Source of the DNA: Dryococelus australis
Lineage: Eukaryota; Arthropoda; Insecta; Phasmatodea; Phasmatidae
Assembly (NCBI GenBank): GCA_029891345.1
Contig: CM056994.1
Location: 60,977,251 to 61,041,250, forward strand
DNA length: 64,000 nucleotides
Reading direction: 5' to 3'
Shown: positions 1 to 64,000 of the stretch, piece by piece
Layout: each line of letters opens with the position of its first letter
How positions within the stretch are numbered: position 1 is the first letter of the stretch
Notes under the pieces: generated by a model
Database searches by the model: none
Seen by the model: only the letters and a program-made list of their open reading frames with translations
What the model was told of the DNA's origin: nothing
Made by a program: the position numbers and the translations under genes

Positions 1-56
1 AGAGGAAAAAAGTAACTAGGGCCTCAGAAGTGTTCACTTTGCCATGAACAGCCTAC
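1..56 (+). mobile_element. MITE type C, right end only (cut by window edge)
   Basis: This is the right terminal inverted repeat and adjoining interior of the element seen whole at 17,387-17,629. It ends in the GAACAGCCTA motif shared by all MITEs of this group. Confidence 0.8.
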
Positions 57-285
57 AGACATTGACAAGCTTTTCCACCACGTGATTGTTATATGAAAGA
101 TCGTGATGTTTTCTTGAAACACATTAGTCATAGGGTAGCCGCCGCACGTGTTATTCGATACGTGTTAAATTAAATGTTAAGTTGTTGTAATACTAGCCTA
201 AGCTTGCGGTAAATGAAGGAATTCTATATATCTGTGTGTAAATGTTCGTGTTTGGCTCGAACTCGCATCAGACAAAATATCGGGT

Positions 286-524
286 ATACACTATTCACAG
301 TAAAGTGAGCATTTTTTGAAGCCTTCTCATTTGGAATAATAGTCAATAAATATGTTTTACTGTAGCCTTAGACGTAAACTTTTGCGTGCTGTGAAATGTA
401 TACACTGTGTTTATTACTTACATGGGAATATTTATTTTAAGAAGTGGGGGAAGGATAAAAATGGCTGATAAGGAAAAAGTAACTAAGGCCTCAAAAGTGC
501 TCACTTTGCCGTGTACAGCCTATA
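286..524 (+). mobile_element. MITE type C, complete, about 240 bp
   Basis: The left end reads CTATTCACAGTAAAGTGAGC and the right end is its near reverse complement (GCTCACTTTGCCGTGTACAG). The interior is AT-rich and non-coding. The small open frame inside it has no recognisable protein. Copy 2 has lost the left terminus through a deletion of about 60 bp, which leaves a truncated element at 17,840-18,036. Confidence 0.8.
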
Positions 525-3244
525 TTAACTTATTTTGTAATTATTATTCACGACCTCCAATTGTTTTTTCAAGAGCAAACAATGAAAATACAACTGTGTT
601 TGGAAATTAGAGTTTATAAGCAAGCTCATTTCAATGGGAAAAAGTCACGAATTTAAGTACGAAACAAATATAGCTACCGTAAAAAGGAATTTGGTAATTT
701 TCTCGTTTATCATACGGAAACCAAGCAGGAAAGTACTAAAAATAATATTTTTAACAATTTCTCTATTTTTTTCGATTTAATTGTCATATTTAAATAAAGT
801 AATTGTGCAGGTCAACGTTTTACGTATATTCTTAAACAATACAAATCAGACAAAATTACACAGTTATATTTATTTTATGAAAATTGAATTTACCCATTTA
901 CTTACACAAAAGTAAAATCAGGTACACACGCAACACCAGTGCATCTTGGCGGCGAAAATATTCAGTCGCCAAACTAAAAACACTGAACTTCCCAACCTAA
1001 GTAGAATAAGAGTGGGATGGAGCTGCGCGTCCAAGGTCAAGAAGCGAGGGAGTGATACGAGCGACAATAATACGTACGCCTAGTGCCTCATCGCACCTAT
1101 GCGCAAGGCGTGCAGTGTTTCCGACGTGCCGCTGTACTGTGCAATGAAGATCTGCAACACCAGGGTTTTATTACATGCTATGAAAGTCCACAGATTAAAC
1201 TACCCCTGTATCTTGGTAGTTTTCTCTTGCTGATTAAGTAAACTGCATAGGCAAGCTTTAAATATAGGATATTTGACCATTTTCACGAATTTATTTCTCT
1301 AAGAATACACTCAATGTGACAAAAGTAAAAATAAAATAGGGCATAGATAATTTTTTTAAAATCTTTTCTGACAAAAAGTCGTATTTGCAGAACATTTATT
1401 TACCGAGATACGCGTATTCGCGCAAACAACTATTTCACAAAAAATGCGAGGGTCCAGCCCGCTCGGCGTAGCGGAGCTGACGATATTCTAACACGCAGGT
1501 GGTTACAAAACTTCGCGCTATTGCAACTTCCACCCGTATTTTTCCCCCACGGAGTAATTCTGCTCTCAATAAGAGGCAAAGTGAATAATAATCGTGCTAC
1601 AGGCTGCTTTTGTCTATGTTGCCCCGCCACCTCCCCCCTTTTTTTCTCTGCACCCGGTACAATCGTCAAAGACATATCGGCACTGGCTGAACAGATTTTC
1701 ATTAAGTACGGTATCCACAGAAAGAAAAAATATGTAGGTTCAGAGTATAAACTTCTGAAATACGTAATAGTAGCCTATTTTCCCTGTACGAGTTAATTGA
1801 AAAAGCTCTTAACATACCACGTAATGTAAAGTGCGAGCATATAAAATATTTTATTGTGTGTTGTTTTTGGAAATTTAAACTATTTGTGATTTCTTAATAC
1901 TCAGCACATTTTAATATTATCTGATGAAATTTCTTCTCTCTCACTCCTCTTCCCCCACCCCCCCACCCAAAACCCGGCCAATCAACTGAACTTTCGTAGA
2001 GTTTCCGAAGTGAAGATTTCAGTTTGACATTGGCACAAACAATCAAAAATGGTACTGTATGCTGTGAATTTTTATTGCAAATGCGATAATTTTCTTTCTA
2101 CTTGTCAGTTTTAAGTATTGCGTGAAACATATATTCATGAAGGAGTGTGAAGAATGACTTAGAGATGGAATGTTAAGCCAAGCAGTGGTACCAATTCCGA
2201 CATTCTGAACTTTCGTATGAACTCAGAAAGCTGCAAGGGAGGCAGATTACTTACATATAAGTTAAATTTCAGCATTGTCTCAAAGTCAACAAGTAAATTT
2301 CCGAAAAAATGAAGGAGTATAAGAAATTCCGCATGGAACGGCGAATTCAGAAATCACAAATAATCAAAACATCCTTCATCCTTCCGTTAACTACAAGACT
2401 TATATTTTATGGAATTCATTCCTGCAAACTTAACATTTTCTTTAAGTGAGACAATTTTTTTTCGGTAGAAACGATTATACGCTTAGAACAATTACAGTTT
2501 TCTAACAATGCTACCCTGAACTTACATTATTTTAGTCTCAGATCGTCTACAGTAACGACAGATAGAGAGAAAATCTGTCTCAAGGCGATTAAAATAATTC
2601 ATATAACCTAAATCCATGGTGTAAATACAGTTTCCCACCAAACAACAAATGTCACTGGTCTCTGATTTTCTACTACGTCTTGACTTGTACTAAGATATAA
2701 AATATAACGATACCATAAGTCAAGTCAAGAACTCATACGACCCGTCACGACCCGCACACTGTAGTCATAAACCAATACCTTTGAACACATTGATTCATAT
2801 TCTTAGCACGCTACGGCACATTGAGTCTGTTAAGACAATCGTAAACCCAGTCTAAGAGCGTGGGAGCTGTAGGGACGACCGAGACATGCGCATCAACTCT
2901 CTCATCGCCTCTACGCGCAAAGCAATGAAGTGGCGTGAAGTCTTGCCGTCGATAAAGCGCCTGTATGAGACTCTCAGAGGAAACCGTACCATTTTACGAC
3001 GTAATAATAAAAATAAAGGGTTGATGCTCGTCCCTATTTCTTTTTTAATGTTTTGCACAGGAATGTTCATACTTAAAAATTACCGCAAAAACACCTGTTT
3101 GAGCAATTTTCAGTGTCACAAAAAAATGCTTTAGAAGTAAATGGAGAAACTGAAAAACATTTACACACGCGTAACGTTTCTTAAATGCTATTCATGAGCA
3201 GACCTCGCTCAACACACGTCATAGATGATTCATGGTATCTTCGG
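525..3244. other. AT-rich stretch without recognised gene
   Basis: There is no conserved protein or RNA motif here. A region around 1,430-1,800 is open on both strands (90-91 residues each way). It is retained in copy 2 at about 19,030-19,340 but resembles nothing I know. Two short GC-richer segments, near 1,010-1,150 and 2,850-2,990, share a CTCATCGC-CCTACGCGCAA pattern, so they may be remnants of one repeat. A pyrimidine-rich run lies at 1,930-1,980. Confidence 0.5.
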
Positions 3245-3650
3245 CCTTTTCTGAAGCCCTGCTAAAGTTATACTTCAAGGATATTCCTCCACCTCGTGCA
3301 AAACAAGCGTAACTAAGTTTGGAAGATTACACCGGAGGGACAACGCGCCGGATTCGTGCGCACTATGTTGTAACAGTATTTTGTATAAGAACTATTTCTT
3401 ACTTGGTGCTACCAACACACATGTTTTCTCACTGTTTATATTCAAAGTATTTACAAATGAAACATTACAATTTATAGATAAAATATTAATAACATTTCAA
3501 TAACAGAAAAATAAAAGTAACTTTTATGAACACAATTATAAAACGCTTGTGATATATAGCAAATGTTGGAAACAACCAAGCACGTCATACATGGGGTGTT
3601 TTTTCAAAGGTTTGATTCAAAAAGGGCGAAGAAAACGTGAATAGACTATA
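3245..3650 (+). mobile_element. MITE-related repeat, type B
   Basis: It starts CTTTTCTGAAGCCCTGC, which parallels the first interior bases of type A (TTTTGAAAGCCCTGC), then diverges into its own roughly 400-bp interior. Related copies lie at 21,556-21,960, 37,381-37,770 and 58,697-59,010, with a fragment at 56,726-56,792. It has no coding capacity. It is probably non-autonomous and related to type A by module exchange. Confidence 0.65.
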
Positions 3651-4739
3651 GACGGGTTTGTAATAAAACGTTTTCTGGTGAAGCTCTGCACACCGTTCGG
3701 CGGCCTACTCTGCGGCCATCTTATTCGCGTTGGCCGCCAACTACTTCTGTAGTGGGTCACGAACTACCGGAGACCTGACGATTGCACCTGATGACTTCGT
3801 ACGCGAGCGCACTCTGCAAGCAGCTGCACGTTCAACTCGATTTTCTTGTTTGATGCAGACGCAGACACAGCCGTCGGCTGGAGTATTTCCCTCGGGCACT
3901 CACGTTTTTTTTCCTAACTACCATATAACTAAGTGTTAAGTGATAGCCCGGAGGGTAGAGCGGGATTTAATGCGTCTCAGGACTAGACCCTTTACGCCTA
4001 CAAGGATAGGAAATCATGCAAGGAGACATGCATCACAGCAATGAGGGATTGGCCTGCGATTGGGACATGACTACCTCCCTAAGTGTACTTATAGCTAAGC
4101 TATCACTAGAAGAGACTGGGAAAAACCGGCATAGACACCGGAAAAAACCCAGTCGCACTGAAGTTCCTTCGTGCTTGTGCCCTGCCGCTTCCACGCCGTC
4201 ACCTCGTTCCAGGCCGTGTCTCAATTGACTCTCTCGCTCGCTCTCTCTCTCTTTCTCTCTCTCTCTCACACACTCTCTCGGAGGACTTCACGGAGAGCGC
4301 TCTCTGGTCGTCTCAATTAGTCGGAGAGAGCGCCAAAGATTGAGAGCACAGAGAGATAGCGCGAAATCGTATACTCGCTGGCGCTCTCTCGCAGGCGTTA
4401 TATGTGTTTACGTTATTTTCGTGTATTACATAATTTTTGTAGTTTTCTGGGCCAAAACCACGCTGCATTTTAACTGTAAGTGTATGATTTCAACTGTTTT
4501 AAACAGCAAAATAGCCTACGCAACAAGTATTTATAAAAATATAAAAACGGATTTCTGACTAAATCTCTTTTTTTTTTTGTCACTTTGCTGCAACATTACG
4601 GTAAAATATAAAATAAAAATTATTATACTTTATACACTAACGATGTTTTCTGGTAGTGCTATAATTATTTGTGAATTATATTGAACACACATAAATTACT
4701 TACAATAGCCATGATCGCGATTTTAGCTTAACATGATTC
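3651..4739. other. GC-richer stretch with CT/GA inverted segment
   Basis: Sequence from 3,660 to 4,215 is richer in G+C than its surroundings but has no recognisable protein. At 4,218-4,400, CT-rich and GA-rich blocks face each other, and GTGTCTCAATTGACTCTCTC is imperfectly repeated in inverse orientation near 4,325-4,350. A further GGCGCTCTCTCG lies at 4,379-4,391. The segment could be a small foldback element. Copy 2 keeps it at about 22,530-22,690 with a shorter CT tract. The rest, to 4,739, is plain AT-rich DNA. Confidence 0.45.
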
Positions 4740-5087
4740 CCCGTCTTATGGTATCAGTGCGCACAGCCAGTCTCCGTGTCCCAATATTGAACAGATTGTC
4801 TGCCAATAACGTCTAGCGAAAACTACATTATTTGATTTTAGGTTAGAAAACTTATTTGTAAACAATTGCTTAGAGATGTTGTTATACGTCCGCTAACCAA
4901 TTCGTAATGCAGTTTGACTAAATTAATATAATGGTGCTTGTCATTTAAAAATTAAGATATAAACAAACACGTTCATCACTGTTTACCACGTGTCTTTGAC
5001 AGCTGTGTATGTTCCTTTGGGGTAGGTCAATGTTGGGTACACGGGCAGAAGACGAATAAGCGATCTACTTCATCTTTAGTCTATGCC
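4740..5087 (+). mobile_element. Inverted-terminal repeat element, type F
   Basis: The central 200 bp matches the reverse complement of 59,805-60,020, for example TTTGTAAACAA...GCTT..GAGATGT and GTGCTTGTCATTTAAAAATTAAGATAT. The right end, CATCTTTAGTCTATG, recurs at the corresponding end of the second copy, and the two ends of the element are imperfect inverted repeats (CTCCGTGTCCCAA at the left, TTGGGTACACGGG at the right). It is non-coding, so a non-autonomous DNA element is likely. Confidence 0.6.
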
Positions 5088-5154
5088 AGCTCCACCCTCA
5101 CTGGAACTAAGGTTTATTCCCCTCACGTTGGGAAGCTCAATGTATTTAGTCAGG

Positions 5155-5612
5155 TATAGGCTGTTTACTGTAAAATGAGCACTTTTGAAAGCTCTGCTTA
5201 AGATCTACTTGTGTGCACGTTGTGTATTTTTCCACCTCATGTAAAATTTGCGTTGCCATGGACCTCATCACATTATTCATGCATCGGTCAAGAGACACTG
5301 TAAAATTATTAGAAAAGGAACATTTCACAAATATGCTCATTTTAAACTTCGATGCATTATAAAAAAACAGAAAAAGAAAGAAATAATCTAAGTAATTTTA
5401 AATGGTTACCAAAACTATAATAGTCAATATATATAGTTTATTTTAACCTAAGACGTTCTCTAATGAGTGCGGTGGAATATTCGCACTATGTTTATTACTT
5501 GCCAGGCAATACAGTATTTATTTGAAAATGTGGTTAAATGATAAAAAAAACTGCTAGGAGGGAAAAGTAACTAGGACTCCAAAAGGGTTCAGTTTACCGT
5601 GAACAACCTATA
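5155..5612 (+). mobile_element. Chimeric MITE: left half type A, right half type C
   Basis: The sequence begins TATAGGCTGTTTACTGTAAA and ends ACCGTGAACAACCTATA. Up to about 5,415 it follows type A (AGATCTACTTGTGTGCAC, then CATGCATCGGTCAAG, then AAATGGTTACC). From ATAATAGTCAAT at about 5,417 it follows type C to its right terminus. A template switch or recombination between related MITEs is the simplest explanation. Copy 2 has the same chimera at 23,444-23,900. Confidence 0.8.
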
Positions 5613-6091
5613 ATTGCAATTTTCATAAGTTAAATGAAGTTGTGTAACATCTTCTGAGCTGTGTGTGTTATACTCCGCGTAAAGAATAAACCTTGTTCTT
5701 CGCACTGGAGTTGACGTATAACGATATATGTTCATGCACATGTTAAATTTTCTGTCATAAATTGGATTCAGCAAAATCTGCACTTACACAATTACTAAAT
5801 GATTTAAATAACGCAAGTGAATCGAATAATAGTATTGTGAAATGGTTAAAAATATAATTTTTAGGTCTTTCCTGTGCAGTTTCAGTAAGCCAAAGAAGAA
5901 AAATACTAAGTCCCTTTTAAAGTCAGCTTTGCTTTTAAACTCATAAGGTTGAATTGTGCTTGCTTATGAATGCCCAATGCTAATCACAGTTGTATGTTTA
6001 CAGTTTCCTTTTCTAAACACCAATAGGAGGCTGTGGATAATAGTTACGGAATGAAGTTAATGCTTCAAATTTTGGCTGCGGCGAAAATAGG
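5613..6091. other. AT-rich spacer, no gene seen
   Basis: The small open frames lack any recognised motif. The segment is almost identical in copy 2 (23,901-24,379). Confidence 0.5.
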
Positions 6092-6512
6092 TAAAAGCTG
6101 TTCACGATAATGTGAGCACTTTTGAAATCAACTTTAGAAAAAAGTCACCACCTCTGCCTGCATATGTTTTAATGGGCGCACTGAGGGACATGCGCCAGTA
6201 AAGTTGGTAATGATGGATGTAAAGTACTTCCATATCTTAACGTCGAATATAAAGTGTTAGGTATCCATTTAAAATAGCTTAAATTATTGCTTCGCTTTCT
6301 TTTCTTTATGCATCGAAGTGTAAAATTAACCAGTTTTGTAACATATTTTATTTCTAAAACTTTAACAGTGTCAACTGACCGACACATGAATGAAGTGATG
6401 AGGCCCATGGTAATGCTAATTTTACATGAGGCGTAAGAATACACAACGTAGATACAAGTAGATATTAAAGAGGGGCTTCAAAAGTGCTAATTTAACCGTG
6501 AACAGCCTATAT
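6092..6512 (-). mobile_element. MITE type A, complete, reverse orientation
   Basis: The left end is GCTGTTCACGATAATGTGAGC and the right end is the inverse, AACCGTGAACAGC. The interior is asymmetric and matches other A copies read backwards (GTCACC..CTGCCTGCATAT, then CGACACATGAATGAAGTGATGAGGCCCATGG near the far end). There is no open reading frame. Confidence 0.85.
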
Positions 6513-6984
6513 ATTACAATTAGAACCAAACACGAACTTTTACACAAAAATATATTTAATTTATCCAGTCACTGCCAGCTTAAAAGCGACCTCTTTGGAA
6601 CCCCAACGCACATAGCGACGGAAAATTTCCCTTAATGGAATCTCTCCCATGAGTAATCTCGTTTTGTTTCCAACCTGAGTGGAATAAACCTTGCCAGCAC
6701 TCAAGACCTAGCCTTTAATAGATGTTGATTCCTTCCATCTTGTATTTATCAGTTTTCTCGCTATGCCTTTTGGTTCGTAGATTGGATGCGTCAAAAATTC
6801 TGGTGCGACAGAACATACGTAAATTACAGCTTTTGAAAATTTATTAATTTGTTGTAGCTCCACCACCTTCATTACTTTCTAATATGTGACAGCTGAAAAG
6901 AAAAGAAAAATATTTTATGCGAGTGACTGCCAAGGCGATAACACCAAGAGACACCATGACATTATTTCAGGAAGTTTCCTAAGC

Positions 6985-7150
6985 TATAGGCTGTTCATGG
7001 TAAAGTGAGCACATTTGAGGCCCTTTTTACTTTTTTCCCATCAGCCAATTTATATCCTTCCACCCCTTTTCAAAATAAATTTTGTCATGTAAGTAATAAG
7101 CAGAGTGCATGTATTTCACCAGACTTTAATGTTATCATCTGATGCCACAG

Positions 7151-7207
<57 letters not shown>

Positions 7208-7265
7208 CTGTTATTCCAAATGAGAGAACTTACAAAAATGCTCACTTTACCGTGAATAGCCTATA
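6985..7265 (-). mobile_element. MITE type C, reverse, with internal (TA)n expansion
   Basis: The termini TATAGGCTGTTCATGG and CCGTGAATAGCCTATA are near-perfect inverses. The interior matches the reverse complement of the 17,387-17,629 element. An AT-rich spot inside it has expanded to about 52 bp of TA repeats (7,153-7,204). The equivalent site in copy 2 is only a few repeats long. Confidence 0.85.
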
Positions 7266-7331
7266 CAGACCTACACTATTCCCTGTCAGTTCGCAAAACA
7301 ACAAACTGCCAGGTTTTGGATTGAAGGGGAA

Positions 7332-7545
7332 TGATTTGGGCGGGTCTTAACAGCGAGGTCTTGAGAGCCGAAGTAGGCGAAGAGAAGAAAGGTGAATATG
7401 GAGCACCGGAAATGGGAGAACCTTGAGAAAACCTGCCGACCAGTGGCATCGTCCGGCACGATTCCCACATGCGAAAAAGCCAGGGAACCGGTTTGCGTCG
7501 GTGGGATGGCGTGCGGCGGGAGGTGGGAGGCGGGTGTCTAATTCA
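7332..7545 (-). mobile_element. tRNA-headed SINE (GGCCGC type), degenerate
   Basis: Read on the minus strand it contains the body shared with the copy at 11,530-11,957 (CGTGCCGGACGATGCC, GGTTTTCTC, GGCTCTCAAGACCTCGCTGTTAAGA). The tRNA-like head is only partly retained at the right side. It is paralogous to 25,588-25,800 in copy 2. Open frames across it are SINE-derived, not genes. Confidence 0.75.
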
Positions 7546-8039
7546 CATTTTAAAGTCGTTGCATTTGCATTCAGGTCTGTGGCTTAGACCTAAAAGTAAC
7601 ATTATATTCGAAATGTTTGAGTGCGAGGCGTTTCAACCCCATCCGCTTCGTTCTTTTACACAAGTATTACACTTGGAGATGTGTAACTGTTCTTTGTAAT
7701 CAATACTTCCGAGGACATTATTAAATATTTAATTCAATCTATTTACTGAAAAGCTTCATACATATATACATACATATATAAATATATATATATATATGCC
7801 AACATTACCTGAAATACACACATTAATAGACCATGTTCAATAATTATATCTAGTTGCATAGAATTATATCTATGTTCTTATCTCATCACTTACATATTAA
7901 ATGACAGATGATAAGTAGGGTTTGCGAAGTTAAACCAAATCAGATTCTTTCAGAAGAGCGAGCAAGCATTGCTGGTGTTATGCTATGAAACACTTTTGGA
8001 GGGGGTGGTCTAACGGATGAAATAATGGGGCTCGAGGAA
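7546..8039. other. AT-rich spacer with short TA/CATA runs
   Basis: It holds short (TA)n at about 7,760-7,797 and no recognisable coding or RNA sequence. It lies just 3' of the Transib remnant. Confidence 0.5.
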
Positions 8040-9621
8040 GTTCATAACATATTTAGAAAGTCCCTGTTAATCCTCGCTCGCGACGTTTTCCGGCACCTGT
8101 TTTCTCGAAACCGTCGAAAATCTTTATTTCGGGCTTTTTGAGGTTCTTCTTTAAGCATCCCTATAGGCAAAAGTGCGACAGAAATTCCATCAGCTCCATT
8201 AATAAGGATTTTGTGTTGTGATGTTGGCATGGGATACCAGCTGTACTCATTCACATACAGATGCGCTGTGTCCAAGGCATATGCCAAGAAAGCGTCAATA
8301 TCGACTGCAAAATCACTCGACAGAACGCGCAGTATAGTGCAGATTTTGTAATAAGTTCTTCGTTGACAACGGTGATTTCTGCGGACTGCTGGGCGTATGC
8401 AAAAAACAGCGAGCAGTATTTCCGTCGTGTATTGTTCCCTTTCCTCGATGAACAACGCCAATCAAAATTCATATTTCACTTTTGAACAAGTCTTGGATTT
8501 TCGACTGTCTTGCTTCAATTTGTGCTTTCAGCTCTTTCGTTATATATCGCGATTTAAATCGCAGTCCATACGACATACAGGAACCATTATAAAAAGCGTG
8601 CATATGCATGCAACGTTGATAGGCCATATTGACTAACACTTTCATCAATTGACCTCTTCACAACCAAATCTATATTGTTAAGATTTTTAGGGGTCGCACC
8701 GTACACATTGCTACACTCAGCTGAGGTTGTTTCCATCAATGCATTACAAGCCTTCCCGTCAATCATCATCATCGCTAACTAGTGATGCACCTTCAAGTGA
8801 GATGTAGCTGCGTTTTCCAGAACCATGTGTCGAAATTCTGCGATTTGTACATGCATACATTTCTTTTCTGCTATAATTTTAGCGGTAGTTTCAGCCGCTA
8901 ACTATAGCTTTATTGACCTACAATAACGAGTAGCTGATGGCCGCGGAATTTGCCACACGATTAATTTTTTCCCAATATCTGGAATTAATCCTTACATTTG
9001 CAGAGGCACTAAGCATGTCATTAACACTCATATCAAAAGATCACTTCCTAGTTACTTCTTTGTTTGTAAGTTGCATGTCCACTTCTACCGTCACAACCCC
9101 ATTTTGAAAGTAAAATTAGGTTTTCACGTTCGTCAAAAGGAAGAGTCAGTAAAACATTTTCTTGCAGTTCGATTATTCGTTTCACTATCAGATCTAAGAG
9201 AGCCTGCAATATGATTTCCACTTTCGATTCGGTGATAGTCACACTTTCTTCTGACGGATAACACTCTTCGTTTTGCGTTACGAACTTTAGTGTATGATGG
9301 GTATCGTTTTGCTCCTCTAGACTTTGCCTCCATTCGTAATGTTTAATAAATCTCTCTAGAAAAGTCAGCCTCTAGCATAACTGATAGTGCTTCACATGGA
9401 GTGTACGGTGTTGAGGTATTTAAATGATGCTGTCTGTAAGGCTCATTGATTTTGCCCGCGCGAGTTGGTGTTGTAAAAACTGCTTCACTTATAACTTTGG
9501 ACTCTTCGAGTTTTCCAGCTGATCGAAGGCTCATTTGCGCTGCACAAACTAGGACCTCCGGAGGTGCACGCTCTTGTAATTCTTGCACTTTCCGCCTTTT
9601 AATCCTTTCCGATGAAGAGGC

Positions 9622-9715
<94 letters not shown>

Positions 9716-10235
9716 CTCCTCTCTCTCTCTCAGGTCTACCAATTACTGCAAATCATAAAATTAATAGAGTGTCAGAAATAAATAGAAATAATATGACAGT
9801 CTTGTAATCATTAAGATGGTATTTGGTTACTTGCCAGTGTCATTCGTTCTTGCGGTTTATTTGTCTGGAATCGCAAATGTAACAGGTGTGTCAAGCCAGG
9901 TGAGGTATTTCTTGCAAAACTTTGCTTCGATCATGCACGAGTCATCCCACCTTTTCTTGACAGCAGCGTATTTTTTTGCGTCAATCTAATTTTACAGCCA
10001 TCCAATCATTTCTCCGACATATCTTGACGGAAGGCACGTTTAATGACACCGTCGATATGTTCGAAACGATATTTCCACGGTTTGAATTTTTCTACTTCAT
10101 CAACCGATACAACGGTCGATGTGCTATTGTAAATGACATCTTCGTAATCCGCATACCAAACCACAAAAACAGAACGCCTTTACTGCTACTACACACAGCG
10201 ACTAATCACGACTTGGGTGAATTCTCATTTTGAAC
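8040..10235 (-). pseudogene. Transib (RAG1-like) transposase remnant, copy 1
   Basis: In an intact element this enzyme cuts at the terminal repeats and pastes the transposon elsewhere. It belongs to the superfamily that gave rise to vertebrate RAG1. Read leftwards from about 9,590, frames carry YTPCEAL, then CYPSEE with TITESKVE, then LQALLDL, KWGCDGRSGH (first catalytic Asp, codon 9,087-9,095 region), MMMIDGKACNAL (second Asp, 8,758-8,760), YGLSTLHAYARF, then YSWYPMP, HKILINGAD, PIGMLKEE and RNKDFRRFRE. The last block parallels the RAG1 segment that holds its catalytic Glu; here that position is Lys (AAA, 8,135-8,137). At least five frameshifts or stops break the gene. Coding-like minus-strand sequence continues upstream of a (CT)n tract to about 10,235 and may be the N-terminal part. 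Family assignment is from remembered motifs. Confidence 0.75.
9626..9731. repeat. (CT)n microsatellite
   Basis: About 105 bp of almost pure CT lies inside the upstream part of the Transib remnant. The copy 2 tract (27,935-28,015) is shorter and interrupted. Serine-leucine open frames across it are artefacts of the repeat. Confidence 0.95.
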
Positions 10236-11529
10236 TGTTGCTGAGGGAGCACTGGAAAGTCTGTGATAAACAACCTGCCGATGCAGGTACCCACAGATAA
10301 CTCTACCTTCGTTGCCTTTTCAGCAGATTGCAGCGCGCGCGTCCGATCTAAACGTAGTCAGTCGTGCGCAGTTCCCTGCTAGATCCACTCTATTTCGCAA
10401 GGTAGCAAGAAGTGGCATGTAATTTTTTGACACACGTAGCCAAAGAAGTACGCTTTACGTTAAAAAAAGGGAAGAACGCGGGATATAGCGAGGAATTTTT
10501 ATAGGCCTCGTCCAACTTTTCCAAATGCTTATAAAAAGCACATGTTTTGAAATACATCCAATGATATCAAAACGTATATTACGATAAAGTTTTGGACATT
10601 AACGTGTGACGAATAACGAACGAGGATTAAGTACGTCTGGTTGTAATCGTAAACTGAGTCTTATTCATCAAGTGACGGCCCGTCGTACTCAGCGACACTT
10701 TACGGGTTCGTACAGTGAGTCAGAGCAAGTGTCTATTTTAGGTTCGAATTTCGAACAATATATACACCTTTACAAGTGCATCAAGGTGATTTTGTTCACA
10801 CTGGACATTTGTCTTCGCCGTTAGAGGTCTAACATCTTTCTAAAACAAAAATTACTTTTGTGACTTTTGGCCACGTTTTGGGGTTTTGGGTCCACTGTGA
10901 GCCGCGGACCCAACCTGGTTTTCGTTTTGGGGAGGGGGGGGACTATAAATCCAAGCCGGCAGGAATCAATCCGCCTTGAGCGCTGGCGAAACCCTCTCAA
11001 TTCTCTCATTTCATTTACATTTGACCCATTATGAAGGACTCTGGGTGGACAAACGAACCCACACAAATAATACATCACGTATCAATACAAACAATAATAT
11101 TCAGTATATTGATGTCGAACTACCCACACACAGACATCAAAAATACAGATATACGCAAGAACAAATAAACTGAAGAAACAGCACTTACACTATACAACAC
11201 ATACATAAACAACATTACACTGTCACCAACACAACAACGACACAAGACACAATACATCATACACAAGACAGACACCTCACAAAACGACAAACGACGGCCC
11301 CTCTGTCTCCGGAGAGGATGATGGGGCGAGGGTTTTTCAGGGTGGAGGCAGAGGAATTTTAACTTTTGATCTTTTTAAATTATAACTTAACTTTTTCTTC
11401 TAGATTTTAACAAAATAATTTTAGGTCTCTGTTTTAAAATTTATCTTGTTTTTTTAATGTTATAACGCGACAAATTTTATGTTTCAACCATTTTATAAAT
11501 TAATTCTTAATTCAAGCAACTGAGACTAG
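10236..11529. other. Spacer with G-run and a G-depleted A/C-rich block
   Basis: No gene is recognised. A G-rich spot at 10,930-10,940 is longer in copy 2 (a run of 13 G, about 29,209-29,221). From about 11,070 to 11,285 the plus strand is made almost entirely of A, C and T with hardly any G (ACAACACAACAACGACACAA-like). An A+T-rich tail follows to the SINE at 11,530. Confidence 0.5.
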
Positions 11530-11957
11530 TTATGGCCTTCGGCTGGGTGCTGGTGCAATTTTAATATGATCTGTTCTGTTCTGTTGTGGGCGGATAATAA
11601 GATAAGTTTCTACACCAGACTGACGCAGCCAAACACTCACAGGCTTCAGGTGACAGCAAGTGGCAGTCAGACAACTGCTGACGTCAGCGGGGGTGGAGTG
11701 TACTGTAGTGGAGAGATTTGGGCAGCTCTTAGCAGCGAAGTCACGAGAGCCGATAATGGTGAAGTGAGGTGAGTATGTAGCAGTTCCAAAATGCAAGGAC
11801 GGGGGAAGCAGGATATCCCCGAGAAAACCCTGCGACAAGCGGCATCGTCCGGCACGATTCCCACGAGCGAAAAATTCGGGAGTGACCCCGCCGGGAATCG
11901 AGCCCGGTACGCCTAGGTGGGAGGCGAGCAGTCTGAACACTACTACACCGCGGCCCC
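11530..11957 (-). mobile_element. tRNA-headed SINE (GGCCGC type), near full length
   Basis: On the minus strand it begins GGGGCCGCGGTGTAGTAG, a tRNA-like 5' head with an A-box-like segment. An internal CGGGCTCGATTCCCGG forms a T-arm-like stem-loop with a B-box core. The body holds CGTGCCGGACGATGCCGC and GCTCTCGTGACTTCGCTGC. It ends near a short (CTGTT)n run at 11,570-11,586 on the plus strand. RNA polymerase III transcription is expected for such an element, and movement would depend on a LINE partner. The 136-residue open frame along it is not a gene. Confidence 0.88.
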
Positions 11958-13150
11958 CTCACGTTAACAGGGAAGGAGTTGTAAAGTCCAACTCCGAACA
12001 GAAATTCAAAACTCGCAGCTCAAAAATATAAAAGTTTAAGACAACAATAAGAAAGGCTGAAATTCTTCTGCAATATTCACAATTGGTTGTTAAAAACGAA
12101 CGAAAAAAAGCGTATTAATACAAAATATAAAGTGAAAGCTACGGTAAAGGCATTTACTAAAAAGTGTTTCATTGATAATAAAGTAAATCCTGAGGCGGCT
12201 CATGGAATGTTTTATCGGAGGGTGCTATGATACAGTGAAGGCTGCAGGAATAATGCAGATATTACTGACAAATAAGTGGAGGTACATGAATTTCTTCCCC
12301 GGAATTTTTTCTTACTTGTCACCTAGTATTTGGCTTCTGTTTAAACTTGCCAACAAAACTGAAACGTTTGTTTTGTGATTCCGGGAAGTGTGAAGAGACA
12401 AGTCATTTCTGGTATCGAAGTGCTGATGTTGAGAACAGCAGTGAAAAATTACCAACTTTAAGGGAAATAAAAGGGGGGTGGGGGGATGTTAAATGTGAAT
12501 AAAAAAATATGAAGAAAAGCGCATAGTAGACCTATTAATAAAATAAATCCAATAAAAAATGTTTACTGTGCTGTAAAGATAAGAAAGATAATAGTTATAT
12601 CGTAACCTCTACAGACAGAACTACAGTGTTTTGGGCATCACAACGTGTCGGTAGACAGAAAACAAGCTTCATCGTCAATTCCCCCCTCCCCGCCCCCTTT
12701 TCACTAAATCATTGCAAAAAAAAAAAGACGCCCACTTGTACAACCAAAGACATGGCCACCTCATGTTTAATCTTCCTGAAGGAGTGGAATTGCCCAGGAA
12801 TGAAGTCGGAAAACCTGGTTTTATCAAGATCAAACTCACGGCCTCTCTGCGAAGGACACGCACGTTAACTTCAGAAAAAAAATAGACTATTTGACTGTGA
12901 ATTCTAATCTGTATTGAAGAACACTGAACTGTGCACTAAATATTTGCTTTGAATGGTGCAGTTTTACACTACACAAATAAAAACGGACTTCATTTTATAC
13001 TACATTGTCTCACATCAAAATTAAAAATTTCAAACATGCCCAGCTTCTCCGCTCCATTCCCAACACGACTCAAATCAAGTACCATCATATCTAAAAGGGG
13101 TTTTGGAGTGGTTAGGAGAAAGGAATGAAAATGTCGCGATGCCAAGTGCA
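11958..13150. other. AT-rich spacer, no gene seen
   Basis: Open frames near 12,626-12,868 on both strands show no motif. A poly-A run lies at 12,714-12,726. The segment is collinear with 30,235-31,420 of copy 2. Confidence 0.5.
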
Positions 13151-13159
13151 GGGTTGGCA

Positions 13160-13160
13160 A

Positions 13161-13195
<35 letters not shown>

Positions 13196-13197
13196 AA
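13160..13197. repeat. (GA)n tract
   Basis: It is an interrupted GAGA tract in front of the first tRNA-like unit. In copy 2 the same site is expanded to about 85 bp (31,434-31,520). Confidence 0.9.
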
Positions 13198-13346
13198 AAT
13201 AAAAACACTTGCACAAGGACAGCTTTCCGAACGAACGATTAGGTTAATACAATTTTAAAGTGCTATCATGACTTTTTTAGCCACGGAGAAAGACATTGTA
13301 AGAATGTACCATAATTATGTATGTATTAACGTACGTTAAGAGATAA

Positions 13347-13426
13347 GTCCTAGTAGCTCAAATGGAAAGAGCGTTGCATGACACAAGAATATCGCAGAGG
13401 TTCCAGGTTCGAGCCCTGGCTAGGAC
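13347..13426 (+). repeat. tRNA-like sequence (pseudo-tRNA or SINE head)
   Basis: GTCCTAG at the start pairs perfectly with CTAGGAC at the end (7-bp acceptor stem). GCTC..GAGC forms a 4-bp D stem, and CCAGG TTCGAGC CCTGG is a perfect T arm. The middle is 29 nt where a normal tRNA has about 22, and no clean 5-bp anticodon stem forms, so I do not call it a functional tRNA. A sister unit lies 861 bp downstream, with similar flanks on both sides (ACAGCTTTCC...AAAGTGCTATCATGACTT; TTCGTGTTAATT). The unit is therefore probably part of a larger dispersed repeat. Confidence 0.65.
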
Positions 13427-14112
13427 GTTATTTTTTATTTCGTGTTAATTTAAAGTATTTTTGTTGAAAAATATGTTCTTTTAAACGTTCTTTTTTCGTA
13501 TCAATTTTTCCAAGAATATTTATTAGATTAAATGAAACATTTACACTTTCTATCTTCCACTTCCAATTGCGCGCCTTACAAAAAAGTTATCTGATATATT
13601 TATTATTTGCTTCTGATATGTCTAATGTTTTGATTCGAGTCCAAATCAGGTATGCTAATTTCGCTTTTCCATAGTTTTCTAATATTAATCCAGGCGAATT
13701 TCGGAAAGTATCTTTCTACAGTAGGGAGGGAGTTTGTGAATATTTCGTGGAAGCAACAAAAACAGTTTTTGAGGATGATTTATTTTTCAGTACAGTATAG
13801 TATAGCACCAATGACGAAAAGGAAAACAATATAACTGAGGAAAAATTAAGATAACAGCAAACACTTGCAAAATGCCTGTCCATTGTGTCAAAATATTACT
13901 CCAACATCAATTCACGATCCAACCACAAAAAAAAAAAAAAAAAAAAAAAAAAAGAAGTAAATATTTTAATATAGATAAAATGAAAATACTATTACTTTGT
14001 GCAATGTTCCTACAAAGAAAACACTTACTCGAGGACAGTTTTCCAAACAAAAGATCAGGTAAATTCCATTTTAAAATGCTATTATGGCTTTCTTAAGCCA
14101 AGGAGGAGGAGG
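13427..14112. other. AT-rich spacer with poly-A run
   Basis: A run of about 27 A at 13,926-13,953 separates two related GA-tract/tRNA-like modules. There is no coding signal. Confidence 0.5.
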
Positions 14113-14123
14113 AAGAGAGAGAC

Positions 14124-14155
<32 letters not shown>

Positions 14156-14157
14156 TA
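14113..14157. repeat. (GA)n tract
   Basis: This GA tract precedes the second tRNA-like unit. It is about 60 bp long in copy 2 (32,417-32,478). Confidence 0.9.
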
Positions 14158-14207
14158 AAGTTTATTCAGCGGAAGCTTACTATCAAAGAATTGCTATTTT
14201 CTGTCGA

Positions 14208-14291
14208 GTCCTAGTTGCTCAATTAAAATTCAAGAGCTTTGCCCGATATTGAAAATCCTCAGAGATTCCAGGTTCGAGCCCTGGATAGGAC
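14208..14291 (+). repeat. tRNA-like sequence, second unit
   Basis: GTCCTAG at the 5' end faces ATAGGAC at the 3' end (one mismatch), and CCAGG TTCGAGC CCTGG forms a T arm. GCTC...GAGC is the D stem with an enlarged loop. The anticodon region (TTGCCCGATATTG...) does not fold canonically. In copy 2 (32,530-32,613) the acceptor end is CTAGGAC, but the T stem has a mismatch. Confidence 0.6.
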
Positions 14292-15375
14292 TTTAATTTT
14301 TACTTCGTGTTAATTGAAATAATATCGTCGTATACGTTCTTTTAAACTATGAAGGGAACCATTCACATCAGTATGGCATAGGAATCTACTTCAAAAGGTG
14401 GAGAGATGTGAAACATTCGAACATAGCTACTTCAAGCGATAGAATAACATTGTATGGTAACTGTAATGACCACAGCAAGAGCATTCTAGAGTAAAAGGGA
14501 GGCGATGCGGTAGTCCACCTTGATACCCACTGGGGGTGGAAAAGGGGCAGGTTTTCCAAAGGGAGGACCATACGAATACTGTGGCAATTAATTTATTTCA
14601 TTTATGAAACGTAGAATCAAATAAGCAGGTTTCTATAGTATTGTTTTTGATAAGAACACTGGATATAGAGAACATAGTTTTTTTACCATAAGTTTTAAAA
14701 TTATGTCTTTGACTACGCTGCTGTGGGAATCGTTTAGGCATGGCACCTTTCCAAAAATACTTACAATCATTAGGCCTCTTTGTGTGCATTATACGAGTGA
14801 TCTTATACGAATTAACACCATATAAACCTGCTTTTTTGATCCTACCTGTTACAAATGATATAATTCCATTACCACGGCTTTCGCTTGGTCCACCTATTAT
14901 ATCGGAGTTTCATGCTCGACTTTCGCCTCCGAATCTCCTTTTATTCTGGAACTCCCTTGTTTTCAGTTACCATCCAAAGTTTTTACATTATGTACAGTAT
15001 CTATATTTGTATATTTCACTCATCCCCACCCCCCTTTTTGTGATACATTGCTATGCCATACTTATGTGAGCGATGCTCCGTATAGATGTCTCTCAGTGGT
15101 GCTCTGTATGAAGATTGCTTTGAATAATCCGAAACGATATATACGTAAGTAAATAATTTTTTGTCGCTCTAGTATTCAGAGAATCGGACAATATAGAAAT
15201 AAGAATATAGGCCCCCTAGAATATAAAATTTGTGTAAGTTGCGTAACTAGAAGATACAGAAAGGATACAATTATATTTCTATATTACGTATGTTCTTAAA
15301 AAAAACGGACACGAAAGAACATTTACAAGACCTTAGATAGCAAAATTACATTAACACAAAGGAAAAAAACTACCT
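14292..15375. other. AT-rich spacer, no gene seen
   Basis: Open frames such as 14,740-15,069 have no recognised motif and are disrupted in copy 2. Confidence 0.5.
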
Positions 15376-15445
15376 TCTAGTCGGGATTCGAACCTGGAAC
15401 ATTTGCTAGTAAACTCACACAACGCTATTTCTATTAATATTTGGG
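15376..15445 (-). repeat. Truncated tRNA-like sequence, minus strand
   Basis: The minus strand reads CCAGG TTCGAAT CCCGACTAGA, with a preceding AATAGCGTTGTGTG segment that resembles the anticodon-arm region of the plus-strand units. The 5' half is missing or degenerate. It is repeated at 33,674-33,740. Confidence 0.5.
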
Positions 15446-15912
15446 CCGTTTGACAGAGCGTAGTTGACATTTGACGAGTTGTGGTTGACGTTTTACAGTC
15501 AGTGTTGGACGTATGCCTCTCGCAGGAGAACACAGTCGGACGTACACAAGCAAACGCCCATGTCTTTCCCGTGACTCGAGCCCGGATGCCCCGTGCCGTA
15601 AGCCGATGCGCGGCCAGCTATGATACGTTTTATTATGTTTATAACATGCATTTTGACTGTATGATGCAGGAAATACAATAGTGGACAGAGGCTCAAGTGC
15701 GCATGTACTTACTCTGGTTACATACTGTTACAAATGAATTATTTGTTCAGTGTTGTTTCTTTCACCACCAGCCACCTCGTTCTACGCAGTCTGTCAACAA
15801 ATTTTCGTACATAAGTGGAAGGGAGTCGGTATTTATAGTAAAGTCAATCAAGTTCATGAGTAGCCAGACCACCGCTCTCCTTTTGATGGTATGGAACGCT
15901 GTCAAATCAAGG
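15446..15912. other. Spacer, no gene seen
   Basis: There is no motif. Copy 2 carries 24 extra bases near 33,920-33,944. Confidence 0.45.
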
Positions 15913-16341
15913 TAAAGTCTGTTCACGATAAACTGAGCACTTTTGAAAGCCCTGCTTAAGATCTATTTGTATGCGCATCGTGTATTCTTCCACCACATGT
16001 AAAATCAGTATTGCCATGAGCCTGATCTTTTTATTCATGCGTCGGCCAAGTAAACTTAACAATTATTAAGAAAGTAAATATTTTAGTATCCACAAATTTC
16101 TACACATATTATGCATTAAAAAATCTGAAAGCAAAATAAATCGTTTCGGTATTTATAAATATTTAACCTAACACTTTTCATTCAGCGTTAAGACGTGGAA
16201 CTGCTTTCCTCTCCGTCGTTACCAACTTCTACTGATCGTGTGCTGGTCAGTGTACCCGTTAAAACATTATGCGGGTAGTGGCAGTGACATTTTTCAAAGG
16301 TTAATTTCGAAAGTGCTCATTTTATCGTGAACAGCGTTTAG
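15913..16341 (+). mobile_element. MITE type A, complete
   Basis: The left end is GTCTGTTCACGATAAACTGAG and the right end is CATTTTATCGTGAACAG. The interior has the A signature (AAGCCCTGCTTAAGATCTAT, GTCGTTACCAAC, GGTTAATTTCGAAAGTGC). It is about 430 bp and non-coding. Confidence 0.88.
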
Positions 16342-16688
16342 TAATGTGTCTCCTCACGTAGGTCTTTAGCTGCCACGTCACGTACAACGTGATTTAGACA
16401 GCAGTTCCATAAGGGACGGGAAAAAATACAGTACAACTAGTAACCCGATGAAGTGCTGTATCACGTTAGTCACATATGACGCAACTATCAGCGCGGGCGA
16501 AAATACGTTTACGTCGAAACTCAGTGGGTGCTACGTCATTGATAAAGGAAAATGCAGACGCTCGGAGGGCCGTACCATATTATTTCCAGTGGAAATTGCT
16601 CATTTGAGTTGCACCCTCGGAACTACAGGATATTGCACATGTCTTGTAACCCCCTGAAATTGTCTTGCCATCCTTACATATCAAGTAA
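16342..16688. other. Spacer between two MITEs
   Basis: A 69-residue open frame here is broken in copy 2. No motif is seen. Confidence 0.45.
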
Positions 16689-17114
16689 TAAAGACTGTTC
16701 ATGATAAAGTGAGCACTTTTGAGATGAACCCTAGAAAAATGTCACTTCCCCCTGCCTGCATATATTTTAACGTTTGCACCAAGTGACATTCGCTGAGCAA
16801 AGTTGGTAAAAATGGATGGAAAGTAGTTCCATATCTTAACCTCGAATAAAAGGTGTTCGGTAACTATAAGTGATAGTTTAAATTATTTCTTTCGCTTTCT
16901 ATTTTTTTAAATACATCGAAATGTAGAAAATAGCAGATTTATAAAATATTTACTTTCCTAATAATTTCACAGTTTCATTTGACCGACGCATCAATATAGT
17001 GATGAGGCCCATGGCGATGTTAATTTTACATAAGCCAGAAGAATACACAAAGTGTATACAAGTAGATTTTAAGCAGGGCTGTCAAAAGTGCTCATTTTAT
17101 CATGAACAGCCTAT
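16689..17114 (-). mobile_element. MITE type A, reverse; its right end is the duplication boundary
   Basis: The termini are GACTGTTCATGATAAAGTGAGC and CATTTTATCATGAACAGCC. The matching copy 2 element is 35,010-35,436. Immediately outside the right terminus, copy 1 and copy 2 sequences lose similarity. Confidence 0.88.
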
Positions 17115-17386
17115 AGTACTAAACTATGGCGTTTAAAGCTGTCTAAGTATTTACGAATTTAAAAACAAACAAAAATAATCCTAGCCTAACTAATATTACT
17201 CTTTCGTCCTTATTTGCGGGAGAGAATTTAATATGAGGCATGGTAACTAAATTAATTTAAAACGTGAGCAGACGACAAAGCGAAAATAAAATCAACCCCA
17301 TGAAACGCCAAAATATCGTAACATCGTCACTATTGTGATTGGCCTTGCAAGATCACGTGGTGCAGTGTCACGTATCATGGATAAGA
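17115..17386. other. Sequence between the two duplication copies
   Basis: It has no counterpart after 35,437. Its own paralogue, if any, would lie left of the window. No gene or repeat is recognised. Confidence 0.5.
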
Positions 17387-17629
17387 CAGGCTATTCATGG
17401 TAAAGTGAGTACTTTTGAAAGCCGTCTCATTTGGTATAATAATATTCAATAAATATATTTTATTTTAGCCTTAGACGTTAACTTCTGAGTGTGGTGGAAT
17501 ATGCACACTGTGTTTGTTATTTACAATGCAGTGTTTATTCTAAAAATTAGGTTAAAGGATAAAAAATGGCTGAGAGGAAAAAAGTAACTAGGGCCTCAGA
17601 AGTGTTCACTTTGCCATGAACAGCCTACA
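17387..17629 (+). mobile_element. MITE type C, complete reference copy
   Basis: GGCTATTCATGGTAAAGTGAG at the left is mirrored by CACTTTGCCATGAACAGCC at the right. Its second part equals bases 1-56 of the window, which fixes the register of the duplication. Confidence 0.88.
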
Positions 17630-17839
17630 GACATTGACAAGCTTTTCCACCACGTGATTGTTATATGAAAGATCGTGATGTCTTCTTGAAACACATTAGT
17701 CATAGGGTAGCCGCCGCACGTGTTATTCTTTACGTGTTAAATTAAAAGTTAAGTTGTTGTAATCCTAGCCTAAGCTTGCGGTAAATGAAGGAATTCTATA
17801 TATCTGTGTGTAAATGTTTGTGTTTGGCTCGAACTCGCA

Positions 17840-18036
17840 CTCATTTGGAATAATAGTCAATAAATATGTTTTACTGTAGCCTTAAACGTAAACTTTTGCG
17901 TCCTGTGAAATGTTATACTATGTTTATTACTTACATGGGAATATTTATTTTAAGAAGTGGGGGAAGGATAAAAATGGCTGATAAGGAAAAAGTAACTAGG
18001 GCCTCAAAAGTGCTCACTTTGCCGTGTACAGCCTAT
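17840..18036 (+). mobile_element. MITE type C, left-truncated
   Basis: It corresponds to 286-524, but a deletion joins CTCGCA directly to CTCATTTGG and removes the left terminal inverted repeat. The right terminus is intact. Confidence 0.75.
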
Positions 18037-20096
18037 ATTAACTTATTTTGTAATTATTATTCACGACCTCCAATGGTCTTTACAAGAGCAAACAATGAAA
18101 ATACAACTGTGATTGGAAATTAGAGTTTATAAGCAAGCTCATTTCAATGGGAAAAAGTCACGAATTTAAGTACGAAACAAATATAGCTACCGTAAAAAGG
18201 AATTTGGTAATTTTCTCGTTTATCATACGGAAACCAAGCAGGAAAGTACTAAAAATAATATTTTTAACAATTTCTCTATTTTTTTCGATTTAATTGTCAT
18301 ATTTAAATAAAGTAATTGTGCAGGTCAAAATTTTACGTATATTCTTAAACAATACAAATCAGACAAAATTACACAGTTATATTTATTTTATGAAAATTGA
18401 ATTTACCCATTTACTTACACAAAAATAAAATCAGGTACACACGCAACACCAGTGCATCTTGGCGGCGAAAATATTCAGTCGCCAAACTAAAAACACTGAA
18501 CTTCCCAACCTAAGTAGAATAAGAGTGGGATGGAGCTGCGCGTCCAAGGTCAAAAAGCGAGGGAGTGATACGTGCGACAATAACACGTACGCCTAGTGCC
18601 TCATCGCACCTACGCGCAAGGCGTGCAGTGTTTCCGACGTGCCGCTGTACTGTGCAATGAAGATCTGCAACACCAGGGTTTTATTACATGCTATGAAAGT
18701 CCACAGATTAAACTACCCCTGTACCTTGGTAGTTTTCTCTTGCAACTTAAGTAAACTGCATAGGCAAGCTTTAAAAATAGGATATTTGACCATTTTCACG
18801 AATTTATTTCTCTAAGAATACACTCAGTGTGACAAAAGTAAAAAAAAATAGCGCATAGATAATTGTTTTTTTAATCTTTTCTGACAAAAAGTCGTATTTG
18901 CAGAACATTTATTTACCGAGATACGCGTATTCGCGCAAACAACTATTTCACAAAAACTGCGAGGGTCCAGCCCGCTCGGCGTAGCGGAGTTGACGATATT
19001 CTAACACGCAGGTGGTTACTAAACTTCGCGCTATTGCAACTTCCACCCCGTATTTTTCCCCCACGGAGTAATTCGGCTCTCAATAAGAGGCAAAGTGAAT
19101 AATAATCGTGCTACAGGCTGCTTTTGTCTATGTTGCCCCGCCACCTCCCCCCTTTTTTTCTCTGCACCCGGTACAATCGTCAAAGACATATCGGCACTGG
19201 CTGAACAGATATTCATTAAGTACGGTATCCACAGAAAGAAAAAATATGTAGGTTCAGAGTATAAACTTCTGAAATACGTAATAGTAGCCTATTTTCCCTG
19301 TACGAGTCAATTGAAAAAGCTCTTAACATACCACGTAATGTAAAGTGCGAACAAATAAAATATTTTATTGTGTGCTGTTTTTGGAAATTTAAACTATTTG
19401 TGATTTCTTAATACTCAGCACATTTTGATGATATCTGATGAAATTTCTTCGTTCTCTCCTCTTCCCCCTCCGCACCCCCCCAAAAACCGGCCAATCAACT
19501 GAACTTTCGTAGAGTTTCCGAAGTGAAGATTTCAGTTTGACATTGGCACAAACAATCAAAAATGGTACTGTATGCTGTGAGTTTTTATTGCAAATGCGAT
19601 AATTTTCTTTCTACTTTTCAGTTTTAAGTATTGCGTGAAACATATATTCATGAAGGAGTGTGAAGAATGACTTAGAGATGGAATGTTAAGCCAAGCAGTG
19701 GTACCAATTCCGACATTCTGAATTTTCGTATGAACTCAGAAAGCTGTAAGGGAGGCAGATTACTTACAGACAAGTTAAATTTCAGCATTGTCTCAAAGTC
19801 AACAAGTAAATTTCCGAAAAAATGAAGGAGCATAAGAAATTGCGCATGGAACTTCGAATTCAGAAATCATAAATATTCAAAACATCCTTCATCCTTCCGT
19901 TATCTACAAGTCTTATATTTTATGGATTTCATTCCTGCACACTTAACATTTTCTTTAAGTGAGACAATTTTTTTCAGTAGAAACGATTATACGCTTAGAA
20001 CAATGACAGTTTTCCAACAATGCTACCCTGAACTTACATTATTTTAGTCTCAGATCGTCTACAATAATGACAGATAGAGAGAAAATCTGTCTCAAG

Positions 20097-20655
20097 TTGT
20101 GCAGTGCACAATTAGGGGGATATGTCTCCAAACAGAAGCGCTGCTCCTTTAAAGGTTTCCGCCTAAACACAACTGAACCGTTAATAAAGACCCAGTCTCA
20201 TAATAATGCTTTAGCTGAGATTCATAACGGCAAACTTGTGTAGCTACATAGTTCTGAGAGTAAAATGGCGTGGGTGGGCAGTAAGCTGTTAACAGTCACT
20301 TGAGAACGTAACTCCGCTAATAAGAACTCAAGGACGTGTCTCGGCCTGAGTCACCGTGTGCATTCGAGTGTTTCCGGAAGTGTGCCTCGACTGCTGCAGG
20401 CAGTGTGTCTTAAGGTGGCCGCCTGGTTGAAGGAATTTTGCATGTCTGAGGCCTAAGGGTTCTGAGGCCCAAGGGTGGGTTTACAATTAAATACTGAAGA
20501 ACTGTAATAATTGTACTTATGACTCTTTAAGTACACGGAAAATACATTTTGCAATTTATGATTGATCTAGCAACTGTTAAGTCTGGCCAATCAAAATCGT
20601 AGGATACCAAAGCAGCCGACTTAACCTGGAAAAATTGTCCAGGGAAGATTCTTAA

Positions 20656-20710
<55 letters not shown>

Positions 20711-20897
20711 ATTTGTGATTACTACTCCTGTAATCATTTTAAAAAAAACTTGTGGTATCTTATAGAAGGGGATGCCGATGCCAAAATTGGACATAAAAGT
20801 CAATAAATCTTTATAAGTTTAAATAAAACCAATCCAATAACTTATTTAAAAAAAAAACATGTCATTTAACAGTCATTTAAATAAAGATGTATCCTCT
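20097..20897. other. 801-bp segment present only in copy 2
   Basis: Copy 1 reads CTCAAGG-CGATTAAAA at 2,579-2,594, while copy 2 has 801 bp between CTCAAG and CGATTAAAA. The segment opens with the odd palindrome TTGTGCAGTGCACAA, has a GC-richer middle (20,300-20,480), and contains about 46 bp of (TA)n at 20,660-20,704. I see no target-site duplication, terminal inverted repeat or protein. It may be a solo LTR-like insertion or an ancestral segment deleted from copy 1. Confidence 0.7.
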
Positions 20898-21555
20898 CGA
20901 TTAAAATAATTCATATAACCTAAATCCATGGTGTAAATACAGTTTCCCACCAAACAACAAATGTCACTGGTCTCTGATTTGCTACTTCTTCTTGACTTGT
21001 ACTAAGATATAAAATATAACGATACCATAAGTCAAGTCAAGAACTCATACGACCCGTCACGACCCGCACACTGTAGTCATAAACCAATATCCTTGAACAC
21101 ATTGATTCATATTCTAAGCACGCTACGGAACATTGAGTCTGTTAAGTCAATCGTAAACCCAGTCTAAGAGCGTGGGAGCTGTAGGGACGGACGAGACATG
21201 CGCATCAACTCTCTCATCGCCTCTACGCGCAAAGCACTGAACTGGCGTGAAGTCTTGCCGACGATAAAGCGCCTGTATGAGACTCTCAGAGGAAACCGTA
21301 CCATTTTACGACGTAATAATAAAAATAAAGGGTTGATGCTCGTCCCTATTTCTTTTTTAATGTTTTGAACCCGAATGTTCATACTTAAAAATTACCGCAA
21401 AAACACCTGTTTGAGCAATTTTCAGTGTCACAAAAAAATGCTTTAGAAATAAATGGAGGAACTGAAAAACATTTACACACGCGTAACGTTTCTTAAATGC
21501 TATTCATGAGCAGACCTCGCTCAACACACGTCATATATGATTCATGGTATCTTCG

Positions 21556-21960
21556 GTCTTTTCTGAAGCCCTGCTAAAGTTGTACTTCTAGAATATTCCT
21601 CCACCTCGTGCAAACTAAGAGTAACTATGTTTGGAAGATTACACCGGAGGGACAACGCGCCGTATTCGTGCGCACTCTGTTGTAACAGTATTTTGTATAA
21701 GAACTATTTCTTACTTGGTGCTACCAACACACATGTTTTCTCACTGTTTATATTCAAAGTATTTACAAATGAAACATTATAATTTACAGATAAAATATTA
21801 ATAACATTTCAATATCAGAAAAAAAAGAAGTAACTTTTATGAACACAATTATAAAACGCTTGTGATATATGGAAAATGTTGGAAACAACCAAGCACGTCA
21901 TACATGGGGTGTTTTTTCAAAGGTTTGATTCAAAAAGGGCGAAGAAAACGTGAATAGACT
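21556..21960 (+). mobile_element. Type B repeat, copy 2 paralogue
   Basis: It is collinear with 3,245-3,650 and carries a few substitutions. Confidence 0.65.
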
Positions 21961-23029
21961 ATAGACGGGTTTGTAATAAAACGTTTTCTGCTGAAGCTCT
22001 GCACACCGTTCGGCGGCCTACTCAGGCGGCCATCTTATTCGCGTTGGCCGCCAACTACTTCTGTAGTGGGGCACGAACTAACTGAGATCTGACGTTTGCA
22101 CCTGATGACTTCGTACGCGAGCGCACTCTGCAAGCAGCTGCACGTTCAACTCGATTTTCTTGTTTGATGCAGACGCAGACACAGCCGTCGGCCGGAGTAT
22201 TTCCCTCGGGCACTCATGTTTTTTTTTCCTAACTACCCTATAACTAAGTGTTAAGTGAAAGCCCGGTGGGTAGATAGGGATTTAATGCGTCTCAGGACTA
22301 GACCCCTTACGCCTACGAGGATAGGAAATCATGCAAGGAGACATGCATCACAGCAAAGAGGAATTGGCCTGCGATTGGGGCCATCACTACCTCCCTGAGT
22401 GTACTTATAGCTAAGCTATCACTAGAAGAGACTGGGAAAAACCGGCATAGACACCGTAAAAACCCAGTCGACACTGAAGTTCCTTCGTCCTTGTGCCCCG
22501 CCGATTCCACGCCGTCACCTCGTTCCAGGCCGTGTCTCAATTGGCTCTCTCTCTCTCACTCTCTCTCGGAGGACGTCACGGAGAGCGCTCTCTGGTCGTC
22601 TCAATTAGTCGGAGAGAGCGCCAAAAATTGAGAGCACAGAGAGATAGCGCGAAATCGTATACTCGCTGGCGCTCTCTCGCAGGTGTTATACGTGTTTACG
22701 TTATTTTCGTGTATTACATAATTTTTGTAGTTTTCTGGGCCAAAACCACGCTGCATTTTAACTGTAAGTGTATGATTTCAACTGTTTTAAACAGCAAAAT
22801 AGCCTACGCAACACGTATTTATAAAAATATAAAAACGGATTTCTGACTAAATCTCTTTTTTTTTTTTGTCACTTTGCTGCAACATTACGGTAAAATATAA
22901 AATAAAAATAATAATACTTTATGCACTAACGATGTTTTCTGGTAGTGCTATAATTATTTGTGAATTATATTGAACACACATAAATTACTTACAATAGCCA
23001 TGATCGCGATTTTAGCTTAACATGATTCC

Positions 23030-23376
23030 CCGTCTTATGGTATCAGCGCGCACAGCCAGTCTCCGTGTCCCAATATTGAACAGATTGTCTGCCAATAACG
23101 TCTAGCGAAAACTACATTATTTGATTTTAGGTTAGAAAACTTATTTGTAAACAATTGCTTAGAGATGTTGTTATACGTCCGCTAACCAATTCGTAATGCA
23201 GTTTGACTAAATTAATATAATGGTGCTTGTCATTTAAAAATTAAGATATAAACAAACACGTTCATCACTGTTTACCACGTGTCTTTGACAGCTGTGTATG
23301 TTCCTTTGGGGTAGGTCAATGTTGGGTACACGGGCAGAAGACGAATAAGCGATCTACTTCATCTTTAGTCTATGCC
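23030..23376 (+). mobile_element. Type F inverted-terminal element, copy 2 paralogue
   Basis: It is almost identical to 4,740-5,087, within the least diverged part of the duplication. Confidence 0.6.
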
Positions 23377-23443
23377 AGCTCCACCCTCACTGGAACTAAG
23401 GTTTATTCCCCTCACGTTGGGAAGCTCAATGTATTTAGTCAGG

Positions 23444-23900
23444 TATAGGCTGTTTACTGTAAAATGAGCACTTTTGAAAGCTCTGCTTAAGATCTACTTG
23501 TGTGCACGTTGTGTATTTTTCCACCTCATGTAAAATTTGCGTTGCCATGGACCTCATCACATTATTCATGCATCGGTCAAGAGACACTGTAAAATTATTA
23601 GAAAAGGAACATTTCACAAATATGCTCATTTTAAACTTCGATGCATTACAAAAAACAGAAAAAGAAAGAAATAATCTAAGTAATTTTAAATGGTTACCAA
23701 AACTATAATAGTCAATATATATAGTTTATTTTATCCTAAGACGTTCTCTAATGAGTGCGGTGGAATATTCGCACTATGTTTATTACTTGCCAGGCAATAC
23801 AGTATTTATTTGAAAATGTGGTTAAATGATAAAAAAAACTGCTAGGAGGGAAAAGTAACTAGGACTCCAAAAGGGTTCAGTTTACCGTGAACAACCTATA
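23444..23900 (+). mobile_element. Chimeric A/C MITE, copy 2 paralogue
   Basis: It has the same breakpoint as 5,155-5,612, so the chimera predates the duplication or is shared by both haplotypes. Confidence 0.8.
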
Positions 23901-24379
23901 ATTGCAATTTTCATAAGTTAAATGAAGTTGTGTAACATCTTCTGAGCTGTGTGTGTTATACTCCGCGTAAAGAATAAACCTTGTTCTTCGCACTGGAGTT
24001 GACGTATAACGATATATGTTCATGCACATGTTAAATTTTCTGTCATAAATTGGATTCAGCAAAATCTGCACTTACACAATTACTAAATGATTTAAATAAC
24101 GCAAGTGAATCGAAAAATAGTATAGTGAAATGGTTAAAGATATAATTTTTACGTCTTTCCTGTGCAGTTTCAGTAAGCCAAAGAAGAAAAATACTAAGTC
24201 CTTTTTAAAGTCAGCTTTGCTTTTAAACTCATAAGGTTGAATTGTGCTTGCTTATGAATGCCCAATGCTAATCACAGTTGTATGTTTACTGTTTCCTTTT
24301 CTAAACACCAATAGGAGGCTGTGGATAATAGTTACGGAATGAAGTTAATGCTTCAAATTTTGGCTGCGGCGAACATAGG

Positions 24380-24806
24380 TAAAGGCTGTTCACGATAATG
24401 TGAGCACTTTTGAAATCAACTTTAGAAAAAAGTCACCACCTCTGCCTGCATATGTTTTAATGGGCGCACTGAGGGACATGCGCCAGTAAAGTTGGTAATG
24501 ATGGATGTAAAGTACTTCCATATCTTAACGTCGAATATAAAGTGTTAGGTAACCATTTAAAATAGCTTAAATTATTGCTTCGCTTTCTTTTCTTTATGCA
24601 TCGAAGTGTAAATTTAACCAGTTTAGTAACATATTTTCATTTTCTAAAACTTTAACAGTGTCAACTAACCGACCGACACATGAATCAAGTGATGAGGCCC
24701 ATGGCAATGCTAATTTTACATATGGCGTAAGAATACACAACGTAGATACAAGTAGATATTAAAGAGGGGCTTCAAAAGTGCTAATTTAACCGTGAACAGC
24801 CTATAT
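24380..24806 (-). mobile_element. MITE type A, reverse, copy 2 paralogue
   Basis: It matches 6,092-6,512, with a 4-bp insertion (an extra ACCG) near 24,668. Confidence 0.85.
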
Positions 24807-25280
24807 ATTACAATTAGAACCAAACACGAACTTATACACAAAAATATATTTAATTTATCCAGTCACTGCCAGCTTAAAAAGCGACCTCTTTGGAACCCCA
24901 ACGCACATAGCGACGGAAAATTTCCCCTTAATGGAATCTCTCCCATGAGTAATCTTGTTTTGTTTTCAACCTGAGTGGAATAAACCTTGCCAGCACTCAA
25001 GACCTAGCCTTTAATAGATGTTGATTCCTTCCATCTTGTATTTATCAGTTTTCTCGCTATGCCTTTTGGTTCGTAGGTTGGATGCGTAAAAAATTCTGGC
25101 GCGACAGAGCATACGTAAATTACAGCTTTTGAAAATGTATTAATTTGTTGTAGCTCCACCGCCTTCATTACTTTCTAATATGTGACAGCTGAAAAGAAAA
25201 GAAAAATATTTTATGCGAGTGACTGCCAAGGCGATAACACCAAGAGACACCATGACATGATTTCAGGAAGTTTGCTAAGC

Positions 25281-25519
25281 TATAGGCTGTTCATGGTAAA
25301 GTGAGCACATTTGAGGCCCTTTTTACTTTTTTCCCATCAGCAATTTATATCCTTCCACCCTTTTCAAAATAAATTTTGTCATGTAAGTAATAAGCAGAGT
25401 GCATGTATTTCACCAGACTTGAATGTTAACATCTGATGCCACAGTAAAAAATATATATTGACTGTTATTCCAAGTGAGAGCACTTACAAAAATGCTCACT
25501 TTACCGTGAATAGCCTATA
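25281..25519 (-). mobile_element. MITE type C, reverse, without TA expansion
   Basis: The interior reads GTAAAAAATATATATTGACTG where copy 1 has about 52 bp of TA. This is the normal length for the family. Confidence 0.85.
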
Positions 25520-25587
25520 CAGACCTACACTATTCCCTGTCAGTTCGCAGAACAACAAACTCTCTACTGCCATGGTTTTGGATTGAA

Positions 25588-25800
25588 GGGGAATGATTTG
25601 GGCGGGTCTTAACATCGAGGTCTTGAGAGCTGAAGTAGGCGAAGAGAGGAAGGTGAATATGGTGCAACGGAAACGGGAGAACCCTGAGAAAACCTGCCGA
25701 CCAGTGGAATCGTCCTGCATGAATCCCACATGCGAAAAATCCAGGGAACCGGAACCGGTTTGCGTCGGTAGGAGGCGGAGGTCTGACCATTTCCCCGCCG
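25588..25800 (-). mobile_element. tRNA-headed SINE (GGCCGC type), degenerate, copy 2 paralogue
   Basis: It has the same body motifs as 7,332-7,545, but the sequence at its right border differs (GGTAGGAGGCGGAGGTCTG). Confidence 0.7.
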
Positions 25801-26339
25801 CACAGTGAGGCCAAATCCCCAAAACTTGGCCATAAGTCTATTTCACATTTTAAAGTCGTTGCCTTTGCATTCAGGTCTGTGGCTTAAACCTAAAAGAAAC
25901 ATTATATTCGATATGTTCGAGTGCGAGGCATTTCAACCCCATCCGCTTCGTTCTTTTACACAAGTGTTACACTTGGAGATGTGTAACTGTTCTTTGTAAT
26001 CAATACTTCCGAGGACATTATTAAATATTTAATTCCATCTATTTACTGAAAAGCTTCATACATATATATATATATAATATATATATATATAATGCCAACA
26101 TTACGTGAAATACACATATTAATAGTCCATGTTCAATAATTATATCTAGTTGCATAGAATTATATCTATTATGTTCTTATCGCATCACTTACATATTAAA
26201 TGATGGATGATAAGTAGTGGTTGCGAGGTTAAACTACATCAGATTCTTTCAGAAGAGCGAGCAAGCATTGCTGGTGTTATGCTATGAAACACTTTTGGAG
26301 GGGGTGGTCTAACGGATGAAATAATGGGGCTCGAGGAAG

Positions 26340-27930
26340 TTCATAACATATTTAGAAAGTCCCTGTTACTCCTCGCTCGCGACGTTTTCCGGCACCTGTT
26401 TTCCCGAAACCGTCGATAATCCTTATTTCGGGCTTTTTGAGGTTCTTCTTTAAGCATCCCTACAGGCAAAAGTGCGACTGAAATTCCATCAGCTCCATTA
26501 ATAAGGATTTTGTGTTGTAATGTTGGCATGGGATACCAGCTGTACTCATTCCAATACAGATGCGCTGTGTCCAAGGTATATGCACAGAAAGCGTCAATAT
26601 CGACTGCAAAATCACTCGACAGAACGCGCAGTATAGTTGCAGATTTTGTAATAAGTTCTTCGTTGACAACGGTGATTTCTGCGGACTGATGGGCGTATGC
26701 AAAAACGGCGAGCAGTATTTCCGTCGTGTATTGTTCCCTTTCCTCGATGAACAACGCCAATCAAAATTCATATTTCACTTTTGAACAGTCTTGGATTTTC
26801 GACTGTCTTGCTTCAATTTGTGCTTTCAGCTCTTTCGTTATATATCGCGATTTAAATCGCAGTCCATACGACATACGAAGGAACCATTATAAAAAGCGTG
26901 CATATGAATGCAACGTTGATAGGCCATATTGACTGACACTTTCATCAATTGACCTCTTCACAACCAAGTCTATATTGTTAAGATTTTTAGGGGTCGCACC
27001 GTACACATTGCTACACTCAGCTGAGGTTGTTTCCGTCAATGCTTACAAGCCTTCCCGTCAATCATTCATCATCGCTAACTAATGATGCACCTTCAAGTGA
27101 GATGTAGCTGCGTTTTCAGAACCATGGGTCGAAGATCTACGATATGTACATCCATACTTTTCTTTCTGCTATAATTTTAGCGGTAGTTTCAGCCGCTAAC
27201 TATAGCTTTATTGACCTGCAATAACGAGTAGATGATAGCCGCGGAATTTGCCACACGATTAATTTTTTCCCAATATCTGGAATTAATCCGTACATTTGCA
27301 GAGGCACTAAGCATGTCATTAACACTCTTATATCAAAACATCACTTCCTAGTTACTTCTTTGTTTGTAAGTTGCATGTCCACTTCTACCGTCACATCCCC
27401 ATTTTGAAAGTCAAATTAGGTTTTCACGTTCGTCAAAAGGAAGAGTCAGTAAAACATTTTTTGCAGTTCGATTATTCGTTTCACTGTCAGATCTAAGAGA
27501 GCCTGCAATTTGATTTCCACTTTCGATTCGGTGATAGTCACACTTTCTTCTGACGGATAACACTCTTCGTTTTGCGTTACGAACTTTAGTGTATGATGGG
27601 TATCGTTTTGCTCCTCTAGACGTTGCCTCCATTCGTAATGTTTAATAAATCTCTCTAGAAAAGTCAGCCTCTAGCATAACTGGCAGTGCTTCACATGGAG
27701 TGTACGGTGTTGCGGTATTTAAATGATGCTGTCTGTAAGACTCATTGATTTTGCCCGCGCGAGTTGGTGTTGTAAAAACTGCTTCACTTACCACTTTGGA
27801 CTCTTCGAGTTTTCCAGCTGATCGAAGAATCATTTGCGCTGCATAAACTAGGACCTCCGGAGGTGCACGCTCTTGTAATTCTTGCACTTTCCGCCTTTTA
27901 ATCCTTTCCGGTGAGGAACGAACTCACCAC

Positions 27931-27990
<60 letters not shown>

Positions 27991-28515
27991 CTCTCTCCCC
28001 CTCTCACTCTCTCTGGTCTACCAATTACTGCAAATCATAAAATTAATAGAGTGTCAGAAATAAATAGAAATAATATGACAGTCTTGTAATCATTAAGATG
28101 GTATTTGGTTACTTGCCAGTGTCATTCGTTCTTGCGGTTTGTTTGTCTGGAATCGCAAATGTAACAGGTGTGTCAAGCCAGGTGAGGTATTTCTTGCAAA
28201 ACTTTGCTTCGATTCTGCACGAGTCATCCCACCTTTTCTTGACAGCAGCGTATTTTTTTGCGGCAATCTAATTTTACAGCCATCCAATCATTTCTCCGAC
28301 ATATCTTGACGGAAGGCACGTTTAATGACACCGTCGATATGTTCGAAACGATATTTCCACGGTTTGAATTTTTTCTACTTCATCAACCGATACAACGGTC
28401 GATGTGCTATTGTAAATGACATCTTCGTAATCCGCATACCAAACCACAAAAACAGAACGCCTTTACTGCTACTACACACAGCGACTAATCACGACTTGGG
28501 TGAATTCTCATTTTG
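26340..28515 (-). pseudogene. Transib (RAG1-like) transposase remnant, copy 2
   Basis: It is the paralogue of 8,040-10,235 with the same order of motifs. The first catalytic Asp codon lies in GCDG at about 27,387-27,395. The second lies near 27,057-27,059, and the frame around it is broken by small indels. In the C-terminal block (26,341-26,760, 139 residues open) the frame between the TTEILLAVFAYA and VLSSDF segments is continuous, unlike copy 1, and so shows the better ancestral reading. The catalytic-Glu position is again Lys (EEPQKARNK), so this loss predates the duplication or is shared by both haplotypes. Confidence 0.75.
27935..28015. repeat. (CT)n microsatellite
   Basis: It is the interrupted CT tract equivalent to 9,626-9,731, about 25 bp shorter and with CCC interruptions. 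Confidence 0.93.
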
Positions 28516-29805
28516 AACTGTTGCTGAGGGAGCACTGGAAAGTCTGTGATAACAACCTGCCGATGCAGGTACCCACAGATAACTCTACTTCGTTGCCTTT
28601 TCAGCAGATTGCAGCGCGCGCGTCCGATCTAAACGTAGTCAGTCGTGCGCAGTTCCCTGCTAGATCCACTCTATTTCGCAAGGTAGCAAGAAGTGACATG
28701 AAATTTTTGGACAGAACGTAGCCAAAGAAGTACGCTTTACGTTAAAAGAAAGGGAAGAACGCGGGATATAGCGAGGAATTTTTATAGGCCTCGTCCAACT
28801 TTTCCAAATGCTTATAAAATGCACATGTTTTGAAATACATCCAATGATATCAAAACGTATATTACGATAAAGTTTTGGACATTAACGTGTGACGAATAAC
28901 GAACGAGGATTAAGTACGTCTGGTTGTAATCGTAAACTGAGTCTTATTCATAAAGTGACGGCCCGTCGTACTCAGCGATACTTTACGGGTTCGTACAGTG
29001 AGTCAGAGCAATTGTCTACTTTAGGTTCGAATTTCGAACAATATATACACCTTTACGAGTGCATCAAGGTGATTTTGTTCACACTGGACATTTGTCTTCG
29101 CCGTTAGAGGTCTAACATCTTTCTAAAACAAAAATTACTTTAGTGACTTTTGGCCACGTTTTGGGGATTTGGCTCCACTGTGAGCCGAGGCCCCTACCTA
29201 GTTTACGTGGGGGGGGGGGGGGACTATAAATCCAAGACGGCAGTAATCAATCCGCCTTGAGCGCTGGCGAAACCCTCTCAATTCTCTCATTTCATTCTCA
29301 TTTGACCCATTATGAAGGACTCTGGGTGGACAAACGAACCTCACAAAATAATACATCACGTATCAATACAAACAATAATATTCAGTAAATTGATGTCGAA
29401 CTACCCACACAGACATCAAAAATACAGATATACGCAAGAACAAATAAACTGAAGAAACAGCACTTACACTATACAACACATACATAAACAACATTACACT
29501 GTCACCAACACAACAACGACACAAGACACAATACATCATACACAAGACAGACACCTCACAAAACGACAAACGACGGCACTCTGTCTCCGGAGAGGATGGT
29601 GGGGCGAGGGTTTAAGGGTGGAGGCTGAGGAATTTTAACTTTTGATCTTTTTAAATTATAACGCAACTTTTTCTTCTAGATTATAACAAAATAATTTTAA
29701 GTCTCTGTTTTAAAATTTATCTTGTTTTTTTAATGTTATAACGCGACAAGTTTTATGTTTCAACCATTTTATAAATTAATTCTTAATTCAAGCAACTGAG
29801 ACTAG

Positions 29806-30234
29806 TTATGGCCTTCGGCTGGGTGCTGGTGCAATAATAATATGTTCTGTTCTGTTCTGTTGTGGGCGGATAATAAGATAAGTTTCTACACCAGACTGAC
29901 GCAGGCAAACACTCACAGGCTTCAGGTGACAGCAAGTGGCAGTCAGACAACTGCTGACGTCAGCGGGGGTGGAGTGTACTGTAGTGGAGAGATTTGGGCA
30001 GCTCTTAGCAGCGAGGTCACGAGAGCCGATAAGGGTGAAGTGAGGTGAGTATGTAGCAGCGCCAAAATGCAAGGACGGGGGAAGCAGGATATCCCCGCGA
30101 AAACCCTCCGACAAGCGGCATCGTCCGGCACGATTCCCACGAGCGAAAAGTCCGGGAGTGACCCCGCCGGGAATTGAGCCCTGTTCGCCTAGGTGGGAGG
30201 CGAGCAGTCTGAACACTACAACACCGCGGCCCCC
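29806..30234 (-). mobile_element. tRNA-headed SINE (GGCCGC type), near full length, copy 2 paralogue
   Basis: It matches 11,530-11,957 and keeps the CCGGCGGGGTCACTCCCGG region. The T-arm-like loop has a substitution (GGGCTCAATTCCCGG). Confidence 0.88.
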
Positions 30235-31433
30235 TCACGTTAACAGGGAAGGAGTTGTAAAGTCTAACAACTTCGAACAGAATACAAAACTCGCAGCTCA
30301 AAAATATAAAAGTTTAAGACAACAATAAGAAAGGCTGAAATTCTTCTGCAATATTCACAATTGGTTGTTAAAAACGAACGAAAAGAAAGGGTATTAATAC
30401 AAAATATAAAGTGAAAGCTACGGTAAAGGCATTTACTAAAAAGTGTTTCATTGATAATAAAGTAAACCTGAGGCGGCTCATGGAATGTTTTATCGGAGGG
30501 TGCTATGATACAGTGAAGGCTGCAGGAATAATGCAGATATTACTGACAAATAAGTGGAGGTACAGGAATTTCTTTCCCGGAATTTTTTCTTATTTGTCAC
30601 CTAGTATTTGGCTTCTGTTTAAACTTGCCAACAAAACTGAAACATTTGTTTTGTGATTCCGGGAAGTGTGAAGAGACAAGACATTTCTGTATCGAAGTGC
30701 TGATGTTGAGAACAGCAGTGAAAAATTACCAACTTGAAGGGAAATAAAAGGGGGGTGGGGGGATGTTAAATGTGAATAAAAAAATATGAAGAAAAGCGCA
30801 TAGTAGACCTATTAATAAAATAAATCCAATAAAAAATGTTTACTGTGCTGTAAAGATAAGAAAGATAATAGTTATATCGTAACCTCTACAGACAGAACTA
30901 CAGTGTTTTGGGCATCACAACGTGTCGGTAGACAGAAAACAAGCTTCATCGTCAATTCCCCCTTCCCGCCCCCCTTACCTAAATCTTTGCAAAAAATAAA
31001 AGACGCCCACTTGTACAACCAAAGACATGGCCACCTCTTGTTTAATCTTCCTGAAAGAGTGGAATTGCCCAGGAATGAAGTCGGAAAACCTGGTTTTATC
31101 AAGATCAAACTCACGGCCTCTCTGCGAAGGTCACGCACGTTAACTTCAGAAAAAAAATAGACTATTTGACTGTGAATTCTATTCTGTATTGAAGAACACT
31201 GAACTGTGCACTAAATGTTTGCTTTGAATGGTGCAGTTTTACACTACACAAAAAAAAAAAAAACGGACTTCATTTTATACTACATTGTCTCACATCAAAA
31301 TTAAAAATTTCAAACATGCCCAGCTTCTCCGCCCCATTCCCAACACGACTCAAATTAAGTTCCATCACATCTAAAAGTGGTTGGAGTGGTTTGGAGAAAG
31401 GAATGAAAATGTTGTGATGCCATGTGGTGGGGG

Positions 31434-31435
31434 GT

Positions 31436-31520
<85 letters not shown>
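31434..31520. repeat. (GA)n microsatellite, expanded
   Basis: It is about 85 bp of GA against about 38 bp in copy 1. Confidence 0.93.
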
Positions 31521-31523
<3 letters not shown>

Positions 31524-31654
31524 AAACACTTGCTCAAGGACAGCTTTCCAAACGAACGATTAGGTAATTCAATTTTAAAGTGCTATCATGACTTTTTTAG
31601 CCACGGAGAAAATCATTTTAATATTAAGATGTATTAATGTGCGTTAAGAGATAA

Positions 31655-31734
31655 GTCCTAGTAGCTCAAATGGAAAGAGAGTTGCATGACACAAAAATTT
31701 CGCAGAGGTTCCAGGTTCGAGCCCTGGCTAGGAC
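31655..31734 (+). repeat. tRNA-like sequence, copy 2 paralogue
   Basis: The acceptor stem, D stem and T arm are all conserved relative to 13,347-13,426. The changes fall in the D-arm 3' side (GAGA) and the odd anticodon region. Confidence 0.6.
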
Positions 31735-32416
31735 GTTATTTTTTATTTCGTGTTAAATTAAAGTATTTTTGTTGAAAAATATGTTCTTTTAAAGGTTCTT
31801 TTTTCGTATCAATTTTTCCAAGAACATTTATTAGCTTAAATGAAACATTTACACTTTCTATCTTCCACTTCCAATTGCGCGCCTTACAAAAAAGTTATCT
31901 GATATATTTATTATTTGCTTCTGATATGTCTAATGTTTTGATTCGAGTCCAAATCAGGTATGCTAATTTCGCTTTTCCATAGTTTTCTAATATTAATCCA
32001 GGCGAATTTCGGAAAGTATCTTTCTACAGTAGAGAGGGAGTTTGTGAATATTTCGTGGAAGCAACAAAAACAGTTTTTGAGGATGATTTATTTTTCAGTA
32101 CAGTATAGTATAGCACCAATGACGAAAAGGAAAACAATATAACTGAGGAAAAATTAAGATAACAACAAACACTTGCAAAATGCTTGTCCATTGTGTCAAA
32201 ATATTACTCCAACATCAATTCACGATCCAACCCCAAAAAAAAAAAAAAAAGAAGTAAATATTTTAATATAGATAAAATGAAAATACTCTTACGTTGTGCA
32301 ATGTTCCTACAAAGAAAACACTTACTCGAGGACAGTTTTCCAAACAAAAGATCAGGTAAATACAATTTTAAAATGCTATTATGACTTTCTTAAGCCAAGG
32401 AGGAGGAGGAGGAGGA

Positions 32417-32435
32417 AGACATAGAGAGAGAGAAT

Positions 32436-32478
<43 letters not shown>
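32417..32478. repeat. (GA)n microsatellite
   Basis: It is the copy 2 equivalent of 14,113-14,157, preceded by a (GGA)n run. Confidence 0.9.
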
Positions 32479-32479
<1 letters not shown>

Positions 32480-32529
32480 AAGTTTATTCAGCGGAAGCTT
32501 ACTATCAAAGAATTGCCTTTTTCTGTCGA

Positions 32530-32613
32530 GTCCTAGTTGCTCAATTAAAATTCAAGAGCGTTGCCCGATATTGAAAATCCTCAGAGATTTCAGGTTCGAG
32601 CCCTGGCTAGGAC
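32530..32613 (+). repeat. tRNA-like sequence, second unit, copy 2 paralogue
   Basis: It starts GTCCTAG and ends CTAGGAC with perfect end pairing, better than the copy 1 unit. The T stem has one mismatch (TCAGG/CCTGG). Confidence 0.6.
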
Positions 32614-33673
32614 TTTAATTTTTACTTCGTGTTAATTGAAAGAATATCTTCGTATACGTTCTTTTAAACTATGAAGGGAACCATTCATAAGTATGGCATA
32701 GGAATCTACTTCAAAAGGTGGAGAGACGTGAAACATTCGAACATAGCTACTTCACGCGATAGAATAACATTGTATGGTAACTGTAATGACCACAGCAAGA
32801 GCATTCTAGAGTAAAAGGGAGGCGATGCGGTAGTCCACCTTGATACCCACTTGGGGTGGAAAAGGGGCAGGTTTTCCAAAGGGAGGACCATACGAATACT
32901 GTGGCAATGAATTTATTTCATTTATGAAACGTAGAATCAAATAAACAGATTTCTATAGTATTGTTTTTGATAAGAACACTGGATATAGAGAACATAGTTT
33001 TTTTACCATAAGTTGTCTTTGACTACACTGCTGTGGGAATCGTTTAGGCATGGCACCTTTCCAGAAATACTTACAATAATCAGGCCTCTTTGTGTGCATT
33101 ATACGAGTGATCTTATACGAATTAACACAATATAAACCTGCTTTTTTTCCTACCTTTTATAAATGAGAGAATTCCATTACCACGGCTTTCGCTTGGTCCA
33201 CCATTTGGATCGGAGTTTCAAGCTCGACTTTCGCCCTTTTATTCTGGAACTCCCTTGTTTTCAGTTACCATCCAAAGTTTTTACATTATGTACAGTATCT
33301 ATATTTGTATATTTCACTCATCCCCACCCCCCTTTTTGTGATACATTGCTATGCCATACTTATGTGAGCGATGCTCCGTATAGATGTCTCTCAGTGGTGC
33401 TCTGTATGAAGATTGCTTTGAATAATCCGAAACGATATATACGTAAGTAAATAATTTTATGTCGCTCTAGTATTCAGAGAATCGGAAAATATAGAAAAAA
33501 GAATATAGGCCCCTATAATATAAAATTTGTGTAAGTTGCGTAACTAGAAGATACAGAAAGGATACAATTATATTTCTATAGTACGAATGTTCTTAAAACA
33601 ACGGACACGAAAGAACATTTACAAGACCTTAGATAGCAAAATTACATTAACACAAAGGAAAAAAAACTACCTT

Positions 33674-33740
33674 CTAGTCGGGATTCGAACCTGGAACATT
33701 TGCTAGAAAACTCACACAACGCTATTTCTATTAATTTTTA
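33674..33740 (-). repeat. Truncated tRNA-like sequence, copy 2 paralogue
   Basis: It is the same minus-strand T-arm-like segment as 15,376-15,445. Confidence 0.5.
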
Positions 33741-34231
33741 GCCGTTTGACAAAGCATAGTTGACATTTGACGAGTTGTGGTTGACGTTTTACAGTCAGTG
33801 TTGGACGTATGCCTCACGCAGGAGAACACAGTCGGACGTACACAAGCATACGCCCATGTCTTTCCAGTGACTCGAGCCCGGATCTACCCGTGCCGTAAGC
33901 CGATGCGCGGCCAGCTATGCCACGGAGGTCAGCTCCATTTGAGATACGTTTTATTTTGTTTACAACATGCATTTTGACTGTATGATGCAGGAAATACAAT
34001 AGTGGACAGAGGCTCAAGGGCGCATGTACTTACTCTGGTTACATACTGTTACAAATGAATTATTTGTTCAGTGTTGTTTCTTTCACCACCAGCCACCTCG
34101 TCCTACGCAGTCTGTCAACAAATTTTCGTACACAAGTGGAAGGGAGTCGGTATTTATAGTAAAGTCAATCAAGTTCATGAGTAGCCTGACCACCGCTCTC
34201 CGTTTGATGGTATGGAACGCTGTCAAATCAA

Positions 34232-34663
34232 GGTAAAGGCTGTTCACGATAAACTGAGCACTTTTGAAAGCCCTGCTTAAGATCTATTTGTATGCGCATC
34301 GTGTATTCTTCCACCACATGTAAAATCAGTATTGCCATGAGCCTGATCTTTTTATTCATGCGTCGGCCAAGTAAAACTTTACAATTATTAAGAAAGTAAA
34401 TATTTTAGTATCCACTAATTTCTACACATATTATGCATTAAAAAATCTGAAAGCAAAATAAATCGTTTCGGTATTTATAAATATTTAACCTAACATTTTT
34501 CATTCAGCGTTAAGACGTGGAACTGCTTTCCTCTCCGTCGTTACCAACTTCTACTGATCGTGTGCTGGTCAGTGTACCCGTTAAAACATTATGCGGGTAG
34601 TGGCAGTGACATTTTTCAAAGGTTAATTTCGAAAGTGCTCATTTTATCGTGAACAGCGTTTAG
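34232..34663 (+). mobile_element. MITE type A, copy 2 paralogue
   Basis: The left end GGCTGTTCACGATAAACTGAG is closer to the family consensus than its partner at 15,913. Confidence 0.88.
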
Positions 34664-35009
34664 TAATGTGTCTCCTCACGTAGGTCTTTAGCTGCCACGT
34701 CACGTACAACGTGATGTAGACAGCAGTTCCATAAGGGACGGGAAAAAATACAGTACAACTAGTAACCCGATGAAGTGCTGTATCACGTTAGTCACATATG
34801 ACGCATCTATCAGAGCGGAGGAAAATACGTTTACGTCGAAACTCAGTGGGTGCTACGTCATTGATAAAGGAATATGCAGACGCTCGGAGGGCCGTACCAT
34901 ATTTTTCCAGTGGAAATTGCTCATTTGAGTTGCACCCTCGGAACTACAGGATAGGGCACATGTCTTGTAACCCCCTGAAATTGTCTTGCCATCCTTACAT
35001 ATCCGGAAA

Positions 35010-35436
35010 TAAAGGCTGTTCATGATAAAGTGAGCACTTTTGAGATGAACCCTAGAAAAATGTCACTTCCCCCTGCCAGCATATATTTTAACGGGTGCAC
35101 CAAGTGACATTCGCCCAGCAAAGTTGGTAACAATGGATGGAAAGTAGTTCCATATCTTAACCTCGAATAAAAGGTGTTCGGTAACTATAAGTGATAGTTT
35201 AAATTATTTCTTTCGCTTTCTATTTTTTTTAAATACATCGAAATGTAGAAAATAGCAGATTTATAAAATATTTACTTTCCTAATAATTTCACAGTTTCAT
35301 TTGACCGACGCATCAATAAAGTGATGAGGCCCATGGCGATGTTAATTTTACATAAACCAGAAGAATACACAACGTGTATACAAGTAGATCTTAAGCAGGG
35401 CTTTCAAAAGTGCTCGTTTTACTGTGAACTGCCTAC
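35010..35436 (-). mobile_element. MITE type A, reverse, at right end of the duplication
   Basis: It is the paralogue of 16,689-17,114. The right terminus reads CGTTTTACTGTGAACTGCC. Sequence beyond it is unrelated to anything left of it. Confidence 0.88.
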
Positions 35437-35585
35437 AGCACGTGCGCTTCAGGTAAATTACACATTTATCGGAGAAAAACAGTTTACCAAGCTTTGGGAG
35501 TGTCGATAACACTTGAAGCAATCTTGGGCATGCCGAATGTCGTTTGTCCATGTCAGTATCGCTTATCTTTTTGACATCTGTTGGC

Positions 35586-35810
35586 CTAAAGGATTTCAAT
35601 CGAAGATGTCTTCTGTTTGTCTTTAATTGATGCCGTCAGAAGCAGCCTGTGCTCAGAATGCAGTATTGTTCTTTTAGGAGGGTCTTCTTTGTGGAATCGT
35701 CTCATGAGATCTCGTTGCGCATCCCCTATACGCTTCCCCATATGTGGACGTTCATATGCCCAAACACTACCAACAAACCGCTCATCAACACTGTAGGAGC
35801 TCGTGTCGGC
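35586..35810 (-). pseudogene. Helix-turn-helix transposase N-terminus, fragment
   Basis: The minus strand encodes YSVDERFVGSVWAYE, then KEDPPKRTI, then a stretch ending LLLTASIKDKQKTSS. The spacing (E..F....Y, QR.F...F.K.PP.R.TI, L..TGS) is that of the DUF4817-type helix-turn-helix found at the N-terminus of arthropod Tc1/mariner-like transposases, which bind the transposon ends. No catalytic domain follows. The frame runs on only into the MITE at 35,822, so this is a relic. Recognition is from motif memory; another HTH family is possible. Confidence 0.5.
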
Positions 35811-35821
35811 CCTCTGACATA

Positions 35822-36429
35822 CAGTGCGTTTACAGTAACATTTCAATCCGGATTGAACCTGGAATGGACTGAAGAATCCAGACTGAAATGTTGGTATAAA
35901 CACATTCGGACTGGACTGAAGTAGGACTGGAGTGAGATTATCCAATCCAGTTGTCGAGGTGGACTGGAATGTAGAATCCGGATTGAAAAGTTTACTTTAA
36001 ACATTCATCGGACTGAAATTAGAACAAAGAAGGACTGCTCGCGCCATATTGATTCGTTAGTTTGGGTATGTAAGAGGTTAGAATCATTCTGAGACTAGCA
36101 AAATATGGGTTTTTTGGATGTGAAGCGAAAAATAAATGGCTATGAAGGAACTGAGAAATATATTAACGGAGAAATATATGGAATTCTAATTTTATATTAT
36201 GTGGGTAAAATTAATTTAAGTTCACTGGACTTTCATAATTCGTTTGTTTTATAGTTCTGCCAGTAGCCAATAGAGTGCTTCAATCCGCACTGAGTCTTGT
36301 TTGCACTTTAGTCCACATTCTAAATTTTATCTTGACCCCTTACTTTCGATAAGAGTTCACTCCGAGTTCGCTACGAGTTGATTCCAATCCGAGTTCGGTC
36401 CAGTCCGAAATTTTACTCTAAAAGCACTA
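35822..36429. mobile_element. 608-bp MITE with long inverted termini
   Basis: The left end CAGTGCGTTTACAGTAACAT matches the inverse of the right end (TAGTGCTTTTAGAGTAAAAT on the minus strand), and the similarity continues inward for about 60 bp through ATCCGG- and GGACTG-rich motifs. ATA flanks both sides (35,819-35,821 and 36,430-36,432), which is compatible with a 3-bp target duplication. The AGTGCGTTTACA-like terminus and 3-bp flank suggest the PIF/Harbinger group. There is no coding capacity. Confidence 0.65.
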
Positions 36430-36432
36430 ATA

Positions 36433-36900
36433 GAGGATGAAATGGCATACATAACCGCAAGGAAATGTAAGAGGGCGACAAGACATTTGGACCGTCCTGT
36501 GCATTCACCGTTCTTCGTAGTGACGCTTACGTCGTCCGGTAATTCAATGAGCGTTTGTTGCACGCCTTGAAGTGCCTGTAGATCGAGGGAGAATATGATC
36601 ATTTGTCCATACTGCGCGACGAAGCGCTCTGACGTCGCGATTTTCAGGCGTCAATGGTTGTATTACAGTTTTCTCAAACAAAGCCCTAGCTCTCAGTTTC
36701 AGATCCACAAGGCCCAAGCCTCCTGTGTCTGCTGGAAGAAGTAATTGTCCCCTACTCGCCCGCGGAATAAATACCCGCGCCACATGAATCACCCTACGTA
36801 CATGCCGTATTTGTGCCTCGGTTTTCTTTTGGCATAGGCTACTAGGACTCTACCGTATCAGCGAATATTATCCGGTATATGAGGTGCGCTATCTCTTGTA
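36433..36900 (-). pseudogene. LINE reverse-transcriptase C-terminal fragment
   Basis: The minus strand encodes FIPRASRGQLLLPADTGG followed by LGLVDLKLRARALFEK. The P...GGLGL.DL...A.AL pattern (GGLGL codons 36,709-36,723) is the region just after the polymerase domain in many non-LTR retrotransposons. Frameshifts upstream and the absence of the catalytic YxDD block show a dead fragment. The LINE clade cannot be told from this piece. Confidence 0.6.
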
Positions 36901-37380
36901 TTACAAAGTCATGGTAACAGTTTGTACGTGAGGCAATCTAATCTTTCGTTTGAGCAGTTGTCCTTGAGCAAGGAAATTTTTTCACTGTTGGTGAGGACGA
37001 AACTGGGTTTGTGTCAAGGGCATAACTTACACCCCGCAGAATCAGCAATGCGTGGGGTACCGGTGACTTTTTTTTGTGTGTTTATTTTTAAATGTGCATA
37101 GAGCACAGATCATGATCCACTAAGCTCACGTACAGCATTACCGGCGTCGTGCTATCATTTCTAACTTCCCTAATTATCTCCTGTTTACTGACGGCAGGAT
37201 TAACTGATGATATGAGATAACTGAACAATGACAAAGCGTTTGGTTGGTATGATTTGTGTGCATAGCCTTTCTAGGAACTGTTACTAATTAATAATGGGCT
37301 GGACACCAATAGATGGGGTAAGGATATGATTACAGATGGAATTGTTAGTAGGGCTGTATGCCATTCAACGTTACTTCCAA
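36901..37380. other. Spacer, no gene seen
   Basis: It is AT-rich, with a poly-T run at 37,067-37,075 and no motif. Confidence 0.45.
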
Positions 37381-37770
37381 CTTTTCTGAAGCCCTGCTTA
37401 AATTCTATTTCTGAGATATTCTTCCACCTCGTGCAAACAAAGCTTACCCAAGACTAGCAAAATACACCAAAGGGACAACGCACCGTATTCTTGCGCACTC
37501 AGTGTAATACAATTATCCAAAAGAACTTTTTCTTTCTAAGCATTACCAACACATGTTCTTATTCATATTAATTATAAATTTAATTCGATAAAATATATAT
37601 ATGTGTGTGATACAAGTAAACGTTCTATATAACGAAAATCATGTACTTAACACTAAAACAATTATAAAACGCTTGTAATACATAACATATTTAGGAAACA
37701 ACCAAACACGTCTTACATGGGGTTATACAGGTTTTTATTCAAAAAGTGTGGAGAGACCGCGAGTAGACTT
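37381..37770 (+). mobile_element. Type B repeat, diverged copy
   Basis: CTTTTCTGAAGCCCTGC, ACGCACCGTATTC.TGCGCAC, TTATAAAACGCTTGT and TACATGGGGT all align in order with 3,245-3,650. The middle has short TA/TG runs. Confidence 0.65.
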
Positions 37771-38053
37771 TATTTCACCACCGGGCCTCCGCTTATACGT
37801 GTGGTTACACCAAACACTGCGTTGCGCGTCAACGACGTATAGTGAATAGCGTCACGTATTTTTAAAGACTGCAGTTGTGGTTCGCATGCCAGGTTCGTGC
37901 ACAAGGGCGGGAACAGGGCGTGGCACTTGGGGCGAACATCGCGTGTCGCATTTTACCTCGGTGTGACAGGATAGGCTATATGGTGGTCCTCACCGCAGGG
38001 GAATGCCTCCGTACATCAACTGGCTTACGGCGGAGAGATCCCCGCCATCTTGG

Positions 38054-38290
38054 GGCCGCGCTGGTGTAGTGGTTAGACTACTTCGTTTCTCCCGCGGGTT
38101 CGCTCCAGGGATTTCGTAAGTGGGATTCGCTCCGGACGATGCCGCAGGTCGGTGGGTTTTTTTTTTTTTTTCGGGGATCTCCCGTTTATCCCGCCCTTGC
38201 ATTCTGGCGCTGCTACATTCTCACCTCGCTTCGTCCTCATCGGCTCTCAAGACCTCGATGTTAAAAAAAACCACCCAAAAATTTTCACTC
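38054..38290 (+). mobile_element. tRNA-headed SINE (GGCCGC type), plus strand
   Basis: It starts GGGGCCGCGCTGGTGTAG and keeps TCCGGACGATGCCGCAGG and CTCATCGGCTCTCAAGACC. The body has a run of 15 T at 38,157-38,171. The tail is AAAAAACCACCC then (TCAC)n at about 38,285-38,300. Confidence 0.85.
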
Positions 38291-38404
38291 ACTCACTCAC
38301 CCCGCCGCCATATTGGATTTACGAATATTTCTCCGTAACTTAATTTCAGATTCAGTATTTTAAAAAAAAGTTGGTCAAGATATAAGAACTTCTTAGTAGT
38401 TATT

Positions 38405-38836
38405 TAAAAGCTGTTCACGATAAAGTGAGCACTTTAGAAATGAACCGTAGAAAAAAGTCACTGCCCCTGCATGGATGTATTTTAATGGGTGGACTGAGTG
38501 ACACTCGCACAGTAAAATTGGTAACGATGAATGGAAAGTAGTTCTATATCTTAACGACAAATAAAAGTGTTGGGTAACCATTTGTGATAACTTAAAATTA
38601 TTTCTTTCACTTTCCGTTTTTTTTTTTTAATTCATCGAAGTGTAAAAATGAACAGATTTGTAAAGCATTTACTCTCTTAATAATTTTACAGTTTCATTGG
38701 ACTGACGCATGACTAAAGTGATGAGGCCCATGGCAATCTAAATTTTACATAAAGCGGAGGAATAAACAACGTGTATACAAGTAAATCTTAGGCAGGGCCT
38801 TTAAAAAAATGCTCATTTTATCGTGAACAGCTTATA
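38405..38836 (-). mobile_element. MITE type A, reverse
   Basis: It has termini AGCTGTTCACGATAAAGTGAGC and CATTTTATCGTGAACAGCT, a full-length interior and no open frame. Confidence 0.87.
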
Positions 38837-39869
38837 GAAATCCAACTAAGTTACTTTTTCTCACATTACTCGTTTCACATCTATAACCACAATAAAAGGT
38901 TCCCTCGTTTAATATAATTTGTCATACGTGGGACAAATTTAGATATAAATTAAATTTAAAAAACTCTGTCTAGTAGTTTATCATGCCATATCAAGCTTTG
39001 ATTTTTAATGTCAGGCCATAAAGTTTATTACAAACATTTGTAAAAAAAAATCTATGATGTGTGCGATTTCTTTGCCTTAATGGTATGTCACTTCCTCTCT
39101 GACCTTATTCTCTGCCTGCTTGTAACTGCTCATGGCGCTACAAGTAACTGTCATGGGAGCGCGGTATGGTTGCCTATAATGCCAACTCTACGTCTCGTTT
39201 CTCCAGAATCACGCCTGACTGTTAATTAATTTGTCTTTAAATTAAATCTTTTGCTACTATTGCGGTTCTTTTTACGCCAAAAATCGTAATATTACTTCAG
39301 CATTCCTCTTCGACGACAAACGTAAAAAAAAAAATAAAAAAATAAATAAATAAATAATCAGTATATATTTTATAAGAAATCCAAGTAATATCTCGAATTG
39401 TGTAAGGAAAAAAAGTGCAAATTCTGGCAAAAGTGTTATTAATAAAAATTAATACATTAAATACAAAGCCTGAACCTACATGATTAATTTTTAAAGGCAA
39501 ACAGAAAAGCGATCACAGAGAAAACTCTCAAATTTCTTATAACCCTTGTTATATCATTCTAACTTGCAATGAATGATAATATAAATATAATATGATAAAA
39601 AAATAAAAGTTAGTTAAATTCTAGTGAGAAATGATAAGTGATATTAGCTCCTTAGATTATCACTTGGCATCATTTTTTCCCAATTGAATTAAAATTACAA
39701 ATATAAACAGTTTTATTATTATTATTATTATTATTATTATGAATTTACAGAAGTGTCCAACTAGATATATTTCTCGATGCACCTACCCTTTCGTTTGGTG
39801 ATCTCAAATATTTACACTCTCTCACGCTCATAGAACACATGCATACAACTGTGATCTAATCCGACCTTT
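38837..39869. other. AT-rich stretch, no gene seen
   Basis: It contains an A-rich run (39,328-39,357) and a (TTA)n run at 39,711-39,740. No recognised element. Confidence 0.5.
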
Positions 39870-40455
39870 TTTTTTTATCATAATCCGCGATTGCATCACT
39901 ATTGGTTTGAGATATAGTCGTGTCTGCTCTACATAATTGCTCTAATGGATATAATTATTGTGTGCATTATAACTGCTTATTACAGTTGCTACGTTACACA
40001 GTATGAACTGAAGTTATTGCCACACAACAAGACACGCGATGAGCCGCATCCATGCAGCACGCCAAACCTTCTTGGATTATCCTTGAAAATTACAACTCTC
40101 ATATCGGAATTCGGAATACGAAGTTAAAATCTTTAGTGCAGTTAGTATATAACGTACAGCATTATTTTTTTTTTAAATTCCCAGTTTAAGTATTATTTCT
40201 GTTTTGTACACGGCAGGCATTTTTAGACAGTTTTTTTTTTAATGCTAGACTATATTTACCATATTCGTAGTAACACATGTATTAGAAATTAGAATTAAAA
40301 TGTAATTACAATTCGTTAGTAACTACTTGTGGTAGGCGATGGGCAGCTGCTATATTTTGCCACAGCGGGGTTGGAAAATCACGCTAGTGACTTCCCCCCC
40401 CCCTTTTTTTTTTTCCACGAACCCCTCAGACCGGTCGCACGCTGAGCTTGGGTAA
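39870..40455 (+). repeat. Dispersed repeat, type E
   Basis: It aligns in order with 56,070-56,620: GAGATAT.GTCGT.TCTGCTCTAC, ACACAGTATGAACTGAAGTT, CAACAAGACACGCGATG, TTACAACTCTCATATCGG, TTTTGCCACAGCGGGGTTGG and GTCGCACGC. Both copies end GGTAAATACTG directly against a piece of a type A MITE. No long frame is shared by the copies, so it is of unknown class. Confidence 0.65.
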
Positions 40456-40465
40456 ATACTGGTAT

Positions 40466-40793
40466 AGGATTGTCATGGGCCTCATCACTTTGTTCATGCG
40501 TCGGTCAAGTGAAACTGTGAAATTATTAAAAAAGTAAATATTTTACAAATCTGCTCCTTTTTACATTTTAATGCATTAAAAAATAGAACGCGAAAGAAAT
40601 AATTTAAGTCATCACAAATGGTTACCTAACAGTTTTCATTCGACTTTAATATATGAAACTATTTTTCCCTCCATCGTTACCAACTTTACTATGCACATGT
40701 CACTCATTGCTCCCGTTAAAATACATGCATATAGGGACAGTGACTTTTTATAAGGTTGATCTCAAAAGTGCTCACTTTATCGTGAACATCCTT
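40466..40793 (+). mobile_element. MITE type A, left-truncated
   Basis: It begins inside the element at GTCATGGGCCTCATCACTTT and runs to a right terminus CACTTTATCGTGAACATCC. Confidence 0.83.
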
Positions 40794-40968
40794 CAATACC
40801 GGTCAACCACACACCTTAATTGTACGTGTTATTCACAAGCTCTCCCAGTGAGGTAACCTGTAACTACAGCCTTTAAAAACAAAGAAAGCTATTGCAGTAC
40901 AAAGAAGAAACATAAGATAGCTACATGTAATAAAATTGGGAACATTTATGTGCAGTATAAAAAATACT

Positions 40969-41034
40969 GTCCTAGCCAGGATTCGAACATGGAGCCTCTG
41001 CAATTATTTCGGGCAACGCTCTGGTTATTTTTAT
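40969..41034 (-). repeat. tRNA-like 3' portion, minus strand
   Basis: The minus strand reads CAGAGCGTTGCCCGAAATAA, then a T-arm-like CCATG TTCGAAT CCTGG and the acceptor-like CTAGGAC. GCGTTGCCCGA matches the unit at 32,530-32,613, so it belongs to the same tRNA-related family, with the 5' end missing. Confidence 0.6.
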
Positions 41035-43007
41035 TTTTTTCATAATAAATACATTTATTGTCACAAACAATATAGAGAGGTATTTACTCTTAACCTACTA
41101 TTCAGTGCACATTCAAACACATAATAGAAACTATAACAAATTACTCAATAAATATCTACACAATTCTTACATGGGGGCACAAAACGATACGAACATTTGG
41201 TGAACTGGTTAGGGCGACTGAAAAGTATCCATTCAGAATGGTTACCGTTCCAGAAATTTTGCATCCATATTTGCGCAGAAAAATCCTGAATGGTACCTTT
41301 CCGATTTTATTAGCAAAGCACTGAGTTACTGAATCCGTAAAAGTATCCATTGTAGGAATGGTTACCATTCCGGATTTTTGTACCAACATTCACATCCCAA
41401 ATATCCTGAAAAGTGCCCACAGTCGGAATGTTTACAATTCCGGTATGTGTACAAAACACACACATTATTTCTCAAGGAAAATAGGCTACACACGACAATC
41501 ATGTATGGGGAAACTCCTAGCTTCGCTGATGCGCGACGCCTCGCGTCACCAACTAAAAAAAAAAAAAATTGCCGGCGCGCCTTGAATCACTGATTTGGGG
41601 ATTTACTCTCTTGCTGGCGCTGGGACTCTGGCTCGGTTCGTAATGTTTGACTATGCTTGTACAGTATTTTTAAGTGCGAGGGGGCTACGCTTGAAAATCA
41701 TTTGTGGGCAAACTCCAAGCTTCGCTGACGACTTAAAAAAAAAACACGTATCTTAACGTCAGTATGCGTGCGAACATATTTTCGGCTCGTTGCCGGGGAT
41801 TACAAGGAAACTTTGAAAAAGGGATAAAATTATTTTTAAAAATGAATGTTTCTCGCAAAATTTACTGATAGTTTTAACCTGAATTTTCTTCATTTTTGCC
41901 ACATTCGTTAATGTTTGGAATGCAGTCGCCCGTTCAAAACTCTATTTTAGTACAGCGTTAGGCAATTAATTTAAACTTGTAGTCAAATATCAAGTTTACT
42001 TTCACGATTAACCACTTTTATTTTATACGTATGTCGATACGCTTTATTTAAATATTTCCTTGCAAATACATACCACTCAATTCTAAAAAAAAATTAAAGT
42101 ATTTTTTGGGCACGTTTGACGAACATTCTATTTCCTTATGTACATTACGTGGTAATGTTATTTTGGTATCCCAGTTTTTTGAAATTTGTTCTATTAACAA
42201 AGTATAAGATTAAGCCTCTATGGATTAAATAAATATGATATGGGTTTTATTATTCAGGAAATATTTTTAAAATGGGCCTATGCAACGGTCATAAACAGGA
42301 GCATACAGCCTCAAAATTATGAAGCAATTTCCAAAGCTAACATTATTAGTATTTATATCTGATAAAGGACGTTTTCGTATTTTAATTACAAAGTGCAAAA
42401 ATATATATCTGTCACACAGTGTAAATCACATAAGTTTTTATGAAACGTAAAGGCAATTTCTTGTTGCCCGTACAAGCACCGCCTTTAAAATATACATCAC
42501 CGTGTGTTACGGATTAGGTCAGTGCAATTACGGTAAAAAAACGACACATTTACTTAACGCTTAAGAGTGATCTTTACGCACAAAACATGTACTTTCGACA
42601 CAAATTGCCCAGTGTTTTATGGCTCTTAACTACGTTTAGACATGCCTCACGCTTTGTTTTTTCACTTAAACTATTCGCAAGTATCTTATCATGAGTACAT
42701 TCGTTGCAATTTTGTATGGTGGAACTGTGCAACACTTGGCGGTGTTCAGTAGTGCAGAAATAACATTAAAATCCTCCGAAACAACAAAATATGATACAGA
42801 TTTTAAATGCTCGCGTAATTCGCTAGGGCATCTGCATGTAAACAACAAAGAGCAACATGTACACTGACGTCACACGCACATCAACATGGCGGCATCCGTT
42901 TTTCCCGCGCAACATCTTAGTCTTATTTTAAAATGCATTATTCTCGAGTTATACACACACAAATATAAAGACAGGTACACAGCACGAGTCTTGATATTTA
43001 TCTTACT
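41035..43007. other. AT-rich stretch with degenerate spaced repeats
   Basis: At 41,215-41,445 the motif AAAAGTATCCATT..GGAATGGTTACCATTCC appears three times in degenerate form. At 41,500-41,740 an AACTCC-AGCTTCGCTGA segment occurs twice. Beyond that no gene or element is recognised. Confidence 0.45.
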
Positions 43008-43380
43008 AAAGTCTGTTCACGATAAAGAGAGCACTTTTTAAATCAACCTTAGGGAAAAGTCACTGCCCATGCCTGCATATATTTTAACAGGCGCCCTGAG
43101 TGACATGCGGACAATAAAGTTGGTAACGATGGATGGGAAAGTAGATCCGTATCTTAACGTCGAATAAAAAGTGTTAGGTAACCATTTCTGATAATTTAAA
43201 TTATTTCTTTCGCTTTACTTTTCTTATAATTTCACAGTTTCACTTGGCCGACGCATGAATGAAGTGTTGAGGCTCATGACAATGTTAATCTTACATAAGG
43301 CGGAATAATACACAACGTGCATAAAAGTAAATCTTAAGTACGGCTTTCAAAAGTGCTCATTTTACCGTGAATAGTCTATA
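43008..43380 (-). mobile_element. MITE type A, reverse, internal deletion
   Basis: The termini are GTCTGTTCACGATAAAGAGAGC and CATTTTACCGTGAATAG. About 60 bp is missing between the ATTATTTCTTTCGCTTT and TTATAATTTCACAG parts relative to 38,405-38,836. Confidence 0.85.
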
Positions 43381-43741
43381 TCACGCGGTAGGCAGGAAAA
43401 ATAGTATGAAAAATCCTTCAAATACCTTATATGCAGGGATCTACAAAATTCGCGTTAATTTCTGGCAGCACATTAAAATTTTTTCATCCTATACATATCC
43501 GGGTCGGTGTAGTTTGTTTGTTGGCTTCAGCAGCAGTGAGGATACAATTTCCATTTTGACTTGGTTGGACGAGATAGGGTCTACATCTCGTAAGAGGTTT
43601 CCTACTGGCCGAAAACTGTCCTAGGCGTGACCGGACAAACTGCAGTTCCATGACAAACGCAATACAAAAACACAAGTGTTTGAAGTCTAGTCTGTGTTGA
43701 AATAATAACGCGAATTTTGCACGTATCTACACTTATTTGAT

Positions 43742-44010
43742 ATGACCGAAATAAAGATACCTGTTCTGCGGTAAATACGCTGCAGATTTCGGTCAGATCT
43801 AATAGCTATATTATAGGTTCCAGTACGTAATATATCAGCAATACTATGGCGTAATTAAAATCAATGTATTCCAATATTCATTTTTAAGTGCTCACGTCTC
43901 GTTTTTACCAGATTTAGCGTAGATAAAAGATAAATTCGCCACACTGATTTAACGGAAGCCAGGTGATACTCAATACTGACAAATCATTTATTGTATGTGT
44001 AAATGTTTGT
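43742..44010 (-). mobile_element. tRNA-headed SINE (type H), head missing
   Basis: It aligns with 48,068-48,310 and 59,355-59,605: GCTGCAGATTTCGGTCAGAT, ACGTAATA..TCA, GGCGTAATTAAAAT, TTTTTACCAGATTTAGCG, GATAAATTCGCC and ATACTGACAAAT. It stops where a degenerate type A MITE starts, so the tRNA-like end is lost. Confidence 0.7.
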
Positions 44011-44230
44011 AAAGGCGGCTTACTTTTTAATTGAGCACTTTTGAAATTCCTGCTTATGATTTTCTTTCCATTTCATTTGTATGCTTTAGCTATATGTAAA
44101 ACTAACATTCCCGTGGATCGTCTTATACATATCTTATTCGTGCATCATCCAAATGGAATCCATGGAAATTTTAGGATTTATATGTATTAACATTATGCAA
44201 ATCCGTGCTTTTATTCCGTCATGTTAAAAT
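44011..44230 (+). mobile_element. Degenerate left part of a type A MITE
   Basis: TTGAGCACTTTTGAAATTCC, ATGTAAAACTAACATTCCCG and GTGCATCATCCAAATGGAA follow the type A order but are strongly mutated. No right terminus is found. Confidence 0.55.
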
Positions 44231-47200
44231 ATGACTGAGCTAAGTCACCGACTAATTTCTTCTTAGCAAAGACACCATTTAAATATTACCAGATCATTTG
44301 GGAACGCCGTATTGCATTAGAACTCAACTGATCCCTACTAGCTTTTAAACCACGAATCCCCTGGCATAAATCTCAAGCTGAGCTATTTTTGAAAAGAGAC
44401 GTTAAATTATACTAAATATATAAATGTCTGTGAGACGTCTCTTGTTTGTATGTAGGACAGAGCAGTTTATGCTTGCTGTACGTTCCGGTTACTAAACCTA
44501 TACTTTATTTGCTGATATTCAATGCGCATAACAGTGCACGTGTCAGGAAATACCCCTTTGCAACATTCCACATACGTAATCTCAACACTTCGAAATATAA
44601 TGACATGTGGGGACAAGGACAGAACAACACCATCCTAAACCAATCTGCATATTGTTGGGTTTTATAAAAATGTGTTGTAGTTATTTTATAGTTATATATT
44701 AAACGCACAAGTTGGGGTTAGGTGTAACTCAAAGGTGAACACTAATTATCTCTTTATCGTCCCTATATTGAAATCACATGAAATACATCTCGTTTACAAA
44801 CCTTCTACATCTCGATTACAAATCTTTAATCAGTCTTGAAATCGGAGGAGCTCTCATTAAGTGTACTTGGTTATATTATGTTAATGATTAATATTATATA
44901 TTATTATTCGATTACTTAATTACATTAAAACCTCTCTGAATAGTTTCTAAGAAACGTCGTCAACATGTCCATGATGCAGTAGACTGATGACTAGACGTAT
45001 GTCGGCGGACGGCACGCCCCCATCTCTGGACGTCTTCCTGGTGCAGTGTCTCGACGACAAAGATCTCGTTCACCGTGTTTCCAGCCATAATATCTGGCCC
45101 GTGTTTAGTAATAACCGGCCCTGCCTGGAGGGGGTTTGTTTTTAAGTGCTCAAGGCTTCGTTCCACTTCCTCGCAGTATGTTTGTGCTCACGCAATCAAG
45201 TTGGCATACCTGTTGCTAACATAACAATATGATACTCACACAGTAGTTTGTTGTGCGTGTAGTAGAGTGCTTAGCCTTACTGCGAAGTATCCTTACCATG
45301 CCCAAGACGGTCATGTCCATACTCATAACACATAACAAAATATCTAGTGAGGTGTTTAGAAGAACACTTGCTAAACAAGTTTCAGTTGTGTGTGACGATA
45401 TCTGTGTCACCTGGGTGATAACGTCTGTCTGGTCCACCACAGGCAGGGACGCTGATGGACTCGCCGTACAATGGACAAACGTTCTGTATTACAGCTATTA
45501 TACACACCATTTGTGTGCCAGCTGAAAACAATTTTCACCTAGAGTACTTAAAAACTGACTAATTTTCGTAATGGAATGGAGGATAGGGTGTAACTACTAT
45601 ACACGAATGAAGTCATCAAATGCAATTTTGAACTTAAGTATTTATAATGCTTTCCTTATTTTAAAATCTTAATTCCAGTGTAACTGAGAGGAAATAATTC
45701 TGTAAAAACCCTAGATGGCAATTCAGAAACAGCTAGGTGACAAACAAACCTAATCCCATTGGATAGTGGTCGTGCCTATCCGTTACGCGTCCCTTTGATT
45801 ACTGGTATGGGAAAGCTTGCCAAAGTCTTAGAGAACAATGTCTCCAAAAATCAATTACTGTTTATGTAAAAATACGTTAACCTGTGCATTCAAGTCGTTA
45901 CACTCAGGGAGAACTTAAAACTCACTCTCGGGTCTTCGTAGTAAAATTAAGCTGGGAACATACTAAGTTTTCTAAATGGCGTCGCTGGAAAAACTTCCAG
46001 AACGAATGGAAGCCATATCATATACTCATAGCCTCATGTAGCATAAATGAAGGTTTCTTATCTGCTGATGAATGTTGCTCTCGCAGAAACAAACTCTTTT
46101 ATTCTCCGGAACAGGACGAGCAGGAGCCAGGGCAGGGCAGGGTGTTTAATTTCGTGAAGACCAAATATTCTACACGTAGCCGTCGTCGTGATACTCTCTA
46201 CCTCCTAACGTTAACCACGCGAAATATGCAAATCAGGAACACAACTTAATCGCTGGTAACAAATATTCAATTAAAACGACGTTCAGGGTGAGGTATCGGG
46301 CACCCTAACTTCTAATAAAGCCCTGCGCTTAGCCCACTCCTGGCTACCCCCCTATGCTACGTCTAGTCTGTTCGGAAGCTAATGGCGGAGAGAGCGATAA
46401 AGCTCAACTGACTGGCACTTACTGGCAGGGCTTACCGTACCAGCCAATCACAGGGCAGAGTTTAAACTTGCGGACCAATCAAAACAAAAACACGTTCAAA
46501 CCATGGAGGTAGTAGGAAAAAGGTGCATGTTTTACATTGCTTACTATGTAACTTTTGCCACCCATAATATGGCGGCTGACGTAAACAATCGGTCTGAGAA
46601 TGCGCAGTTGAAAGAAGCAGACAAGGCATCGGCTTCACTTGATAATCGTGGAGAAGATAGGCTTCTGCCACTCCATCATCTATTACCTCCATGGTTCAAA
46701 CCCCCCTTACGAGCCACTTCCGATGACCTAACCCCAATAAAAACATAAAATAAGTGGCCTCGAAACTGAGATACACAATAAATCAAACCCTGAAACAACT
46801 ACAATCACGATACCGAAAAATAAACATAAAAATAAATTACAGATTAAAAATATAACAATAAAAGCTATCTAACCTACCACAATTAAACATGTATGATTGC
46901 CATCGGTATACCTAAATTTAAAAATCCTATCCTTGAAATAAAAAAAAAATTAAAATATAACTATAAACATACAAAAAATTTTAATATTCATACACATGAA
47001 ATGTCACGTAGAGTAAAAGGTGTCAACAAACATACGTTAAGTTGATATGCAGTTCGGCGTATAATTTACTGGTGCTACAATATAAAATAATTTTTCAAGT
47101 TTCAATTAATTTTTGCTAGCCCTAAAGCTAATTAAGTATTCCATACGTAGACATATGAAAGTTATGAAAAGTGGAAATGAACTTGTCCATTATTTGGAAA

Positions 47201-47759
47201 ATTCGTACAATGCCAGTGATTTTTTTAAATTTTGTTGTGAATGTAGAAGGGCACAATCATTAAGTTAGAATTTTATTAGTGTAGTTTAGATGGTAGAGAA
47301 AATACCTATACTATATGACAAACGCAAGGCGGGCTTTAGAAATGCAGTCGCAAATGAAAACATCTTTTTGGTTCATGTTTCCAGAAAACAAAAAAAACAT
47401 ATAGGTTAGGTGTGGAACAAGATTTATGTCAAAAATCAACAGTACTTTCTTTTACAACACCAGAAATAACACACAGATTGCATGATTTACTGGACAGCGT
47501 TTCCTTTAATTTAAATGAGACCATGTCGTGCCTGCTCGTCTGCTGATTTAATTGCAGCTTGTAGTTGTAGGTTTGTGGTGTGCGTGTGTTCTGTACCTGT
47601 GCACGTACTGTTATCTGTGCCTTATCAGTTGTAGCTCGGCCATATGGTTACTTTTTTTTTTTTTTTTTGGTACAATGCAGTCATCTGTGTTTTGTCACAG
47701 CGGCGTTTGAAAGCAGTGAGGGACTAAACCTAGGCCGACCGCGGTCGTATACAGGAAGG
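44231..47759. other. Long stretch without recognised gene or element
   Basis: Moderate open frames at 44,960-45,166 (minus), 45,253-45,525 (plus) and 46,503-46,748 (plus) have no motif I know. Around 46,495-46,702 the segment AACCATGGAGGTA recurs inverted (TACCTCCATGGTT, about 46,684-46,696), a possible small inverted-repeat element of about 205 bp. From 46,750 to 47,560 the sequence is plain AT-rich. Confidence 0.45.
45884..46249 (+). CDS. Unrecognised 121-residue open reading frame
   Basis: It opens with ATG and is rich in basic and serine residues, with a cluster of Arg near residues 105-110 and a Glu/Gln/Gly patch around 85-95. I recognise no domain, signal peptide or membrane segment. 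It is the longest ATG-started frame outside obvious repeats in the unique part. Chance occurrence is quite possible in 64 kb, and there is no sign of splice structure or a conserved neighbour. Confidence 0.15.
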   Translation: MHSSRYTQGELKTHSRVFVVKLSWEHTKFSKWRRWKNFQNEWKPYHILIASCSINEGFLSADECCSRRNKLFYSPEQDEQEPGQGRVFNFVKTKYSTRSRRRDTLYLLTLTTRNMQIRNTT

Positions 47760-47992
47760 GAGTTGGGCTTAACGTCTCGTTGACGTCATTAGAGACGGTG
47801 CAAGTTGCGAAGGGAACATGGATTGGGGAAGGAATGGGAAGGAATCCGCCATGGCCTTTGTTAAGAACCCATCCCCAGCATTCGTCTGGAGTGATTTCGA
47901 GAACTCATGGAAAACTGAAATCATCAGGATGACCGGGCCAGGCATCGAACCCGGGTCCTCCCAATTGTGAGTCCACCTCGCTCGGTTCGTAT
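47760..47992 (-). mobile_element. tRNA-headed SINE (CCGAGCGAGGTGG type)
   Basis: The minus strand begins CCGAGCGAGGTGGACTC, has a B-box-like GGGTTCGATGCC, then GGTCATCCTGATGATTTCAG, AATCACTCCAGACGAATGC, GATGGGTTC and CCTTCCC.ATTCCTTCCCCA. This is the pattern of a SINE I remember as common in orthopteroid insects. Compared with that memory, the A-box part of the head (roughly 20 nt after GAGGTGG) is missing. It is preceded on the plus strand by a run of 18 T (47,651-47,668). Confidence 0.7.
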
Positions 47993-48067
47993 ACAGAGCT
48001 ACCGACAGGGGTATATACGATCATTTCAGTAATCAACGTATAAAAACGCCCTTATACACTTTATATT

Positions 48068-48612
48068 AGATAATCAAAATAAAGGTACTTATTCTGTAGT
48101 AAATATGCTACAGATTTCAGTCATATTATGAAACCCAGTAATTAATACATTAATAATGCTGTGCCGTAATTAAAATTGGTGACGTCCAAATTAGTCTCCA
48201 AAGTATTTACTTTTGGTTTTTACCAGATTTCGCGAAGGGAAAAGATAAATTCACCTCATTAATGCAGGGGTAAACAAGGGATATTCGATACTGACAAATT
48301 ATCTATTGTAAGTGTAAAAGTTTGTATATATAATTTCATTAAAATACCGTTAACTACAGAAATGTGCGCGTGCACAAGATAAGCACAAACCTGAACCTAA
48401 AACGTTGAATAGCTGGATGATTCATTCGTGCCCGCCGCTCTCCGATACGACATGAGCGATAAGTGCTTCATGACTAAGACTGCCTAACATGAGCCTGTGA
48501 TCACGATGAAAAACTATATGAAAAACAATCCTGGTGCAGTTGGTAGGGTTCGAACACGCGACCTTTGTTGTGAAAGTAGGACAAGCTAACCACATGACAA
48601 AATAGTCACGCC
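48068..48612 (-). mobile_element. tRNA-headed SINE (type H), longest copy
   Basis: On the minus strand the 5' end (near 48,612) is tRNA-like: GTCATGTGGTTAGC resembles an A box, and CGTGTTCGAACCCTACC gives a B box and T arm. The body runs to about 48,068 and matches two other copies. Between 48,310 and 48,480 lies sequence shared only loosely with 59,605-59,690. It is non-coding, and pol III transcription and LINE-driven movement are expected for this class. Confidence 0.72.
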
Positions 48613-51589
48613 TATTGCTTTTTATAAAGTTATGCATAGTTCACAGAAATGTGTTATTAGAAAATTGTTTGACTAGTCTTACAACAAGTAGGGCATCGAA
48701 AGGTGTAGGCCTAATGGATTCGGTAATTTATTTGGTTAATGGCATCAGTAACGACAGTAATTAATCGGCACAGTAACTAGCATACAGTGTTCGGCTGCGT
48801 GAAAGGGCAAAATACATTTTTAACTTCGCTATTTCGATATATTAGTGTAAATACACATTCACATAAAATTAAATAGCATTTCATTACACACAAATTTAAA
48901 ATGAAAATAATTTGCACCACTTCATATAGTATTAATGTGTCTGTAACGAATTTTTTTCGGAAAGTAAGGTATTGCTCCTTTTGTGGTGGAATATGGGTTC
49001 GTTGTAAGGTTTGTGTCTACGTACGTATGTATGCCCGTGTATGTGTGTATGTTAGTATAGTATTTGTGTTTGTATGTACAACGTATTTACATATACAAGT
49101 ACATATTTACATTATCATCTATATACTTCTGTATTTATGTAATATGTATTGTAGAGGTAATACAACTCTAGAGTAACTTATTTATTTTACTTATTGGTAT
49201 AACACCTGTTTTAACAAAAAAAATGTAAATATTTACCGTAGTATGTTTGTATATAATTTTGATATATTTATAGACATTTCATCCGTCAGTGTTTGTTGAC
49301 AGCTGTGTTGGTAATTCGTACCAGGTTATTGTGCAATGAGAAAACAAGATATCACTAAGCAAACTCCTTGCAAACATTTCTGAACCCTTGGCAGATAGAA
49401 GATTCCTTTTTTTGTATCTCAAGTTTTATATACATGTTTCATAGACATTTCGCTGAAATACTTCCAGTCGGAAGTGAAGTTGGAAGTCTTGAAAACATCT
49501 GATTGTCATGGAAGAAAGGCATATATTATTTTAGCACAATTTTTTTTGCTAAATTACGCTGATAAAATGTCTACAGCCGAGTCTGTTGGTATGAAGGAGC
49601 AGGCATATGATTTGGTTTCATCAAAGGTCGGGCAGAGGCGAAGATCCCGAACTAAACGAAATCGAAGGCAGAAATCTAAATGTTCGTCTGACGCCAACGA
49701 CGCCGAATGTCTCCAGAGCGTCGACGCCGGATGAAATAAGGTGCCATCCACGCAAATAGATTAGTGTGATGGGGTAATTATCGGATTTCAACTGGAAAAC
49801 TTGTAAAATTATTCATCATATTAACTAGTCTGCCTGCACAAACAACTGGCGGTATGAGATGCTGCTTTGCCATCCGAAAACTAGCTGGTGTAATTAATTT
49901 TCCAGTGAAAGTGACTTAAAGTAAAAAATATATATTTTATTGTTTATTAACAGCATGGATGCAATATAGGTGTAGAAAACTAATTGATTAGCTTCCTTTT
50001 CAGTTTTCGAGTCTAAACTGGGCAGTACATTACATTCCTTGATAACTACTACCTATTTACTTTATGTTGGTAACTTTCAATTATTTGTTTTTCTTTTGTA
50101 TGTAGTAGAGCATGGCGGTTGTAGTAGTGTTAATAAAACTAGCCTTACTAAAACTGGAGCATGCTAGTGTTTTTCTGATCAATGATAGCACAATTTCCTG
50201 TTTCAGGTGAGTGTAATCAGGATGTGTGTCGTCGGCCACAAAAAAAAAATCTAAAATTTCAAAAAATTGTGACATTATTCTAATTCTGTGAGGGTGTGGA
50301 ATTATAAAGATGTGAATTTTAATTATATTTTAATTTAACTTCTTTCATTTTTTATTAAACCTATACTCACGCAGAGGGCACTTGTGCCTTCTGTTCATCC
50401 CCAAAGATGGTGCAAGCTTTAATGACGGGTAAATTACATTATGGTGTATTACAGGCATTTGTGAAATCACATATTACAGACACTGTAAAAAACAAAATGA
50501 ACATATCTTTCAAAATTCTAACTAAAATAGCTTTTTTGATTTTCAGGAGTTCGGAAGTCTGGATGAGTATTACAAATGAATTATGAATGCAAATTCTGCA
50601 TGGAAAAATTCTGCCAAGACGAGGTTGCTATATTACTCTCAAGGCCAAGGCACAACAAGACATCTCCCTGTGTCATGGCAAGCCAATCCACACCCTGGGA
50701 CAAGTGTTTGGGAGAAAACCATAGATTGGTCGATGTTGCTATCACATGTGATGCTTTCAATTCCTTCATATTGTCGTCAACTGGCGTGTTTAGTACAAGG
50801 GGTCGTTGTCTTGGATGTTGCTTTATGGACCGTGCACCCCCTTTATCAGTGCGATGGTATGCAACGTTAGTCCATCCAATGTATTTTAGTCTACATTAAA
50901 GTGGTATCCTGATTTCTTTGCAGCAATTCAGGGACAGCCTACTATCGCCGACTGGGTTTACGCTTGTTCCTCCTAAATATCTGGTACAGGGCATTCGGTA
51001 TTTCGTGGTGCCGGAGCGTCAGGAACACATGGAAATGCCTGTGAGACCTATTTGCGGGTCCCTATCATAGTTCCGTCCTCAAAACGAACAGCCTTGTCGG
51101 ACAAATTAAACAATTTTAACTTGCAACTGGCAAAGTCTTAACAGATTAAAGTCCTTGCTACAATGTCATTGCACAGTATATGCCAGTTTTCTCTACTATA
51201 TCAATTAGACCCAACTGTCTGACAAAGTTTCTTTGACATCTGATCCCCATGACAATTTCATTAGAAGCACAGTGTGCTGTAAAAAGATTATTGAACAGAT
51301 AATTGACGATGATAAAAATCTGGCCATGTTGACACTATCATTTCGGTACTGTCTGCATTCCCGGTCGTGTACCAATACAGCACTCCAACCTACATAGTAA
51401 ATCAAGCCTCAAAATACATTCATCCTCTATTTATATACTGTATATATCATGATCCAGGCTAATATCAACCAGCTTTTCTGTTAATTCCATATGGTGTGGT
51501 ATATTTTGTTATTGCAATCGAATAGCACTGCCCCAAGTTGCCATCAGGCGATCACTGTGTAGTAGAAAGCCCAAGGATGGCTGGTTTTA
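48613..51589. other. Stretch without recognised gene
   Basis: It is AT-rich, with a TATG/TGTA-rich zone at 49,010-49,150. Frames at 49,474-49,734 (86 residues, basic run RRRSRTKRNRRQK) and 50,576-50,899 have no known domain. The segment from about 50,570 may belong to the adjoining retroelement, but I find no polymerase motif. Confidence 0.4.
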
Positions 51590-52610
51590 ACCATTATGGT
51601 AGCTCCTGTGTTCACATTCATCTGAAAACGAATTCCGTTCAGGATCCTCCACCAATATGGCATGCGAGTTCTGTTTCACCGAACTTACCTGTAAAACACT
51701 AGGGTCTTTCCTCAAGTGGTCGCCGTTGACCTTTGCTTCTCAAGATGGGTGTTTACAAGTTTCCCGAAGATGATGCACTTTCACTTGCTTCTCGCTGACC
51801 ACTTTCCCATTGCTGCTTGTGATAATGTTTCAGCTATGTTCGTCATGTTGGTATCCAAATTCTTCAATGCCTTTTTGATGAAACTGACGTCGTCTTCACT
51901 CATTGTCACTACCTGCATCAGAAATCCATGGTGTTGCCACCTGACTTGCTGACTCCATATCCAGTGCACAGGCCAAGGCATCCTTTATGGTGTTTGGTGT
52001 GGAACCAGACTTATCGCTTGCTGCAGTTATGTATAGGCGATAGCATCGAAGAAGAAGCCAACTATGGTGACGCCATGTGCTTCCTCAGGGCTCCTCTCCA
52101 GAGAAAATTGAGAGAGATGCACAATGTCCTGCCATATCTCATGTGGTGGCTCCCATGGTAACTGTGTGAGGCTTCGCAATTGGGTATGGAAGGCGTGTCG
52201 CAGGCATCGGTCACCAGAACATAATTCCAAAACCGACACCAGAGTAGGTACTCTACTCGATGTAATTATGGCAGAGATTGTGGTATACTCAGCATGGGGC
52301 CACAAAGTACAGCTACGAGGTAGTAAGGCGACTGTTCGTTCGACAAGCTTTTCAGAGTGGCGACTATTTCAAACTGGTACTGGTACTCCTGCCAAGGTCT
52401 CTGTCCACTATAGAAGGTGGCCCTAAATGAGACCCCCTCCCTACTGTTGCTGTATTGGCTACAATGTGCCCTTTCCCCCCACTTATCTCGGCTGTCGTTT
52501 CGGGAACAGGAGAACCACGCTCTTCACTTATCACACCTTGCTTAACACTTAGTACCTCAATTAATGCTCGCAGTGCTTCGGTAGTTACTTTTCTCGTTAG
52601 CATTCACGGT
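51590..52610 (-). pseudogene. Ty3/gypsy-like gag-protease relic
   Basis: Gag forms the retroelement particle and the protease matures it. Reading leftwards from about 52,600, separate frames show the typical gag order: QFEIVATLKS, then YYLVAVLCGPMLSIPQSLP, then VLELCSGDRCLRHAF, then LRSL...EIWQDIVHLSQFS and the SPEEA....FFFDAIA block, followed by a degenerate CCHC-like region near 51,740. Near 51,600-51,640 a retropepsin-like MNVNTGAT motif appears, with Asn (AAC, 51,610-51,612) in place of the catalytic Asp. At least four frame breaks or stops separate these pieces. No reverse transcriptase, integrase or LTR was recognised. The element is dead. Confidence 0.7.
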
Positions 52611-52974
52611 GATGCTTGCGCAATACACTTCTAAGTGACCCACTGCTATTATAATTTTTATTAGTTTCTACAGGTTCCTATCACTTATCCATGCTCTACA
52701 CTACTAAATAAAATAGAAGTGTCTGTTTGTGATTTTCAAATTCCCAACTTTTAATAATTTTTTCATACAGTGTAATTGATAACTAAGCCATATCTAATGT
52801 TAGTTTTTTCATGCCTGTCTGTATGTCTCTCTGTCCGACCGGATTTAACTCAAAAACCACTGAACGTATTGACATCAAATTTGCACAGTCTATAGATAAT
52901 AAATAACCCCAGGACCAATTTAGTCTTTGTTTCATCGAGATATCTAAAACGGTTCCGGAAAAAATGACTAACAG
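52611..52974. other. Spacer leading into the tandem array
   Basis: It contains CTGTCTGTATGTCTCTCTGT followed by a CCGGATTTAACTCAAAAACC segment, a wording I have met in repetitive DNA of several invertebrates. No gene. Confidence 0.45.
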
Positions 52975-53369
52975 GGATGCACATAGGTACTAGATTAAAC
53001 TTTTATTGTGATTTATTACTGCATTAAAAAAAAAATTGTTAAAGAAAAAGTTCCCTCATTGCTCCCTTCTTTTTTGTCTATGGGCTGTCCTCCTTTCCTT
53101 CCAAAAAGCCGTAGTGGCCCAGTGGCTAGAGTTAATCCAAGTGGGGCCACAGTGGTTTAATGGATAGAACTATATCAAGTGGAGCCGTAGTGACCTAGTG
53201 GATAGATATATATCAAATGGGGCCGCAGTGACTAGAGAGATTTTATTATCAGGGATGTAAATAGGTACTGGATTAAGCTTTTCTTATGATTACTGCTACC
53301 TATGGGGGAAGCGGGGCCGCAGTGGTGAAATGGATATAACTATATCAAGTGGGGCCGTATTGACCCAGT

Positions 53370-53407
<38 letters not shown>

Positions 53408-53561
53408 AATGGGGCCGCAGTGGCTAGAGCGATATTATTATCAGGGATGTAAATTGGTACTGGATTAAACTTTTCTTACGATTACTGCTACCTGTGGGGG
53501 AAGTGAGGCCGCAGTGGTGTAATAGATAGAACTATATCAAGTGGGGCCGTATTGACCCAGT

Positions 53562-53643
<82 letters not shown>

Positions 53644-53797
53644 AATGGGGCCGCAGTGGCTAGAGCGATATTATTATCAGGGATGTAAATAGGTACTGGA
53701 TTAAGCTTTTCTTACGATTACTGCTACCTGTGGGGGAAGTGGGGCCGCAGTGGTGTAATAGATAGAACTATATCAAGTGGGGCCGTATTGACCCAGT

Positions 53798-53880
<83 letters not shown>

Positions 53881-54208
53881 AATGGGGCCGCAGTGGCTAG
53901 AGCGATTTTATTATCAGGGATGTAAATAGGTACTGGATTAAGCTTTTCTTATTATTACTGCTACCTGTGGGGGAAGCGGGGCCGCAGTGGTGTAATGGAT
54001 AGAACTATATCAAGTGGGTCGGTATTGACCCAGTTGATATATATATATATATCAAAAGGGGCCGCAGTGGCTAGAGCGATATTATTATCAGGGATGTAAA
54101 TAGGTACTGGATTAAGCTTTTCTTACGATTACTGCTACCTGTGGGGGAAGTGGGGCCGCAGTGGTGTAATGGATAGAACTATATCAAGTGGGGCCGTATT
54201 GACCCAGT

Positions 54209-54264
<56 letters not shown>

Positions 54265-54435
54265 TATATATATCAAATGGGGTCGCAGTGGCTAGAGCTA
54301 TATTAATATCAGATATGTAAATAGGTACAGGATTAAACCTTTCTTAACATTACTGCATATTAAAAAAATTGTTGAAAAAACTTCCTCCATTTCTTTTTTT
54401 TTTCTATGGGCTGTCCTCCTTTCCTTCCCAAGAGA
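52975..54435 (+). repeat. Tandem array with tRNA-head-like units and (TA)n insertions
   Basis: Units start near 53,143, 53,313, 53,504, 53,741, 53,978 and 54,152, so length varies from 170 to 237 bp. Most of the difference is (TA)n inside each unit (about 30-76 bp in long units, under 20 bp at 54,036-54,052). Each unit has GGGGCCGCAGTGGTGTAATG, which resembles the SINE head at 38,054, plus GGGGCCGTATTGACCCAGTG, ATGGGGCCGCAGTGGCTAGA and CAGGGATGTAAATAGGTACT. Both ends of the array carry the same non-unit tail, with CTATGGGCTGTCCTCCTTTC at about 53,080 and 54,405. Confidence 0.85.
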
Positions 54436-54979
54436 AGTGGCTATATCGATTTAAAGTCCTAAATACCATGCTAGCGAAGTAGCACTGGCCTGCTAGTTAA
54501 TAATACAATGTGTCCATACTTACAAATTAATTAATGCTTACATTCCCACTTCTGAAACATGTGTTACAAATCGTCAAGGCCGTATCCAGGTTTGTGAGTT
54601 CTGCAAGTTTAAATCCACTATAAGAACAAAGTTAATAAAATTTCCTAATTATTTTCCAGTGGTATAAAATTACATACAACTATTTTTCTACATAATACAT
54701 TTGCATATCTCTTTTATTCAAAGTTAGTATTTTTATCAGGCTAGTATAAAATATAATTAAAATTATAATCACTTTATTTATACTACCGAAGTAACTTTAT
54801 CGGACCCTGTTTCGAAATTGTTTTTCCAGGTGTAATATTGCACATGAGTAACACGAGTTGAGCAGCAAGAAGCAACGATCGGCAGCGAATATTATGCTAA
54901 CTTACTATATTATACCACAATGTGATAATTAATTCCATTAATTACTGCGCCGCCAAAAATTAATGTGAGAAGTTTCTTA
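54436..54979. other. AT-rich spacer, no gene seen
   Basis: No motif found. Confidence 0.45.
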
Positions 54980-56069
<1,090 letters not shown>

Positions 56070-56620
56070 TCCTACACCAATATCGGTCTGAGATAGCCGT
56101 ATCTACTCTACGCATTGGCTCTAACGGTTAAAAAATAACGCGCGCATGTGATTGAGTTTCATGACTGTTACTCAGTATGAAGTAAAGTTATTGGCAAGCA
56201 ACAAGACATGCGATGTGCTGCATACGTGCAGTGCGCTTATCTGTCTTGGCCTTCCTCGAAAGTTACAACTCTCGTATCGGGATTCGGAATCCCAAGTTAA
56301 AAACTTTAGTGAAGTTAGTAGTGTCTCGTGTACAGCACGGATTTTGTTTTGTAAATTCACATTTTTTGGTACGGTTTCTATTTCGTGAAAGAGAAAAATT
56401 TTCTGTAGTAGTTTCGCTACAGACAATACCATATTGGTTGGGTCTTGGAACTAGATGTCAAAGTTAAAAGACAACGATTACAGTTCGTTAATAACAAGTT
56501 GAGGGTGAGGCCATGGCAGATGCATTATTTTGCCACGGTGGGGTTGGAAAGCACGCGGGCAACTGCCCCTGGCGCTAGCCGGGTCGGGTCGCACGCAGAT
56601 CTCGAGAGGGGTAAATACTG
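56070..56620 (+). repeat. Dispersed repeat, type E, second copy
   Basis: It is collinear with 39,870-40,455. It ends GGTAAATACTG and is followed at once by the type A MITE piece. Part of the 78-residue frame at 56,152-56,388 is conserved in the other copy (KLL..NKTCD, LQLSYRDSES), but no domain is recognised. Confidence 0.65.
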
Positions 56621-56700
56621 AAGGCTGTCCATATGGTAAAGTAAGAAATTTTGAAATCAACCTTTGGGAAAATTACTGTCCGTATATACATATATGCTAC
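56621..56700 (-). mobile_element. Type A MITE terminus fragment
   Basis: AAGGCTGTCCATATGGTAAAGT..GAAATTTTGAAATCAACCTT follows the reverse-orientation start of type A for about 75 bp and then stops. Confidence 0.7.
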
Positions 56701-56725
56701 AATATTATCCATTCGTGGCTGCTTC

Positions 56726-56792
56726 ACACTTTTCTGAAGCCCTGCTAAAGTTCTACTTCCAGCGATTTCCTCCACACTTCGTGCAAACTAAA
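56726..56792 (+). mobile_element. Type B start fragment
   Basis: It carries CTTTTCTGAAGCCCTGCTAA, TTCTACTTCCAG and CTTCGTGCAAACTAA, as at 3,245. It is only about 65 bp long. Confidence 0.6.
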
Positions 56793-57411
56793 TACATAAT
56801 AGTAAATATGTATTTTTTATGATAATTAATCAAAACATTTTTTCCTTGAGTAATTTTTTTCGACATAAATGTAAATTAAATTAAATGTAATTCTTACCTT
56901 TCCCGCTGGTAATCAGCAACAAAAAAAATTTTTCTTTTCTTTCGTGGAGCATAAAAAAACGAGCCTTTCCCCCCTTTCTCCAGTCTTTATGCCATCCATT
57001 TGTAGAAATATCGCCGGTTACAGATACAGACTTGACAAGACAAACACAATAAATCAGTGGTTTTCATAACTGTTACATGCTGTTTTATTACGACGAAAAA
57101 CAAATTAATTTACTAGGATCGTTTATTAGTAATCTAACGTTGTTGATGCTATAAAAAGGAAGCCAAAGTATGCATATGTATAGAAAGTATTACAATAATG
57201 CACATATAATTAGGTTTTTTTGGCAGTTATATATATGAATGAATTATAATGCGGATACGAACAGCCTACATAAGGTTAATATTGTTGGTATATTTCACGC
57301 AGCTTGATCCACGGAGTAAAACTAAGAGACGCGAATAGTAAACTGAGAATGACCTAGTAGAAATCCCAGCTGTTTGTCGTGTGAAGCACAATACGCTCGT
57401 TCCAGCTTGCC
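56793..57411. other. AT-rich spacer, no gene seen
   Basis: No recognisable element. Confidence 0.45.
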
Positions 57412-57830
57412 ATAGGCTGTTTACGGTAAACTGAGCACTTTCGAAAGCCCTGCTTAAGATCTACTTACATACACGTCGTGTATTCTTCAGCCACATGTAA
57501 AATTAACATTGCCGTGGGCCTCATCACTTTATTCAAGCGTCGGTCACGTATAACAGTGAAATTATTAGAAAAATAAATATTTTACAAATGTACTCATTTA
57601 TACACTTCGATGCATTCAAAAAACTTAAAACGAAAGAACTGATTCAAGTTGTAATAAATGGTTACCTAGAACTATATATTTGACGTTAAGATATGGAACT
57701 ACTTTCCATCCATCATTACCAACTTTTCTGGGAGCATGTCACTCAATGAACACGTTAAAATATGCATACAGGGGCAGTGACATTTCTCTAAGGTTAATTT
57801 CAAAAGTGCTCACTTTATCGTGAACAATCT
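57412..57830 (+). mobile_element. MITE type A abutting the 57-bp minisatellite
   Basis: The left end is ATAGGCTGTTTACGGTAAACTG and the right end CACTTTATCGTGAACAATC, with a complete interior. The minisatellite begins about 10 bp after the right terminus. Confidence 0.87.
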
Positions 57831-57833
57831 TTG

Positions 57834-58690
57834 CCTTGCCCCACGATCCTGCCTGGCTAGGAAACTTCACCCCCACCGCTACACAGATTACCTTGCCCCA
57901 CGATCCTGCCTGGCTGGTAAACTTACCCTCCTCCGCTTCACTGTTTACCTTGCCCCACGATCTTGCCTGGCTGGGAAACGCCCCCACCACAGCTACAATG
58001 CTTACAATGCCCCACGATCTTGCCTGGCTGGGAAACGTCCCCTCCTCCGCTACACAGTTTACCTTGCCCCACGATCCTGCCTGGCTGGGAAACTTCCTCA
58101 CCAACGCTACACTGTTTACATTGCCCCACGATCTTGCCTGGCTGGGAAACTTACCCTCCACCGCTACACTGTTTACCTTTCCTCACGACATTCCCTGGCT
58201 AGGAAACTCCCCCACCAACGCTTCACTGTTTACCTTGCCCCACGATCTTGCCTGGCTGGGAAACTTTCCCTCCACCGCCACACTGTTTACCTTACCCCAC
58301 GATCCTGCCTGGCTGGGAAACTTACCCTCCTCCGCTACACTGTTTACCTTGCCCCACGATCCTGCCTGGCTGGGAAACTTCCCCACCAACGCTACACTGT
58401 TTACCTTGCCCAACGATCTTACCTGGCTGGGAAACTTCCCCGCCACCGCTACACTGTTTACCTTGCCCCACGATCTTGCCTGGCTGGGAAACTTACCCTC
58501 CTCCGCTACACTGTTTACCTTGCCCAACGATCTTACCTGGCTGGGAAACTTCACCCCCACCACTACACTGTTTACATTGCCCCACGATCTTGCCTGGTTG
58601 GGAAACTTCCCCTCTACTGCTACATTGTTTACCTTGCCCCACGATCTCTCCTGGCTGGGAAACTTACCCTCCACCGTTACACCGCCACTC
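57834..58690. repeat. 57-bp minisatellite, 15 units, no indels
   Basis: CCACGATCYTGCCTGG recurs at 57,841, 57,898, 57,955 and every 57 bp to 58,639 without a single length change. Because 57 is divisible by 3, open frames persist in all three plus frames (up to 337 residues, with a 19-residue repeat such as LAPRSCLAGKLTLLRYTVY) and on the minus strand. Units differ in a patchwork of a few variants (CCTGCC/CTTGCC; TACCCTCCTCCGC/TCCCCACCAACGC). I see no signal peptide, splice context or known repeat-protein family, so I treat the frames as a by-product. A translated low-complexity protein is not excluded. Confidence 0.95.
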
Positions 58691-58696
58691 TCGATC

Positions 58697-59010
58697 CCGA
58701 CAACAGACCGAGTTCGTACGCACTCAGTTGTAATGATATTTTACATGAAAACTATTTCTTACTAGGAGCTACCAATATACATGTTTTCTCACTGTTTTTC
58801 ATTTATTTTAAACTAATTATAATTTATAAATAATAAAATATAGAATTATTTTAATTTTAAATTAAAATATAGGTTTAACTTCAATCAAACAGAAAATAAG
58901 ATACTTTCGTATTAACAGAGGTATAAAAAGCTTGCGATACATGGAATATTTAGAAAATAAGTAAACTTCTTATACATGGGGTGGTTTTTCTATGTTTTAA
59001 TTCAAAAAGT
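58697..59010 (+). mobile_element. Type B repeat, left end replaced by the minisatellite
   Basis: It starts CCCGACAACAGACCGAGTTC (compare GGGACAACGCGCCGGATTC at 3,338) and continues GAACTATTTCTTACT-like, GCTACCAA and ACATGTTTTCTCACTG to TACATGGGGTG. The first 100 bp of type B are missing. Confidence 0.65.
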
Positions 59011-59059
59011 AAATGCTTCTTGTTTTCTATACATCTAGAGTATGAATATTATTTTAAAA

Positions 59060-59215
59060 TGTACACCTCCTAAAAATTCCACGATTTCACACTGATGGCG
59101 CAAATTATCAGCTCCGTCGTAATGTTAATTCTACATATGGCAGAAGGATAGTAAATTGAAAGAAAAGTAAATTCCAAGACGGTCTTCGAAAATGTCTCAA
59201 ATACAATAACTGCCC
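59060..59215 (-). mobile_element. Degenerate type A MITE fragment
   Basis: GTAATGTTAATTCTACATA.GGCAGAAG and AAATTCCAAGACGGTCTTCG follow the far end of reverse type A copies. The terminal repeat is lost. Confidence 0.5.
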
Positions 59216-59354
59216 ACGCTCGTGTCTTTATCACATGATTATATGTGTGATTTAGCCAATTGAGCTACAAGAACGTGCTTGCGATAAACTAGGAAATGTG
59301 TACTCCAGTATTCTAAACATTAAAAACATGCTCTTAACTCACGTGAGATAACTA

Positions 59355-59800
59355 CAATAAATAAATATACTTCTGCTCTAGTAAATATGTTACAGATTTC
59401 GGTCAGAATTAATTGCTATATTATGAACCCCATAACGTAATAAACCAACAATGTTATACGTCCCTAATTAAAATTAATGAAACCCGAATCAATTTAAGTG
59501 TTCCAATTTATTTTACCATAATCCGCAGAGGCAAGTGATAAATTCGCCTCGGTGATACAGGAAAAACCAGGGCGCTACTGACCAAACTCCTATTGTAGAT
59601 GCAAATATGTGTGTATAATTCTAATAATAAACGTACAACACAGTGGATGAGCAGAACCTGTGTGATTCACGGCGAAGACTGCCTAACACAAGCTTGCAAT
59701 CAGAATGAAAACCTATATAGCAAACATTTCTTGTGCATCCTGTAGGGTTCGAACACGTGACCTTTGTTGTCAAAGTCACATGGTCAACATTGTTGAAAGT
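59355..59800 (-). mobile_element. tRNA-headed SINE (type H), third copy
   Basis: The minus-strand head contains CACGTGTTCGAACCCTACAG near 59,745-59,765 and the body aligns with the copy at 48,068-48,612. A separate tRNA-like piece (TTGTAGCTCAATTGGCTAAA on the minus strand) lies just outside at about 59,252-59,272. Confidence 0.7.
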
Positions 59801-60075
59801 GTTTTTGTATATCTTAATTTTTAAATGACAAGCACTATTTCATGAATAAAATACTTTTTTTTTCCAATTTGAATTCAATTAAACTGCAGTATAATTTGGT
59901 TAGAGGGAGTATACGTACATCTCAAAGCATTTGTTTACAAATCAGTTTTCTAACAAAATCCAAACCACGCCGTTTCCACAAGACGTGTTGGCAGAAAAGC
60001 AGTTCAACGTTGGGACACGGAGATTGGTTGTGGGCAGCCAGCGAGATCGGTCTACCTCATCTTTAGTCTATGTTT
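59801..60075 (-). mobile_element. Type F inverted-terminal element, reverse copy, truncated
   Basis: The reverse complement follows 4,740-4,990. The right end here (GTTGGGACACGGAGATTGG ... CATCTTTAGTCTATG) preserves one full terminus of about 60 bp. Confidence 0.6.
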
Positions 60076-61303
60076 AAACTATGCAGTTAGTCACACAAGT
60101 GTGTGGGAGCCATTTTCGTATTAAAAAGGAGGGAGGGAGATGGGAAGGTCTTGTATAGGATCTGGTGCTGTAAAATGCGTCCTCCTCCCCCTAAAAAATA
60201 ATTCGTTTTTAACACAATTAATTTATTTGCGCACGCACATTGCTTCCTATTCAAATATTTTGACACAAATCCACTACAAACGTTTATATATTATTATTAT
60301 TGATATACATATTTTGTAATTATCCATAAATTATGCATTTTATTCTGGACTGTTATCTTGTCCCGCCTCTTTGTGAGTCTTCTGCACTCCTTGGTGTCCC
60401 GCTGGGAAGGTTGCGGGGAGGGGCAAATGCCTCCTTCCCTTCCTTTCCGATGCCACTGGCTACTATAATGACATTAATTAAGCGTATTTAAGTGCCAAAA
60501 GTGATGTTAGATATTTTAAGGATATTTTATAATTCTTTTTTATTACATCATTACATCAAATAGTACGTTGATAAAAGTATCAAAAACCTTGGAGAATTAA
60601 TTTACAAAAAATAACGACGAAAGATACAGGAATTTCTAATTTGTATGTATTGACATACAAATTTCAAAATTTTGCATAATTATCGTATTTGGTTACAGTT
60701 TAAATTAGTTGTTAATTCCATTAGAAAAAATAATGAAATTTCATGGAACTTCTTCCTGTGGTTCGGCTATACTTTTATTTTAGGTTTTACTATAAAACTG
60801 AAATATAAAAATAGCTAAGAGTTAAACCGCAATCGCAAGCTAACAAAATGCCACACTTCAAAGGAAATTCTTCTTGGTGTTCCTAAATCATCAATATACA
60901 CTTTAGCAAAAAGCAAACATTGTGCTCGTATATCGTTTTGAAATTTGTTTAGCACAAATGTTAAGGTTAAAGTTCTACTAAAAAAAGTATGCGAGAGTTA
61001 TTTTTAAACTGATCTGGCATTTTCATCAAATAGTTATTGATATAGTAATATAGTATATTGATACAGTGATATAGTAACTCAAAACCGCAAAATATATTAA
61101 AAATGCAGAAAAAAATATTTTATGCACTTGAACAGCCTTAATCAATATAGTAGTAGACCGGGTGTTTTTGAACAGCACCGACGAATTCCAGCTGGTTATT
61201 CCTTACGAAAAAGTAAGACGAAAACGTATGTATTACTTCCCCCCCCCCCAAACTGATTATCATGAGACTTAGCTCCCCTAAATAACTAATTCTAAAATAT
61301 TTT
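60076..61303. other. AT-rich stretch, no gene seen
   Basis: Short G/A and C/T runs at 60,127-60,195 and a run of C at 61,240-61,249. No element is recognised. Confidence 0.5.
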
Positions 61304-61690
61304 CGTTCGAACTATTAGAAAGTTCACATTAGGGAATGGTGTTTTGTACAACGGAGACTCAAAACTCTGGAAACGAGGTTTGCAATATCACCCCCCTTAA
61401 TGGTGAAGATGGGGGTTGACGTTTTTATTTTCGTTCGAACTATTAGAAAGTTCACCATTAGGGAATGGTGTTTGTACAATGGAGACTCAAAACTCTGGAA
61501 ACGAGGTTTGCAATATCATCCCCCTTAATGGTGAAGATGGGGGTTGACGTTTTTATTTTCGTTCGAACTATTAGAAAGTTCACCATTAGGGAATGGTGTT
61601 TTGTACAACGGAGACTCAAAACTCTGGAAACGAGGTTTGCAATATCATCCCCCTTAATGGTGAAGATGGGGGTTGACGTTTTTATTTTTG
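61304..61690 (+). repeat. 128-bp tandem repeat, three units
   Basis: CGTTCGAACTATTAGAAAGT begins at 61,304, 61,432 and 61,560. Units are nearly identical, with single-base indels such as GTTTGTAC versus GTTTTGTAC. Units two and three contain CACCATTAGGGAATGGTG, a perfect 7-bp stem with a 4-base loop; unit one lacks one C. An open frame over two units is not conserved in unit one because of the indels. Confidence 0.93.
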
Positions 61691-62055
61691 GATAAAAATT
61701 TGTAACCCTAGGACGTGCACGATTTCTTAAAACATATAATTAATCAGCACTTGCAAATTAACGAAAAAGGTCGTCTTGTCGGAACAGTGAGGTGAACACA
61801 GAATTTTAAGAAATCTATGCGCAACTCTCAAAACAGAATGTCTGTTGCCTGACGGGTAAGCAACAAAAAATTCACAAGAAAGCATTTCAAAATTATTTTT
61901 TTGTGGGGACGCACATCGCCCTTAAAATAACTTTAAGGGAAAAATGAATATATTTTTTCGTCTTATATTTTCTTGAAGAATAATCTGTCGGGATTTATCG
62001 GTGTTTCAGCTGGTTGACAGAGCAACATAATTTGTTAACTTATTTTGTTTTGCAG
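61691..62055. other. AT-rich spacer, no gene seen
   Basis: No motif found. Confidence 0.45.
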
Positions 62056-62295
62056 GGGCCGCGGTGGCTGAGCGGTTAGCCTGCCCGCCTCCCACCAAGG
62101 AGAACCAGGCTCAATCCCCGGCCGGACCACTCCCGGATTTTCGCCAAGTGGGAATAGTACAGGGCGATGCCGCTGGTCCACGGGTTTTCTCGGAGATTTC
62201 CCCGGTTTACTCCATCTCTTAATTCTGGCGCTACTTCATACTCACCTCAATCACCCTCGTCGGCTCTCAAGATCTCGCTGTTAAGAGGAGGATGT
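62056..62295 (+). mobile_element. tRNA-headed SINE (GGCCGC type), best-preserved head
   Basis: GGGGCCGCGGTGGCTGAGCG followed by GTTAGCCTGCCCGCC gives a Leu/Ser-tRNA-like 5' half with a good A box (TGGCTGAGCGG). CCAGGCTCAATCCCCGG is the T-arm-like B-box region, slightly decayed. The body has GGCGATGCCGCTGGTCC, GGTTTTCTCGGAGATTTCC and GTCGGCTCTCAAGATCTCGC. It ends near AAGAGGAGG. Confidence 0.88.
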
Positions 62296-62661
62296 ACTGA
62301 AACATTTTCTGTGAAATTGGCGTTTGCGCGAATACTGTGTCTCGGTAAATAAATGTTCTGCAAATACGACTTATTGTCAGAAAATATTAAAAACCTTTAT
62401 CGATGCCCCTATTTTTTTTATTTTTGTCTTATTAAGTTATTCTTGGAGAAAAAAATTCGTGAAAACGGTCAAATATTGCATTTATAAAGCTTTCCTATGG
62501 AGTTTCCTTAAAAGCGCGTTTTAACTGGGCGAGCGAGCATTGCCGAGCGAGCGAATGTTTGTTCGCTCGGCCAGTGTAAGCACAAGACGAGCGAAAGTTG
62601 ATGTTCGAGGGTGCTCCGGCAGATAGGGCGAGCAAACGTTCGCTCGGGACGTTCGGTCAGT

Positions 62662-62742
62662 GTAAACGGCTTTTGCAAACGAGCGATAGTAAACGGCTTT
62701 TGCAAACGAGCGATAGTAAACGGCTTTTGTAAACGAGCGATG
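62662..62742 (+). repeat. 27-bp subterminal repeat, three units
   Basis: GTAAACGGCTTTTGCAAACG recurs at 62,662, 62,689 and 62,716 between the transposon end and the MADF gene. Subterminal repeats of this kind are candidate binding sites for the element's DNA-binding protein; that role is inference. Confidence 0.9.
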
Positions 62743-62816
62743 ATTCATTTGGCGTGTTCGCTCGGTGTAAACAGTGCTCGAGCTAGTCGGATCTTTTTGC
62801 GAATTCGGTGTTTGAT

Positions 62817-63110
62817 ATGGAGTTGTCGAAGGGAAAAAAAACCATTGAATTAATTGAAATGTACAGAGGTTCACCATGCTTGTGGGATCCTCAGCATCCC
62901 GAATACAAGAAGAATGCTGTGAAAAATGATGCTAGGATAACAGTAAGCGTCACTGTTGGCTGTACCGCCATTGGAGCAAAAAAGAAAATGGAATCTCTAA
63001 TGACGTCATTTAGACGAGTACGGCAGAAATCACAGATGCAAAAATCGGGCGCAGGAGCTAAAGAAAGCTACAACAGCAAATGGTTTGCATATAAAAGTTT
63101 GCTTTTTTGA
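62817..63110 (+). CDS. MADF-domain protein of a PIF/Harbinger transposon
   Basis: MADF proteins (Myb/SANT-like) of these transposons bind the element's ends and bring the nuclease into the nucleus; this is known for the family, not shown here. The product is 97 residues from the ATG at 62,817; an in-frame GTG lies 9 bp upstream but is an unlikely start in an insect. The domain fills residues 8-95: IELIEMYRGSPCLWDP, then HPEYKK, then AIGAKKKMESLMTSFRRV and a conserved W-F-AYKSL near the end. The acidic/hydrophobic middle helix is weak (ARITVSVTVGCT). The frame stops at TGA right after AYKSLLF, where relatives usually continue. The +1 frame downstream reaches a possible donor GTAAGT at 63,152, so this is either a frameshift or a first exon ended by decay. 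Confidence 0.82.
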   Translation: MELSKGKKTIELIEMYRGSPCLWDPQHPEYKKNAVKNDARITVSVTVGCTAIGAKKKMESLMTSFRRVRQKSQMQKSGAGAKESYNSKWFAYKSLLF

Positions 63111-63580
63111 TGGAATGATACAAAGGAATAGGAACGGATGATACAATGAACGTAAGTAGACCGATAAACATATTACAACTAAGTAGTCTAATTATTTTGA
63201 GAATAACATGTGCATGGTACAAGACATGTCACTACCAAAGTGTATGTTCACGCAGTACACACTACATAAATGTTACTTGTAAAGACACATTATTCGATAT
63301 AGTTAGCTAAATTGAAAATAAATATGTAAAAATGTTTCAAACTACTTAAATACATTGTAATTACATTGTTGCTTAACGAACTCCATATTAACATCTACAG
63401 TTAGAACAACACACATTATTTTTACGCTATAACATACGTGTAGACATTATTTAAGGACTGATATTATGACAGTATCGAGTTATTTACAGCGATAGGCACA
63501 AATAAGCAGTTCTAATGCACTTAATTACAGTGCACTTTATATCCTTATGTTTAACATACATTAATAAAAGCATTCGTATC
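63111..63580. other. Interval between the two transposon genes
   Basis: The genes converge across AT-rich sequence without recognised motifs. An AATAAA-type signal for the minus-strand gene (TTTATT on the plus strand) was not seen close to its stop. Confidence 0.45.
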
Positions 63581-63583
63581 TCA

Positions 63584-64000
63584 ATTCACCAATTTTTTCC
63601 AATGCAGTTTGTGTACATAATTCACATACTGAGTAAAAATATGTCGTACGTTTCCTGCAAAATTTGATGCTCTCCTAGCAATAGGTCTGAAAGGAATAAA
63701 GGATGCCATTTCACCTTCAATCCCTACAGTTGTGTCAACTGAGTGTAATCCTTCGACTGTATACAATATTTCATGAGGTGCATACGAAAGTGATCTTTTC
63801 CTTAAGAAATTGTGCAGATACACACACGTCATAATAACTAACGTAGCATAACGTCATAATAACTAACGTAGCATTTTGCGGTTGCAAAAGCATAGGCTAT
63901 CGAAGAACTCTAAAAACCGATGGCTTTATCCTAAACGTATATTCTATAACACGCCTTGGTATGCAAAGTCTGTAATTATATATTCTCTTTGGACTATTTT
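63584..64000 (-). pseudogene. PIF/Harbinger transposase (DDE_Tnp_4, HARBI1-like), C-terminal part, broken
   Basis: This nuclease family cuts and joins the transposon at TTA/TAA sites. Reading in from the window edge, the minus strand gives YNYRL, PRRVIEYTF, VFRVLR, then a TAG stop (63,897-63,899) directly before PMLLQPQNATLVIM. A 25-bp direct duplication (63,828-63,852 repeated at 63,853-63,877) then shifts the frame, and TCVYLHNFLRK and the C-terminal tail follow to a stop near 63,581. NYRL...RR.IE.TF and the LHNFLR block are hallmarks of the family's last third, which holds the final catalytic acidic residue (E in RRVIE). Both lesions look young because the surrounding codons are well kept. 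The rest of the gene lies beyond 64,000. Confidence 0.85.

Follow-up and report, generated by a model that had tools for sequence, protein, structure and literature searches.

The window is a stretch of 64,000 nucleotides from Dryococelus australis (C2:60977251-61041250) that sits on a 376 Mb contig of a 3.4 Gb genome in 646 contigs. Together with 100 kb on each side, it was analysed as one contiguous region of 264 kb. All coordinates are window positions, with negative values lying to the left of the window (Table 1). Self-alignment of the window reveals a tandem direct duplication, copy 1 having a unit of ~17.6 kb and copy 2 one of ~18.3 kb. The unit boundaries are formed by three terminal-inverted-repeat (MITE-like) elements of ~425 bp, named L, M and R, which share the same orientation. 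The locus thus consists of two copies and three elements, and the middle element, M, is a hybrid of the outer two.

Table 1. Coordinates of the duplicated units, their bounding elements and the tracts discussed in the text (paired coordinates are copy 1/copy 2).
Feature	Coordinates	Strand	Details
Copy 1	-861..17113	+	1..17113 within the window; start = G000:C2:60976389; self-alignment
Copy 2	16704..35435	+	Self-alignment; overlaps copy 1 within M
Left outer element L	-861..-448	+	Element match
Middle element M, at seam	16690..17114	+	Match to 17125; R/L hybrid; 39 nt inverted arms
Right outer element R	35011..35435	+	Match to 35441
Same-family element inside copy 1	6094..6511	+	Counterpart in copy 2: 24381-24805
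Same-family element inside copy 1	15913..16334	-	Counterpart in copy 2: 34234-34656
Switch tract in M	16942..16996	+	Same sequence in all three elements; 55 bases in M, 54 compared in L
Stretch present in copy 2 only	20097..20896	+	800 bases; corresponding site in copy 1: 2584/2585
Low-divergence tract, copy 1	4759..5759	+	2 differences/1000 columns, shuffle minimum 8; candidate gene-conversion tract
Low-divergence tract, copy 2 counterpart	23048..24047	+
Alignment piece	1-270/17573-17843		Self-alignment
Alignment piece	326-2584/17840-20096		Self-alignment
Alignment piece	2586-7164/20898-25458		Self-alignment
Alignment piece	7197-7491/25451-25752		91.7% identity; self-alignment
Alignment piece	7536-13195/25836-31473		Self-alignment
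Alignment piece	13161-17113/31483-35435		Self-alignment

An earlier note on this DNA had described a tandem direct block of 17.6-18.3 kb in which base 1 equals base 17573 and collinearity extends to about 17,114/35,436. Self-alignment agrees on each of these points, with collinearity holding up to 17113/35435, and the total extent proves slightly longer. Once the left flank is added, the match starts at -861/16704, 861 bases further left, and the edge of the window is not the true left edge of copy 1. The spacing between the copies rises from 17,565 to 18,322, mainly through a single 800-base difference that is partly offset by smaller ones, and the alignment of the copies contains 83 gaps in total. 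Five of the six alignment pieces are 94.6-97.4% identical, the exception being the piece at 7197-7491/25451-25752. The assembled sequence contains no N anywhere in the 264 kb and no gap between the copies.

The elements at the boundaries belong to an abundant family. Their terminal inverted arms are 39 nt long and 90% complementary, and as a single DNA strand the element folds better than its shuffled versions (z -6.1; 0 of 100 shuffles). TA adjoins the element ends in several copies. There are 37 whole or partial matches in the 264 kb, and a first look genome-wide gave 10100 candidates, with 88% identity for the best match to R outside the locus among the best 40 of these. Being short, bounded by terminal inverted repeats and present in high copy number, the element is MITE-like. 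A coding scan of a single frame in one copy (6172-6477, 102 aa) gave Ints3_N, whose 14.5 bits fall short of the cut-off of 25.

The block had also been called transposon-rich. Sequences that recur within the 264 kb make up 33% and 31% of the two copies, compared to 14-22% of the surroundings, which is an enrichment, if only a mild one. A Pfam scan was made of 20 ORFs or ORF parts from the 69 ORFs of at least 90 aa in the window. None of the 12 that lie inside the block reached the cut-off, and the matches there to Ependymin, Ints3_N and WD40_Gbeta were disregarded as sub-threshold. Outside the block, a MADF domain passes the cut-off at 62787-63107, and BMF stays below it. No RNA family reached its gathering score in the window. 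One tRNA-like candidate, at 13347-13427, shows a four-base anticodon and lacks an isotype. Since the ORF scan recognised no gene in the block, no effect of the duplication on the organism is suggested.

The hybrid nature of M emerges when the three elements are aligned and compared over ungapped columns up to 17118, with gapped columns set aside. M agrees with R and not with L at 48 sites, all at or before 16941, and with L and not with R at 11 sites, all at or after 16997; the last of these, 17117, falls just beyond the element, leaving 10 inside. There is only one switch, from R-like to L-like, with no mixing on either side, an arrangement with a probability of 3.6e-12 under a random order of the 59 sites. 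Five further sites that are private to M, and two at which all three elements differ, were set aside. To the left of the switch, M differs from R at 7 of 252 positions and from L at 54 of 230, while to the right it differs from R at 12 of 122 and from L at 1 of 122. L and R themselves differ at 51 of 231 positions left of the switch, which corresponds to 78% identity there, and are 84% identical overall. In the three-way alignment, M and R begin with 14 bases for which L offers no match; in a longer alignment, a few of these are paired.

The switch falls in a tract that is identical in all three elements. For comparison, 325 pairs were formed from the 26 near-full-length elements in the 264 kb, four of the pairs being products of the duplication. 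Once these four are left aside, the 54-base identical tract shared by L and R is the longest, followed by one of 39, and the median longest tract is 20 (310 pairs). The exchange point probably lies within 16942-16996; later conversion of part of R would allow a position more to the right, as far as ~17080. Over the 139 bases of 16942-17080, L and R show only 3 differences, an unusual likeness that may reflect conversion within R or M, during the event or later; the exchange point would then be less sharply defined than the 55 bases suggest.

The two ends of the duplication share one offset within a dispersed direct repeat. Counted roughly over the 264 kb, random pairs of points 5-30 kb apart lie no more than 60 bases from the diagonal of a direct repeat with a frequency of 5e-4 (100 direct alignments covering 27,850 bases). 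No inserted bases are found at the seam, and M is a full, in-register element. Beyond L and R, the sequence is unrelated, and alignments with the flanks of M go no further than the outer end of each element. Unequal exchange between the directly repeated L and R is expected to yield a hybrid such as M, whereas two haplotypes placed end to end would not be expected to do so. Since L lies outside the window, this mechanism is not visible from the window alone.

The reading that best fits these features, with a probability of about 0.84 as judged from the sequence, is a true tandem segmental duplication that would have arisen through homology-directed exchange between L and R and been followed by divergence and conversion. 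In the ancestral state, a single block of ~17.6 kb would have been flanked by two diverged copies of the abundant element in direct orientation. On one chromatid or homologue, the left copy would then have exchanged with the right copy of another, in the simplest case by unequal crossing-over (NAHR), to yield the order L-unit-M-unit-R with a hybrid M. Afterwards, the copies would have diverged by ~3%, microsatellite lengths would have shifted, copy 1 would probably have lost 800 bases, and at least one tract of ~1 kb would probably have been homogenised through gene conversion.

That the exchange was a crossover rather than another kind of homology-using repair is what we infer. However, 78% identity between L and R left of the switch makes them a poor substrate for classical crossover. 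Hybrid Alu junctions have been reported from much-diverged elements in PMC9675761, where the text gives an “average divergence ... 80%” that is taken here as identity. A variant that overlaps with exchange between L and R is that the same duplication came from template switching during replication, or from break-induced replication, at the short identical tract, which is possible but distinctly the less probable course. The identical tract has only 54-55 bases in elements that are diverged elsewhere, the 39 nt inverted arms could fold and stall a replication fork, and such routes are among those discussed for transposon-mediated rearrangements (PMC9675761). Against it, the seam carries no insertion and the hybrid is complete and in register. 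Crossover could give the same product, and the two routes are hardly separable by sequence.

The elements with inverted ends on both sides of the block might also suggest a composite transposon, in which block and elements were mobilised together and inserted beside the original. This is rejected because the element in the middle is a single hybrid, and not two elements or an element with a target duplication; it is scarcely credible. Nor did a third close copy come up, among the candidates scored, for the three stretches that were sampled, which also counts in favour of the tandem duplication. For 5000-6000, the genome holds two close copies, and no further match among the best 40 of 11164 candidates spans more than 458 of the 1001 bases. 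The stretch at 1500-2584 is covered by the two copies only, among the best 40 of 5003 candidates. For 8000-9600, with all 32 of 32 candidates scored, there are again two close copies and no third, the next full-length match being 89% identical. This last stretch is part of a dispersed repeat with 42 matches, several of them full-length, and the full-length ones outside the locus are 80-89% identical.

With the end elements left out, the copies differ at 526 of 17299 ungapped columns, or 3.04%. When microsatellites are masked, 489 of 16935 columns differ (2.89%; K2P 0.029), with 199 transitions and 290 transversions. At an insect-like mutation rate of about 3e-9 per site per generation, this K2P would place the duplication roughly 5 million generations in the past.

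The divergence is patchy, as the earlier note had observed, with a variance-to-mean ratio of 4.1 over 67 bins of 250 columns that 0 of 5000 shuffles reach. The near identity it had placed around 4,800-5,340 falls within the low-divergence tract in Table 1. The longest identical run is 601 columns, starting at 4759, and is likewise reached by 0 of 5000 shuffles. Since the shuffles assume one even rate, they demonstrate that divergence is uneven and not what caused it. The opposite extreme is 7344-7594, where 32 of 250 aligned columns differ, in part because unlike G-rich stretches are aligned together. Gene conversion is probably the source of the ~1 kb low-divergence tract, which is consistent with conversion later than the duplication.

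The 800 bases present only in copy 2 were first read as an insertion into that copy. This reading was dropped: no target duplication is seen, and a relative at C5:89399334-89400388, collinear with copy 2 over 20410-21531 at 71% identity, crosses the right edge of the extra stretch. For the same two reasons, the 800 bases are probably ancestral and were deleted from copy 1, with the direction taken from this one relative. Much of 20097-20896 belongs to an older repeat, and the relative covers this stretch only from 20410 on, after its first 313 bases. When 20097-20640 was searched genome-wide, the full stretch was found only at this locus among the best 40 of 3336 candidates; the other 39 matches cover only about positions 367-543, a common repeat.

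The same differences are open to another reading, which had been offered alongside duplication: two diverged haplotypes of a single-copy block, placed end to end by the assembler. A divergence of 3%, many changes in microsatellite length and an 800-base difference could all be allelic, and patchy divergence is normal between alleles. False heterotype duplications resemble the present locus in having adjacent, somewhat diverged copies on one scaffold, and false copies can also be joined without N through incorrect gap filling (PMC9516828). However, a misjoin gives no reason for both ends to fall at the same offset of a transposon, or for a hybrid of the outer elements to stand between the copies. 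A repeat so short and diverged should hardly mislead a long-read assembler. The seam of a misjoin is expected where one contig stops and another begins, and what is found here, in contrast to the cases described in PMC9516828, is a hybrid transposon and no gap. The seam thus lends no support to joined haplotypes, for which only a small probability is kept. Between the two, real duplication combined with gene conversion is to be preferred: the duplication is supported by the hybrid seam and the lack of a gap, and conversion probably accounts for the low-divergence tract.

A recurrent role for the family is a further idea: the abundant elements would repeatedly drive tandem duplications here and so shape the size of the genome, with exchange between diverged ~425 bp elements with foldable ends focused on short conserved tracts. 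This seems unlikely. On a more modest level, the locus illustrates cleanly how DNA-transposon-like elements that are small and diverged are able to duplicate the DNA beside them. A seam that contains a hybrid element also serves as a cheap, read-free test that helps separate real tandem duplications from haplotype artefacts.

The closest known parallel is the homologous class of transposable-element-mediated rearrangements (TEMR-HR), as described for human Alu and LINE-1 elements in PMC9675761. As in those cases, direct copies of one family lie at both ends, a single in-register hybrid occupies the junction, and an identical tract marks the switch between diverged parents. The element here is a DNA-transposon-like MITE in a 3.4 Gb genome rather than an Alu or LINE-1. 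The duplication is 17.6 kb long and ~3% diverged, whereas the median duplication there is 1,085 bp, and the identical tract is 55 bases compared to a median of 17.

Among insects, the ace-1 locus of Anopheles gambiae carries a 203 kb tandem duplication that includes 12 genes and is under insecticide selection (PMC5137868). This too is a strict tandem duplication, and the authors regard NAHR as probably its most parsimonious explanation. A Harbinger transposase locus lies at one end, and a transposon is reported at the 3' end only. Unlike ace-1, with its 12 genes and its selection, the present block has no recognised gene, and it has a hybrid element, of which the consulted portions of PMC5137868 make no mention. 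Exchange between two small transposons is thus known in kind from these systems (PMC9675761, PMC5137868), and the present case is an ordinary one with an unusually clean junction.

Between the two tandem direct units of the duplication (copy 1 and copy 2), the most divergent of the 250-column alignment bins holds 32 differences; dissimilar G-rich pieces lie inside it. ARAGORN makes a tRNA-like call in copy 1, with a four-base anticodon, and makes no call at the copy 2 counterpart.

A short way to the right of M, the hybrid MITE-like element at the seam between the copies, inspection by eye shows a second, shorter element, the inverted ends of which are similar. Its counterpart is a repeat with matches up to 12 deep across 264 kb (the window plus 100 kb of flank on each side). 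A tandem array of 15 copies starts at the extreme end of another member of the MITE-like family that bounds both units. A set of nested tandem arrays (units of 174, 192 and 236 bp, matches of 93-97%) contains long AT runs.

Features in and outside the duplicated block (negative coordinates lie left of the window)
Feature	Coordinates	Strand	Basis
Counterpart of shorter element	-186..58
Most divergent bin, copy 1	7344-7594
G-rich piece, copy 1	about 7500-7540
tRNA-like sequence, copy 1	13347-13427		ARAGORN
Shorter element	17389-17630
Most divergent bin, copy 2	25606-25894
G-rich piece, copy 2	about 25770-25840
Nested arrays	53138-54356
MITE-like element, same family as L/M/R	57412-57832	-	match to family element
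Array, 57 bp unit	57830-58682
MADF open frame	62787-63107		Pfam scan

Beyond the duplicated block, an open frame carries a MADF/Myb-SANT-like DNA-binding domain (PF10545, E 4.8e-16); Harbinger-type transposases are frequent neighbours of such domains.
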